NCBI RefSeq assembly: GCF_000003815.2
Contig: NC_049993.1
Coordinates: 19,562,702-19,626,701, forward strand
DNA from: Branchiostoma floridae
Lineage: Eukaryota > Chordata > Leptocardii > Amphioxiformes > Branchiostomatidae
Direction of reading: 5' to 3'
Length of the DNA stretch: 64,000 nt
Under the pieces are notes generated by a model, which had not been told where the DNA came from, made no database searches, and worked only from the letters and a program-made list of their open reading frames with translations. The translations under genes were made by a program, and so were the position numbers. Below are positions 1-64,000 of this stretch, piece after piece; within the stretch, counting starts at the first letter, position 1, and every line of letters begins with the position of its first letter.

Positions 1-3000
1 CCTGTAGTGTAGCCTCCACCCTTGCAAGCACAGGCTCCACCAGGGCCCTACACCTCCCCAGGATGGTGAACCCGTTCCACACGTAGATCAGCTCCTACAA
101 ACAACAGTTAGGTATCCTGTTACAGTATCAAATTACACAACCCCAGGATGGTAAACCCATTCCACACATAGATCAGCTCCTATGAAGGGTAATAACTGTT
201 AAGTTTCCTCAAGGTACAACAGGAAATATTATAGATGAGGGGACACAGGGCCACTACAGCAGAGGGCTAGTCCAGTGTGTAGGTAGCATGCGTAGTTCAG
301 TGGTTAGCGGCCCTGCCTCTGGAACTAGAAGCCGTGAGTTTGATTCCAGCTGTGTCGCTCTTTCGACATGCACGCTACAGGAAAGGGTTGCAGTCCCAAG
401 GATTGAACGTTAAGACATGGTTTCCTGTTCATTGAGCCTGTCTGGAATTTCCCCGGTACAATGAATCTGTAAATACTGTACATAACGTCTGTCAGTGAAG
501 TAAACTGGACCGATAACACTGTCACTTTTTCACTGGCAGAGGTTCAACTTCCACACTCTTTCCCAAATGCTGGGAAAGCAGTTTGTACCATCTTTGGTCA
601 AGTCTTTGGTAGGACTTCACCATAGTATGTACCTCCAATCGTGTTTGACATTGAATCATTTTGTGATGAATAGAAAATCAGAATTTGATCAATGTATCAT
701 TGATCTGTTTCCTACTCACATATCCTGGCAGGATGAGCGACTGGTGCTCCTCGTATCGAGCAGACTTGTCGACTGCAAACTTCTCGATTGGGAGTGACTT
801 TCCCGCGATCCTCTGCTTCAGAACGGGCACCTGTCTGTAATCATATTTCAGAGGTACATTAAATCAAACACACCTGGCAATCACAGGTACAACATCTGAG
901 TGTTATTACAAAATAGGAGGAAGGGGGCAAAAAAAGATCTAAGTCTCTTACATTGAAACATCAATGATTCATGAAAAATAGTAGCTCAACTCCAAGCTTT
1001 TGACTTGGAAATGCATATCATTATCAATTCTCCTATAATCCAAGCACGTCCCAGGTGTAAAATCAGGTGCAAACAGGTGCACAGAAGGTGTATAATAGAG
1101 AATGTGGTTCAGGTGTGTCTGTCTCACCTGAAGAGACTGAGGAGATTCCGTCTGCTGTCTTCTGTCTGGTCCTCGCACATGACCAAGAAGGCTGCCCGCT
1201 GGTACATGTAACATGCCTGTAAAATATGACACAAGCACATCGTTTGAAGGCTGCCCTTAATTCTCACCTTATGTGCCTGTAAAACAGGACACAAACAATA
1301 TTACCGACTCTGGAGGTCAATGCCTTTACAAGTCATACCTCATGCCTATGGAATAAACTAAATTTTATAGATCTGGATCTTAGCTTCTATATCTAATAGT
1401 TAATCATAAACTAAGGTCCAAACCAGTCAGATAACTCTTTGTAATTTGTGTTTATTTCATTTCAATTACTGATCTATGCTTTACTCAAATATCATCATCA
1501 TCAGTGACAGCAAATATCACTACAGATAACATATATTTGACCACCCTTGCTCAAGAAAAGAGCAAAGTTCAAATCTGGTGACTGACCTTTGACCATTTGC
1601 TCTCGTTGAAGAGCCTCTCTGCGTAAGACGCTGCCATGAGCCAGTCTCCGAGGAAGGCGTGGCACCACATCAGCTCCCAGTAGCACAGGTGGTGGAACTG
1701 ACGCCACTCCGACTGCGCCACGATCGACTCCTCGAACTTAACGATCGCCTCCGGGACATTCCCACGAACCTCAGCCATCCTGCCTGCAAAGAACAGGAAT
1801 AGTGCCCCCTGGAGTGTAGTGAGAGAAGTGCAGATATTGAAATAATGGGAACTGACCCCACTCTAACTGAGCTATGATCGACTCCTCGAACTTAACGATC
1901 GCCTCTGGGACGTTCCCGCGAACCTCCGCCATCCTGCCCGCGAAGAACAGGAATAGTGCCCCCCTGGAGTTTTGCGAGAGAAATGCAGAAATTACTAGTA
2001 GTATAACAAACATGAACTGAGGCCACTCCGACTGGGCAACGATCGACTCTTCGAACTTAACGATCGCCTCTGGGACGTTCCCGCGAACCTCTGCCATCCT
2101 CCCCGCGAAGAACAGGAATAGCGCCCCCTGCAGTTTGGAGAGAAAAGTGCAGAAAGTTTGTAAGAACCAATAGAAACTACACCACAATCGACTCCTCGAA
2201 CGTCACGATCGCTGCTGGGACGTTCCCGCGAACCTCCGCCATCCTGCCTGCAAAGAACAGGAATAGTGCCCCCTGGAATGTAGTGAAAGAAGTGCAGAAA
2301 CTGAAATAACAGATGATCCAACTGAGCAACGATCGACTCTTCAAACTTAACGATCGCCTCCGGGACATTCCCGCGAACCTCCGCCATCCTCCCCGCAAAG
2401 AACAGGAACAGTGCCCCCTGGAGTGTGGTGCAAGAAGTGCAGAAATTAAAATCACAAAATGAACTGGCGCCACTCCAACTGAGCAATGAACGACTCTTTT
2501 AGAACTTGATGTTCATTGCAGTTTGGTGAGAGAATTGCAGAAACTGTGAAGCAATGACATTCCAACCCCTACACTATTTTGTGAGAAGGACAAAAGGAAA
2601 ATTCGGTCTCCAGTTTCATGCAATCAATCAACATTACTGCCTGAATGCATGTCAGCTGTAGACAAATTTCTCTCTCCAGGATGCTTTTTTTTCAATTCAG
2701 AACATCCTGTTGGCTCTGGTGATCCCTAGCTTTCTGTGTGTGTTTGCAACATTTTACATACCTGAGGATATTTCTTGAGACAAGGCTGCAGTATCCTGTC
2801 AGCCAGCTCCAAGTCTCCATCTCCTAGGCCTGTAAGGGATGCACAGGAATATGAAAAATTCACTGGACATTCAAGTATATACAATGAAATAATGTAAAAG
2901 CACTAGTTCAGGTAAACGCAAAGAGCGACTCCTCCTTTCTCACTCGTCGTCGTTGTTGTAAGGTCTATATGTTTACATGTTTTACTGGCACCATAGGTGA

Positions 3001-6000
3001 GAACTAAGGGCAGTCTTCAGACTATATGTGCTTGTGTCATATTTTACAGGCATGTTACTCGCTCACCCCCCACCCTGCCCTGCACAAAGTGCTCCAGACT
3101 CTTCCGTACTACCCTGGGCTTGAGTAGCCACATGAGACATCGCCACCCACAAGCAGCAACTGAGGCTTGCCTGACATGAACTTCAATGCTCGGCCACGAG
3201 CGAATGCCGATGATGATGATGATGACTAGTTCAAGTCTGTAATAGCAATAGGGGTGTTCTACAGGCCCCAGTCTATCTTTCCATTCAGCACCATATGGTA
3301 ACAGATGAAGACCCTGTACCACCACACAAAATTTGATTTAAAAAAAATGTCACTTTGGCTAACTTTTACTGATACACTTGTTTTTTTCAGACAACAGCTC
3401 TTAAGACCTTGGCAATACCTTGAAATGATTTTCTACATCAGTATAAGTGCCAAAATGGCAGTTTGGAGGTCAACTGCAATAGACTGTCCTTAGAACTGTA
3501 CCAGGCAATGCCCAGTACATGAACACTACAGGCACATGTTGGAACAGTGCCAACTTTGTCAGGTATAAAAAGCAGGGAATCTGCTCTCAGTGTAAACAAG
3601 GGGTCCTTTTGAAGCATTCACAGGTGGGCAGCTGCAACAATGTGACCCTGAAAGGTGATATCAGTTTGGAAAAGACAATAAAATGGCTGCTGCACCGTCA
3701 AGTTTGGGGGAGCAAATCTCAGAAGAGCTGAAGTGCAGCATCTGCCTGGAGCTGTTCACCAGGCCCAAGGTGCTGTCCTGTCAGCACACCTTCTGTCACG
3801 ACTGTCTAGTGCGCCTTGCTGGGTGGAAAACAACCTTCCAGTGCCCCAACTGCCATCAGCAGGTGGAGTTGCCACCCCAGGGGGTTGCAGGTTTACCGGA
3901 CAACCACCTGGTTACAAGTCTGTGTGAGAGGCTGCAAAACCAGGCTACACTGTCAGGGGAAACAAGGGAAGAACCCCAGTCTGGAAACAGGTGCAGTTTC
4001 CACCCTACTGAAGTGTTACGAATGTACTGTAAACAATGTCAAATGCCAGTTTGTGAGCAGTGCATAGAGGCAGCACATGATGGCCATCGTACAACAACAA
4101 TCAAAAAAGCTGCTCAGGAAAAGATTTCTACAGTCCAGGCCTTGATCAATGAGGGGAGGAACATTCTGGAAAGTTACTGTAGCTTCCTTAGAAATCTGGG
4201 AGAGAAAGAGAGAAGACTGAATGAAAAGAAACAACAGACAGACAATGACATCATTCAGTCTTACTATGCCCTCTTGGCTGAAGCAGAAGAAAATCACAGG
4301 AAAGACTTAGCGAAAATACAGACTGAAAGGGACAGAGTGTTGGCAGATGTCAATGAACTGTCTGCTGCCTGTGATCAAGCAGAGCAAGAAATGCAGGAGG
4401 GAGGGGTTGACTTTCTTAGTCAGGAAACCATTCTAACAGAGGTGGTAGGAAGGTATAGAGGAAAAGCAGCACCGACTCCTGTACAAACCCAGCCTGCTGT
4501 CTTTCAGCCCACAGACACCCCAGTGCTGACTTTAGGACATATATTGGGACTTGTGACAGTCCCTGAGTCTGTCTCATCTTCTCCAAGCCAAGCAGCATCT
4601 ACAGTACCAAATTCAACACAAGAAGGGCACCACAGGCCAGAAACCTTTGCTAGAGAGGGGTTGGGCACAGACACATTGGACATCACATCTCTCACATTTC
4701 CACCAATCCCAGCAGCATCTGCATCTATCAATGATGAACTACTTCAGGTCTTTTCTGGTAAGAACAAGAAAAAAAGAACAAGAAGAAAAGCACTTACAAC
4801 TAGCAATATTGCAACAGAGGGCACAGGTTATCACCCTGATAACCAAAGGCAAGACGGCTTTCAGCCCGCAGACAACCCTGAGCTAGCATTGGGACATGCG
4901 ACAGTCCAGTCTCTCTCATCCAAACCAATGATAGCACCAAGACCAAGAAACATTGCAGCAAGGGGCACAGGTCATCACCCTGGTAACCAAATGCAAGGGA
5001 ATCATCGGCCGCTACAGAACGTGACATTTGGTGGATTGGGATCAGGAACAGGACAGTTCAACAGTCCACATGGTGTTATAGTGTCAGATAAAGAGGTCTT
5101 TGTAGCAGACTGTGAGAACTACAGAATCCAAGTCTTCACCCTGCAGGGGACATTTGTGAGACAGTTCCCAACAGTCGTGTCAGGTGACGAAGAGATGTAC
5201 CCACATGATGTGGCCATGGGAGGGGAGGGGAACCCGTGGGTGGTGGGGAACACAGAGTCAGCTGAGTTTGCAGTGCAGTACACCAAACAGGGCAGGGTAT
5301 GGAGGATACTTAACCTACAGAAGACAGGGAGGCACAGAGGAGTTGCTGTGGACACCAGGAGGAACCACATCCTCATCACACAAATCACAGGAGATGAGGA
5401 AAACCTGAATGGTGAAGTTTTGGTGTTCAGGCCAGATGGGACACTTGTAAGAACTGTGGGTCAGGAGCTGGGGATGGTGTATCCACAGTACATCACTGTG
5501 GATGGGGAAGGGAACATTCTTGCGTCAGACTGGAGCAATCATTGTGTCTACATGTACAATGAGGACGGACAGTTTATGTTCTGGTTTGGAGGTGAGGGAA
5601 GTGGTGAAGGTCAGCTTTTGAATCCCCAAGGCATCTGTACAGACGGGGAAGGTAACATCATCATGGCAGACTGCGGAAACAGCCGTGTGGAGATGTTTGA
5701 CAAGACAGGCAGATTCCTCAAACACATTGCTACAGACTTGGAGAAGCCATGGGCTGTTGCCATGGCAACACAGGGACAGGCGATGGTGACTGATACTGTC
5801 CGCCACAAAGTCTCCATATTTCCAACCATTTGAACAAAAGTTTCCATGCCAACCTTGTAACTAGCCCTTTGAACTTGATACAATGTACCTTGTAAATTGT
5901 ACATTTTGTGTGTGTACTTCATCAAAAACAGTTTTCTAAATTCACTTGTCTTGTAGTCTAGAGCTGAGCTGTAACTGAACAAGAAATTTTCACTGAAAAT

Positions 6001-9000
6001 AGCAAAGCCTCTAGCCACTGAAGAAGTTGTACCCAACAAAACTGGTATGGCAGGCTGAATAAAGGTTCAGAAACTTGAACTATGTCTTACTGAGGGATGA
6101 CTGCGGTGCGATAGATGTTGGTTAGCTAGAGGAATGAGTCTACTGAACTATATACTGTAATTCAGCATTCAACAAACAAACAAACAAAGAATTGTCACTA
6201 GAAATAACAAAAGACAGTACAGACCTAATATGTAGAGCACAACAGTGTGGTAGCCAATCAGGTACAGGGAACAGAGCGGTGCGCGAAGTGAGTCCAGGTC
6301 TGCCCCCAGCTGCAACTGTGACAGGCCGAATGCCTGAGGGGTAGAATGGAGCAAGTCATCTTTAAATATCGATGCATTAAGAGTAAGATTGTCTTAAATT
6401 TGAAACTTCTTAGAGTCTTACTCCCAGGCTGTAGCTGTGACAGGCCATATCTCTGGGTGACAGAATGGAGCAGGTTATACTGTAAAGTCACTGTATTTAA
6501 AAACAATACAATTTCTACAAATGGATAAGGTTTTAAGTGTTTACTTTAATCCATGTGTGTCGAGTGACATCCATCACTCTACATCAGCATCTGAATGTAC
6601 TGGCAGAACACTTCATATCTAAGGTAGTAGTATATAACAGCCAATTGGAACATGTTAAAGTCACTAACTCGTAAGGATCATTATACAAATGTCACTGATA
6701 TGTAAAATAGGTTTGGATAGTTCCTATGGAGAGACAACACCATAGGAGCCATTATTGTCTGTGTTGCAAGGCTGGGTCCAACATACTAAAGAGTTCTTTA
6801 CAAAGTTACAGTAGCTGGTAATTGTAAAAATATTAAGGAATTTTATTTTACGTTCACCCATGTCTCTCATTCTACTGTTTTTGAAAACTAGATAAAGAAA
6901 TAAGCAAATTATAACATGCCTTAAAATCCTTAATGACCTTCTTAAAGTCTGCCCCAAGCTGTAGGATATCTTAAGATATTTTGATCTTCTTTAATTTTCC
7001 ATATGCCATTGATGTATGGAATGCAGTGTTGAATGAAGTGAAGACAAAATCTTATTACCTTATTCCCAGAGAATCCTACAAACTCCAGCAGCTTCAAGAT
7101 CTTTCCTGGCAGCAGGGAGATCATCTGTAGGGTTTAAGACAAAACAATCAACATACAGAGAAAAGAAAATCAGCAAAAATCAATGGCTTAGATTAATTCA
7201 GTTACTGTTACAGTAGTAAAGTCATTTGTTATTCAAGAGCAAGGAAAGTGAATATAAGCCCAGGTCACATGTACATCGGTCATAGTGAACCAAACATGTC
7301 AGGGGTGTTGTCCCCCAATTTTTTATATTGTTTTATCTCAAATACATTAAAATCATCAGAAAAATTAAAGACTTTTTAGATGATTTAGAGGTCAAAGAAA
7401 TGTTTTTTCTAATGATGCCCTTCAAGGAGTGCGTCAGGGAGTTGTCCACAGAAGCGATGACTCACAGATTTTATGTTCACGCTTGTCTCTCATTTTACTG
7501 TTTTTGAAAACTAAATGAAATTAGCAAGTTATAACATGCCTTGATTGCGGAAAGCCTTCCAATGGCATAGATTGAGCTGAAAAATCCACAAAAAAGATAA
7601 AAAAACTGACTGGACTATTCTTGACCCAATCAAACGTATCAACACCAGTCGCATATATTCTGTCCTTGGTGCTGAATGCCTTCCAATGGCGGATATTGAG
7701 CTCTGCACATTGTTTAAACTGTATAATGAAGATAAAGAGTGGCTGGCTGCTCACTGCATTTAATACCCGATCTACACTCAGTCTAATGAATACATAATTT
7801 AAGGTTTTAAGAAAAAGAATGACTCTATTCACCACATTGAATGCGCCGACCCCCAGCCTGACTCCGCTCTCAAAGTGCACCTTCAGCGCAGGGTCCTCCC
7901 ATGTCCTGTTCTCCATGATATACAGGCACTGTCTGGGGAGGGGGGAGAGTTCATCAACATTGGTAACGTTAGTTCACCTTTATCCGTCAGGTAACCTATA
8001 TCTGTTGCTTTTTAAAAACAGGCCCATCAAGTCGACAGGTGGTAGTTTTGAACTGCATTACTGCAATATCCTGAAAATATTGCAATTTGAAACTAACGTG
8101 CTTCGAGTGATAACTCCAAATACCGTTTTTAAAGCAACGGATATAGGTTACCCAACGGATAAAGGTGAACTAGTGTTATATGTTAGGAACACAACCTGAA
8201 AAACTCTTCACTTGTTCAATCATTCTGTAACTCCTCAGCTACCTTCCTCAGAGCCTCAATGGCCTCTACTACAGTTTGTATGAGACTTAGGAGTTACCAA
8301 AACGTCATTCAGGTAAATATCATGCTTGTATCATCGCACAAGTAAACAATGTTATGCCAGTTCACCTTTATCCGTGGGGTTACCTATATTCATTGTTTTT
8401 TAAACAGGGCATTTTGGGATATGAAGTTGACCCACAGTGGATTCAAAATGCCACTTTTAATAAACTACTGTCCATTGGCTGTATATCCCCTAGGCCTAAA
8501 TACCCTACTTTTAAAAACAATGGATATAGGTTACCCCACGGATAAAGGTGATCTAGCGTTTAACTACCATACTCCCTGATATGTTCTGCCTTTAGTCAAT
8601 TTACATATTTTGAGACTCAGATACAAAAAAAGGAAACTCACTTGTAGCAGCTGTGGCAGTTTTTGATCTTAATAGCTCCCTTCACGAAGTTGATCAAACT
8701 TTCATCCTGAGGAACACAAGGAGACAAAATATTTCTGGTGAGTACCTCAGCAAACTCTGAGCTTGGCAGAACACAAAACCACAGGTCTACAAAACCTCCA
8801 GTGCAAGAAGCAAACTTAGAGACAATTCTGTGACAAAAGCCTAAAGAAGTACATCAAAACTCACCCAGTGAGCCAGCTTCATATACATATTGATGGGAGG
8901 CTTGGAACAGAACAGCGGCCACTAAGGTTCAAGCTGCTATGTAACCTCAACTCAAGCTCTCATGACATACATCTTATCTATTTATCTTAATATCTTAATA

Positions 9001-12000
9001 CATTAATCTTAAGATTGACTTACAATGATCACAATAGATGCAATATACCATGTACATATGGAACAGAGAAGAAGCAAAAATTGTGAAAATAAAACTGGTC
9101 AATTTTGAGTGCAAAATAAATAAAAAAGACACATCCATATTGCAATAACATGTAAAATCAAACATTGAGCATGGAAGAACACTTACATTTTATCATTTGC
9201 AATTGCCAGTTTAAGTTTTGTGCTACTAGACGACTTGTAAGGTGACTCAGGTGTCTAAGATGTAAGGAGTAAGGTGTGCAGCTCACCTCCACAAAGGTGA
9301 GACAGGCCCTCTGAAGGAGACATTCAGCATAACACAGCTCCGAGTGGATTTCAACTGGGATGGAAAAACATAAAAGACAGTCTATCTCAAATCATTATTT
9401 CTTAATAAATCTAAGTAAATAATTACAGCAGCAATTTCTTTAAAAACTATCAGGAAAAAATTGACACAGCTAATAACTGGCTTGTTAGCATATTTTCAAA
9501 ACAACAGTGAAACCTGTCTATAGGGGTCACTCAAGGGACTGGCCAAATTTGACCCCTATGCTACATTGTGTATTAAAGTGATAATAAAGATGTCTTCTTA
9601 GAAAAATCACTGAAACAAGAAGCTAATTTGTGGTAGTAATATCTTATTTATTTATTTATTCATTTAGATTTACCACATTTGTGGATAATTTACAGGTACT
9701 CATTTTAACCTGAGTAAAGTGAGGAAAGTCATGTAAAGTGCCTTTCCCAAGGGCTCAAGATCAGTAACACGGCAGGGTTCAATCTCGAGACCTCTCGATC
9801 CCAAGTCAAACACGCTGCCACTGTGCCACGTGATCTCAAACACATACTGACTATTAGGGCTGAGTATCGGTACAGCATACCGGTACAAAAACGTTTTTTC
9901 TTATTGGACCGGTCCAGAAAAAACGGACCTGAAAAAAACTAGGTGGCCAGATATTGGACCAATTAGAAAATTAACAGATTATTTTATCAGGCATTCACAC
10001 ATTTTGGCTTGCAGGTGGAAGAAAAAAACAAGAGTGAAGTAGAGTAGAGTTTATAGTAATTTCTACCAAGTTTTCTGCCAATCGCACAGTTGCAGTTAGC
10101 GTTGTAGGATTTTAAAACGCCAGGCAGTGTAACTCTAATACTTCACCAAACAGATTTCTTTGTAGTGAAATGGACCATTGGTATGAGTCATACCTGGACC
10201 TGGACCTGATCCTTTGGACCTGAACCGGACCTGGACCTGAATTTTCTGTACCGGTACCCATCCCTACTAACAATGGTTTGTAAAGTGATATTTGTACCTT
10301 CTGTCAGCTGGTTGACCTGGGCCTTCTTCTGAGAGAGAGTCTCCAACCAACTTTCTCTCCTGCGGTATCTGTACAGCCAATAAGTCAATAAGTCAATCAA
10401 TCAATCAACATATCTATCTACATGTACCTTTGCCAATTCTCTCTTCTGTTCTATCTGTACAAATGTACAAACATTCTTCAGAACTGTAGTTTTTTAAACA
10501 CCTTGGCTTGAATACGTTACCAGGGCTCGAAATACCACCTGCATATGCAGGTTAGTGCAGGTAAAATTGGAGCTGTGCACTAGGTAGTTCTGGTGTCTAC
10601 CTGCACCTAACCTGCACTGGTCCATGTACTGGGTTTTATACATAAATGTCATATGATGTAAGTGTATGTGGATTGTTATTAGCTGCATTGACTGTTGCTT
10701 GACTGTTACCACCTGTAAAGCATAAAAGAAACAATAGCAATGGTTTCTCAACAATTTTAGTATGAGCCATTCTTTCTAAATCTAGAGTGGTGCAGGTAAA
10801 ATGTGTCTGGTGCAGGTAATTTTCAATGCTACCTGCACCGGTGCAGGTATGCAGATAAAAGGATTTTGAGCCCTAATTACTCTGCACCTTAATTTTGGCT
10901 AATTTAATTCTCTTGTTCCTCACCTGTTACACACTGATATTGCACTTTTCAGGTTGACAACAGCCTGCTTAATGTCCTCCTGTACACAGGAAAGAAGTTA
11001 ACTGTGTAAACTTTAACTATACTGATCATTTGCACAAGCAATCCCAATGCAAATGAAGGAATACAGTCAAACCTGGCCAAGCAACCACTTGGCACTCTGA
11101 AACAGTCCTGTCCATTTCTACAACCCTCTCCCTAGCAACCAACTGTCTTACCCAACCAGCAAGCATTTTTAACTTTAACTTTTATAAATTAGTAAAAAAA
11201 AGCCCATTTGTCTTGTCTAGTTTTCTTTCTTCTCCTCCTAACCAGGATTAGCATACCATGCATCAACCAATCATCCAACCAACCAAACAGCCAACCAACC
11301 AAACAACCACCTGTCCTCAGCTACCATTTTTGCTCAGTCCCCTGAGTGGTTGCTTAGGATAGGTCTAACTGTATATGATTTCATAAGATACTTTTGCAAA
11401 ATTGATGCAGCATTTTTTTCAAATGGCATGTTACTTGTAAATGATAATGGGAGAACACTTTGGTATTTGTGATGATCATACATGTACAGTAGAAGCCGCT
11501 TAATTGCACGGCCTATTTGCCAGTGAATTTCGTGCAATTATCCAGATGGTGCAATAATGCGAAGCTATCTACATGTAGGTGGACCGCACCGGTTTGGGAT
11601 TTTGGGATTCCATGCATTTATCCCCGGTAATAGAAGTGTGTGTTAATCCGTTGTGCAATTAACTGGCTTCTACCGTATTTGATATTTTGTTAAATCTCAC
11701 CTTCTCAAACGTCATCATGGCCTGCATGAAGAGGATGGTGCCGTAACCGAGGGCATGGTACGGGCTGTGGTCCTTCCTGCATGGGGATAGAACGGGCTCA
11801 GTCTTAACCACCAAGAAGCAACTTGAACGGCTTGAAATTCATATTTGGGAAATTGTACTTTGGACGTTCCACATTTACTCAGATGTGCGAAGTTTAGGTA
11901 TATGCAACCCCAGCTGCTGGCCTAAACTCTGGCTACTATCTTAGCAGCCTTCTACAGCTGACTGGTGGCCATCAGGAAAGCACTGTACAACATAGGAAGC

Positions 12001-13174
12001 TCAACAACATGTACTGGTCTACAATGCCTATGCCTGTAGTATAAAGGCTACTAGTATAGGCTATACATACTCACCAGGGCTGCATGAGAGACTTGGCCTG
12101 AGCGAAGCGACAGTTGAGAAACAGATCCAGCCCCTCGATGGCCTCCGCTATGGCTGTGGGCAGGTCCATCTGGGTCAGGCTGGGAGAAGGAAGAGATGGA
12201 AGAATAAATGAAATTGTCACCCATGGATTGATGGAATCAACGTACATTTGTATACACAGCCCAATGTATGAGGGAGCTTTGGACGTTAGCCTCAATTGTC
12301 CAACCTTTATATGTAAAAGAACCCAACACATTTATCAAGAAGAGAGCTAGGGGTGACCCGGTGTGATTGGTCAAAAAGTGGAGATGCTTTCAAGAGCTAC
12401 TTGAAAAGTATATCAAACTTTTGAAAGGATGGAAGCATAAGAGAAATCAACTTCATAAGATATATATTCCTAAGTAGAAGTGTTTGATGCATATGTACTT
12501 ACTTGTTGACCCTGTCCACTGCATCTTCAAACTGTGAGGGAAGAAAAAAGGCAATNNNNNNNNNNNNNNNNNNNNNNNNNNNNNNNNNNNNNNNNNNNNN
12601 NNNNNNNNNNNNNNNNNNNNNNNNNNNNNNNNNNNNNNNNNNNNNNNNNNNNNNNTAGTAGGGATTTATGCAACATGGAAGTTAGAAAAACGGTATTCTT
12701 AGACTAAGATGTATGAAATACACATGAAGCTATGTCACATGAAAATCAGCTGACATTACGAAGCCAGGTTATTAGACATCCTGATAATAGAATATGCCAA
12801 GTGATAGTTACCAAACCAATATGACCAGACTTTGAAAACGGACGGACGTTTTGGACAGCATCTGCTGACGGTCTGTCATCAGTGCACTGATGCAGATGCC
12901 GTCAGAAGCGAAGCAAATTTAGTAACGATTATTTGGCGTATCACTCGGCATTCGTTAGTAATTAAGTTAACGGTACAGTCATGATTGCAAACGTTAGGCT
13001 CTCTTCCCAACGTCTACTTGAATGTTACACTCTTCCCTTCTCAGACAGGTTGCCAGGCAACGGCGTGTAAATAGACGGCATCCTTACCTGACAATCTTGC
13101 TCTTCCTCGCTGCTTGAGTCGTTAGTGGTCAGTCCTTCCCCCAAACCACTCGGACTGGTCGCTCCTTCGGCCAT
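1..13174 (-). CDS. TTC39: TTC39-family tetratricopeptide repeat protein (3' end outside window)
   Basis: Spliced minus-strand gene of the TTC39/Iml2 family of TPR proteins; the vertebrate members' molecular roles are only partly known. Coding exons in transcript order: 13174-13088 (ATG at 13174), 12531-12503, 12179-12075, 11776-11701, 10979-10924, 10368-10298, 9354-9287, 8706-8642, 7932-7833, 7124-7069, 6333-6225, 2829-2762, 1808-1587, 1216-1128, 834-720 and 94-1 (incomplete). All have AG/GT borders and consistent phases. Recognisable family stretches are MYQRAAF..., FHHLCYWELMWC, YAECLLQRACLTF, KLLEFVGFSGNK and ELIYVWNGF. The N-terminus is acidic and Ser-rich (NDSSSEEEQD). The 100-N gap lies in intron 1, so a missed small exon is possible, although exons 1 and 2 join in frame. 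It is divergent from Asterix, hosts a TRIM-NHL gene in the 6225-2829 intron, and several exons have truncated tandem copies. Confidence 0.9.
141..179 (-). repeat. Truncated duplicate of the TTC39 ELIYVWNGF exon
   Basis: About 39 bp repeat the acceptor and first 13 codons of the exon at 94-1 (same peptide, ELIYVWNGFTILG) with silent changes, then the copy stops with no donor. It lies directly upstream of the real exon in the transcript direction. It is probably non-functional, or a decoy acceptor. Confidence 0.75.
284..540 (+). mobile_element. tRNA-derived SINE
   Basis: The head at about 289-352 looks like a tRNA gene: an A-box-like TAGTTCAGTGG, then GAGTTTGATTCC as a B-box. The body (including a tract with ACAATGAATC) recurs at 32190-32450 and 61755-62490. 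The 3' end is approximate. Confidence 0.6.
1858..2500 (-). repeat. Tandem array of truncated TTC39 exon copies
   Basis: Upstream (in transcript direction) of the complete 222-nt exon at 1808-1587 lie four more copies of its 5' part: about 1963-1858, 2127-2026, 2272-2182 and 2417-2318. A sixth, decayed remnant without acceptor lies at about 2500-2463. Each full copy has a pyrimidine-rich acceptor followed by codons for GALFLFFAGRMAEVRGNVPE and on to about AQSEW, then turns into intron-like sequence with no clear donor. Acceptor spacing is 145-164 bp. Copies differ mostly at silent or conservative sites. Only the 1808-1587 copy continues into FHHLCYWELMWC and has the donor. Confidence 0.85.
2830..3682. 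other. TTC39 intron with upstream region of the nested TRIM gene
   Basis: No exon is recognisable besides a LINE-tail fragment near 3040-3230. The last few hundred bases are the upstream region of the TRIM-NHL gene. No convincing TATA box is seen. Confidence 0.5.
3040..3230 (+). mobile_element. 3' fragment of a non-LTR retrotransposon with C2H2-like finger
   Basis: The plus frame reads LPCTKCSRLFRTTLGLSSHM then RHRH, a C-x2-C...H-x3-H finger of the kind that ends many non-LTR ORFs. It ends in a (GAT)n tract at about 3207-3228, as expected of a LINE microsatellite tail. The rest of the element is absent. Confidence 0.5.
3683..5833 (+). CDS. TRIM-NHL protein (RING, B-box, coiled coil, NHL), intronless, nested in TTC39
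   Basis: A 716-residue single-exon ORF. The RING C3HC4 ligands are C18, C21, C33, H35, C38, C41, C54 and C57. The B-box2 ligands are C104, H107, C116, C119, C124, C127, H132 and H135. A coiled coil spans about 140-235 and a Pro/Ser/Thr-rich linker about 265-445. NHL blades fill about 447-716, with FGGLGSGTGQFNSPHGV and repeated VADCENYRIQVF-type motifs. Known TRIM-NHL proteins are RING E3 ubiquitin ligases whose NHL propeller binds RNA or protein partners; ligase activity here is inferred from intact zinc ligands. The start is the first ATG before the RING, preceded by AATAAA-like AT-rich sequence. Lack of introns and opposite orientation inside a TTC39 intron suggest retroposition or a compact lancelet-type TRIM expansion. 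Confidence 0.93.
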   Translation: MAAAPSSLGEQISEELKCSICLELFTRPKVLSCQHTFCHDCLVRLAGWKTTFQCPNCHQQVELPPQGVAGLPDNHLVTSLCERLQNQATLSGETREEPQSGNRCSFHPTEVLRMYCKQCQMPVCEQCIEAAHDGHRTTTIKKAAQEKISTVQALINEGRNILESYCSFLRNLGEKERRLNEKKQQTDNDIIQSYYALLAEAEENHRKDLAKIQTERDRVLADVNELSAACDQAEQEMQEGGVDFLSQETILTEVVGRYRGKAAPTPVQTQPAVFQPTDTPVLTLGHILGLVTVPESVSSSPSQAASTVPNSTQEGHHRPETFAREGLGTDTLDITSLTFPPIPAASASINDELLQVFSGKNKKKRTRRKALTTSNIATEGTGYHPDNQRQDGFQPADNPELALGHATVQSLSSKPMIAPRPRNIAARGTGHHPGNQMQGNHRPLQNVTFGGLGSGTGQFNSPHGVIVSDKEVFVADCENYRIQVFTLQGTFVRQFPTVVSGDEEMYPHDVAMGGEGNPWVVGNTESAEFAVQYTKQGRVWRILNLQKTGRHRGVAVDTRRNHILITQITGDEENLNGEVLVFRPDGTLVRTVGQELGMVYPQYITVDGEGNILASDWSNHCVYMYNEDGQFMFWFGGEGSGEGQLLNPQGICTDGEGNIIMADCGNSRVEMFDKTGRFLKHIATDLEKPWAVAMATQGQAMVTDTVRHKVSIFPTI
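6058..6063 (+). terminator. Poly(A) signal of the nested TRIM gene
   Basis: AATAAA 225 nt after the TRIM stop codon. It is a likely 3' end signal before the next TTC39 exon begins at 6225. Confidence 0.55.
6415..6452 (-). repeat. Truncated duplicate of the TTC39 AFGLSQLQLG exon
   Basis: Acceptor plus about 38 nt encode YGLSQLQPG, matching the head of the exon at 6333-6225 (AFGLSQLQLG). The copied block extends upstream through the shared CTCCATTCT tract. There is no donor. Confidence 0.75.
7971..8171. mobile_element. MITE with about 45-bp terminal inverted repeats (copy 1)
   Basis: The left end, AGTTCACCTTTATCCG..., is the reverse complement of the right end, ...GGATAAAGGTGAACT. The inner arms GGTAACCTATATC and GATATAGGTTACC also pair. 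There is no coding capacity. A second copy sits 190 bp away and a half copy at about 38740-38776. Confidence 0.85.
8359..8554. mobile_element. MITE, same family (copy 2)
   Basis: Same terminal inverted repeat as 7971-8171 (AGTTCACCTTTATCCG at left, GGATAAAGGTGATCT at right) with a different core. It lies in the same TTC39 intron. Confidence 0.85.
9640..9850 (-). mobile_element. tRNA-derived SINE (second family)
   Basis: Read on the minus strand it begins GTGGCACAGTGGCAGCG, then GAGATTGAACCC as a B-box-like motif, then a body with CCCTTGGGAAAGGCAC. The same body recurs at 29990-30245 and 59285-59505. Confidence 0.6.
9855..10265. mobile_element. TIR element with CCGGTAC-rich ends
   Basis: The left end AGGGCTGAGTATCGGTAC pairs with the right end GTACCGGTACCCATCCCT as inverted repeats of about 18 bp. 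The inside carries repeated GGACCTGAACC-type motifs in both orientations. No ORF, so probably a non-autonomous DNA transposon. Confidence 0.7.
10427..10453 (-). repeat. Possible duplicate of the TTC39 RYRRRE exon
   Basis: A short acceptor-exon-donor-like unit (TGTACAG then ATAGAACAGAAGAGAG, ending before GTACAT) resembles the exon at 10368-10298 about 60 nt away. It is shorter and more diverged than the other exon duplicates, so the call is tentative. Confidence 0.4.
10522..10874. mobile_element. CAGGGCTC-ended TIR element rich in GCAGGT (copy 1)
   Basis: The ends AGGGCTCGAAATACC and GGATTTTGAGCCCT are inverted repeats, and many CACCTGCA/TGCAGGTG words lie inside. Related copies are at 45995-46193 and 61142-61465; this one is in the opposite orientation to those. 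Confidence 0.75.
11064..11371. mobile_element. pogo/Tigger-like MITE with TA target site (308 bp)
   Basis: The ends CAGTCAAACCTGGCCAAG and TTAGGATAGGTCTAACTG are imperfect inverted repeats flanked by TA on both sides. The core is a CAAC/CCAA-rich tract. No ORF. Confidence 0.7.
11487..11675. mobile_element. pogo/Tigger-like MITE with TA target site (189 bp)
   Basis: The ends CAGTAGAAGCCGCTTAATTG and CAATTAACTGGCTTCTACCG are inverted repeats flanked by TA dinucleotides. No ORF. Confidence 0.75.
12556..12655. other. Assembly gap (100 N)
   Basis: Exactly 100 N, a conventional gap placeholder of unknown true length, inside TTC39 intron 1. Confidence 0.99.
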
Positions 13175-13942
13175 GGTCAGCAGTGGGCGGGAACCTGGAC
13201 TATAGAAACTCTTATCTTTCCGGGCACATCGTTTTCTCGTCAAGCCCGGAGTTCGGTTTCGTTCGTTTGTCGGACAGTTGATCTGGAAATCCGTGCCGAT
13301 GTAGTGTTGGTTCAGGGAAAGATATAGTTCCACTGGTTGTAAGAAGGCGGGTAGGGTTATGAACCATCTTCGGATGTACTGTACCGTACCGGGATATCCC
13401 TTGGACTTCCCGACATGAACAAGTACGGGGGACCAGGAATCGTTTTATCCCTTTACTGTTCAAAAAGTGTGAAAAAACTCTTATCCGAATACACTAAATG
13501 ATGTTATATAACTGTAGAAAATACAATTAATATGTAAGTATTATTTTGTTTTAAAATGTTAAAAGTATTTCTTCTAGAAAATTATAATTTCACCTGCAGC
13601 ACAGTGAGATCGTCTAGGGTCGTCTGAGGTCATTCGAATCTTTGTCAGTAGCATCCAAACAACATTTGTATCTAAAGATCTTATTTACAACAATGTAACA
13701 TATGGGTTAGCAACTTTAAAATATTCTAGTTGTGAAAAAAATATACTGTTTAATACTGTTATTACTTGTCTTTCTTTCAGAGCCCAATGTATTATTAGAT
13801 TATCATATACTTTGCGTTTAAATGCTATCAAATGTGATGGAAAGAAAGAAAGCGTGATTCGTATGTTCTCTGATTGTCCGTCTCCAAAACAGGATTTTCA
13901 GCAACTTTTCTCCCCTATAGCAGTCCCAGACGATAGCGAAGC
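13175..13942. promoter_or_regulatory. Divergent TTC39/Asterix intergenic region
   Basis: The two start codons are 768 bp apart and transcribed away from each other, so a shared or back-to-back promoter is likely. No TATA box or CpG-dense core is obvious. The central part (about 13480-13760) is AT-rich. Confidence 0.5.
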
Positions 13943-16900
13943 ATGTCAGCAGCGGCCAACAGCTCGGCTGACCCGAGAAGACCCAACAAAGTCGTCAGGT
14001 GAGGCCGCTGGAAATGTTTTAGCATGTGTATGTGGGGAGGGGGGCAGGCCTCATAAATATTGTTCACATTCATAAATGTACATCATATTTGTGGTTATAA
14101 CCTGTCTAGGATAACTTTTGGCGTGGGATGAAAGTACATTTTAGTATTCTAGTAGGGGAACGGTAACTATTTATGTAAGCATGTTTGCTAGGCCTCAAAT
14201 TTAGACGATCTTCATCGAAAATATATAACTAGTGTACTAGACTTAATGATCTTGTCTGATCCTGTCAGGATTAAGCACATGTACACCCTAGCGCCAGTAG
14301 GCACGTCCGACCACTGTGTAGTAGTCTGTAAACTCAACTTATCTTTACCTAGCAAATGTATCAAGCGCCATGTATGGCTGTACAATAGGGCTAACTTCGA
14401 CTTGTTTAGACATGAGCTAAGTAAGGTTAACTGGCAGAGTTGTATGATAGGCTCAGTAGATGACAGATGGGACAGCTGGAAGCAAAAATTCCTCAACATT
14501 GCAAAACACACTATCCCAAACAAAATGGTCAAAGCCAACTCCAAATCCCACAAGCCCTGGGTCACCCCAGACCTTCTTGAGCTTATACAACATAAGACAG
14601 ATCTGTACCGTGAGTACAAATTCTCACGATCTCCAGAGGACTGGAAAATCTACACTAACTGTAAGAACAGGCTCACCTCAGAGCTTCGCAAAGCTGAGCG
14701 TGAGTACTATGAAACCATCAGTGACACCTGTAAGAGTCCAGACGCCTCAAAGCTGCTCTGGTCAGTTCTTAACAAGCTTACTGGCAAAGGAAGCAGAGGC
14801 ATACCAACGCTCTCTAACGAGGGTCTACTAGTCGACAAAGACAAAGACAAAGCTGAACTCCTAAATAAAATATTTGTAAACATCACCAAAGACTGCAACC
14901 ACCCTGACAGGACAAAGAAACTACCAATACTTACCTCCAAGCAGTTTACATCACTCCAAGTCACTTCAGAGGAAGTTCTAACCGTGCTACAGAGTCTCCA
15001 AGTGAACAAAGCTCCGGGACCTGACGGCATCCCAAACAGATTACTCAAGGAGGCTGCGCCTGAAATCTGTGACTCGCTACGGTGCCTATTCAACAACTCC
15101 CTGGCGACTGGACTATTCCCCACAGAGTGGAAGCAGAGCAATATAACCCCTGTATACAAAAAGGGCGACAAAACTGACCCCTTCAACTATAGACCAATAT
15201 CCCTGCTACCAACAGTAGCTAAGGTGATGGAACGGCTCGTGCACAACCACCTGTACAGCTACCTGGAAGATAACAACCTTCTACATAGCCACCAGTCAGG
15301 CTTTAGAAAGGGTGATGGAACCGTCCTTCAGTTAGTTCGACTTGTACATGACTGGGCCAAGTCGATAGATGACCCTAACACCTCCTGCACAGCAGTGGTT
15401 TTCTTAGATGTTAAGCGAGCTTTCGATACAGTTTGGCACCAGGGACTGACATACAAGCTTACGCGCTACGGACTGGGGGGACCTCTACTACACTGGTTCC
15501 ATAGCTACCTAACGGGAAGGCAACAAAGAGTTGTCATAAACGGTGTGACCTCATCCTGGGGTTCAACGGCAGCAGGTGTACCTCAAGGCAGTATACTGGG
15601 ACCTTTGTTGTTCCTGCTGTACCTAAATGATCTGATGAGCCTCCCATGCAGGTCATCACTAAACTGTTTTGCAGACGACACATCTCTCTACAACTCAGCC
15701 AAGACTGTGCAGGAAGTGGCAGCCACCACAAATATAGATCTACAACTAGTATCCACCTGGTTTCTTGACTGGGGCCTCAGTTTACACCCTGATAAGTGTA
15801 AGGTAGTCTGCATAAAATCTGATCGTAACAACGTCCAGCTACCTCCTATCTACTTACTCGGGAAGATTGTGGAACAAGTGCCTTTCTACAGCCATCTAGG
15901 TGTTACCATTCACCAATCCCTCAGATGGACGGAACACGTACAGGTGGTCACAGGCAAGAGTAGAAAACTGCTAGGCCTCCTGCGCAAAGTCAGTGGCAAA
16001 CTTGGAAGACAGGCCTTAGAAACAGCATACTTTGCTCTAGTTCGACCCAAGTTGGAGTACGCGTCAGCGCTACTGGGTGACTTGGCAAGTTCAGCTAGCA
16101 GGTTGCTAGAACAGGTCCAGTACCAAGCAGGCCTTCTCGTCACAGGGGCGATGAAAGGTACTCCAAAATCTAACCTACTGCAGGAACTGGAATGGGACAC
16201 TCTAGCCACCAGACGACAGCTCAACTCACTCACCATCATGTATAACATGATGAACGGACGTGTACCCCCACATCTACAGCTGCTTACTCCGTCAACAAGA
16301 GGCGCCCAGTCTACAACACGTCTACAGCTACGTAACAACACTCACCTTCATGTTCCTCGTTGCCGGACCCAGACATTCAAAAACAGCTTTATTCCTTTCA
16401 CATCGTCACTCTGGAACCAGCTACCGCAGACAGTCAGAGACGCCCAAAGCCTCACTGATTTCAAGAGAGTTAGCAAAAAGCATCTGCTATCCACAAGGCA
16501 CCACCAAACTTACCGACGACTCGGCCCAAGGCACAGTAACATCCAAGCTGCCAGGCTACGCATGGGTTGGTGCCAACTAAACAGTACTTTGTACAAAATG
16601 AACATCAAGAGCAAACATTGTGTCTGTGGGGCTTCCTCCGAAACAGTTCAACACTACCTGCTACACTGCCCCCTGTATTCCGACCAGCGTAGCAAACTCA
16701 CCTCCACCGTTGAACGCCTTGTACAACAACGGCCTACTGTTTCACTCCTGCTCCAGGGCTCACCTGACCATGACGCTGTCACCAATAGACAGCTTTCAGA
16801 AGCACTGTGTGTGTACACGATATCTACCAAAAGATTCACTTCCAGCCGTACCTCTGTCCAGTAAATCCTTAGCTAGTTCGTACAAAAGGGATAGCTTTAA

Positions 16901-19385
16901 CTGCTTTTAATGTAAAAACTATTTTATTCTATTGCTTGTATATACATGTCCATTTTGTATTGTATATTTATATGTCTGTGGCCACGATATCAGCTTCGCT
17001 GCCTAGTGCCCGCAGTGTGTTGTCCTGTTACAACTTGAATAAAGAAAAAGAAAAAAAGAAAGAAAAAAAAAGAAAATATATAAATTAAAAATTATGATAT
17101 ATTTTTCCCACATATAAAATTGTGGGAAAATTATATATTTTGAAATTGATGTTATATGTTCTGATGTGCTTATGTCTGTCTAAATGCGATAGAACTCATG
17201 CTCTTTGTTCATATTTAAAAAAAAAAGTGACATAATTGATAGATTTCTAGACGACTCGCCCAAAGACTAACTTGCCCCAACTATTTACTACCGACTCGCC
17301 CCAAGTTAGGGGGACCGGGAATACAGGACAGCCCTTGCTTTTATGCTGTCTTTGTACAGATATATTCTGCTTGTAAATATAACTTTATATGCTAACAAAA
17401 CCTCGTCGCTTAACTTCTTTTTTTGCCCGGTATTTAGCGGCGAACTCGGGATCCGCGGGCGGGCCGGGTTGGCATGTCGGCCCGCCCGCTTTATTGATAA
17501 TTTTTGCCCGGACTGGCAGCGCTCTTATGTCACTAAAGTGGCAAGCTTTATTGACAAATATAACAGAAGTATATTAGTATATGTAACATAGTTTCATAAC
17601 AGCCTATGTGTATTAATTTGAGATACTTGAGATTACAGTGAGCGGCGCACACCCCTGGGCCGATATGCAACATATACCCGCCAGCACGCTAGCGCCCCGG
17701 CGTTGATCGGGCGTTAAATAAAAGTGTCAAACCGAAGAGAACGTTAAAATTAGAGCGACGAGATTTTGTTAGCATATAAAGTAATATCTAAAATTTGGAT
17801 ATACGTTTGTTAAAGCAGTGTAAAAGCAAGGGCTATCCTGTATTCCCGGTCCCCGTAACTTGGGGCGAGTCGGTAGTAAATAGTTGGGGCGAGTTAGTCT
17901 TGGGGCGAGTTGACCTGTTACCAATTGATAAATACCTTACCTTTATACCACATCCAGGAGAGAAGGCTTCAGCCTGTAGTGTCCTGATCTACTTTCTTCA
18001 TGTGACGTACTTTCGACACTCCCCGTGTTTGTCTAGTCTCGCCTTAAACTGATTAACACTATCAGCATTGACAACTGAATCTGGTAACGCATTCCAGTTC
18101 GATACAGCTCTGGTACTGAAGACGTGAGATCTCACTCTGGTCTTAGCCAAGGGGACTTGCAGCTTAAACCTATGACCTCTGGTAACTGACTGTTCTACCT
18201 ATGGGGAGAAGAAACTACGTGGGGGAATTAAATAAATAAAAAACATGAATGTGCTGATATATTTGTTTGTATTTTGTGAAGGTACAAGCCCCCGTCGCAG
18301 GAGCGTCTAGATGACCCCACCCCAGACTACATGAACCTGCTGGGGATGATCTTCAGCATGTGTGGGCTCATGATGAAGGTAATTTCCTCTATCTTATAGA
18401 CAAAAAAATCAGGTGTAAAATGCGAAAAAATTAGTGTCACTGGTAGTCAATTTGTAGTTTACCAAAAATGTGGGCACATGATGAAGGTAGGGCTGAACAG
18501 GACAGGTACATTTCATTTAAGAATTTCCATGATATTAATCCTCAGAGAGAGTGACATGAGTGAGTGATTGAGATCCAAGAATCATAATTAGAATTGTGAA
18601 AGAATTAATTTGCATTGAGAGTTTTTTTTACTTGAGACCCCAAAATCAGAAGCAAAAATGTTATGATAAAGCATATTGTCCCCATTTAAATTGTCCTTTG
18701 AGTCTTATTTGTGTCAGTTTTAAACTTTTATGTTCTATGGTGCTCCATTCCTAACGTGTTCATAATGGGGTTTTCTAGGTCGTAGTAAACATTGCTTGGT
18801 GTTGTCTGAGGAGGGTTATGATGTTTGTGTGTGTGTTGAGTTTCTTGTGTAATCTTCGAAGGCACTTCAACATTAACAGTGTGTGTTTCTATAAGGAGAT
18901 GAATATCATGTTAGTTCTACTTGCATGTTCCTCTTGCAGATGAAGTGGTGTGCCTGGGCTGCTGTCTACTGTGCCTTCATCAGTTTTGCCAACTCCAGGT
19001 CGTCAGAGGACACCAAACAGATGCTCAGTAGTTTCATGTGAGTTACCATGGATACTAGAATGTTCTGTCGTATTCTTGTGATTTGATATTGTATATATTG
19101 CTATGTCTTTATGTAATGTTTTGTACATAAAGAATATGGTAAACTGTGTATTTCAAGTGGAATTTGCGCAGTTTCCCTTCATTTCAAGTTTAGTCTTACT
19201 GTTATCTAAGCACATCTCTAACAATGAGATAGACGTATGGTGATTCTGCTGTTCACAAGACACCATCTTTTTGCCCTTACAAATGTTTTGACATGTTTTA
19301 TTTTCTCCCATCCTGCAGGTTGTCCATCTCAGCAGTAGTGATGTCCTACCTACAGAACCCCCAGCCCATGCAACCTCCATGGTGA
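13943..19385 (+). CDS. WDR83OS: Protein Asterix, PAT complex subunit (four exons)
   Basis: Exons 13943-13998, 18282-18378, 18940-19037 and 19319-19385 join in frame to a protein of about 105 residues. It is nearly identical to vertebrate Asterix, with [57 protein letters not shown] and [16 protein letters not shown] then stop. Asterix is a small multipass ER membrane protein that, with CCDC47, forms the PAT complex and protects hydrophilic transmembrane segments during membrane-protein insertion. Hydrophobic segments are visible in exons 2-4. Intron 1 (4.3 kb) carries a LINE and a fold-back element. Exons 3-4 are repeated at 48233-48721. The length matches the family (about 106 residues). Confidence 0.95.
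14190..17077 (+). mobile_element. Non-LTR retrotransposon, 5'-truncated, ORF largely intact
   Basis: A LINE in Asterix intron 1, same strand. The open frame begins after a stop near 14190, inside the last part of an APE-type endonuclease (APVGTSDHC), and runs through the reverse transcriptase. The 3' end after GCTTCGCTGCC... carries CTTGAATAAAGAAAAAG and a GAAA-rich tail to about 17077. Lack of frame breaks over 2.6 kb argues for a recent insertion. The clade is not assigned. Confidence 0.85.
14246..16864 (+). CDS. Reverse transcriptase ORF of the LINE (endonuclease end plus RT)
   Basis: An 872-residue frame; the methionine is internal, since the true ORF start was lost with the 5' end. APVGTSDHC at about 16-24 is the endonuclease C-terminus. 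RT motifs in order are [59 protein letters not shown], the catalytic FADD box (CFADDTSLY) and [10 protein letters not shown]. The C-terminal [20 protein letters not shown] is a C-x-C...H...C knuckle common in non-LTR ORF2 proteins. All catalytic Asp are present, so the RT could be active, but the endonuclease is missing. Confidence 0.9.
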   Translation: MILSDPVRIKHMYTLAPVGTSDHCVVVCKLNLSLPSKCIKRHVWLYNRANFDLFRHELSKVNWQSCMIGSVDDRWDSWKQKFLNIAKHTIPNKMVKANSKSHKPWVTPDLLELIQHKTDLYREYKFSRSPEDWKIYTNCKNRLTSELRKAEREYYETISDTCKSPDASKLLWSVLNKLTGKGSRGIPTLSNEGLLVDKDKDKAELLNKIFVNITKDCNHPDRTKKLPILTSKQFTSLQVTSEEVLTVLQSLQVNKAPGPDGIPNRLLKEAAPEICDSLRCLFNNSLATGLFPTEWKQSNITPVYKKGDKTDPFNYRPISLLPTVAKVMERLVHNHLYSYLEDNNLLHSHQSGFRKGDGTVLQLVRLVHDWAKSIDDPNTSCTAVVFLDVKRAFDTVWHQGLTYKLTRYGLGGPLLHWFHSYLTGRQQRVVINGVTSSWGSTAAGVPQGSILGPLLFLLYLNDLMSLPCRSSLNCFADDTSLYNSAKTVQEVAATTNIDLQLVSTWFLDWGLSLHPDKCKVVCIKSDRNNVQLPPIYLLGKIVEQVPFYSHLGVTIHQSLRWTEHVQVVTGKSRKLLGLLRKVSGKLGRQALETAYFALVRPKLEYASALLGDLASSASRLLEQVQYQAGLLVTGAMKGTPKSNLLQELEWDTLATRRQLNSLTIMYNMMNGRVPPHLQLLTPSTRGAQSTTRLQLRNNTHLHVPRCRTQTFKNSFIPFTSSLWNQLPQTVRDAQSLTDFKRVSKKHLLSTRHHQTYRRLGPRHSNIQAARLRMGWCQLNSTLYKMNIKSKHCVCGASSETVQHYLLHCPLYSDQRSKLTSTVERLVQQRPTVSLLLQGSPDHDAVTNRQLSEALCVYTISTKRFTSSRTSVQ
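17250..17914. mobile_element. Fold-back element with about 170-bp inverted arms
   Basis: The left arm contains GACTCGCCC, GGGGGACCGGGAATACAGGA and later TATGCTAACAAAACCTCGTC. The right arm contains their reverse complements in reverse order, ending TTGGGGCGAGTTGAC. The outer arms carry three spaced copies of a CTCGCCCCAA word. The core near 17440-17510 is GC-rich with GGGCGGGCCGGG and its partner CGGCCCGCCCGC. No ORF of note. Confidence 0.85.
17940..18215 (-). mobile_element. LINE C-terminal remnant
   Basis: The minus strand reads [20 protein letters not shown] and then [20 protein letters not shown], the usual C-terminal tail of CR1-like non-LTR ORF2 proteins, followed by an in-frame stop. 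It lies between the fold-back element and Asterix exon 2. Confidence 0.65.
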
Positions 19386-19489
19386 CACAGAACAGTGTAG
19401 AACAGTCTAGAACACTCTTTAGCAAATCATCAATTGTTATAATGGCACATCAAGCAAAATTTTTAAAGCTTCAAAGTTGAAACTCAATT

Positions 19490-19696
19490 CCGCCTCTTGT
19501 CTGTACTCTGCTATCTCAACCGTCGCCATAAGTTCCTGTAGGCGTTGCCACAAACCAGCTGTCAGCCAATCAGAGAATAGCCCTTTCAGTTTTCAATAGG
19601 GATCTCGCATATACAAATGTATCCTTGATATTCATAAGCAGGGCGGTCAGGAACTGATGGTGACGGTTGAGATAGCAGAGTACAGACAAGAGGCGG
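19490..19696. mobile_element. MITE with about 48-bp inverted repeats
   Basis: The left arm CCGCCTCTTGTCTGTACTCT and its continuation through CAACCGTC pair with GACGGTTG...AGAGTACAGACAAGAGG on the right. It lies just after the Asterix stop and is absent from the matching position in unit 2, so it inserted after the copies separated. Confidence 0.85.
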
Positions 19697-20314
19697 TTTG
19701 CTGGCGCCATTGGATGTCTCTGCGTAGGAGAATGAATTTCACGTGATAGCAAGCTATTTCTAGTCTCAATCCTCCTCAACTAATGGTCCTGCTTCTTTGC
19801 CTAAAAGAATGTCGATTTGGCTCATAACTGGATATAGTTTCGAGTCCCCAACCTACAGAATATGAATTGTTTAAAAGACTGTCATCTCATATTGCATGAA
19901 CTTCTGATATTTTAGTGCTTGGTTAGCTCTTGTTTAGCTAGGTTAGTTATTTAAAGCAAATAATTACAAATCCTGAAATGGAATAACACATACATTGTAC
20001 AAATGTACATGTGTGACATTACAAACCCTGCAATGCTTGTGAAAACCTCTCTTTTTAACTGAAATGAAATGCTACAGGAGAAATATCATCTCTGATTATC
20101 AAAGGTCCTACATTATATTTGAAGTTAATTTCTGTATGAATAATTATCAACATTGTATGATACCAAACAAGATGAAATGATACTTGAATGCAAGTTCATC
20201 TGTGATGGTAGTTAACATGAAAGATGAAATGATAAAAACATGAATTCTGTAAATCTGTTGCATATCTGATGAGACTAGTTGGACATACTGTGTAATCTTG
20301 GTTTGAGACTTTGC

Positions 20315-20320
20315 AATAAA
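20315..20320 (+). terminator. Poly(A) signal of Asterix
   Basis: AATAAA about 930 nt after the stop, in a block (GAGACTTTGCA...) conserved in unit 2, where AATAAA lies at 49389-49394. Confidence 0.5.
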
Positions 20321-20644
20321 TAAATACATTACCCCCACTATTTAGATATGTCTGATGTCTATTTCCATTATATCCATTAATACAAGAGTTGCAGTGTGAA
20401 TGTTTTTACATTTTTATTCATATGTACAATACATGCCAATTTGTCAATGCAAACCTGACTGTACTATGCAGTGTATCCTCAAAAATGTATTTCTTGGAAT
20501 GTAACCCGGCTAATTGAATGCATGAAGAATACCATGCAAATGTTCTGAGATACTAACATACATGCGCACATTGCCAGACGCCCACATCGTCAAGCATCTT
20601 GACTGCAACATAATAGGATAATCAGGTACAGGTCATAAGTTGAC

Positions 20645-20657
20645 AGGTCAAGGGTCA
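20645..20657 (+). promoter_or_regulatory. DR1-type nuclear-receptor-like site upstream of eIF2D
   Basis: AGGTCA, one spacer base A, then GGGTCA, 80 bp before the eIF2D ATG. The same sequence is preserved at 49685-49697 in unit 2 within an almost unchanged 60-bp block. DR1 is the classical spacing for HNF4 and RXR dimers; binding here is not shown. Confidence 0.45.
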
Positions 20658-20736
20658 GTGATTGAGTCAGACGTGCACACGCGAAAATTTTTATATCACA
20701 GGATTTCAACTTCAAGACGTCATCCTGAAGGTCAAG

Positions 20737-23700
20737 ATGTTCCAGAAACCCTTCAGAGTCAAGTCCAAGACGGTCATCCGTGGTTCCGATAGGTAATGAT
20801 TATGTAAATATTTTTTATTCTCGATATTCTGATGCAACAGTTGCAGTGTATGTATGTGGGGAGGGGGGTCGTTCGGCATTTTGCATCATATTACGCAACC
20901 TTTACTAATCGTATAATTTACACATTGAAATAATGAAATAGGAACTTTCTACTGCAGGGAAAAACAATTCTGTTCTTTCTGTAACACAAAGCTTCGTAGC
21001 TATCAAAAAAGTACCACACCTTTCTACAACGGGATCAAGTTTGACAACGCAAAAAAAATTATGATGTCATGTCTCATAAATATCAAATATCTCTGACACA
21101 CACACCTAAAAGTCCTTGGTCTAATTTAGAGTACGTTAAGTACAGGAATTTGAATTTCAGAGGGCATCAAATCAGTTTGTTTAAAAAAATCTTCACATAA
21201 ATGATTGATTGAGTAAATGGTTGATTGATTGATTGATTGGTTAACATAATAAATGACAAGCTTTGGTATTTTCAAAAGAGTAGCAATGGATATCAATTAA
21301 CCTATACGTAGCACTGCAATAATGAAGAAGACAACATATAATATTTTCCCGCCCTCTAACAATTTCAAGCAGATGTAGGGAAGGCCCTCCCCTCGCTAAC
21401 AGAAGACCAGCTGCAGGAGTTGGTACCCACCAAGGCGGACATGTCCATCATGAAGATTTACATGAAGTCATGACAGTAACTTTTGTTTATCCAGGAGGAA
21501 ACTGAGAGCTGACGTAGCAAAGTCCCTCCACTCACTAACAGAGAAACAACTGTCAGACTTGTTTTGTACACAACATTAGTAGGCATGAGCTTTGTAACAA
21601 GTCATATTAACCAGTATTTTGTCTGTTAATGTGTTATCAGGAGGAAACTTCGAGCAGATGTAGGGAAGGCTCTCCCCTCACTAGCAGAAGAACAACTGCA
21701 GGAACTGGTACCCACCAAGGAAGACATGTCTACCATGAAGATTTACACTCACTCTGGCAGGAACGTCACGGTCTACTGTCTGGGGAACAACCCTGTCTTC
21801 TTTGAGATGGACAAGAACGTCTTCCCTACAGGTCAGAGAATAGACTTTTTCATATACTGAGTCAAAACTGGAATAGTTAGAACGGAGTAGAAACAGAAAG
21901 AAACAATATCCTTACTCCTGGATTCGAGCCCGCGTCGAATCCGGGCCGCCAGAACATAAACCGCAAGACGCTAAATCACTATTCTACAAAAGGCTGACAG
22001 CTGTTTGGCATGGTCGTTTGGCGGTACTTGAACCACACATAGCTTTTGTTTGAGCACCTTTTACAATTTTAAGCACCACCACCTCCAATGGCCTTGCTGA
22101 AGCCATGCAGCCTTGGCATGATACACCAGAAGGGACCTTTGCCCAGTAAGATTAAAAAAGAGATGTCAGATGTAGCAGCCACCTGTTAGAAGTCTATAGC
22201 TTAGTATCTAACACTAATCTATAAAGTATTGCCGTCAGTAGATTTGAAAAATCACTGAATGCTTAAATTTTGGGCCTAAGTCACACCTGAATGCTTGTGC
22301 ACACATAGTCAGAAATGGTTGGGCATAATGTGAAGTGAAATTTGTAAGTGTAGATTCACATTTCTAACAGAACTTCTTCCCCCTTGATATCCCCAGTGTA
22401 CAGCTTGTGGAGAGTACCTGACATGTTACCCTGTCTCACCACCTGGACTGATGTACTCAAGAACCTCTGTGGAGGGGCAGGTCAGTTCCTTAAGTTCTCA
22501 TGGTTCCTTAAGAACCTGTGTGGAGGGGCAGGTCAGTTCCTTATGTTCTCATGGTTCCTTAAGAACCTGTGTGGAGGGGCAGGTCAGTTCCTTAAGTTCT
22601 CATGGTTCCTTTTAAAAGAACCTGTGTGGAGAGTACCTGACATGTTACCCTGTCTCACCACCTGGCCTGATGTACTCAAGAACCTCTGTGGAGGGGCAGG
22701 TCAGTTCCTTAAGTTCTCATGGTTCCTTAAGAACCTCTGTGGAGGGGCAGGTCAGTTCCTTAAGTTCTCATGATGGTTCCTTAAGAACCTGTGTGGAGGG
22801 GCAGGTCAGTTCCTTAAGTTCTCATGGTTCCTTAAAGAACCTGTGTGGAGGGGCAGGTCAGTTCCTTAAGTTGTCATGGTTCCTTAAGAACCTGTGTGGA
22901 GGGGCAGGTCAGTTCCTTAAGTTCTCATGGCTCCAGGTCCTTAAGAACCTGTGTGGAGGGGCAGGTCAGTTCCTTAAGTTCTCATGGTTCCTTAAGAACC
23001 TGTGTGGAGGGGCAGGTCAGTTCCTTAAGTTCTCATGGTTCCTTAAGAAACTCTGTGGAGGAGCAGGTCAGTTTCAGCTCTTGTTTTCAGCTATGAAACT
23101 ATTTTGAACAGTTATTAAACAACTGAAGACTGCAGTTAGTAAGAAGAAAGAGTATGAAGTGAAATTGCTACCAGAAATGAGCTTTGTTTTGTTTGCTAGT
23201 CTTTTCAGTGTATGTATGCCCTAATTTGCTGAAACTACAAGACTTAGTGTTATTGCTGTGCCATTACTTCATCATATTACTGACAAGTGACAACACTGTG
23301 TGTGTCCCCTCCTGCAGACCTGATGTTGCCCGGAGTGATACCAGGAGAGGAGGGGCTGCCTGTGATTGAGAAGAACAGCCTGTGTGCCGTCTCACTTCTG
23401 GGGAACAGGTAACAGATTACCTCTCTATAGACCCGAGGACATTATACAAGATGTGTATAATGTCCTTGCTAGACCTTAGGTCCTCTGGCAACCTTTTTTG
23501 GATAGGTTGACATATCAAATGTCCTCCAGAAGTGTTTTCTTGTGCAGCTAGTAACATTGCCTCCAGATTAATACACTGCAAATACCCTTCACCTCCTGTA
23601 TCGGTTCATGAATATTTGTGGAAAAGAAGAAAATAATATGTGTTTACTTACTGATGCTGTCCCACCTGTTAAGGTGACATGAACTATGACCTGTACAATT

Positions 23701-26700
23701 GTTCCGTAACACTTAACTGTTCAAACCTGTTCCTTGTTCCTTGACCCATGTCTTGAGATATTGGTCTATATAATGCTAATTCCAGACCTGTGACTGTCAT
23801 TCACCTGCAACCATTGACCGCTCTATGAACGCCATAACTCTTTACTCTTGCTGTCCTGTAGAGCCCCCATTGCGGTAGGCAGGACCACGATGTCATCATC
23901 TCAGATGCAGGAGTGTGGGATGAAGGGGAAGGGAGTCACTGTGCTGCACACGTACCTGGATCAGCTCTGGTGAGCAACAGTTTATACCCAAACACTCTCA
24001 AGATACCTTCCAGGACAAGATCGTCTGTGTTGATAATGCAGAAATTGAAAAGTTTCCTAAGAAGGTAGAGTTAATACTTCAAGATAGAATTAACTCAAGA
24101 TAGCCCAGGTTACATTCCATTAATTACTCCTCCTGTTCAGGGAACATGGTGACCAGACCCCCCTCCCCACCATGGCTACCCAGCAGTCCTGTCCTGAAGG
24201 TCATGTGCCTGACCTTGACTCAGGAGATGCAACATCAGAGGAACAACTGCAAGGACAACTTGCTGCAGAAGCCTCAAGCACCACGGACACTGTACCTATA
24301 GAAAACCTGGTCTTAAATGATGACCTTGGTGATGAAGGTGACCTTGAGAAAGTAAATGACCTTGATACAGAGATTACTGTAGGTGGAGTGAAGGATGATG
24401 GGAATGAATGTGGAGAGGAAGAAGGAGAGACAAGAGATGAGGAGGATGAGGTATCTCCTGTCGGTAAGACAGACCAATTTCTCTCCCTCTCTACAATTCA
24501 TCCCTGCCAAGTTTACTTTACAGGGACTATCACATAGATGTTATTAAACCTTTAAGTGTTTTCAAAAGTAGAAGGTACATGTATCAACTTCATGTTAGTG
24601 TTGAGGCTAGTAAATGAAATAAGACAACAGCTGTAAATGTAATTAAGCTCCATTAAATTGTATCTGCCACTTTGAAAAACAGTGAGAGATCTCTGGTGCA
24701 GCACACCCCTTGTATGCACAGTGTAGACATACAGGGGTGCATTATTATGGGAGATTTGTTGAGACATATTATTGAGGGTGCGGTATATACATGGCCTGGC
24801 AGAATTGTGATTAACTTTAAGTTAGTAGATGTTAACTTCTGTTGTTTCTGTTGTTTGACTGATCTGTTTTGTGTTAACGTTATGTGATTCCACAACGCAT
24901 GTGTTACCTGGCTAAAAAGGCTATAGGATGACTTTTACCCTTACCTATACCTGTTGCATTCCCTCCCCCCCCTTCAGACCAAATGGACTCTCTCCTGTAC
25001 CAGTGCTTCCTCCACGCCCTGAAGACAAACGTGAAGAAGACTGACCTTCCCCTCCTCACCAGTAAACTCCTTAGAGGCCACATGCAGCCTTGTTGGTGAG
25101 TAAGACTTCACATAGTTACTGTGACTTAAGGATTGGCATGTTTGATGGAAGAATAACACCTAAGCTCAAAGGTTTGCATGTAACATTCTTTTTGAACAGT
25201 CAAAGGTAACATTGATCATAGAAAACTTATATGTTTTTTTTTCAATTACATGTATAAAAAGGGTAGAAACTGTTAAAGTTGAGTATTTGCTTTGTGATTT
25301 TGAGATTTGTGTATACTATTTAAATTAAAGGAATCATGATTCAGAAATATATCTTGATGGCATTTTAAAGTTTTCCAGGTGAACTATAAAAAATAAGGGT
25401 ATTAAACAGTGGGGATTTCCCACAAGATTTTACATTTTTCTTAATTCGTTCAATTCTTCAAACCCTAAAGTTTGTAGAGCCCAATGGATATATATAGGGC
25501 AGCAAGTTCCCTTGCTGTTTCAGTATCAGTTGTTTTCCAGTCACAAGATACCCAGACACAAGGACTGCAGCAGTCAGATTTATTTTAGTATTTTTACTAC
25601 AACAACACAGCAGTGTAGCCATTCATTCTGGTCCATAAACTTGTAAAGCTTGCAAACTCTGTGGCAGTAAAGAATACTTTTTACACTCAACAATACAAGC
25701 CAGCTTGCTGATAGTAGATGAAACCATTATACTAATTAAAAATATCTTAACATCTTGCCTAAAGAAGATTCTTGTAAGATTTCATGTATGAAGTTGCTTT
25801 TGTTTACTGCTTTGTACATGGATCTATAGAGAGTGAAATTTGGATACTTCGATACTTTATTCAGCTCATTAGCTATATGTACATAATTTCATCATAAAAT
25901 CTGTCATAAATGTTGAAGTGGAAGTTTGGAAAATTCAAACTCAACCAGAGTGGTCCCCAACTAAAATGGTTCATTAAAGAAGTATCTGGTTATATAACTG
26001 ACACTTTTCAGGTTATGTTTCAGTATTTTTTCTATGCCATACCATTTTCCGTCGGCTTGTTAGGAAATATTGTGTTCCTGTACCTAGGATGTTCTGCACT
26101 GTTACATGTATCTGTACTTCCTGATACAGTGGTAAACAGTATCAGTAACAAACACATGTCCATCCTCTGTCACAGCCACCCCGTGAGGATTGTTCAGTTT
26201 GTCCCTATCACTGCTGATTGTTGACACCCACATGCCATTTGGGTGGAACACCTGAAGCTTCTTACCATGTTCTACCCCACCTACACCAGACCTATCTCCA
26301 GCATTTGCCAGAACTATGTTCCCCTTGCTGTCAGCTGACACCCCATGAGGAGTCCACATGTCCTGTGGCTGTGTGCCCCACTGACCAAACTTGTGTTGGA
26401 AGTTCAGATTCTTGTCAAACACCTGAACACGGCTGTTTTCTTTATCTGCCACAATGATGTTGTCTTCTTTATCCACACAGACAAAATATGGGCCATTAAA
26501 CTGCCCCTCCTCCTGCCCCTTCCCTCCCACCTGTTTCACCAGTGTCCCATCTGCCTCAAACAGGAAGATGCTGTGTTTGCCATAATCAGCTACAACAACC
26601 CTCCCATCCCTCTGTACTGCCAGGCCATAGGGCAGTGTGCAATATTCACCCAGAGGAAATTTGTGCAGCAGTTTTCCTGATGGGGAAAATTTCTTCACTT

Positions 26701-29700
26701 CCTTCCCAGAGTTCACCACTATGGTGCCATCAGTCTGAACTGCTAGTCCTCTTGGGTGGGTAGTAGGAAATGAATGACAAAACTTCCCACTCAGATCAAA
26801 CACCTGAACACGATTGTTGTAAGTATCAGCCACATACAGCCTGTCACCCCTGACTGCTACACCTATAGGCCTGTCAAACTGCCCCTGCTGGCTGCCCTCC
26901 TGCCCAAACCTCAGTACAGGGTTGTTACTGCCCACATCTACAGTGATAGAACCCAGGTCCTTCATAATCCCCATACAGACCCCCAGTGTGTGTTTCCCTG
27001 ACTCCTGAGGTCTCCACTCTCCACCCCAGACCCTCCTAACTCTGCTAGTTTGTCCCTTCCTTGCAGCTAGTGGGGGGCTGGTGTGTGCTGTAGTCTGTAT
27101 CAGGGTGGTTTTGCCCAGCTGTGGCGAGGTCACCTCTATCTGTGGTGTAACATCCCCACCTGTAAGATCTGCAGTGTTGGTTGTGACTGTGACAGAGCAG
27201 GGCAGACTCTCTACTGCTGGTTCTTCTACATGAAGAGTAAATGCGGACAAGGAACCACCAGACACCTGGGATAAGCTGCTGGGTTGAAAGGTCACTTTTG
27301 TATTACCTACAAAACTCTTGTGTGTTTGCTGCAAGGGCAGTTTCTGAAGCCTTTCTTCCATTTGCTGCCTCAAGATGTGAAAATCCTTATCATCTTTACA
27401 GTCTAAAATATTTTGAGACAATGCTACCTCTTCCTTAGTCTTTCCTAGCTCCATCTGCAATTTCTTTTTCTCCTGAGTCAGTTCCTCTCTCCTGTCTCTG
27501 TTGACCTCTTGTGCCTTTTTGACCATCTCATGCTCTTCCAGCTTTAGATTTAGGTTTAGTTGTGACCTCAGTTTTTTGTAGTGCTGTTGGATTTCCTTCT
27601 CGACTTCCTGACAGTTCTGTTTGACAGCGCTGATTTCCCGGTCAATAGTCTCCATTTGCCCAGTTATCTTGGAGATGGCTGCTTCGGCTTCTGCTTTGTA
27701 CTTTGGTGCAAACCTTTTGCCTACATTAGGAACAAATTGGAAATATATATATATATATATATATACATTGTACTTAGAAACCCCGACTCACCCTGTAGTG
27801 CTTTAATCTTGAAAGAATCTTTTGTTAGATGACTGTCAATGACATTAGAAAAACACATCTGAGCAACTTGATTACATTATGATTGTTTTTTTTACACATT
27901 CAGTGATCACTGTACAAGTTGTAATGTATGTGTGTAAAGCCTCCAGTTAGCCACATGATTTTCTGCCTGCAAAGAATGCACCTTAAATCATAGGTCTAAT
28001 AAGAAGCAGTGGACTGTCAAGGACAGTCACAAATGTTGTAGTCACTGTACAATTTGGTCACAGGTGGGTACCTATCTGTATCTGTATCTGTATCTATATA
28101 GCCGGTATAACCGCCGTTCGGCGTAACACACCAGCTTTGCAGGCACGCGGCGCGGCAGCAGCTGGTTATATTACACCGAACGACTCGTTACCCCTAACTT
28201 TTGCACATCTATCTGCAAGCGTTCTTTAACGCATGTAAGTCACGGGCAAAGTCAGACATAAACTTTAAGATACCTTGAAAAACCGTATGACATTGGAAAA
28301 ACTTTGCCTCTTATTGTTAAACAGCCGATGCTGTAGGGCTGATATCAATTAGTATTTTACCATGGTCAATATTGACCAAAGCTTGCCTTACCCAATGGTA
28401 CAATGACCAAGGTTGTGAAAACTCATCATCTGCCCTTTTGAATAAAGAAAATTTTACCTTCAGACAATGTCATGTGACTCCCAGCTGATGCGTAGCCTGA
28501 ATCAGATGACAGAACGCTTCCTGACGAAATGGTGCTTGCCACTGACTGGACACTTGCGACTGACTGGACACTTGCAATGGATCGGATGCTTCCTGCCCTT
28601 GTTTTCTGTGTGATCTCCAGTTCTTCTGTATGACTGGAAGTGTCCAGCGATGCCAGGTGTGACGTCACCTGTTCCACCTGCTCTTCCTCAGGATGCTGTG
28701 GCTCACCTGGGACAGGTTTAAAATTAGTTTTAAAATTTAGTACATTCAGCTTCCACCTGCCAAACCAAGTAATTTCATTTTTGGAATTTTGAAAAAAGTA
28801 CAGGTGGTATCTTAGTGACTCCAGTAAAATCCAGACCATATACAGAATATTGTGTTGCAGTTGTTGTGTTGAGTAATAGGCTGCAAGACCTGGGGAAAGC
28901 CCTGCAGAAGTCTAGCTTGTGTTGTTGCACACAGACTTGACCATCGGCGGTGAACAGAGTGTCCGTCAGGACAAAAAGGACTGTGATGATGATGATGAAT
29001 AGGCCATATTAGAATCAATCCCACCCTAAATTTCCCATGACGCACACAAAACTTATCACATCAAACAATAAGTCCTTGAATGTGTACCTTTCTTGAAGAA
29101 GTCCCTCCAAGCGGTGTAGTCCTGCTCCAGAACCAGAGTCCTCACCACCAGCTGGTCTCCTCCCTCCAGGCTCCGCATCTCCTCAGTCATCAGCAGCTCA
29201 GTCAGGCTGTCAGACAGGCGGCCGCTCGTGCAGGAACCCCAGAAATGGGAAAATTTGGGCTCAGACTCAAACCTCAGAAACAGTATTGCACAACCCCAGT
29301 ATTTACTGACTATGATGGCCTGTTTTTCTTCGATTTTGTCCTGAAGCTGATCAAACTTTCTTTCCAAACTTTCTTGGGACAAAAATGTTTTTGCTCTCTC
29401 CAGTGACTTAACTTGATTTTCTTGATACATGTAAAGTGCTTTAAACTCTTCATCCCTCATTCTACTCTTCAGTTGCAGAACCTGCTCATTTTGATATACT
29501 GTGGCCAAAAGATGTGGATTTGGAATCGTGGTTAGCTGGGGTTGTTCTCCAATTGCTATATCAAAACTCCCTTGGAAGCCGGGGTAGATAGCCAGGGCCA
29601 TGGGCATAGCTGGAAAACAAAGAAACCTGGTTTTTTCTCTGTTATATTTAAAGTTTTATCACATGTTTGAAGTACAAAATGGAACATTTGGCATGCATGT

Positions 29701-32700
29701 ACCTTTCATTTGTCCTTTCACCATCTTTTTGGAGTCTAGGGTATCAGTAAGTGTCCCAAGGAAACAACGTTTAGCCTGTGATGAACAGTTACTGGGCAGT
29801 TTTAATCTTCAACCCATACAATGTATGATGTTTCCTGCACTGAAACTGAAAGTCATCCTGTACTTACGCTGCATGAGGGTATGATGTGGTTCACTCATGG
29901 GGTCTGTCTGTTGTAGAGCTGCTGCTGCTGCTGCTGCTTGTGCTTAAACAGATAAAACGAACACAACTAAGTTGAGATTTTGGCAATTTTTTTTATTGAG
30001 GTAAAGGTAAAGGTAGTCCCATTGCCTTTTTTTGAGGATGTAGGTGTAGTGGTTTGTTATCTGCTGTGTCTAGGGCACGGTATTGGAAGGTGGAGCCCAT
30101 CCCGATCCATCACCTCCCATCGCCTTTTACCTCCCCAACTGAAATGAGGTACCCATTTTTACATCTGGGTTAAGGGAGGAAGGTCGTGTCAAGGGCTTTT
30201 TTAAAGGGCACACAATCGGTATCATGACAGGATTTGAACTCTTCTGCTAATACCATAATTGATATTCATTTTCTAATTCTTATTGTGACTGAAAGAAGAT
30301 GCATATGTGAGCTTGGAAGTTCTGGATAAAGTCAGTGACAGCTTTACTGCTTGTGGAATACTGAAAAATAAATAAATGCATAGTATAACTTATACTTATA
30401 CTATAAGATACCATTTCTGTTTTTCAAACAAAATAAACTTAAAACCCCTTTTACATACACCTACAGTTATTTGGGTCATGGAAATGTGTGATCATGACAG
30501 TTCTAAAATTCTTGTAGGAGTTACCTGAGCTTATTTGTCTCATCTATTGTCATGTAGAAATTGTTCAGACATACCTTCAGATTCTGCCCTCTGCTGTTGC
30601 TCAAGTTCTTCAGCTTCCTTGGCCAATCTTCCTTTCCCCAAACTTTGTAAAAGCTGCACAAGTAACCTTAGATTACCATATCCTATCTTATTGTCTGCCT
30701 GTAACAGTCTAAAAATGTCCAGAGCTGTTGCATGTTGCACTCTTGCCGCTCCCAAAATTTCAGGAACCAGCAAGTTCCGTAGCCTTTTTAAGTCGTCATC
30801 CGACAAGTTTTCAGAAATCTTGTTGTAGAGCTGGGTTAGGGGTGAAAGTTGGGCCATGGTTGGTGCCTGGATCCAGCAAGATGATCAGACCTCTGGATGT
30901 GCATGAAGAAGTTTGATTATTAGTTGGATTATTCCTCTCTTGGCATCCTGATATTTTACTGTTAGACAGTTACAATTTATCACATTAGGCAGTAAAGTTG
31001 AGTTCTCAAGTATGCAGACCACAAAAGGGCAATTAAAATGTCATAGTCTCATTCATGAAATCTCATGTTATTCGTTACTCACCTGATAAGGACAATAAGT
31101 TGAAAACCAACATGTTGGCCATCGTTACTGGTGAATACTAGACCTTTGACCCTTACAATATTCAGTAGCTGTTTACTGAAGCACAAACCACATCAATCAG
31201 AGACTACTGTAAGTAACATGTGACAGGTACAGTACAGGAATGCTTGAGAAACTCTCAAGATTGTTTTTTTTACAAGACAAGTAGAGAAAACCCACCTTAA
31301 TTTTCCCTGCTAAAGTTGAGTGTGGACCCTGGACCTTCTGGCCTATGAACATTGTACCCTTAAAGCATGCTGGGAAAATCATTGAGTTAATATTAACTTG
31401 AAGTAGTTTCCCCAGTCAATAATGTTGACCAGTCTGACTCCCCAAGGTCATGATGTGTACACAGTCACATGCAAGACTTTACCTGCTACTGTTGTGGTCC
31501 AATTAGCTTCTGAAAGTGTGCAAATATTTAATATTTAGGTGCTTCAGGACTTTATTTATCTATCATTATACATGTCATTGTTCACTTTTGTACTCCTATT
31601 GTACAATATTATAGACTAGTGCTCCAGACCTATTGTAAGAGAACAACCTGGGGAAGACTACTCTCCAAGCAGAGGTTTGGCTTGGCTTTTTTTCTCAGGT
31701 TTTCTATTTTGTACCATTATCCTTAATCATTGTAACATGTCAAAAGCAACCAGAGCCAAACCTTTGCTTGGAGAGTACACTAGTTAGAATGGTCAAGCCC
31801 AATAGTATATACACTAACTGTATGTGATTGGTTCTCAAGTTGAGGCTGCAGACATCTTGTCCCAACGAACTACATGTTGTACCTGACTGCAAATACTGTT
31901 GTTTACCAAGGTTAGCTAACAAGGTTACCTGTAACATTACCTGGCTATTTATGTATTTCTGTCATGTTTAACCAGAGTAGCCCAACTCATGCAGGGGTGT
32001 GACCACTGCTTCACAGTGGGGCACTATGTACAGAAGTGTATGTATCCACTACCTTTTGTCAATGACAATGAACAGATCTGTTTGAGAGCAGGTTTTATAC
32101 CCTAATTATTGGTATGCAAACTTAAGTTAAGGAGGTTAAGACAAATTTCAGTCCAAAGAAAAGTAAGACAAATACAACACATTAGGCTAAATGTAAGATG
32201 GCTAGTGACCCTACCTCTGGACTAAGAAGTCATGAGTTCAAATCCCAGCTGTTTTGCTCACCCAATGTGCATGTTACTGGAGTGTAAAGTTCAACTTGCA
32301 GTCCTTAAGACAGGACATTAAGCCATGGCTCTCTGTAACTTTTTGCCCATACAATGAATCCTGTCGATGTCAACCATCTCTTCAGCTGCCCCAAACTAAC
32401 TCTGAACACAGGAAGCGAGCGATGATTGTGTAAGTTTGTTGTGCGTTAGGGCGGTGCTCTGGAACTCCAATATCATCTCACTTCTCTGAGTTAAAATCAA
32501 CAGTAACGCCTCAAATTATTGTATGAATAGAGAACCTCACTACTGAACACTGATATTATCTATTCATTTGGCTTGGATTATTTTTCAATCATAAATAAGT
32601 TAAATCATTTACATCTTTTAGTGTATCATTTCTTTTGTCCTTGTATCTCAGTTATTTGTGAATAGTTGTACGTTAGACTGAGTCACATTTCTGACATACT

Positions 32701-35700
32701 AGGTTTCTTTTGACTTGTACCATTACTATAAGGCAGCAAGCTTCTTTGCTGTTTAAGTATCAGTGTTCCAGTCACAAGATGCACAGACACAAGGACAGCA
32801 GCAGTCACATTTATTTTAGTCTTTCACCTCACTCACCTCACCGGTCCCATAGCCTCACCGGCCATAGGGGCAGCAATGCCATCAACGTTTCTAAGTTTTC
32901 CATCTCCTTCTATCTTCAGCCAGGGTTTCTAGCTGATGTACTGTTTGTCCCGACCATTCTTTCAGGTCACTAGTCCAAGTCCGTCATGGACGTCCCCTAG
33001 GTCTTACACCCTCCGCCCTACCTTGCAGTATAGTGTGCGTCAGAGTGGCCTTTGCTCTTGTAGCGTGGCCAAACCACTGTAACTTCTTTTTTTTCACAAG
33101 CAAAAGGAAACTGGGACATGGGCCTGCCAGGGCATTAACACGCTGCATGACTTCTCTGTAGTGTGCGATGACCAGTGGACCCGAAGTAGTCTTCGGTAGC
33201 AGTTCATCTTGAATGCATTAATCCGTTTTACAATCTCAGCGTTAAATTTCCATGCCTCAGCTCCATATAGGAAGACTGATAACACAAGGGAGCGTAGTAG
33301 TTGGATTTTTGTTTGCGGGGAAATGTTATGGCTATTCCAGATGTGTTTTAATCTTGACAATACGGAAGTTGCCTTGGCTATTCTGACCTTTATCTCTCTT
33401 ACTGAGCTACAGTCCTCTGTCTGAAGACTCAAAATCTCCATACAATGAATCCTGTCGATGTCTTTACAAGTCACAAAAACAACAGACTACAACACACTGC
33501 AGTGTAGCCATTCATTTTGCTCCATCAACTTGTAAAGCTTGAAATTCAATGGTTGGTAGGAAAGCTTTCTACACTCAACAATACAAATCAGCTTATTGAT
33601 AGTAGATTTAAACATTTTTTATACTAATTAAAAACTCTTGTCTAGATTTAGATTCCTGTGATTTTTCATTACATGTAGTCATCCCAGCTTAAAGCCTATT
33701 ATTGTCTGATGACATTAAATGTCAGTAGTTGAGTCTTGATATTCATATAAGATTTTGAATAAAATAGTCTCAGAAAGAACAGTTTTCTCTTTAAAGTGAG
33801 TCAGTCTATCAACTGTTATGAGTTACATGTATCTTAAGTCTATACTTAGTCTAGTGTTTAGTTATGTTCTTATCATTGATAAGATATAATTTCTTTTTAC
33901 ATTTATTTAAAAGTATATTATACAGATTGATTTCTCAAAATATCAAAAGCAGTTACTGATAGACAATTCGATTGACTCTAGAAATTAGCACATTAGAAAG
34001 GAAAAGGAATATTCAAGTGAAAGAGCTGGTGTTTGCTGGTGTTTGCTGGTGTTTGTGTTGGACGTTTATACCGGCTATACAAAACAGAATGATACAGAAT
34101 GATACAGAAATATTTGAAAACTTGCCAAACTCAATCAGAATGGCCCCCAACTATATCCAGTCCTTAAGCTGTAAATGAGAGAAGCTCCTGGCTATTCAAT
34201 GCTTTTCAGTCTTATTTAGTGGGTTTGTTAGGAAATCACTACAAATGATAGGTCTTGTTTTGGATCGTTCTGTATTATTACATGTATCTGTACTTCCTGA
34301 TACAGTGATCACCAGTATCAGCTACAAACACATGTCCATCCTCTGTCACAGCCACCCCGTGGGGAAGGTTCAGTTTGTCCCCATCACTGCTGATTGTTGA
34401 CAACCAGGTACCGTCTGGGTGGAACACCTGAAGCTTCTCACTATGTCCAACACCATCAATTATACATGTACCCCCGATGTTTGCCAGAACTATGTTCCTC
34501 CTGCTGTCAGCTGACACCCCATGAGGAGCAAACATGTCCTGTGACTGTATGCCAAACTGACCAAACTTGTGTTTGAAGTTCAGACTCTTGTCAAACACCT
34601 GAACACGGTTGTTGCCTTTATCTGCCACAATGATGTTGTCATCTTTATCCACACAGACAAAAGTTGGCTGGTGAAACTGCCCCTCCCCCTGCCCCTTCCC
34701 TTCCACCTGTTTCACCAGTGTCCCATCTGCCTCAAACAGGAAGATGCTATGTTTGCCTAGATCAGCAACAACAACCCTCCCATCCCTCTGTACTGCCAGG
34801 CCATAGGGGTTTGTGCAATATTCACCCAGAGGAAATTTGTGCAGCAGTTTTCCTGATGGGGAAAATTTCTTCACTTCATTCCCAGATCTCACCACAGTAA
34901 CTATGGTGCCATCAGTCTGAACTGCAACTGATCCAGGGTTTGTTGTAGTGGAAAATGAGTAACAAAACTTCCCACTCAGATCAAACACCTGAACACGCTG
35001 GTTGGCAGTATCAGCCACATACAGCCTGTCCCCCCCTGACTGCTACATCTACAGGAGTGTTAAACTGCCCCTGCTGCCTGCCCTTCTGCCCAAACCTCAG
35101 TACAGGGTTGTTACTGCCCACATCTACAGTGAGAGAACCCAGATCTTTCTTACCCCCCATACAGACCCCCAGTGTGTGTTTCCCTGACTCCTGGGGTCTC
35201 CACTCTGCACCCCAGACCCTCCTAACTCTGCTGGTTTGTCCCTTCCCTGCAGCTAGTGGGGGGCTACTGTGTGCTGTAGTCTGTATCAGGGTGGTTTTGC
35301 CCTGTGGTGAGGTCACCTCTATCTGTGGTGTAACATCCCCACCTGTAAGATCTGCAGTGTTGGTTGTGACTAATGTGACAGAGCAGGGCAGACTCTCTAC
35401 TGCCAACTCCTGTACATCTATAGTCAGTCTGCTGTCTTTTTGAACCTTCTGTGCCTTTGTGACAATTCCCAGTTCTTCCCCCTCAGGTTTGAAGCTGTGC
35501 TCTTTGATCTCTTTTTGCTCCTGTTCATCTTGCTGTCCTGTAGCCGTGAGTTTCCTGCCAAGGTTCTCCACTCCCAGGGTTATCTCAGAGACTCCTGCTT
35601 CGACTGAGGCTTTGGACTTTACTGTAGATGTGTCCATTTCTCTGGGATCCCGAATTTGTCTCCCTGCCAGGAAGAAAATTGTTAAAATTTTCTATCGTAA

Positions 35701-38700
35701 GTGGATGAAGAAATATTAAAACTTGACTTCTTGACATACATAGTACTGTGTCAGTGTATGACAACTGAGCTACTAAACAACACTTCGTACGGTATTCCGT
35801 CAATCAAACATGAAAAGACATGTCTACCAGTATAAAAAATGCAACTTTGATAACCTACGACAAAGTCTCAGAGACACTCTCTGTTCTCAAGGCTTTGTAG
35901 AATCTGATAGCATTGATGACTGTTGGGATATGTGGTTACAATGTTTGTGTGGCTTGGTTGAAAACCATGTACCAAAAGCCAAAATAAAAAATTCTTATTC
36001 CATGCCATGGTGTGTCTGCCATCTTAGAAATAAGAAGTTGACTGCATGGCGAAGGGCAAAAAAACTAATCGCCCAGCCCACTGGCATAAGTTCCGGAAAC
36101 TCAGAAATGGTCTACAAAAACTTATTCATTACAAGTACAAACTGTTTCTTGAGAACTTGGGATCCTTGGTCAATAATAATCCTAAGAAGTTTTGGACTTT
36201 CTTTAAAAATAAAACAAAATCACATTGCCTGCCACAAATTCTGAAATACAAACATTATCAAGGAACGACACCTACTGATAAAGCAAGTCTGTTTAACAAG
36301 TTCTTCTTCTCTGTTTTTACTACCCCTGTAGTAAATCAGCCTCTCCCTGAGATCAGTGCTTGGAGACATCCCTTCCTCGGCAACATTGACTTTACAATCA
36401 AGGAAGTTCTAGATGTCTTGCTTACCTTAGATTGTACAAATTTAAAGCTATTGGCCCTGACTCTATATCCCCAGTGATCCTACATGAGGGTGCACATGTA
36501 TTAGCTCCTCAACTTACTGCCATCTTCAACAAAAGTATTCAATCGGGCATAGTTCCAGCTAAATGGAAGGAAGCCAACGTCTGTCCCGTCTTTAAGAAAG
36601 GCAGTAAAGACTCTGTTGAAAATTATAGACCCATTTCCTTACTCAGTGTAGTAAGTAAGGTTATGGAACGTTGCATTTTTAACCGTATTTTCCCTCACCT
36701 TCAAGACCAAATTCACCCACTACAACATGGCTTTATTAAAGGAAAATCTACTACTACTCAACTATTGGAAACCTTTCAAACCGTCGGGACAACTTTGGAT
36801 CACAGTGGCCAGATAGATATAATTTACCTCGACTTTTCCAAAGCTTTTGACAGCATTCCACATCACCTTCTTGTACACAAACTTAAGACATTTGGATTCC
36901 ACTCGAATCTCCTAAATTGGTTCTCTGATTATCTGTCTAATAGAAGACAACGAGTAGTTATTGAAGGAGTTTTTTCAGACTGGCTTCCTGTAATGTCCGG
37001 AGTGCCACAAGGTTCCATTTTGGGACCTCTACTTTTTTTACTTTATATTAATGACCTGCCCTCTACTATAGAATGTCCCATGGCCCTTTATGCTGATGAC
37101 TCAAAATGTTACAAGCAAATTTCATCACCAGCTGATTGTATTTGCCTTCAATTGTATTGACAACATGGTCGAATGGAGTGTCACATGGATGATGAAATTT
37201 AATACCTCTAAATGTAACGTGCTCACTATCTGTAGGTCTAAAACACCAGTGCTCTATGACTACGAAATTGAGGGACAAGTGCTCTCATCAGTTACGGAAT
37301 TTAATGACCTAGGTGTAACTATGTCCAACTGCCTATCTTTTAAGAGTCACATAAAAAACATCACAGCTAGTGCCAACTCGACCCTCGGCTTTATTAAGAG
37401 ATCCGTTGGTTACCATGCCCCTGCAAATGTTAAGAAAATCCTATATATTACACTAGTTAGGCCCAAACTTGAATATTGCTCGTTGATCTGGTCCCCCCAC
37501 ACTCATAACTTAATTACTTCCCTTGAAAAAGTCCAGAGACGTGCCACAAAATATATCCTTAACAACCATACAACTGATTACAGGGATAGACTGATCTACT
37601 GCTCACTCTTACCGCTATCTTACCGCAGAGAATTATTAGACTTATCCTTTCTATTTAAATGTTTCTTGGGACAGTACGGTATTGACATTCATCGAATATA
37701 TAAGTTTTCCACTCACATCCCTAAGATCCAACTCACAGGCCAAGCTCCAGCCCCCAAAATGTCTCACCACTACATTTAAAAACTATTTCTTCCAAAGAAT
37801 CGTTCACATCTGGAACGCTTTACCCCTCAACATTAGAACTCTAAAACTTTCCCCAGTTGTTACAATTAACTACCTTTAAGAAAGCAATCCTAGCTCACTA
37901 TCTCTCTCTTACCAACGACAGATTTAACCCCAACGACGTATGTACTTGGGTCACCTACTGTCAATGTCCCAGTTGTACACCTTTCTAGATATTTCATATT
38001 TCATTTTACCATTATTTCTATGATTTATTTCTTTATATTTGTTATAATTGCATATTTGCTTTTGTTGTCGTTGACACAATCATTGTTATTATTATTATTT
38101 GATTGTACAATTGTGTAATTATTTATTATCATTGTGATTATTTTTCTATCATTGTATAATTTAGTTGCACGGGAGGCAACTAGTAAAGGTCATAAAGTAC
38201 CTGTTTTTGCCTCCCTACCATTTTGTGTAAATACATATGGTGAAGTTCAAATAAATAAATAAATAAAACACTATTAGTGATATGAGACTACAAACAGAAT
38301 TACAAAATGATATCAATAACAATGCAGTCATGTATGAGTGATCAGGTCTCACATTTGGAATAACGTATATAATAAAATTAATTGACCTAGTTATGATCTA
38401 ATTGTATCTTTTAGTTTTTACTAAAAGTACTTTTGAATTGACAGTCTATAAGGGCATAATGGTTTTAGCAAACACATCTGGTCAATTACTGCATGTTGGT
38501 TTGAGTGTCAACTACTGTAGATGCTGATTGAAAGCTTTTTAAATTGATAGCTAAACTTGCTCAGCATAAATCAAACTTATGTGTACTTTGTAGCATTTAA
38601 AAAAAAAGGTATTTATATCGATATCATTAGTCTGAATGGACTGTGGTTTCAAATTGTAATGTTTTCAAACTACTACAATTAGAAACCACCATCTGTCAAC

Positions 38701-41700
38701 TTGATATCTTCGATACCCAGTTTATAAATTTAAAGCAGTTCGGATGTAGGTTACCCCGCAGATAAAGGTTAATTAGCATTGGGAATATTTTTTGTTTTTG
38801 TTTTTGCTATTAAATGCACCAAGTTGAAAACCTCACACACCTTCTTTCCTCTGCTCTTGTTCAAGTTGTTCAGCTTCGTCGGCCAATCTTCCAATCCCCA
38901 GACTTCTTAAGAGCTGCGCAAGGAATCGTAGTTTGCCCTTCCCAATCTTGTTCTCATCCTCTAACATGTTGAACATTTCAATCGGTGTTGCTTGTTCCAC
39001 TTTTGCTTTTCCGAGACCTTCACGTGCGAGAATGGCCCGTAGATTTCTAACTTCTTCTTCTGACAAGCTGTTAGAAATCTTCACAAACAGCTTGGTTAGG
39101 GCAGAAAGTTCAGGTTCAGCCATGGTTGGGATGTAGCAGTTTCCTTCAAGGTGTATCTGATGTCTTGGAGCAACAAAAATAAGTTTTAGTTAGTCTTCTA
39201 CTTCAAGTTTAAGATAGTTTTGATTGGTTTAAACTTGTAGTTACTGTACGATAAACTTGAAATTGGCAACATATTTTTGATCATGATGTCAGATTGCAAC
39301 AGAAGTTACAAATTAATGTTGCATGATATTCAGATTACAACAGCAGGTACCATGATATTCAGGTTACATTTATAGGAGGTACCAACTTGAGATATTCAGA
39401 CTACAGGAGGTATTATGATGTGCAGGAAGATAGGAACACATAACTTTTAGATAGAGCCACTGTGACATTAGATACATGACTCAAAAACATCTTTTAAGTC
39501 TTGTGATGATGGCTTTAATGATTTAATCACTCATTGTTGTTACTTCAGCCAAAGTGTCTTCATGTGTATTTGCCTCTTCATATTAGTTATCAAGGAGTAC
39601 ATGACTGTGCATAATTATTGATATATAAATTTTGGTCGTAGTCTGCTGTCCACCCTGCAGATGCCTATCAGTCTCCACTTTATCCTGCAGTTCGTTACAA
39701 TGTTCGTAAGCTCCTGTCATGTTCTGCTAGTGGCCAATAGTTAAAGTTGAATCACTCAGGTCTAAGTCATTCAAGGAGCAACAAAAATGGCCACAATTAA
39801 TGTAGTGAAGAGACTTTGACCCCTCTTTGTGCTCTATCTCAGCCAACCGTACTGTGACTCAGTTATTTATAGACTACTGTAACAAGCATGTCAATGAAGC
39901 CAACACAGGCCTCAATGATGGCACAGGTTAGGGAAGAGTCATGTATGTCATAGGAGCCTCACCTGTATAACTTTGTGGTGAACTTGCTTCACCAGAGTCC
40001 TGCAAGGCTTGGGCGGTCCAAGTGTGCCGAGAAATGTGGGTAAATATTAACCAGAGCTGCTTACCTGAGGTCACACAAGTAAACATGACAGACCTTTTTT
40101 TAAAACACTTATTGTTGTGGTCCAGCTACAAAGTGTTCATTGTTACTTTCATTCAAAAGCGGCCTCAAACTAGTCTTTAATTAGCTTACTGCAGAGAAAT
40201 GAGTTAGATATTAACCAGAGTTGCTTCCCTATTAAGGTCAAATGTACACAGTCACGTGACAGACACAAACAATAACACTGTTGTGGTTGATTATGAAGGA
40301 CTACATGTAAGTGTGTGTTGATTCAAATATGAATTGTGATCTCAAAGTAGTTAACCTTGTCAAAGACCTAATCTTCCACTTAGTGTGGTAGAGAAGACAG
40401 TATGTTCAGTTCTTTTATGAGTTCACTAATTGTATGGAAAAATTCTCCGAGCTCTTTTTAACGAGAACAATTAACAGGCTCCAATTAACATACCATGGCT
40501 TAACGTCCCGTCCTAAGGACTAAAGCCCTTCCCAGTTAGTGTGCATGTTAATTATTTGAGCGACATACATGATCACCAGTATGAGTAACAGTTGAAGTGT
40601 GCGGAGAAATGAGGGTAAATATTAACCAGAGCTGTAACGTTATACCTGAGGTCACACAAGTACACATGACAGACTTTTTTTTAAAAACACTCTTACTGTT
40701 GTGGTCCAGCTCACTAAATGTGCATAATGTATATTTGGTGTGAAATGCTATCTCATACTTTTTTGTTTGTTTTTAATTAGCTCGCTGAAGAGCTAATCTA
40801 CTACCAGTCATGAGTAAAAAGGGAGAGACCATGCAGACTATTTACAGGTTCATTATTATTTAGTACATTGTACCAGCCTGAGGGAAATTTCCCTAGCTCT
40901 TTCCAACAAGTATGATGAACACTGGCCCACAGCTTGATGTCACTTCTAAGAACTGCAACTCTTTCTCTTATGCATGTTGAGTCACATTTCTGACATACTA
41001 AGTTTCTTTTGGCTTGCACCATAACTATTGGACAGCAAGTTTCCTTGCTGTTTCAGTATCAGTTTTTCAGTCACAAGATGCACACTCAGACACAAGGACA
41101 GCAGCGGTCAGATTTATTTCAGTCTTTACAAAGTCAAGAAAGAAGTTCAACACAACAGTGTAGTCAATTCTGGTACATCAACTTGCAAAACCACTTAATG
41201 ATTAATGATGGGAATTTTATACTTGTGACATGTGTATGTCAGTTAGTGATGACAATCACCATGCATAAATCATGAAAATGTGCAAGTCATTTGCATAAAA
41301 TTTACAAAAGCTAAACTTAAAACTCAATGGCTGGTAGGAATACTTTGTACACTCAGCAATACCAATCAGCTTGCTGATAGTAGATTTAATCATTTATACT
41401 GAAATATTCTGATACCATCTAAATGAAGATTCCTGTGAGATTTCATTATTTCTTTTTTTTGTTTAGAAATATTCTTAACATTTTACAATGCAGAGGGGAT
41501 AACAGTGGATGTTCACCTTTACTAGTTGCCCCCCCCCCAACCATACATGTAACACAACAATAAAACAGTAATATCAACTAACATTGCATGTAGTTATCCC
41601 AGCTTTAAGTCTAATATCATTCATTGTCTGATGGTATCAGATATACCATCGATATTTGGAATCTTGATTTTACACAGTAAGTCTTAGAAAGAACATTTCT

Positions 41701-44700
41701 CTTTAATTAAAGTATGTCAGTCTATAAACAGTGGTTACACATGATGAGTTTTTCAGTCAGGTGATTGGACCTATTCCAGACTAATGCTTACTTTAGAAAT
41801 TCTCCACATCTAGCTTTATTTCTCAAGCTATTCTACTAGCAAAAGTTATTTTTTAGTTGCTATGTACATTGATTGACACTAGAAATTGATACAAAGAAAC
41901 TATAATATATAATGTTATCATTTTTTCATAAAATCCATCTTTAATATCTAAGTGGAAGATTGGAAATCTTGTCAACCTCAATCAGACTGATCCAAATTAA
42001 TTATCCAGTCCTAAAAGTAAATAAAAGATTGAAGTATCTGGTCATTTAACACTTTTCGTGCTGTTTCAGTAATTCTTTTTATTGAAAAATTCCTTTTCAG
42101 TGAGCTTCTTAGGAACTACCATGATCCTGTTGCATGTTTTGTACCGTTACATGTATCTGTACTTCCTGATGCAGTCGTCACCGCCATCAGCTACAAACAC
42201 ATGTCCATCCTCTGTCACAGCCACCCCGTGGGGAAGGTTCAGTTTGTCCCCGTCACTGCTTATGGTGGAAACCCATGTACCATCTTTGCGGAACACCTGA
42301 AGCTTCTTACCATTAGCCAGAACTATGTTCCCCCTGCTGTCAGCTGACACCCCATGAGGGCCCCACATGTCCTGTGGCTGACTGCCTTTCTGACCAAACT
42401 TCTGTTTAAAGTTCAGATTCTTGTCAAACACCTGAACACGGTCGTTATCTTTATCTGCCACAATGATGTTGTCTTCTTTGTCCACACATACAAAACCTGG
42501 CTCATCAAACTGTCCCTCCCCTCCCACCTGTTTCACCAATGTCCCATCTGCCTCAAACAGGAATATGCTGTGTTTGCCTGGATCAGCTACAACAACCCTC
42601 CCATCCCTCTGTACTGCCAGGCCATAGGGTTCTGTGCAGTATTTACCCAGAGGAAATTTGTGCACCAGTTTTCCTGATGGGGAAAATTTTGCAACTTCCT
42701 TCCTAGACGTCACCACTATGGTGCCATCAGTTTGAACTGCAAGTCCTGTCGGGTCATAAGTAAAAAATGAGTGATAAAACTTCCCACTCAGATCAAACAC
42801 CTGAACACGATGGTTATCAGTATCTGCCACATACAGCCTGTCCCCCCTGACTGCTACATCTATAGGAGTGTCAAACTGCCCCTGCTGGCTGCCCTCCTGC
42901 CCAAACCTCAGTACAGGGTTGTTACTGCCCACATCTACAGTGTGAGAACCCAGGTCCTTCCTACCCCCCATACAGACCCCCAGTTTGTGCTTCCCTGACT
43001 CCTGAGGTCTCCACTCTGCACCCCAGACCCTCCTAGCTCTGTTGGTTTGTCCCTTCCCTGCAGCTAGTGGGGGACTACTGTGTGCTGTAGTCTGTATCAG
43101 TGTAGTTTTGCCCTGTGGTGAGGTCACCTCTATCTGTGGTGTAACATCCCCACCTGTAAGATCTGCAGTGTTGGTTGTGACTGTGACAGAGCAGGGCAGA
43201 CTCTCTACTGCCGGTTCCTCTACATTTATACTGAATCCAGCTGACTCCTTGACCTCTTTTCTCACCAGTTCACACTTCCCTCCTGTAGCTGTGAGTTTCC
43301 TTCCAAGGTTCTCCACTCCCTGGGTTATCTTAGAGACGCCTGCTTTGACGGAGGCTTTAGGCTTTACTGTAGATGTGTCCATTTCTGTGGGATCTCCTGC
43401 CAGGAAGAAAGTTGTTATAGATAGATTGGAGCATGTCAAAATTTGTATGAAACTTGTCAGTATTGTTATTTTTTGCTAAAAGTACTTTATTTACCGTACT
43501 GGTCTATAGGACTTCGTGCATATTGGTTTCATCCCCATCTGGTCGTGGCATATTGGTTTAAAATACACAATCTAATCAACTCAACTCATCATCAACTCAA
43601 CTCAATGACTGATCAGCCGCCTTTCAATACCATGCCCTAGACACAGTTGACATAACTACCCACTTCCCCTGTGTATATGGCTGCCTCAAAAGGTTATAGG
43701 ACTACCTTTACCCTGTAATGTGTCTAATAGTATCGTAGTTGGATATCAGCCAGCATCTGAGGATATTTTTTAATATGACAAATCTAGAGTTTGTTACTTG
43801 CTTACATCAAATTTCAATCAAATATACAAATGTACCTTCTGTCTTCTGCTCTTGTTCGTGTTGTTCAGCTTCATTGGCCAATGTTCCTTTCCCCAAACAT
43901 CTCAAGACCTGTACAAGGAATCGTAGATTGCCCTTGTTGATTTTATTGTCTGCTTCTAACATGTTGATCATCTCAAGTGGTGTCGCTTGTTCCACTCTTC
44001 CCTGTCCAAGACCTTCACGTGCAAGAATGGCCCGTAGATTTCTGACATCTTCTTCTGACAAGCTGTTAGAAATCTTGATGAACAGCCGGGTAAGGGCGGA
44101 AAGTGCTGGTTCAGCCATGGTTGGTTTGTAGCAGTGGTTCCTTCAGGGTGTTTCAGGGGTCTGGAGATACAGAAACAAGGTTTAGTTAGTTTTCTTCTTA
44201 ACAGCGCTAGCCGGACAGAAATGGCCAATGCCGCTATGGTGGTAGTTATACCGACTGACATCATTTTAGTTTTTTTTGGCAGTAAAACCCTCTCAACATA
44301 CCCTCATACGCGTGCATGTCAGCAACAGGGCACTCCTGCCCACCAACCTGGGTAATATGTGGCGTCCTCTGCTTCCGACATGAATGAAATTATGCAGGGG
44401 GAGGGGGTGGATATAGTGTCAAAACAGGGCAGGACTTTTGGATCCTAATACAAGCCAGACAAACAGGGCAGGTCAGAAACTCTATGCGTGCTTGCTGGCT
44501 GACCATGATTATACAACTGTTTCACAGACCAAAATTTACACAAACCTGTTCCAAAATGTTAAAAACAGGAGCCAAGTTTTCCCACAGCCTTTTCAGTTGC
44601 TAAATCAACTTAACCCTTTTCTGGCCCCTTTGCCTGCAGGAAATTGGGCCATATTGTTAGATAGTAAACATTCTACCTGGCCTCTGCAAATACCATAAAC

Positions 44701-47548
44701 ACAGGCTACACATTGTCAAACTGCTGACGCTTGTGCCAGGTACATGTATGCAAGCATAATCTACAGCACCGCTCAACCGTGTCGAAAATACATTATGATG
44801 GCAGCCTTCCTAAGGTTCTGGTTCAGAGTTTTTTTAACAATTTGGAGCCGATTTGACTGCCTCTCAGAAAAGCACTAGCACTTCTCAAAACATCAGTTTT
44901 TGGACAATTCAATGTTTCGGATAGAAAAGGGTGCCTTGTCGCTGACCGTCAGACTCAGTAAACATTTTCTGTAGAAATGTTATTTTTGGTAAAAACCATC
45001 ATTAAAATACAATTATCACCCAGAAATTGCTAATTTGGGGGCTTTTTTTACAGGCCGCTACATGGAAAAAACGAATTTTCCTGGGATAAAGACTAATATG
45101 GCAATGAAGGTCAAGAGTTCTTCTGTATACTGAGCAAAAAGGAAGAAAAGTTATCTGATACGTTTTCCGCAAGCTCCGATGGTGCTAAAACACCCAAAAC
45201 GCACATAGAACGCACAATCTGGGTAATCAGGCGACGAAACGCTTTACCTCTATCGCGCGCACTAATACCAAGAAATGTTCGCTGCACGATCAAATCTCCG
45301 ACACCATAAAACGCTACGAACAACAATCATTTGGAGAAGTAAAAAAGATTATACATTGCTAATGCGATAGCCGGAAAATCTAGAGCCAAAACTATAGAGA
45401 CAACCTCTGATTTGCGTCTTATTCTTAGGGACTATTTAGATATCTGGTCACTTGAAATTCTGAACCGGAACCCTAAGGTGCCATGTACTGATGTAGGGCA
45501 TCTACAATGGCTCTCTGTTTTACTGTTTCGTAACGTTTATTGCCATTGATTGTACAATTTGTACATTTTACAAGCTTTTGCTTCATATGAACGACAACAA
45601 AATTATATTTTATTGAATGTTGTAGTGCCACAGACTATATGTTATAGTTCTGTTAATAGTAGGTTTGGACCACCACCTATGTAACACATAGGTTCCGCTA
45701 CTAGATACGTCACGTACAACATTGTGCCTTTGTCCACTATCATTAGTCTGGCACGATAGTTGTCAGCATGACATTGTGATGTTCCTTCCTGTCGCCATGA
45801 TCTCACCACTGTTTTGCAGACAAGAACAAGACCAGAATTAGCAGAAATCTGGTCCAAATACCTTAAACTGAATGCGGTCCAACACATGAAGGTTATCTAT
45901 TCCTACAACCTTGTGTTGTGAAACGAACTTACTTTCAGGGCCCCGGCTGCCTTCTGTGCCTCTGGGTGATTGAACCGTAAACATTCTACAATGTCAGGGC
46001 TCAAAATACTTTTTTCTGCATACCTACACGCAGGTGCAGGTAACATTGGAAATTACCTGCACCAGACAAATTTTACATGCACCACTCACTACATGGCCAG
46101 TGCAGGTTAGGTGCAGGTAGACACCAGAAATACCTGCACAGCTCCAATTCTACCTGCACTAACCTGCATATGCAGGTGGTATTTTCAGCCCTGTACATTG
46201 TACCTGACTAGTGCAAATACCGTGATCAGTCAGGCTAAACGGATACAAATGTAGGTGGCTGAACCTTGTGGAGTTCAGGTAACCACAGGAAGCAAGTAAA
46301 TTAAGTTGTGTTTTGGCAAATTTTGTCATGTATGTTTGTAGATGATTGAAAATGTAGACATGGATCATTTGTTGATATCAAATTATATGAACTTTGTCTT
46401 TTTTTACAGTCCTGCTGATAAGTCTCTAGATCTGAAGAAGTCAAGTTATAAAAAGGTAACTTTGATCAATAAAGATTGCACCCTTTTGTTATGTAATACT
46501 GGACTTGACTCTTGATAATCACTATTTTTATGAAACCCATATGAATGAAAAGAGTTTTCTTCTTTACACAACCTACTTTAATTCTTCAATAAAAGTTTCG
46601 ACGACCATCTGTCGTCTTCATCAGTACAAAATAAACTATTTACGGAAGTTACGATGATTATCATATTAATATCTTAAAGTTTATGTCTTAAATATTTGAG
46701 TGCAACTAAAAATGCATGTTTGTTACTTTGTAACAAAAGGGGTCACAGTGTATATTATGTAATTATAATGTACATGACTGCACATGTATATAGTTCTTAC
46801 ATTACATCGCCAAAATCACATCCAACTTGGATGCAGTTCACAAGATTACAAGTTACAGATAGCATATTCTTATTCCCCCTCCTCAGCTGTCCAAGTTCCT
46901 CCAGGCCATGCAGACCCAGGGGTTAATCCAGGTCAAGGAGCTGTCCAAGGGTGTGGAGAGTGTGGTGGAGGTCAACAGAGGTCATGAAGAGTAAGATATT
47001 CTCTAAGTTTTCTGACATTTCATCCAACAATCTCTTGTTAATAAAAACATTGTTGTGCAGTTGTAGCAGTCTAAGGGCTGGAATATGCTTTCTGACTATT
47101 GGCACTTTCAAAGGCTAAATATCTCTCTAACACTAACACTGCAACCTTGCCAACTATGACCAGATTATAGTTTAAACCACTGGTAGTGAAGACAAGACTC
47201 AATTTCATCTCAGATTGATTTATTTCTTTATTGGTTAATTTTTGCATGTAACATTACTGTACAGAGACAATAAAGGCATAGGCAGATTGTTGATGTCTCA
47301 CATAAAGTTAAAAAAAACATATAACTTATACAGGATACACAGTGACTATAAAAGCCAGCTTGTTCAAGGTAATGTTGAACTTTGTCCCCCCAGAGTTTTG
47401 AAGTCCCTGATGTTGAACTGCCCACTGTACATGTAGAGGTCAACGACCCTGGAACGGGCGCGGGTCCAACCTACCAGCCTCCGGAGGTCGTGGAGATGTT
47501 CAGTGTGACGGGAAACCTGGCGCCGCTGTTTAGAACTGCAGGGATTAG
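20737..47548 (+). CDS. EIF2D: eIF2D (copy 1), exons 1-10, C-terminal exons missing
   Basis: Exons: 20737-20792, 21641-21831, 22397-22480 (first donor; alternatives to 23066), 23318-23408, 23862-23969, 24141-24463, 24978-25095, 46410-46455, 46887-46990 and 47396-47548. They encode [33 protein letters not shown], the PUA region ([17 protein letters not shown]...; [30 protein letters not shown]), an acidic linker, the start of the middle domain ([20 protein letters not shown]), [10 protein letters not shown] and [12 protein letters not shown]...VKELSKGVE. eIF2D delivers tRNA to the 40S P site independently of GTP and helps recycle 40S subunits. The SWIB/MDM2-like and SUI1 C-terminal parts are not in the window after 47548; the next sequence is a repeat of Asterix exons. 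Intron 7 spans 21.3 kb and hosts three antisense genes. Confidence 0.88.
21375..21580 (+). repeat. Two truncated copies of eIF2D exon 2 (unit 1)
   Basis: Before the full exon 2 (21641-21831) lie a copy of its first about 100 nt (from GCAGATGTAGGGAAGG to ATGAAGATTTACATG, then an in-frame TGA) and a shorter copy from AGGAGGAAACTGAGAGC. The first has lost its acceptor here but keeps it in unit 2. Neither continues into the second half of the exon. Confidence 0.8.
21915..21995 (-). mobile_element. tRNA-like SINE head remnant
   Basis: The minus strand shows TTTAGCGTCTTGCGG and GGGCTCGAATCCAGG, the latter a near-perfect B-box. It lies in eIF2D intron 2 of unit 1 only. A full tRNA cloverleaf could not be drawn with confidence. 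Confidence 0.4.
22454..23076 (+). repeat. 51-bp minisatellite of splice donors at eIF2D exon 3 (unit 1)
   Basis: Eleven copies of a unit of about 51 bp containing AAGAACCTGTGTGGAGGGGC, then AG, then the donor GTCAGT, then a CCTTAAGTTCTCATGGTTCC spacer. Unit 1 also contains a larger secondary duplication: at about 22621-22680 the start of exon 3 (GGAGAGTACCTGACATG...) reappears inside the array. Small indels at several spacers break the 17-codon frame in places. Confidence 0.95.
25579..25584 (-). terminator. Poly(A) signal of DED-NHL gene A
   Basis: AATAAA on the minus strand 518 nt after the stop. It lies in a block (CTTGTGTCTGGGTATCTTGTG) that recurs after genes B, C and D. Confidence 0.65.
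26102..30857 (-). CDS. DED-coiled coil-NHL protein A (five exons)
   Basis: Exons 30857-30575, 29942-29868, 29609-29088, 28706-28458 and 27720-26102 join with all introns in phase 1 to about 915 residues. Residues 1-94 form a death effector domain ([20 protein letters not shown]...DIFRLL...[12 protein letters not shown]), aligning over its whole length with FADD/caspase-8 DEDs. Exon 2 is Ala/His-rich. Exon 3 has a coiled coil (about 155-215) then a compact domain (GCAILFLRF...[20 protein letters not shown]...[12 protein letters not shown]) that may be TRADD-N-like. Exon 4 is Ser-rich (ASVQSV repeats). Exon 5 has a second coiled coil and about six NHL blades to the C-terminus (RKYRYM). There is no RING or B-box. 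It is antisense inside eIF2D intron 7. Likely an adaptor for death-domain-type signalling; that is inference. Confidence 0.88.
28095..28200. repeat. GC-rich inverted repeat in gene A intron 4
   Basis: CGTTCGGCGTAACACACCAGCT faces AGCTGGTTATATTACACCGAACG in inverted orientation around a GCAGGCACGCGGCGCGGCAG core. It is absent from the matching intron of gene D, which suggests an inserted repeat. The element family is not identified. Confidence 0.55.
29990..30245 (-). mobile_element. tRNA-derived SINE (second family), in gene A intron 1
   Basis: Same body as 9640-9850 (TTACCTCCCCAACTGAAAT, GTACCCATTTTTACATCTGG, AAAGGGCACACAATC) with GGATTTGAACTC as a B-box-like motif at the 3' side on the plus strand. 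The orthologous copy in gene D is at 59285-59505, so it predates the duplication. Confidence 0.55.
31140..31156 (-). promoter_or_regulatory. DR1-like site upstream of gene A
   Basis: Minus-strand GGGTCAAAGGTCT (two AGGTCA-like half-sites, one-base spacer) about 285 bp before the ATG. The same word occurs before gene D at 60442-60458, and a relative (GGGGTCAAAGTCT) before gene B at 39811-39826. Confidence 0.35.
31661..31775. mobile_element. Short MITE, TA target site (115 bp)
   Basis: The ends CTCTCCAAGCAGAGGTTTGG and CCAAACCTTTGCTTGGAGAG are near-perfect inverted repeats flanked by TA. The orthologous copy is at 60959-61075, so insertion predates the duplication. Confidence 0.85.
32190..32450 (+). 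mobile_element. tRNA-derived SINE (unit 1 copy)
   Basis: The head GGCTAGTGACCCTACCTCTG is followed by GAGTTCAAATCCC as a B-box, then a body with ACAATGAATCCTGTCGATGT. It contains the empty TTAA site (32305-32308) that is occupied by a transposon in unit 2. Confidence 0.6.
32810..32815 (-). terminator. Poly(A) signal of DED-NHL gene B
   Basis: Minus-strand AATAAA in the conserved 3'-end block. A LINE fragment is inserted immediately upstream of it in transcript direction. Confidence 0.6.
32826..33463 (-). mobile_element. RTE-like LINE 3' fragment in the 3' UTR of gene B
   Basis: The minus strand reads [34 protein letters not shown] and, after frame breaks, a tail with traces of the usual RTE C-terminus (ILQGRV-, WSGQT-, MAGEAMGP-like words). 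The flanks share GTCTTT, and gene C keeps the uninterrupted GTCTTTACAAAGTC, so GTCTTT is the likely target duplication. Confidence 0.7.
34278..39123 (-). CDS. DED-NHL protein B (two exons, one frameshift)
   Basis: Exon 1 (39123-38841, 283 nt) encodes a DED ([20 protein letters not shown]...[20 protein letters not shown]). Exon 2 (35663-34278) encodes a short linker and an NHL propeller ending RKYRYM. The splice is phase 1, as in the other family members. The NHL exon reads through except at 35030-35036, where a run of seven C (six in genes C and D) shifts the frame between VAVRG and the next VAD blade. A sequencing error or a recent inactivating mutation would both fit. It lacks the coiled-coil and Ser-rich exons of A and D. 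A degraded LINE fills most of the intron. Confidence 0.75.
35770..38270 (+). mobile_element. Degraded non-LTR retrotransposon in gene B intron
   Basis: RT motifs are split over several frames: [58 protein letters not shown], the YADD box ([10 protein letters not shown]), then after a frameshift [20 protein letters not shown] and [20 protein letters not shown]. At least three frame breaks are visible. It ends in an (AAAT)n tail at about 38251-38267. The clade resembles CR1/L2; it differs from the LINE at 14190. Confidence 0.88.
38740..38776. mobile_element. Half copy of the AGTTCACC MITE
   Basis: GGATGTAGGTTACCCCGCAG then ATAAAGGT matches the right arm of the elements at 7971 and 8359. The left arm is not recognisable. 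Confidence 0.55.
39124..41112. other. Region between genes B and C
   Basis: No gene recognised. It contains three versions of a block of about 55 bp (at 40041, 40201 and 40613) with ATATTAACCAGAG, then AGGTCACACAAG, then CATGACAGAC. Related blocks lie upstream of genes A (31390-31480) and D (60675-60765). SINE-body fragments lie near 40440-40570 and 40840-40990. Confidence 0.5.
41113..41118 (-). terminator. Poly(A) signal of DED-NHL gene C
   Basis: Minus-strand AATAAA in the block shared by the ends of all four DED-NHL genes, about 1.03 kb after the gene C stop. Confidence 0.6.
42147..44118 (-). CDS. DED-NHL protein C (two exons, intact)
   Basis: Exons 44118-43836 (283 nt) and 43396-42147 join in phase 1 to exactly 510 codons plus stop. 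Residues 1-94 are a DED ([20 protein letters not shown]...[20 protein letters not shown]). Residues about 95-245 are a linker with [20 protein letters not shown] and [20 protein letters not shown], shared by all members. Residues about 250-510 are NHL blades ([67 protein letters not shown]). This is the smallest complete member and shows that DED plus NHL is the core architecture. Antisense in eIF2D intron 7. Function unknown. Confidence 0.88.
44806..45481. mobile_element. DNA transposon remnant with inverted ends (about 675 bp)
   Basis: TAAGGTTCTGGTTCAGAGTT at the left faces AATTCTGAACCGGAACCCTA at the right as inverted repeats. It contains no convincing transposase frame and lies between gene C and eIF2D exon 8. 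Confidence 0.65.
45995..46193. mobile_element. CAGGGCTC-ended element (copy 2)
   Basis: CAGGGCTCAAAATAC at left and GTATTTTCAGCCCTG at right are inverted ends. The interior has ACCTGCAC repeats as in 10522-10874 but is 150 bp shorter. It lies 217 bp before eIF2D exon 8. Confidence 0.8.
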
Positions 47549-48232
47549 GTAAGATCTTACACTCACTCCCTCCCTCACTGCCTGCCAGCGTTCATTGATT
47601 CCCCCATCTTCTGAGCTTACTAAGTCAATCAAACATGCATGCAGTTCAATGTTGATGTGTAATGGCTGACTGTCAGTCACTTATTGTCAAGGAGTGCCAG
47701 GAAGTCCATGTGCCACTGTCTCTGTTGAGTGGTGGTTTGGTGTCTTGATATACATTATATATATAACTGTCATTAACTGATGATCCTTTTTAGTTTTTTT
47801 TTATTTCAGTTCTGTACATATACAAATGTACATGTAATTTTCTGTACCAACACAGGTGAACTTATATGTTGATTAAAACTTGGCAGCACAATGTCTTGTT
47901 CTCCCCTGGGCTTACCCAAGGTAGTTACAGTCTGGTACTCCTATATTGATGACAGAGCATTTCTTTTATGCTTTGTAATATAATTCATTTATTCATGAGA
48001 AGTTGAAATTGGCCTGCAGGCTGCTTTTTATTCAGATCATGAGGGAAGTAAGTAGCAGTACAGTGTAGTTATTAGTAGTATCCAGTATTTGATTATCCCT
48101 GACACAGTTGGCTATTCTTCAAAGTTCACACCATATGCTTCCAAGCAGCTCTGTCTAGCCGGTTCATCCTCGAAATGCATTTCAATATCAAAATGAGTAT
48201 CATTCTCCATTCCATTTGTCTGTTTGCTCCAG
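47549..48232. other. Junction between duplication units
   Basis: After eIF2D exon 10 there is no recognisable SWIB or SUI1 exon. The next coding sequence is Asterix exon 3 of unit 2. The sequence is continuous with no N gap and no transposon that clearly marks the breakpoint. Confidence 0.6.
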
Positions 48233-48721
48233 ATGAAGTGGTGTGCCTGGGCTGCTGTCTACTGTGCCTTCATCAGCTTCACCAACTCTAGGTCATCTGA
48301 GGACACCAAACAGATGCTCAGTAGTTTCATGTGAGTTTCTATGGATAGTGGAACCTTCTGTCTTAATGATAATAGCTCTTATTCTTGTGATGTACAACTA
48401 CTTTCGTCTTCCGCATTGTCATCATCATCCACCAACGAGCATGCACAAGAAGTTGACAACCCCTTAAATTTAACCCCTTTAAGATATGGTAAACAATGCA
48501 TTTCAAGTGGAATTTGAGCAATCCTTTCCTATCATTTTAAGCTAAGTCTTACAGTCATCTAAGCACCTCTGAGAGTAAGATATATTACAATATACATTTT
48601 GTATTTTTAATGTATCTTTAATTTAAATGTTTCATTTCCTCCTGTCCTGTACAGGTTGTCCATCTCAGCAGTAGTGATGTCCTACCTACAGAACCCCCAG
48701 CCCATGCAACCTCCATGGTGA
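48233..48721 (+). pseudogene. WDR83OS: Asterix exons 3-4 only (truncated copy)
   Basis: Exons 48233-48330 and 48655-48721 encode [20 protein letters not shown] and on to [16 protein letters not shown] then stop, with intact splice sites and nearly the same protein as the first copy. Exons 1-2, including the start codon, are absent upstream, so no Asterix protein can be made from this copy alone. Its coding sequence is undamaged, which points to a young duplication or an assembly artefact. Confidence 0.85.
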
Positions 48722-49388
48722 CACAAAATCAGCTGTGTAGGACACCCGACCCTTCAGCAGTAGCAACAACAACACAGCAATGGCTTCAAACTCAGCCTAA
48801 CATGCAAAGCCTGAATCTTTGCAACTATTGCTTCTTTGCCAACAGTAGAAGTAGTATCAGTTGGACTCATGGCTAGATATACAACAATGTCATTTAAACT
48901 CCAAACCTGCAGAATATGAACTGTCTGAAATTGATATATTTTGTACGACATGCTTTAGCAAACATCATCTGCCTGCCATGACGATCAATTGTGATAGATT
49001 CAAACCTTTATCAACATTTCTTATCAATTCTTATACTACAGAACCTTCTCATATTTTAGTGCTTGGTTAACATGTTATTTTTTATTTATATTTAACATTT
49101 TATTTATTAGGGAAATTTATTACAAAACTTTAATTGTAATGTCATAAACATGTGTGGGTGACATTGTAAACCCTACAATTCTTGAATTGTTCACATGTCT
49201 CTTTTTAACTGAAATGAGTGGTAGTTAATCTTATTACATTGTATCTCTGTCTGAAAACTTATTAGTTATCAACGTCTTATGATATCAAACAAGATGAAAT
49301 GATCAATACATGAATAAATCTGTTACAAATGTTAATGTTACAACACTAATTATATATACTGTGTAATCTTGGATGAGACTTTGCAGCA

Positions 49389-49394
49389 AATAAA
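49389..49394 (+). terminator. Poly(A) signal of the truncated Asterix copy
   Basis: AATAAA at the position corresponding to 20315-20320, in a conserved block. Confidence 0.45.
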
Positions 49395-49684
49395 GATGTT
49401 ACTCCCACTGTTTTGATATGGCTGATGTCTACTTTCATTGTATACAAGACAGAACTTAGAGATTTTACATTTACATATTCATTCACTGCAAACTTTACTG
49501 TATTATGGAGTACATCTTCTAAAATGTATAAATTCGAAAGTGACCCGCTAATTGAGTGTATGAAGAGTATCATGAAGAAGATGTTCAGAGACGTAACATA
49601 CATCCGCACATTGAAAGATTTCTACATTGTCAAGCAGCACCACAGCATTGTAATGGGATAATCAGGTACAGGTCATAGGTTGAC

Positions 49685-49697
49685 AGGTCAAGGGTCA
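49685..49697 (+). promoter_or_regulatory. DR1-type site upstream of eIF2D copy 2
   Basis: AGGTCA-A-GGGTCA, identical to the unit 1 site, 81 bp before the ATG. The flanks from about 49660 to 49727 are also almost identical. Confidence 0.45.
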
Positions 49698-49777
49698 GTG
49701 ATTGAGTCAGACGTGCACACGCGAAAAAATATAACAGGATAGTTTCAACTTCAACACGCGTCGCCTTGAATATCAAG

Positions 49778-52700
49778 ATGTTCCAGAAACCCTTCAGAGT
49801 CAAGTCCAAGACGGTCATCCGTGGGTCCGATAGGTAGGGTTTATGTAGATATTTTTATTCCCGATATTCTGATGCAACAGTTGCAATGTATGTATGCGGG
49901 GAGGGGGGCGGAAGATTGTTCGGCATTTTGCATCATATTACGCAACCTTTTACTAATCGTTTTAAACGTTGAATAATGGAATAGGAACTTTCTACTGCAG
50001 CAAAACTACCGAGGTCACGGGTAAATTTCTCATCACTCGGTTTCCAGTGATGAAGTCGCGTCGTCACTGGCTTACCAGTGGGGAATATTTATCGTCACTA
50101 GTTTTCCAGTGATGAGGAAACTTCAGCTAGTAAACCAGTGACGACAAATATTCAGTTTGCTGAAGAAAAAGGAATCATCGTTTCAGTTGAGGGGATTTGA
50201 AAGTTAGCAATTAAAGTTATACTATCGTCGCCTCTGCAAGTCCTCACACTCCCGGACCAAATCTAACAGTAACACAGCTATGGCGACATGTGAATTAGGG
50301 TGTTTTTGTTGCACATCGAACTCAGCAATAGAACGTTCTAGTGCTATTAGAACGTGGTCACTGGAAGCCCAGTGCCGAAATAATTTCATCACTCGGTGTC
50401 CAGTGCCGAAGAGTCACCGATCACTGGAAAACCCAGTGAGGAACCGGTGACCTCGATGGTTCCGCACTCTGTGTCCAGTGACGAATGACGTTCATCACTG
50501 GGCCCCGAGTGACGAGCGGAGTTCATCACTGGGTCCCGAGTGACGAGCGGAGTTCGTCACTGGACACCGAGTGACGAGTCAAGGTTCATCACTGGAATTC
50601 CAGTGCCGAGATAGCCATTTTTAATATCTTTTCGTCACTGGAAGCCCAGTGAGGAACCCGTGACCCGCGTAGCCTTGCTCTACTGCAGGGAAAGGAAAGG
50701 CAAGGAAAAACAATTCTTTTCCTTCTGTAGCTGCCTTTCTGAAACACAAATTCTCTACACTGCTTCGTACTAGCTATCAAAATACCACACCTTGCGTTTC
50801 TACAACTTGATCAAGTTTGACAACGTAAAATGACGTCCTTTAGATATCAAATATCTCTGACACACAGTCAAACCTGAAAGTTCTTGGTCTAACTTAGGTT
50901 TGCCAAAGTTCGTTAAGTGCAGTGCTACCAGAGATTTCAATTTCAAAGGGCATCAAATCAGTTTGTTTAAGATTTCTTTACATAAATGATTGATTGATTG
51001 ATTAACATAATAAGTGACAAGCTTTGGAATTTTCAAAAGAGTAGCAATGGATATCTATTAACCTATATGTAGAGCTGCAATATAACTTGATAATGAAGAA
51101 GACAACAGATATTTTCCTACTCTCTAACAATCAATCTTGCGACTATTCAGGAGGAAACTTCGAGCAGATGTAGGGAAGGCCCTCCCCTCACTAACAGAAG
51201 CCCAGCTGCAGGAGCTGGTACCCACCAAGGAAGACATGTCCACCATGAAGATTTACATGAAGTCATGACAGTAACTTTTGTTTATTTAGAAGGAAGCTTC
51301 GAGCAGATGTAGGGAAGGCCCTCCCATCCCTAACAGAGGAACAATTGTCAGATTTGTTTTGTACACAGCGTTAGCAGGCATGAGCTTTGTAACAAGTCAT
51401 AACTAGTAACTTTTGTCTGTTATCAGGAGGAAACTTCGAGCAGATGTAGGGAAGGCCCTCCCCTCCCTAACAGAAGACCAGCTACAGGAGCTGGTACCCA
51501 CCAAGGAAGACATGTCCACCATGAAGATTTACACACACTCCGGCAGGAACGTCACCGTCTACTGTCTGGGCAACAACCCTGTCTTCTTTGAGATGGACAA
51601 AAATGTCTTCCCTACAGGTTAGAATTACTTCTTTTACATTTGTAATACTATATAAAATGTTAGCCTAGAGATTTACTTCTTCTTCTTCTTGTCCTTTACA
51701 TCCTGGCGGACGGTCAGTTCATGAGATTTACTACTTTTTTGTATATTGAAACAAGTTTAAACTTGGACCAAATGAAGGAATGTACATTTAAATGGATACT
51801 ATGGGGAAACCATATCTTGGAAATAATGATCCTAGGCTTCCTAGCTATGGTAATGTTATACTGATATAGAAAGGTCAGACTAATTGTACCTGAGTTGTAC
51901 AATGCCATATTTGTACAGATGATAAGTATCTAATTCTAAGAGTTTCTGACACAGAAAGTATAATTAAAGATGCTGTCTACAACTCAATATACACATGTAA
52001 TAGCATCAGTTATATTGAGAATTTTGCAATTTTGAATTATATGTCAACGTGTGACAAATCTTTCTGCACCTTTTTGCTAATTTTCAGTGTACAGCTTGTG
52101 GAGAGTACCTGACATGTTACCCTGTCTCACCACCTGGCCTGATGTACTCAAGAACCTCTGTGGAGGGGCAGGTCAGTTTCTTAAGTTCTCATGGTTCCTT
52201 AAGAACCTGTGTGGAGGGGCAGGTCAGTTCCTTAAGTTCTCATGGTTCCTTAAGAACCTGTGTGGAGGGGCAGGTCAGTTCCTTAAGTTCCCATGGTTCC
52301 TTAAGAACCTGTGTGGAGGGGCAGGTCAGTTCCTTAAGTTCTCATGGTTCCTTAAGAACCTGTGTGGAGGGGCAGGTCAGTTCCTTAAGTTCCCATGGTT
52401 CCTTAAGAACCTGTGTGGAGGGGCAGGTCAGTTCCTTAAGTTCTCATGGTTCCTTAAGAACCTGTGTGGAGGGGCAGGTCAGTTCCTTAAGTTCCCATGG
52501 TTCCTTAAGAACCTGTGTGGAGGGGCAGGTCAGTTCCTTAAGTTCTCATGGTTCCTTAAGAACCTGTGTGGAGGGGCAGGTCAGTTCCTTAAGTTCTCAT
52601 GGTTCCTTAAGAACCTGTGTGGAGGGGCAGGTCAGTTCCTTAAGTTCTCATGGTTCCTTAAGAACCTCTGTGGAGGGACAGGTCAGTTAGTAGCTAAGAA

Positions 52701-54571
52701 GAAAAAGTCAGTATTCCCATTGTGTTCTAGTAAAAATATGCTTGGCTTTGTTTGCTAGTCCTTCTGGTATTTGTTTGCCCTAATTAGCTGACACTACAAG
52801 TGCCATTACTGTGTCATTACTGCATCATTACTTACAACACTTTGTGTACTATTCAAACAGACCTGATGTTACCAGGGGTGATACCAGGAGAGGAGGGGCT
52901 GCCTGTGATTGAGAAGAACAGCCTATGTGCCGTATCACTGCTGGGGAACAGGTAAGAGATTACCTCTCCTCCTACAACTTTGTTGGATAGGTTGACATGT
53001 CAAACAGATTTCCTCCAGAAGTTGTGGTTTTGTGCAGCTACTAACATGTCCTGCAGATTAATACACTGTAAATATCCTTCACCTCCTGTATCAGTTCATG
53101 AGTATTTGTGGATTTAAGAAGAGCATACAGTACTTCTTACTAGTACATATTTACTGGTGCTTTCCCAGCTGGTGACACGAACCATGACCTGTCAAACTGG
53201 TCAGTAAAAGGACTAACACAGTCATGCTCTTCAAACCCAAATTCCTTGACCCATGCCTCCTAATCTTGGTCCTGACCTGTGACTGTCATTCACCTGCAAC
53301 CGCTCTATGAACGCCATAACTCTTTACTCTTGCTGTCCTGTAGAGCCCCCATTGCAGTAGGCAGGACCACGATGTCATCATCTCAGATGCAGGAGTGTGG
53401 AATGAAGGGGAAGGGAGTCACTGTGCTGCACACGTACCTGGATCAGCTCTGGTGAGCAACAGTTTATACCCAAACACTCTCAAGATACCTTCCAGGACAA
53501 GATCGTCTGTGTTGATAATGCAGAAATTGAAAAGTTTCCTAAGAAGGTAGAGTTAATACTTCAAGATAGAATTAACTCAAGATAGCCCAGGTTACATTCC
53601 ATTAATTACTCCTCCTGTTCAGGGAACATGGTGACCAGACCCCCCTCCCCACCATGGCTACCCAGCAGTCCTGTCCTGAAGGTCATGTGCCTGACCTTGA
53701 CTCAGGAGATGCAACATCAGAGGAACAACTGCAAGGACAACTTGCTGCAGAAGCCTCAAGCACCACGGACACTGTACCTATAGAAAAGCTGGTCTTAAAT
53801 GATGACCTTGGTGATGAAGGTGACCTTGAGAAAGTAAATGACCTTGATACAGAGACTACTGTAGGTGGAGTGAAGGATGATGGGAATGAATGTGGAGAGG
53901 AGGAAGGAGAGACAAGAGATGAGGAGGATGAGGTATCTCCTGTCGGTAAGACAGACCAATTTCTCTCCCTCTCTACAATTCATCCCTGCCAAGTTTACTT
54001 TACAGGGACTATCACATAGATGTTATTGAACCTTTAAGTGTTTTCAAAAGTAGAAGGTACATGTATCAACTTCATGTTAGTGTTGAGGCTAGTAAATGAA
54101 ATAAGACAACAGCTGTAAATGTAATTAAGCTCCATTAAATTGTATCTGCCACTTTGAAAAACAGTGAGAGATCTCTGGTGCAGCACACCCCATGTATGCA
54201 CAGTGTAGACATACAGAGGTGCATTATTATGGGAGATTTGTAGGGACACATTATTTAGGGTGAGGGATATACGTGACCTGGCAGAATTATGATTAACTTT
54301 AAGTTAGTAGATGTTAACTTCTGTTGTTTGACTGATCTGTTTTGTGTTAACGTTATGTGATTCACAACTCATGTGTTACTTGGCTAAAAAGGCTATAGGA
54401 TGACTTTTACCCTAAGGCTTACCTTTACCTGCTGCATCCCCCCCCCCCTTCAGACCAGATGGACTCCCTCCTGTACCAGTGCTTCCTCCACGCACTGAAG
54501 ACAAACGTCAAGAAGATTGACCTTCCCCTCCTCACCAGTAAACTCCTTAGAGGTCACATGCAGATTTGTTG
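49778..54571 (+). CDS. EIF2D: eIF2D (copy 2), exons 1-7, continues beyond the window
   Basis: Exons 49778-49833, 51427-51617, 52088-52171 (first donor; alternatives to 52681), 52861-52951, 53344-53451, 53623-53945 and 54454-54571. Exons 1, 2 and 4-7 match their unit 1 counterparts exactly in length. The protein differs at a few positions (for example EKLVL for ENLVL and KKIDLPLL for KKTDLPLL). Exon 3 leads into 11 in-frame 51-bp repeats. Exon 8 onward (SWIB, SUI1) is expected past the right edge, beyond gene D. If the duplication is real, this copy is the better candidate for the functional gene because its array keeps frame. Confidence 0.9.
50001..50678. mobile_element. Hairpin-array DNA transposon (678 bp) with 10-bp target duplication
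   Basis: Flanked by TCTACTGCAG at 49991-50000 and 50679-50688; unit 1 has a single TCTACTGCAG at 20948-20957 (empty site). The ends are inverted repeats: CAAAACTACCGAGGTCACGG at left and, at right, CCGTGACCCGCGTAGCCTTG. Inside are about 13 short hairpins built from a TCRTCACTGG-type arm, a 3-6 base loop and a CCAGTGACGA-type arm. No ORF. The 9-10-bp target duplication suggests a Mutator-like mobiliser. Confidence 0.85.
51150..51370 (+). repeat. Two truncated copies of eIF2D exon 2 (unit 2)
   Basis: The first (from about 51152) has a good acceptor, then the exon 2 frame through MSTMKIYMKS to an in-frame TGA at about 51266. The second (from about 51291) starts AAGGAAGCTTCGAGC and runs to about 51355. 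The complete exon follows at 51427-51617. The arrangement matches unit 1 and so predates the large duplication. Confidence 0.85.
52148..52690 (+). repeat. 51-bp in-frame minisatellite of splice donors at eIF2D exon 3 (unit 2)
   Basis: Eleven head-to-tail units, donors 51 bp apart from 52171 to 52681 with no indels. Each unit encodes [18 protein letters not shown] and contains the junction GGGGCAG followed by GTCAGT. The final unit is GGGACAG. The frame stays open through all units, so any donor splices in frame to exon 4 (D-LMLPG). Confidence 0.97.
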
Positions 54572-55024
54572 GTGAGTAAGACTTCACATAGTTACCATAA
54601 CTTAAGGATCAGCAAATTTGATGGAAGAATCAAAGGTTTGCATGTAAGATTCTTTTTGAACAGTGAAACCTAATATTGATCAGAGAAAAGTTATGTATTT
54701 TTTTCAATTTATAAAAAGGTAGAAACTGTTAAGTTGAATCTTTGCTTTGAGATTTTGAGATTTGTGTATATAAAGGAATCATGAAATATATCTTGATGGC
54801 ATTTTAAACTTCACAGATGATGCATAGATAAACTACAAGAAATAAAGGGTATTATACAGTGGGGATTTTTGACAAGATTTTACAGGATTGTTTATTCCTT
54901 CGTTCCTTCAAACCCTTTTAAGTTTGTATTTCCTACTGGTACATGGGGCAGCAAATTTCCTTGCTATTTCAGTAGCACTGTTACAGTCACAAGATACACA
55001 GACACAAGGATGGCAGCAGTCAGA

Positions 55025-55030
55025 TTTATT
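55025..55030 (-). terminator. Poly(A) signal of DED-NHL gene D
   Basis: Minus-strand AATAAA, 564 nt after the stop, in the conserved 3'-end block. Confidence 0.65.
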
Positions 55031-55593
55031 TTTTACTACAACAACACAACAACTGTAGCCATTCATTCTGGTCCATAAACTTGTAAAGTTTGAAAACTCA
55101 GTGTCAGTAAAGAATACTTTTTACACTGTTACACAATACAAATCAGCTTGCTGATAGTAGATGAACCCATTATATACTAATCAAAAATATTTGAACGTCT
55201 TGCCTAAAGAAGATTCTTGTAAGATTTCATTTGATATTTGTATAAGCTGCTTTTGTTTTAATTACTGCTTTGTATATGGATCTATAGAGAGTAAACTTTG
55301 GATACTTGGATGCTTTATTCAACTCATTAGCTATCATACATAATTTCATCATAAAATATGTCATGAATGTCTAAGTGGAAGTTTGGAAAACTCAAACTCA
55401 ACCAGAAAATTGTCAACCTCAACCAGAGTGGTCCCCAACTAAAATGGCTAATTAAAGAAGTATCTGGTTATACAACACTTATCATGCTTTGTTTCAGTAT
55501 TCTTTCTATCCCATACCATCTTCAGCGGGCTTGTTAGGAAATATTGTGTTCCCGTACCTAGGATGTTCTCACTCACTAGGATGTTCTGTACTG

Positions 55594-58500
55594 TTACATG
55601 TATCTGTACTTCCTGATACAGTGGTCACCAGGATCAGCTACAAACACATGTCCATCCTCTGTCACAGCCACACCATGGGGGTTGATGAGTTTGTCCCCAT
55701 CACTACTGATGGTTGAAACCCAGATGCCATTTGGGTGGAACACATGAAGCTTCCTGCCATGTTCTACACCACCTTCACCAGAGTTATCTCCTCCATTAGC
55801 CAGAACTATGTTCCCCCTGCTGTCAGCTGACACACCATGAGGACCCCACATGTCCTGTGGCTGTCTGCCCCACTGACCAAACTTGTGTTTAAAGTTCAGA
55901 TTCTTGTCAAACACCTGAACACGGTGGTTTCTTTTATCTGCCACAATGATGTTATCTTCTTTATCCACACAGACAAAACGTGGCTCATCAAACTGCCCCT
56001 CCCCCTTCCCCTGCCCTCCCACCTGTTTCACCAGTGTCCCATCTGCCTCAAACAGGAAGATGCTGTGTTTGTCTGGATCAGCTACAACAACCCTCCCATC
56101 CCTCTGTACTGCCAGGCCATAGGGGTCTATGCAATATTCACCCAGAGGAAATTTGTGTAGCAGTTTCCCTGATGGTGAAAATTTCGTCACTTCATACACA
56201 GATTTCACCACTATGGTGCCATCAGTCTGAACTGCAAGTCCTACAGGGTTGATAGTAGGAAATGAATGACAAAATTTCCCACTCAGATCAAACACCTGAA
56301 CACGCTTGTTGAAAGTATCAGCCACATACAGCCTGTCCCCCCTGACTGCTACATCTACAGGCCTGTCAAACTGCCCCTGCTGGTTGCCCTTCTGCCCAAA
56401 CCTCAGTACAGGGTTGTTACTGCCCACATCTACAGTGAGAGAACCCAGGTCCTTCATACCCCCCATACAGACCCCCAGTGAGTGTTTCCCTGACTCCAGA
56501 GGTCTCCACTCAGCACCCCAGACCCTCCTAACTCTGCTGGTTTGTCCCTTCCCTGCAGCTAGTGGGGGGCTACTGTGTGCTGTAGTCTGTATCAGGGTGG
56601 CTTTGCCCTGTGGTGAGGTCACCTCTATCTGTGGTGTAACATCCCCACTTGTAAGATCTGCAGTGTTGGTTGTGACTGTGACAGAGCTAGGCAGACTCTC
56701 TACTACCGACTCCTGTACAGCAATACTGAACCTACCAAACACAGGTACTGAGAAGGAACCTCCAGAAACCTGGGATAGGCTACAGGGTTGGAAGGACACT
56801 CTTTTACAATCATCCAAACTCCTAGTTTGTGTTTCCTGCAAGGAGAGTTTCTGGAGCGTTTCTTCTATTTGTTGCTTTACGATAAGAAGCTCCTTTTCAT
56901 TTTTACAGTCTAAAATCTTTTGAGAGAATGCTACCTTTTCCTTGTTCTTTCCAAGTTCCATCTGCAATCTCTTTTTTTCCTGAGTCAGTTCCCCTTTTCT
57001 GTCTCTGTTGACTTTTTGTATGTTTGTGATTACCTCCTGCCTTTCCAATTTGAGTTTGGAGATTACCTGCTTGTAGTGCTGCTGGATTTCCTTCTCTACT
57101 TCCTGACAGTTCTGTTTGATGGCTGTGAGTTCCCTGTCAATGTTTTCCATTCCCTCAGTTATCTTGGAGATAGCTTCTTCTGCCTCTGCTTTGTACTTTG
57201 GTGCAATGTTTTTGCCTATGGTAGGAAAGAATAATTATTGGACCACTCATACAAAACATGCACCTTATTGTTAGAATCTTGAACTTCTTTCATTAGATGA
57301 CAGTCAGTGACATAAGAAGAACACATTATTTTCACACATTCAGTGATCACTATAGATGTATGTAAACGAAAAGCCCCCAGCAGTTGCATACATTACACAA
57401 TTTGCCTACGATGGGATCTCCCAACAACCCCCATTCTGATTTACCACTGTGTGTTTATCCTGATATTGGCCCATGCATGATGATAACGTTAATCTCATTT
57501 GAAAAGTGATGCTAAAAGCTCACTATCTGCTCTTCCGGGTAAAGAAAAAGAAGTATTACCTTCCGACAAAGTCATCTGGCTGCCAGCTGATGCGTAGCCT
57601 GAATCTGATGACAGAACGCTTCCTGACGATAGGGTGCTTGCGACAGACTGGACACTTGCGACAGACTGGACACTTGCGACTGACTGGACACTTGCGACTG
57701 ACTGGACACTTGCGACTGACTGGACACTTGCGACTGACTGGACACTTGCAATGGATCGGATGCTTCCTGCCCTTGTTTTCTGTGTGATCTCTAGTTCTTC
57801 TGGCTGTCTGGAAGTGCCCAGCGATGCCAGGTGTGATGTCACCTGTTCCACCTGCTCTTCCTCAGGGAGCTGTGGCTCACCTGGGACAGGTTGGGCAGGT
57901 ACATCAGCTTCCACCTGTCCTGTTGCACCTGTCAAACCAAGTAATTTCATTTTCTGAATTTTGAAAAGAACAATTTGGTATCTAATCACTAAAATCAACA
58001 GAGTGAACATATGCCAAATATTATTTGATATTAATAGTGAGCTGCCAACTATTCAGTTGCACCTGTCAAATCAAGTAAGTTCATTTTCAGTTTTTTGTAA
58101 ATTTAAAGCACATTGGTATTCATTTCAAGAATTTTGTAAAAGCAAATTATAATTGGTATTCATTTTCAGAATTCTTGTAAGAATATGACTTATTTTTAGA
58201 ACTACATGTACATGTACTTGTAAAACCACACTTGTAGTCAGTAAAATCAACGGACTGTCAGCGTATGAAAAATATAGTGTTGAGTAATAGGCCGTATTAG
58301 AATCACTCCCTTCCTAAATTTTCCAAGACACACATGAATCTTTGTAAAGCAAGCAAATAGTCTGAATTGATTGAATGAGTACCTTTCCCAAAGTAGTCCC
58401 TCCAAGCTCTGTAGTCCTGCTCCAGAACCAGAGTCCTCACCACCAGCTGGTCTCCTCCCTCCAGGCTCTGCATCTCCTCAGTCATCAGCAGCTCAGTCAG

Positions 58501-60142
58501 GCTGTCAGACAGGCGGCCGCTCGTGCAGGAACCCCAGAAATGGGCAAATTTGGGCTCAGACTCAAACGTCAGAAACAGGATCACACAACCTCTGTATGTA
58601 CTCACTATGATGGCATGTTGTTGTTCAATTTTGGCCTGAAGCTCATCAAACCTTTTCTCCAAACTTTCTTGGGACAAAAAGGATTTTGCTTTCTTTAGGG
58701 ACTTAACTTTTCTTTCTTCGTACATGTAAAGTGCCTTAAGCTCTTCATCCCTCATTCTAGTCTTCAGTTGGAGAACCTGCTCATTTTGATATACTGTGGT
58801 CAAAAGGTGTGGATTTGGAATGGTTAACTGGGGTTGTTCTCCAATCGCTATATCAAAACTCCCTTGGAAGCCTGGGTAGATAGCCAGGGCCATGGGCATA
58901 GCTGGAAAATAAAGAAACCTGTTTTTTCTCTGTTATATTTAAAGTTTTATCACATGTTTGAAGTACAAAATGGAACATTGGGCATGCATGTACATGTACC
59001 TTTCATTTGTCCTTTCACCATCTTTTTGGAGTCTAGGGTATCAGTAAGTGTCCAAAGGAAACAACATTTAGCCTGTAATGAACAGTTACCGGGCACAGTT
59101 ACTCTTCAACCCACACAATGCAGGATGTTTCTTGCACTTGAAAAGTCATCCCTATACTTACGTTGCATGAGGGTGTGATGGGGTTCACTCATGGGGGGTG
59201 TCTGTTGTAGAGCTGCTGCTGCTGCTGCTTGTGCTATATACAGATAACAATCAACACAAATAAATTGAGATTTTGGCAATTTTTTTTCATTTAGGTAAAG
59301 GTAAAGGCAGTGGGTTGTTATCTACTGCCAAAGTGTTTATTAACCAACCATCAGCTTCCACCACATTTTACCTCTCCAACCAAAGTCAGATACAGTGAGT
59401 TACCCATTTTTACACCTTGGTCAAGCGAGGAAAGTCATCTTGATGTTAAGTGCCTTTCCCAAGGGCACATGATTGGTAGCACGACAGGATTTGAACACTT
59501 TTGCTAATACCTTCATTTCATTGATACATATATTGGAAACTTGGAAACTTTATCTTATTGTGACTTAAAAAAGATGTGGGCTAGGAAGTTTGGTCAAGAT
59601 TCTGACATAAACAGCTTCTGGATAAAATCAGTGCTTTACTGGAGATACAATACTGGAAAATAAATAATGCATAGTATAGACATCCATTCAGTTTGTCCAA
59701 CACAATAAACCTAAAATCCTTTTTACAATAATATTACACCTACAGTTATTTGGGTATTAACTGTTCCTATAGCAGTTACCTGAGCTTACATATATGTATG
59801 TGCAGTGGTTGGCTTTACTCATCTATAGTCATGATCATGTAGAAATTGTTCAGACATACCTTCAGATTCTGTCTTCTGCTGTTGCTCAAGTTCTTCAGCT
59901 TCCTTGGCCAATCTTCCTTTCCCCAAACTTTGTAAAATCTGTATAAGTAACTGCAGATTGCCATATCCAATCTTATTGTCGGCCTGTAGCATTATAAAAA
60001 TGTCCAGAGCCGTTGCATGTTGCACTCTTGCTACTGACAAAATTTCAGCAGCAAGCAAGTTCCGTAGCTTTTTTAAGTCTTCATCCGACAAGTTTTCAGC
60101 AATCTTGTTGTAGAGCCGGGTGAGGGCTGGGAGTTGGGCCAT
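55594..60142 (-). CDS. DED-coiled coil-NHL protein D (five exons)
   Basis: Exons 60142-59860, 59233-59162, 58901-58383, 57928-57560 and 57215-55594 join in phase 1 throughout to about 954 residues. It is the unit 2 counterpart of gene A: DED (LYNKIAENLSDEDLKKLRNL), Ala/His exon with one Ala fewer, coiled coil plus possible TRADD-N-like domain (GCVILFLTF...[20 protein letters not shown]), Ser-rich exon, and coiled coil with NHL. The Ser-rich exon has six ASVQSV hexapeptides against two in A and a longer start (GATGQVEADVPAQ). The second coiled coil and the VESLPSSV region differ from A more than the NHL blades do. No frame breaks. Antisense in eIF2D copy 2 intron 7. Confidence 0.9.
59285..59505 (-). 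mobile_element. tRNA-derived SINE (second family), in gene D intron 1
   Basis: Ortholog of 29990-30245: TTACCTCTCCAACCAAAGT, ACCCATTTTTACACCTTGG and CTTTCCCAAGGGCACATGAT, then GGATTTGAACAC. More intact in the CTTTCCCAAGGGC tract than the unit 1 copy. Confidence 0.55.
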
Positions 60143-60441
60143 GGTTGGTGCCTGGACACAGCAAGGTTTTCAGGCCTATGGAAGTGCAGGTAGAAAATGA
60201 TTTTGAGTTGAATCAGTCTTCTCCTTGTATGGAGGGCACAGTCCTCATTTTAGGCATTGATATTGTCAAATATATCACATTAAGCAGTGAATTGAGTTCT
60301 CAAGAACACAGACCACAAAACTGAAGTTATAAAAAATAATGTCATAGTCTCATTCATTAAAAAGCTCATCTGATTCGTTACAATGTGAAAAGGACAATGA
60401 GTTGAAAAACACCATGTTGGGCATCATTACTGGTGAATACT

Positions 60442-60458
60442 AGACCTTTGACCCTTAC
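60442..60458 (-). promoter_or_regulatory. DR1-like site upstream of gene D
   Basis: Minus-strand GGGTCAAAGGTCT about 300 bp before the ATG, identical to the site before gene A while the flanks have diverged by small changes. Confidence 0.35.
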
Positions 60459-60958
60459 AATATTTAGTAGCTGTTTTTCTTATAGTACAACCACATTAAT
60501 CAGAGACTACTGTAATCATTAACACGTGACAGGTACAGTACAGGAATGTTGTCATGAGAAACTCTCAAGACTGTTTTTTACAAGACAAGTAGAGAAAACC
60601 CACCTTTTCCCTGCTAATGTTGAGTGTGGACCCTGGACCTACGCGTGTACCCTTAAAGCATGCCGGGATACCTGAGTTAATATTAACTTGATGCTATTTC
60701 CTCAATCAATATTGTTAACCAGTCTGACCCCCCAAGGTCGTGTGTACACAGTCACCCGCCAGACTTTACCAGCTACTGTTGTGGTCTAATTATCTGCTGT
60801 AAGTGTGCAAATATTTAGTATTTAGGTGCAACTCCAGGACTTTATTTATCTATCAGTATCAGCATCATTGTTCACCGTAGCACCTCTCTAATAGTATATA
60901 CAAATGTATTGTGCAGTTAGTGTTCCTGTTGTAAGAGAGCACCCTGGGGTAGAATGTA

Positions 60959-61075
60959 CTCTCCAAGCAGAGGTTTGGCTTGGCTTTTTTTCTCGGGTTT
61001 TCTATTTTGTGCCGTTTTCTTCATACGTTGTAACAATTGTCAAAAGCAACCAGAGCCAAACCTCTGCTTGGAGAG
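60959..61075. mobile_element. Short MITE, TA target site (117 bp)
   Basis: Unit 2 ortholog of 31661-31775: CTCTCCAAGCAGAGGTTTGG at left and CCAAACCTCTGCTTGGAGAG at right, TA on both sides. Confidence 0.85.
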
Positions 61076-61141
61076 TAGATAGAATGGTCAAGCCCAACAG
61101 CATGTATGTGATTGGTTCTCAGGTTGAATCTGCAGACATCT

Positions 61142-61465
61142 CAGGGCTCAAAAGACTTTTTTCTGCATACATGAACAGGTGCAGGTAAAATTGAAAATCT
61201 TCTGCCCCAGACAACTTTTATCTGAATTTAGGAAGCATGGATCATACAAAAATTGTTAAGGAACCATAATAATGATTGCTATTTTTTCTTTACTTAATAG
61301 GTGGTAACAGTCAATGCAGCTAATAACAATCCACATACACCTACATCATAGCACATTTATGTATAAAACCCTGTACATGTACCCATGCAGGTTAGGTGCA
61401 TGTAGACACCAGAAATACCTGCACAGCTCCAAGTGTACTAACATTATGCAGGTGGAATTTCTGAT
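61142..61465. mobile_element. CAGGGCTC-ended element (copy 3)
   Basis: CAGGGCTCAAAAGAC at the left end. The interior matches 10522-10874 in reverse orientation (AACAGTCAATGCAGC..., TGTATAAAACCC). The right end is degraded near TGCAGGTGGAATTTC. Not present at the matching place in unit 1. Confidence 0.7.
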
Positions 61466-61754
61466 TGCAAAAATACAGTTATTTACCTTGGGTAAATGTT
61501 GATAACAAAGTCACCTGTAACATAATCTGGCTATTAATCTATTTCTGTCATGTTTGATCAGGGTAGCCAAACTCAGGGGTGGGACCACAGCTTTTAGCAG
61601 TGGGACCCTTGTAATGTATCCACTGTTAGTACCTTTTCTCAGCAACACTGAGTAGATCTGCTGAAGAGCAGGTTTTATACCCTACCTAATCATTGATATG
61701 CTATGGAGGTGAAGACAAAGTTTAGTCCAAACAAATTTATGACAAAGTCAAGAC

Positions 61755-62490
61755 AAGGTTGATGGTCAGTGACCCTACCTCTGGACTAAGAAGTCATGAG
61801 TTCCAATCCCAGCTGTGTCACTCACCTGGAGTGTAAAGTTCAACTTAAGGTCTCATTGATGTATTACTCAGAGTGGGTACCCTAAAAGAGATCCGAGCCA
61901 AAAAATAAACGGCTGCATGGACGCGTGTTTTTATCGTGAGAAATTCCCTTTTAGCTAGCGGAACTGATCTCAAAAGTTAGATTGATGAAAGCTTGTTTGT
62001 AACTGAAGAAATGAGGTGTAAAGTTTTGCAGCCGCGCGCTAGGTCGGAGGTACACAGTCCTGGGTTCTGAGTGGTACGGTTGTACACAAACAGCAAAAAA
62101 GTGCCTTTTGGGGGGATTGACTAATCATAGTTTGCAATTGCTATAGAAAACCTATAGTATGTATAGTTGACGTTGACAATTTTTTCCCACGATAAGGGTA
62201 AATGTGCTCAACATAGAATGAAAAATCTGCTAAAATTTTACATTATGATAGCTTCATCATGAACGCGCCCATGTAAACCATGATTTATAACATTATACAT
62301 TTATAACATGAATTTTAGAAGTCTATGGGAAGAAAAAACTCATCAATGAGACCTTAAGACAGGATATGAGCCATGGCCCTCTGTTATTACTAACTTTTCC
62401 CCTGTACAATGAATCCTGTCGATGTCACCCGTCTCTCCAGCTGCCCAAAACTAACTCTGAACACAGGAAGCCAGCTATGGTTGTGTAAGT
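61755..62490 (+). mobile_element. tRNA-derived SINE interrupted by a transposon (unit 2 copy)
   Basis: Head TCAGTGACCCTACCTCTGGA and B-box-like GAGTTCCAATCCC, then split by the element at 61849-62353. The body resumes at AAGACAGGATATGAGCCATG and contains ACAATGAATCCTGTCGATGT. Confidence 0.65.
61849..62353. mobile_element. TTAA-flanked MITE (505 bp)
   Basis: The ends GGTCTCATTGATG and CATCAATGAGACC are exact inverted repeats, bounded by TTAA at 61845-61848 and 62354-62357. Unit 1 has the undisrupted TTAA at 32305-32308. TTAA duplication is typical of piggyBac-mobilised elements. No transposase frame inside. Confidence 0.85.
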
Positions 62491-62499
62491 TTGTCGTGC

Positions 62500-64000
62500 T
62501 TTAGGCCTAGGAAAAAAAATGTTGTGTTTCCTGTAACAGTCCTGAAAAAATTAGGGTCGGTAGGTAGGGTTAACTTTTTTTTTTTTTTTTTTTTTTTTAG
62601 ACATGGTACCTGGCTTGAAAACTGGCAACACATTGGCCAAAGGCATTATTTCTTAAGCTGGCAACTGTGGTGGTGTCCATGTCAATATCTATCCATACAC
62701 TTTGTTACATAGAAATGTACATTTACATTGTATGCTTCTGATGTCATCTTGCCGGCTCACAATCTTCATCTTCTGCTTTAGGGAAAGCTATCACTTATAC
62801 ACAGAAGCAAACTAACTCTTATACAAGGATATAAATTGCCAACAAAACATTGGGCATAGGTTCCCCACTAGGATCCCTTACCGAGGGCCAACAGTCTAGT
62901 CTGCCTTCAAGCTCAACAAGTGGAACAGTATACACAACTCCAAGTCATGTATTTCCTGCTTGGAACTTGAGGCATTAGTTACCATGAAAAATGTAGAAAA
63001 CATTGGGCAAAGCATCCTAACTTAACTTTTATCATCTTGATCATGTTAGTTAGAAAAAAAAACATCAAACTATTTTTAAAAAGAAGACACAAAAAAGGTG
63101 AAAACATTGGGAAAAGCAGCCTCATATAACTTTTATCATCTTGATCATGTTAGTAAAAGAAAAATAACATCAAAAGCTATCAAAAAATAATAATCTTATC
63201 TTACCCTTAGGCTACACCAGTTTAATTTGTTGGCTCTCGGATTTTTTCAGAAAAAAATTGGAGCGACAGGGCAAAAAAAGAAAACTTGCAACAAGCTGGG
63301 GGTCAGGTCCAGAGGTCCAGGCTGGTAAATCCAGACCAGACCCCATGGTATATATGTGCTAGAAATAGTTTACCAGTTATAATATGATATAATACATTTT
63401 GTTCTGGTTAACTATTCAATTTTGATCTTATCACATGGTTAACACAAAACATCTTAAACAGACCAGTAAATTTTTTTGAATTTCTTTACAGAAATACAGC
63501 TTTTGTATTAGTAGAATTTCTACTTTGACTACAACAAATTTCATCTAAGTTTAGATTTTTTTAAAGAAATACAGCTTTTGTATTAGTAGAATTTCTACTT
63601 TAACTACAACAGATTTTATCTAAGTTTGCCTATAGAAATAAGAATAAAAACCTTGCTGGAATTATTGGCTCTCTGAGTTAATAAAAATCTATCCAGACTA
63701 AATCCATTTCATGGTCAACTGTTGCAGATGGAAAAAATTACAAATACTTGCCCTCCCCAAAAAAATACATGCCCACCCAAAAGTACTATCCCATAAACCA
63801 TATATTAATTATCTTTTTTTGTTACATGTACAATTGTTTGTTAGCAAAAAAAGTGTGGCAATAAAAATTATTGCCATGGCGCCGGTGAAAATCATAACAA
63901 TCCGTCGACTCCTTCTTGAGCTATTCCCTTTCAAAGTCTGACACCAAACCTGTCCTGCAGTTCCAAAACAAGCCGCTGGGGGGGGGGGCAAACCTATACC
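62500..64000. other. Right end, no gene recognised
   Basis: AT-rich DNA with a T run at about 62575-62598, a two-copy direct repeat of about 105 bp (from about 62990 and 63099, sharing TTTTATCATCTTGATCATGT) and another of about 74 bp (63482 and 63559, sharing AGAAATACAGCTTTTGTATT). A G10 run lies at 63979-63988. It should be part of the large eIF2D copy 2 intron. Confidence 0.5.

Follow-up and report, generated by a model that had tools for sequence, protein, structure and literature searches.

The window analysed here, a 64,000-nucleotide stretch of the genome of the lancelet Branchiostoma floridae (19.56-19.63 Mb on contig C15), contains what, judged from sequence, are probably lancelet genes that couple a death-signalling domain with the sensor part of a ubiquitin-ligase family. 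In each of four minus-strand genes (A-D), the first exon encodes a death effector domain (DED) and the last an NHL propeller. A first-pass annotation had described this arrangement, and a profile scan with Pfam PF01335 (DED) and PF01436 (NHL) confirmed it. The TRADD-N-like domain, the filamin-like region, the TRIM-type coiled coil and the TRIM relatives reported below go beyond that description. The genome searched for relatives comprised 513.4 Mb in 431 contigs.

Gene models and the death-fold exons

Predicted splicing gives five exons in gene A (915 aa), two in gene C (510 aa) and five in gene D (954 aa), and none of these models contains an internal stop. Gene B (39123-34278) is frameshifted at a G run within its NHL exon. 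Every modelled intron of the four genes is GT-AG and phase 1, including the two junctions that had been singled out earlier, 30575/29942 and 43836/43396. By eye, exon 4 of gene D has an alternative in-frame acceptor that would move its start to 57880, as with the acceptor of gene A.

Table 1 Features of the DED-NHL genes in the window; exon boundaries are those of the predicted gene models.
Feature	Positions	Strand	Method
Gene A exon 1, DED without RxDL	30575..30857	-	
Gene A exon 2, short, Ala-rich	29868..29942	-	
Gene A exon 3, helix and TRADD-N-like domain	29088..29609	-	
Gene A exon 4, Ser-rich low-complexity linker	28458..28706	-	
Gene A exon 5, TRIM-type coiled coil, filamin-like region and NHL propeller	26102..27720	-	
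Gene B exon 1, DED	38841..39123	-	
Gene B exon 2, coiled-coil remnant, filamin-like region and NHL, frameshift near 35,03x	34278..35663	-	
Gene C exon 1, DED	43836..44118	-	
Gene C exon 2, short coiled-coil remnant, filamin-like region and NHL	42147..43396	-	
Probable TRIM 5'-end fossil upstream of gene C	44415..44677	-	blastn
Gene D exon 1, DED without RxDL	59860..60142	-	
Gene D exon 2, short, Ala-rich	59162..59233	-	
Gene D exon 3, helix and TRADD-N-like domain	58383..58901	-	
Gene D exon 4, Ser-rich repeat linker	57560..57928	-	
Gene D exon 5, coiled coil, filamin-like region and NHL	55594..57215	-	

Among the matches listed, ten DED-NHL pairs (A-J) could be assembled by eye on C15. Copies B, F and G are broken, F and G by stops or split matches, and E is broken in exon 3; H, I and J are open across the exons examined. 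Copy J (21.23 Mb) has the DED, exon 3, a linker-like stretch, the coiled coil and NHL, in that order. A DED at 21.24 Mb on the same contig is accompanied by exon 3, with NHL absent among the matches listed, and one at 2.54 Mb by neither. Masked runs of N lie inside two of the relatives (L014 and L064).

The DED exons of all four genes score above the PF01335 gathering threshold (44.9, 44.6, 39.1 and 43.5 bits versus 35.9), and the closest solved relatives of the gene A domain are FADD (E 9.7e-5) and then caspase-8. We aligned 27 of 28 DED loci, leaving out L043. The RxDL motif, which is only part of the charge triad, occurred in 0/19 window-type DEDs (19 of the best 20 of 62 matches) compared to 8/8 comparison DEDs (L001-L008), which were the best Pfam scorers and of which five come from a cluster on contig C17. 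A D/E-RxDL charge triad has been stated for nearly all DEDs (PMC6651876). By sequence, the window domain is a divergent DED, and its Pfam match stands despite the absent RxDL. The earlier proposal that this domain directly recruits FADD or caspases is not supported by these counts, since the window DEDs lack a motif stated for nearly all DEDs. For all 15 pairs of A, B, C, D, H and J, the dN/dS of the DED was 0.09-0.64, at dS values of 0.2 to 1.5.

Exon 3 of the long genes carries a putative TRADD-N-like domain. The set of relatives held 28 of 30 loci, drawn from 56 matches, with L021 (a fragment) and L033 (an internal stop) left out. PF20694 (TRADD-like_N) matched 22 of the 28 at E up to 1 (best 7.9e-7); it did not match gene D's own exon 3, and none of its 69 places in the genome is on C15. 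A G followed by C or S was present in all 28 rows, which had been trimmed by a pattern demanding it, and none failed. We equated this by eye with the published TRADD-N motif of a tiny residue plus Ser (or Cys) (PMC8195603). The dN/dS of exon 3 was 0.40-0.47 in three pairs, and that of the exon 4 linker was 0.18 between A and D. Because these ratios show purifying selection on the DED and exon 3, we consider a chance origin of either unlikely. Other labels for exon 3 were rejected: PF13820 (NCOA6-clade TRADD-N) matched neither A nor D nor any relative at E up to 1, PF09034 touched 1 of 28 relatives (E 0.091), and lebercilin and UFL1_C matches to the helix were under cut-off and were set aside as coiled-coil noise. 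A PDB sequence search with the exon 3 alignment gave 11 matches at E 0.89 and worse, with TRADD absent.

TRIM relatives and the filamin-NHL cassette

The NHL profile matches 4/4 genes (E 4.9e-29 to 4.8e-35; B was scanned only downstream of its frameshift). WD40 was rejected for the C15 propeller, with NHL at E 4.9e-29 or better and WD40 at 0.054 in one fragment. The coiled coil, of which B and C have just a stub, and the propeller of the window genes are homologous to their TRIM counterparts. The filamin profile (PF00630) scores under its cut-off for gene C and for two of the three TRIMs and is unlisted for the others, and the AlphaFold model has a pLDDT below 50 in this region. No Pfam match to RING or B-box was found in exons 1, 3 and 5 of A and D, nor in B or C; these absences and the DED and TRADD-N-like exons set the window genes apart from TRIM-NHL proteins such as TRIM2, TRIM3 and TRIM71/LIN-41.

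Searching the genome with gene D's filamin-NHL part gave at least 133 matches, with 109 of 783 candidates scored. Three intact TRIM-NHL genes on C15 (L081, L085 and L088; open frames of ~750 aa) are 85%, 82% and 79% identical to gene D in this part and have RING, B-box and NHL all above their cut-offs. The last exon of the DED-NHL genes starts at or just past the end of B-box 2: copies H and I read GKLHDPKEV where a TRIM has GENHDPREV at the B-box 2 end, and the TRIM match begins a few residues further in for B and C and ~11 residues further in for D.

Upstream of gene C lies a probable TRIM fossil, frameshifted and with a stop; two of its pieces correspond to 5' flank and start region and the rest to the opening half of a RING. 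The dead half-RING (44482-44416, blastn E 2.5e-17) is ~300 bases upstream of the DED start on the same strand, and the collinear pieces 44677-44630 (E 7.5e-5) and 44536-44503 (E 2.1e-5) match one TRIM and not the others. This is probably the former front of gene C, although it may be a fragment of a neighbouring TRIM. Around A, B and D, these searches turned up no comparable remnant. The first-pass annotation had suggested a TRIM-NHL scaffold whose ubiquitin-ligase front was exchanged for a death fold. The 79-85% identity of the cassette to TRIMs, the break at the B-box 2 end and the dead half-RING support this suggestion; the case for TRIM ancestry is strong, and the exchange appears well supported. 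We infer that the exchange ran from TRIM to DED gene. With likely donors, a break point and a probable fossil on one chromosome, a change of signalling output may have been caught in the act.

We compared exon 5 across ten genes (A, C, D, E, H, I, J and three TRIMs), leaving out B, F, G and the TRIM-NHL matches from other contigs. The coiled coil differed between DED and TRIM genes at 453/1357 third positions of identical residues (0.334), the filamin-like part at 156/1802 (0.087) and NHL at 448/4346 (0.103). The values for the three parts, in the same order, were 0.216, 0.068 and 0.088 among DED genes and 0.319, 0.083 and 0.121 among TRIMs. Pairs with an NHL dS of 0.13-0.24 reached a DED dS of 1 or more. 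Because the differences in the cassette are low compared to those in the coiled coil and the DED, gene conversion or repeated re-acquisition of the filamin-NHL cassette among DED and TRIM genes seems to explain these data best.

By convention, the d-a and b-c loops form the top face of a propeller. With loop classes taken from the AlphaFold model of exon 5, sites with at least four different residues numbered 25/96 in top loops, 2/50 in bottom loops and 7/123 in strands, and 0 of 268 label rotations were as extreme. The pN/pS was 0.79, 0.51 and 0.43, respectively. We do not claim positive selection on the top face, as the value of 0.79 goes with a raised pS (0.272, versus 0.130 and 0.148 in the other classes), and weaker homogenisation at the top loops may be part of the cause of the variability. 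A sensor role for the NHL head, as envisaged in the first-pass annotation, is plausible, and on balance likely, since amino acid variation concentrates on the face that the model predicts as the top. Hypervariable loops on a C-terminal sensor are also known from the TRIM5alpha, finTRIM and BTR families, in which the sensor is a B30.2 domain with reported positive selection (PMC3137616) and not, as here, an NHL propeller.

Published lancelet families and possible function

Kaur et al. (2021; PMC8195603) described Branchiostoma expansions that combine a DED, an NCOA6-clade TRADD-N, a low-complexity linker and C-terminal WD40 propellers (13-129 proteins by species). They also reported DEDD2-clade TRADD-N expansions, with 46-71 copies in cephalochordates, and fusions of this clade to TRIM ligase domains in species left unnamed. 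Given these DED-TRADD-N-propeller and TRADD-N-TRIM fusions, the combination of DED and NHL is less unprecedented than first supposed. B. floridae TRIMs are reported to have undergone another recombination, with MATH domains (PMC3503706), and the text of a paper listing other amphioxus DED fusions names none with NHL (PMC2575513). In literature mostly outside the subscription journals, we found neither a DED or TRADD-N with NHL in amphioxus or Branchiostoma, nor TRADD-N, DED and NHL together; co-mentions of NHL repeat and death effector domain concerned, by title, only TNFAIP8 and miR-17.

At 18.28-18.90 Mb, contig C17 holds a tandem cluster of ~60 genes with a DED and an NCOA6-type TRADD-N (e.g. 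L064, L068 and L072), and in L072 a Death domain lies between the two. Each of the 59 PF13820 places in the cluster has a PF01335 match no more than 4 kb upstream, on its own strand, and at least 22 of them have a match to the window NHL no more than 4 kb downstream. The three propeller exons examined, all cut short at the locus edge, match NHL and not WD40 at E up to 0.1. The cluster fits the published DED-NCOA6-clade TRADD-N-propeller family, and these matches suggest that the propellers published as WD40 are NHL. If so, the published family would be linked to sensors of the TRIM type and to what these bind.

The window genes resemble the published family in being a lineage-specific expansion in lancelet and, in the long genes, in the order of N-terminal DED, TRADD-N-like domain, low-complexity linker and C-terminal propeller. 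In contrast to it, their DED is without RxDL and their exon 3 without a PF13820 match (0/65 genome places of this profile are on C15), and their NHL is 79-85% identical to the C15 TRIM-NHLs versus 32-38% to the C17 NHLs. Because the DED type, exon 3 and NHL closeness differ, we read the window family, from these comparisons, as a second, TRIM-based DED-TRADD-N-NHL assembly beside that on C17. As with the DEDD2-clade TRADD-N, the TRADD-N-like domain accompanies a DED and TRIM-type parts, although the published text on that clade names no NHL, filamin or RING-less TRIM remnant in the portion available. The source data of Kaur et al. may already include the window genes. In our reading, the DED-TRADD-N-propeller kind is already published and the TRIM-based assembly is what is new.

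We lean, by a little, towards a function in which TRIM-NHL genes with a replaced front encode a paired DED/TRADD-N signalling platform under a variable NHL sensor. The RING/B-box front would have given way to the DED exon, joined in the long genes by the TRADD-N-like domain and the Ser-rich linker. From the TRIM ancestor, the genes would have retained the NHL propeller, the filamin-like region and a coiled coil, the last shortened to a stub in B and C. The six-bladed propeller would bind ligand through its variable top face and the TRIM-type coiled coil would pair two chains, so that the paired DED/TRADD-N ends could assemble signalling partners on a platform, an output that would replace the transfer of ubiquitin. 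In the long genes TRADD-N would be the likelier contact; the DED, because it is without RxDL, probably pairs with its own kind and not with FADD or caspase-8.

A different role, which we regard as unlikely, is that of RING-less partners: DED-NHL proteins would use the shared coiled coil to pair with TRIM-NHL proteins, or would compete with them for the same ligands, thereby tuning or blocking ubiquitination, with the DED a minor or self-assembling tag. The homology of coiled coil and cassette to the neighbouring TRIMs and the missing RxDL agree with such a role, as do cassette differences between DED and TRIM genes that are close to the within-group values. However, the coiled coils have diverged far more than the cassette and only a stub remains in B and C, both of which speak against general pairing; the DED and exon 3 also show purifying selection. 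Distinctly doubtful is a canonical apoptosis adaptor, whose NHL would sense a ligand and whose DED would recruit lancelet FADD and caspase-8 directly. The Pfam scores of all four DEDs and the solved relatives of the gene A domain point that way, but the RxDL counts and the near-universal triad of published DEDs (PMC6651876) do not. We think it very improbable that the genes are a decaying tandem array of exon-shuffling by-products without protein function. Copies B, E, F and G are damaged and a retroelement sits inside the gene B intron; against this, A, C and D are fully open, H, I and J are open as far as examined, and the dN/dS of the DED stays below 0.65 in 15/15 pairs.

Beyond the paired platform, we tentatively raise a broader and less probable reading: one gene-converting filamin-NHL sensor cassette placed on two outputs, RING/B-box ligases and DED/TRADD-N adaptors, along one chromosome, as a two-output innate receptor system. 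Homogenisation would then keep a common backbone while the top-face loops stay diverse, and recognition gained in one output class could therefore pass to the other. This genome would also have put DED-TRADD-N-NHL together at least twice, each time drawing on different donors. Should ligase and death-fold genes indeed swap the cassette, a basal chordate would allow the evolution of innate receptors to be studied as a mix-and-match of sensor and output.

Other features of the window

An Rfam scan of the window gave no matches. A 724-aa plus-strand open frame (3659-5830) has a RING/B-box-like start that is 25-34% identical to the TRIM front. An 890-aa plus-strand open frame (14192-16861) looks by eye like another retroelement, and reverse-transcriptase-like frames, also seen by eye, lie in the gene B intron (35777-37779) on the strand opposite to the gene. 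A block of ~13.5 kb is duplicated at 18937-32450 and 48230-62505, at a spacing of ~29.5 kb and with pieces 76-100% identical, and is either a segmental duplication or an uncollapsed assembly copy. Genes A and D fall within it, as does an open frame on the plus strand (at 24124 and 53606). An array of at least ten copies of a 51-base unit spans 52045-52809, and a related array is found at 22394-23073, inside the other duplicated block.
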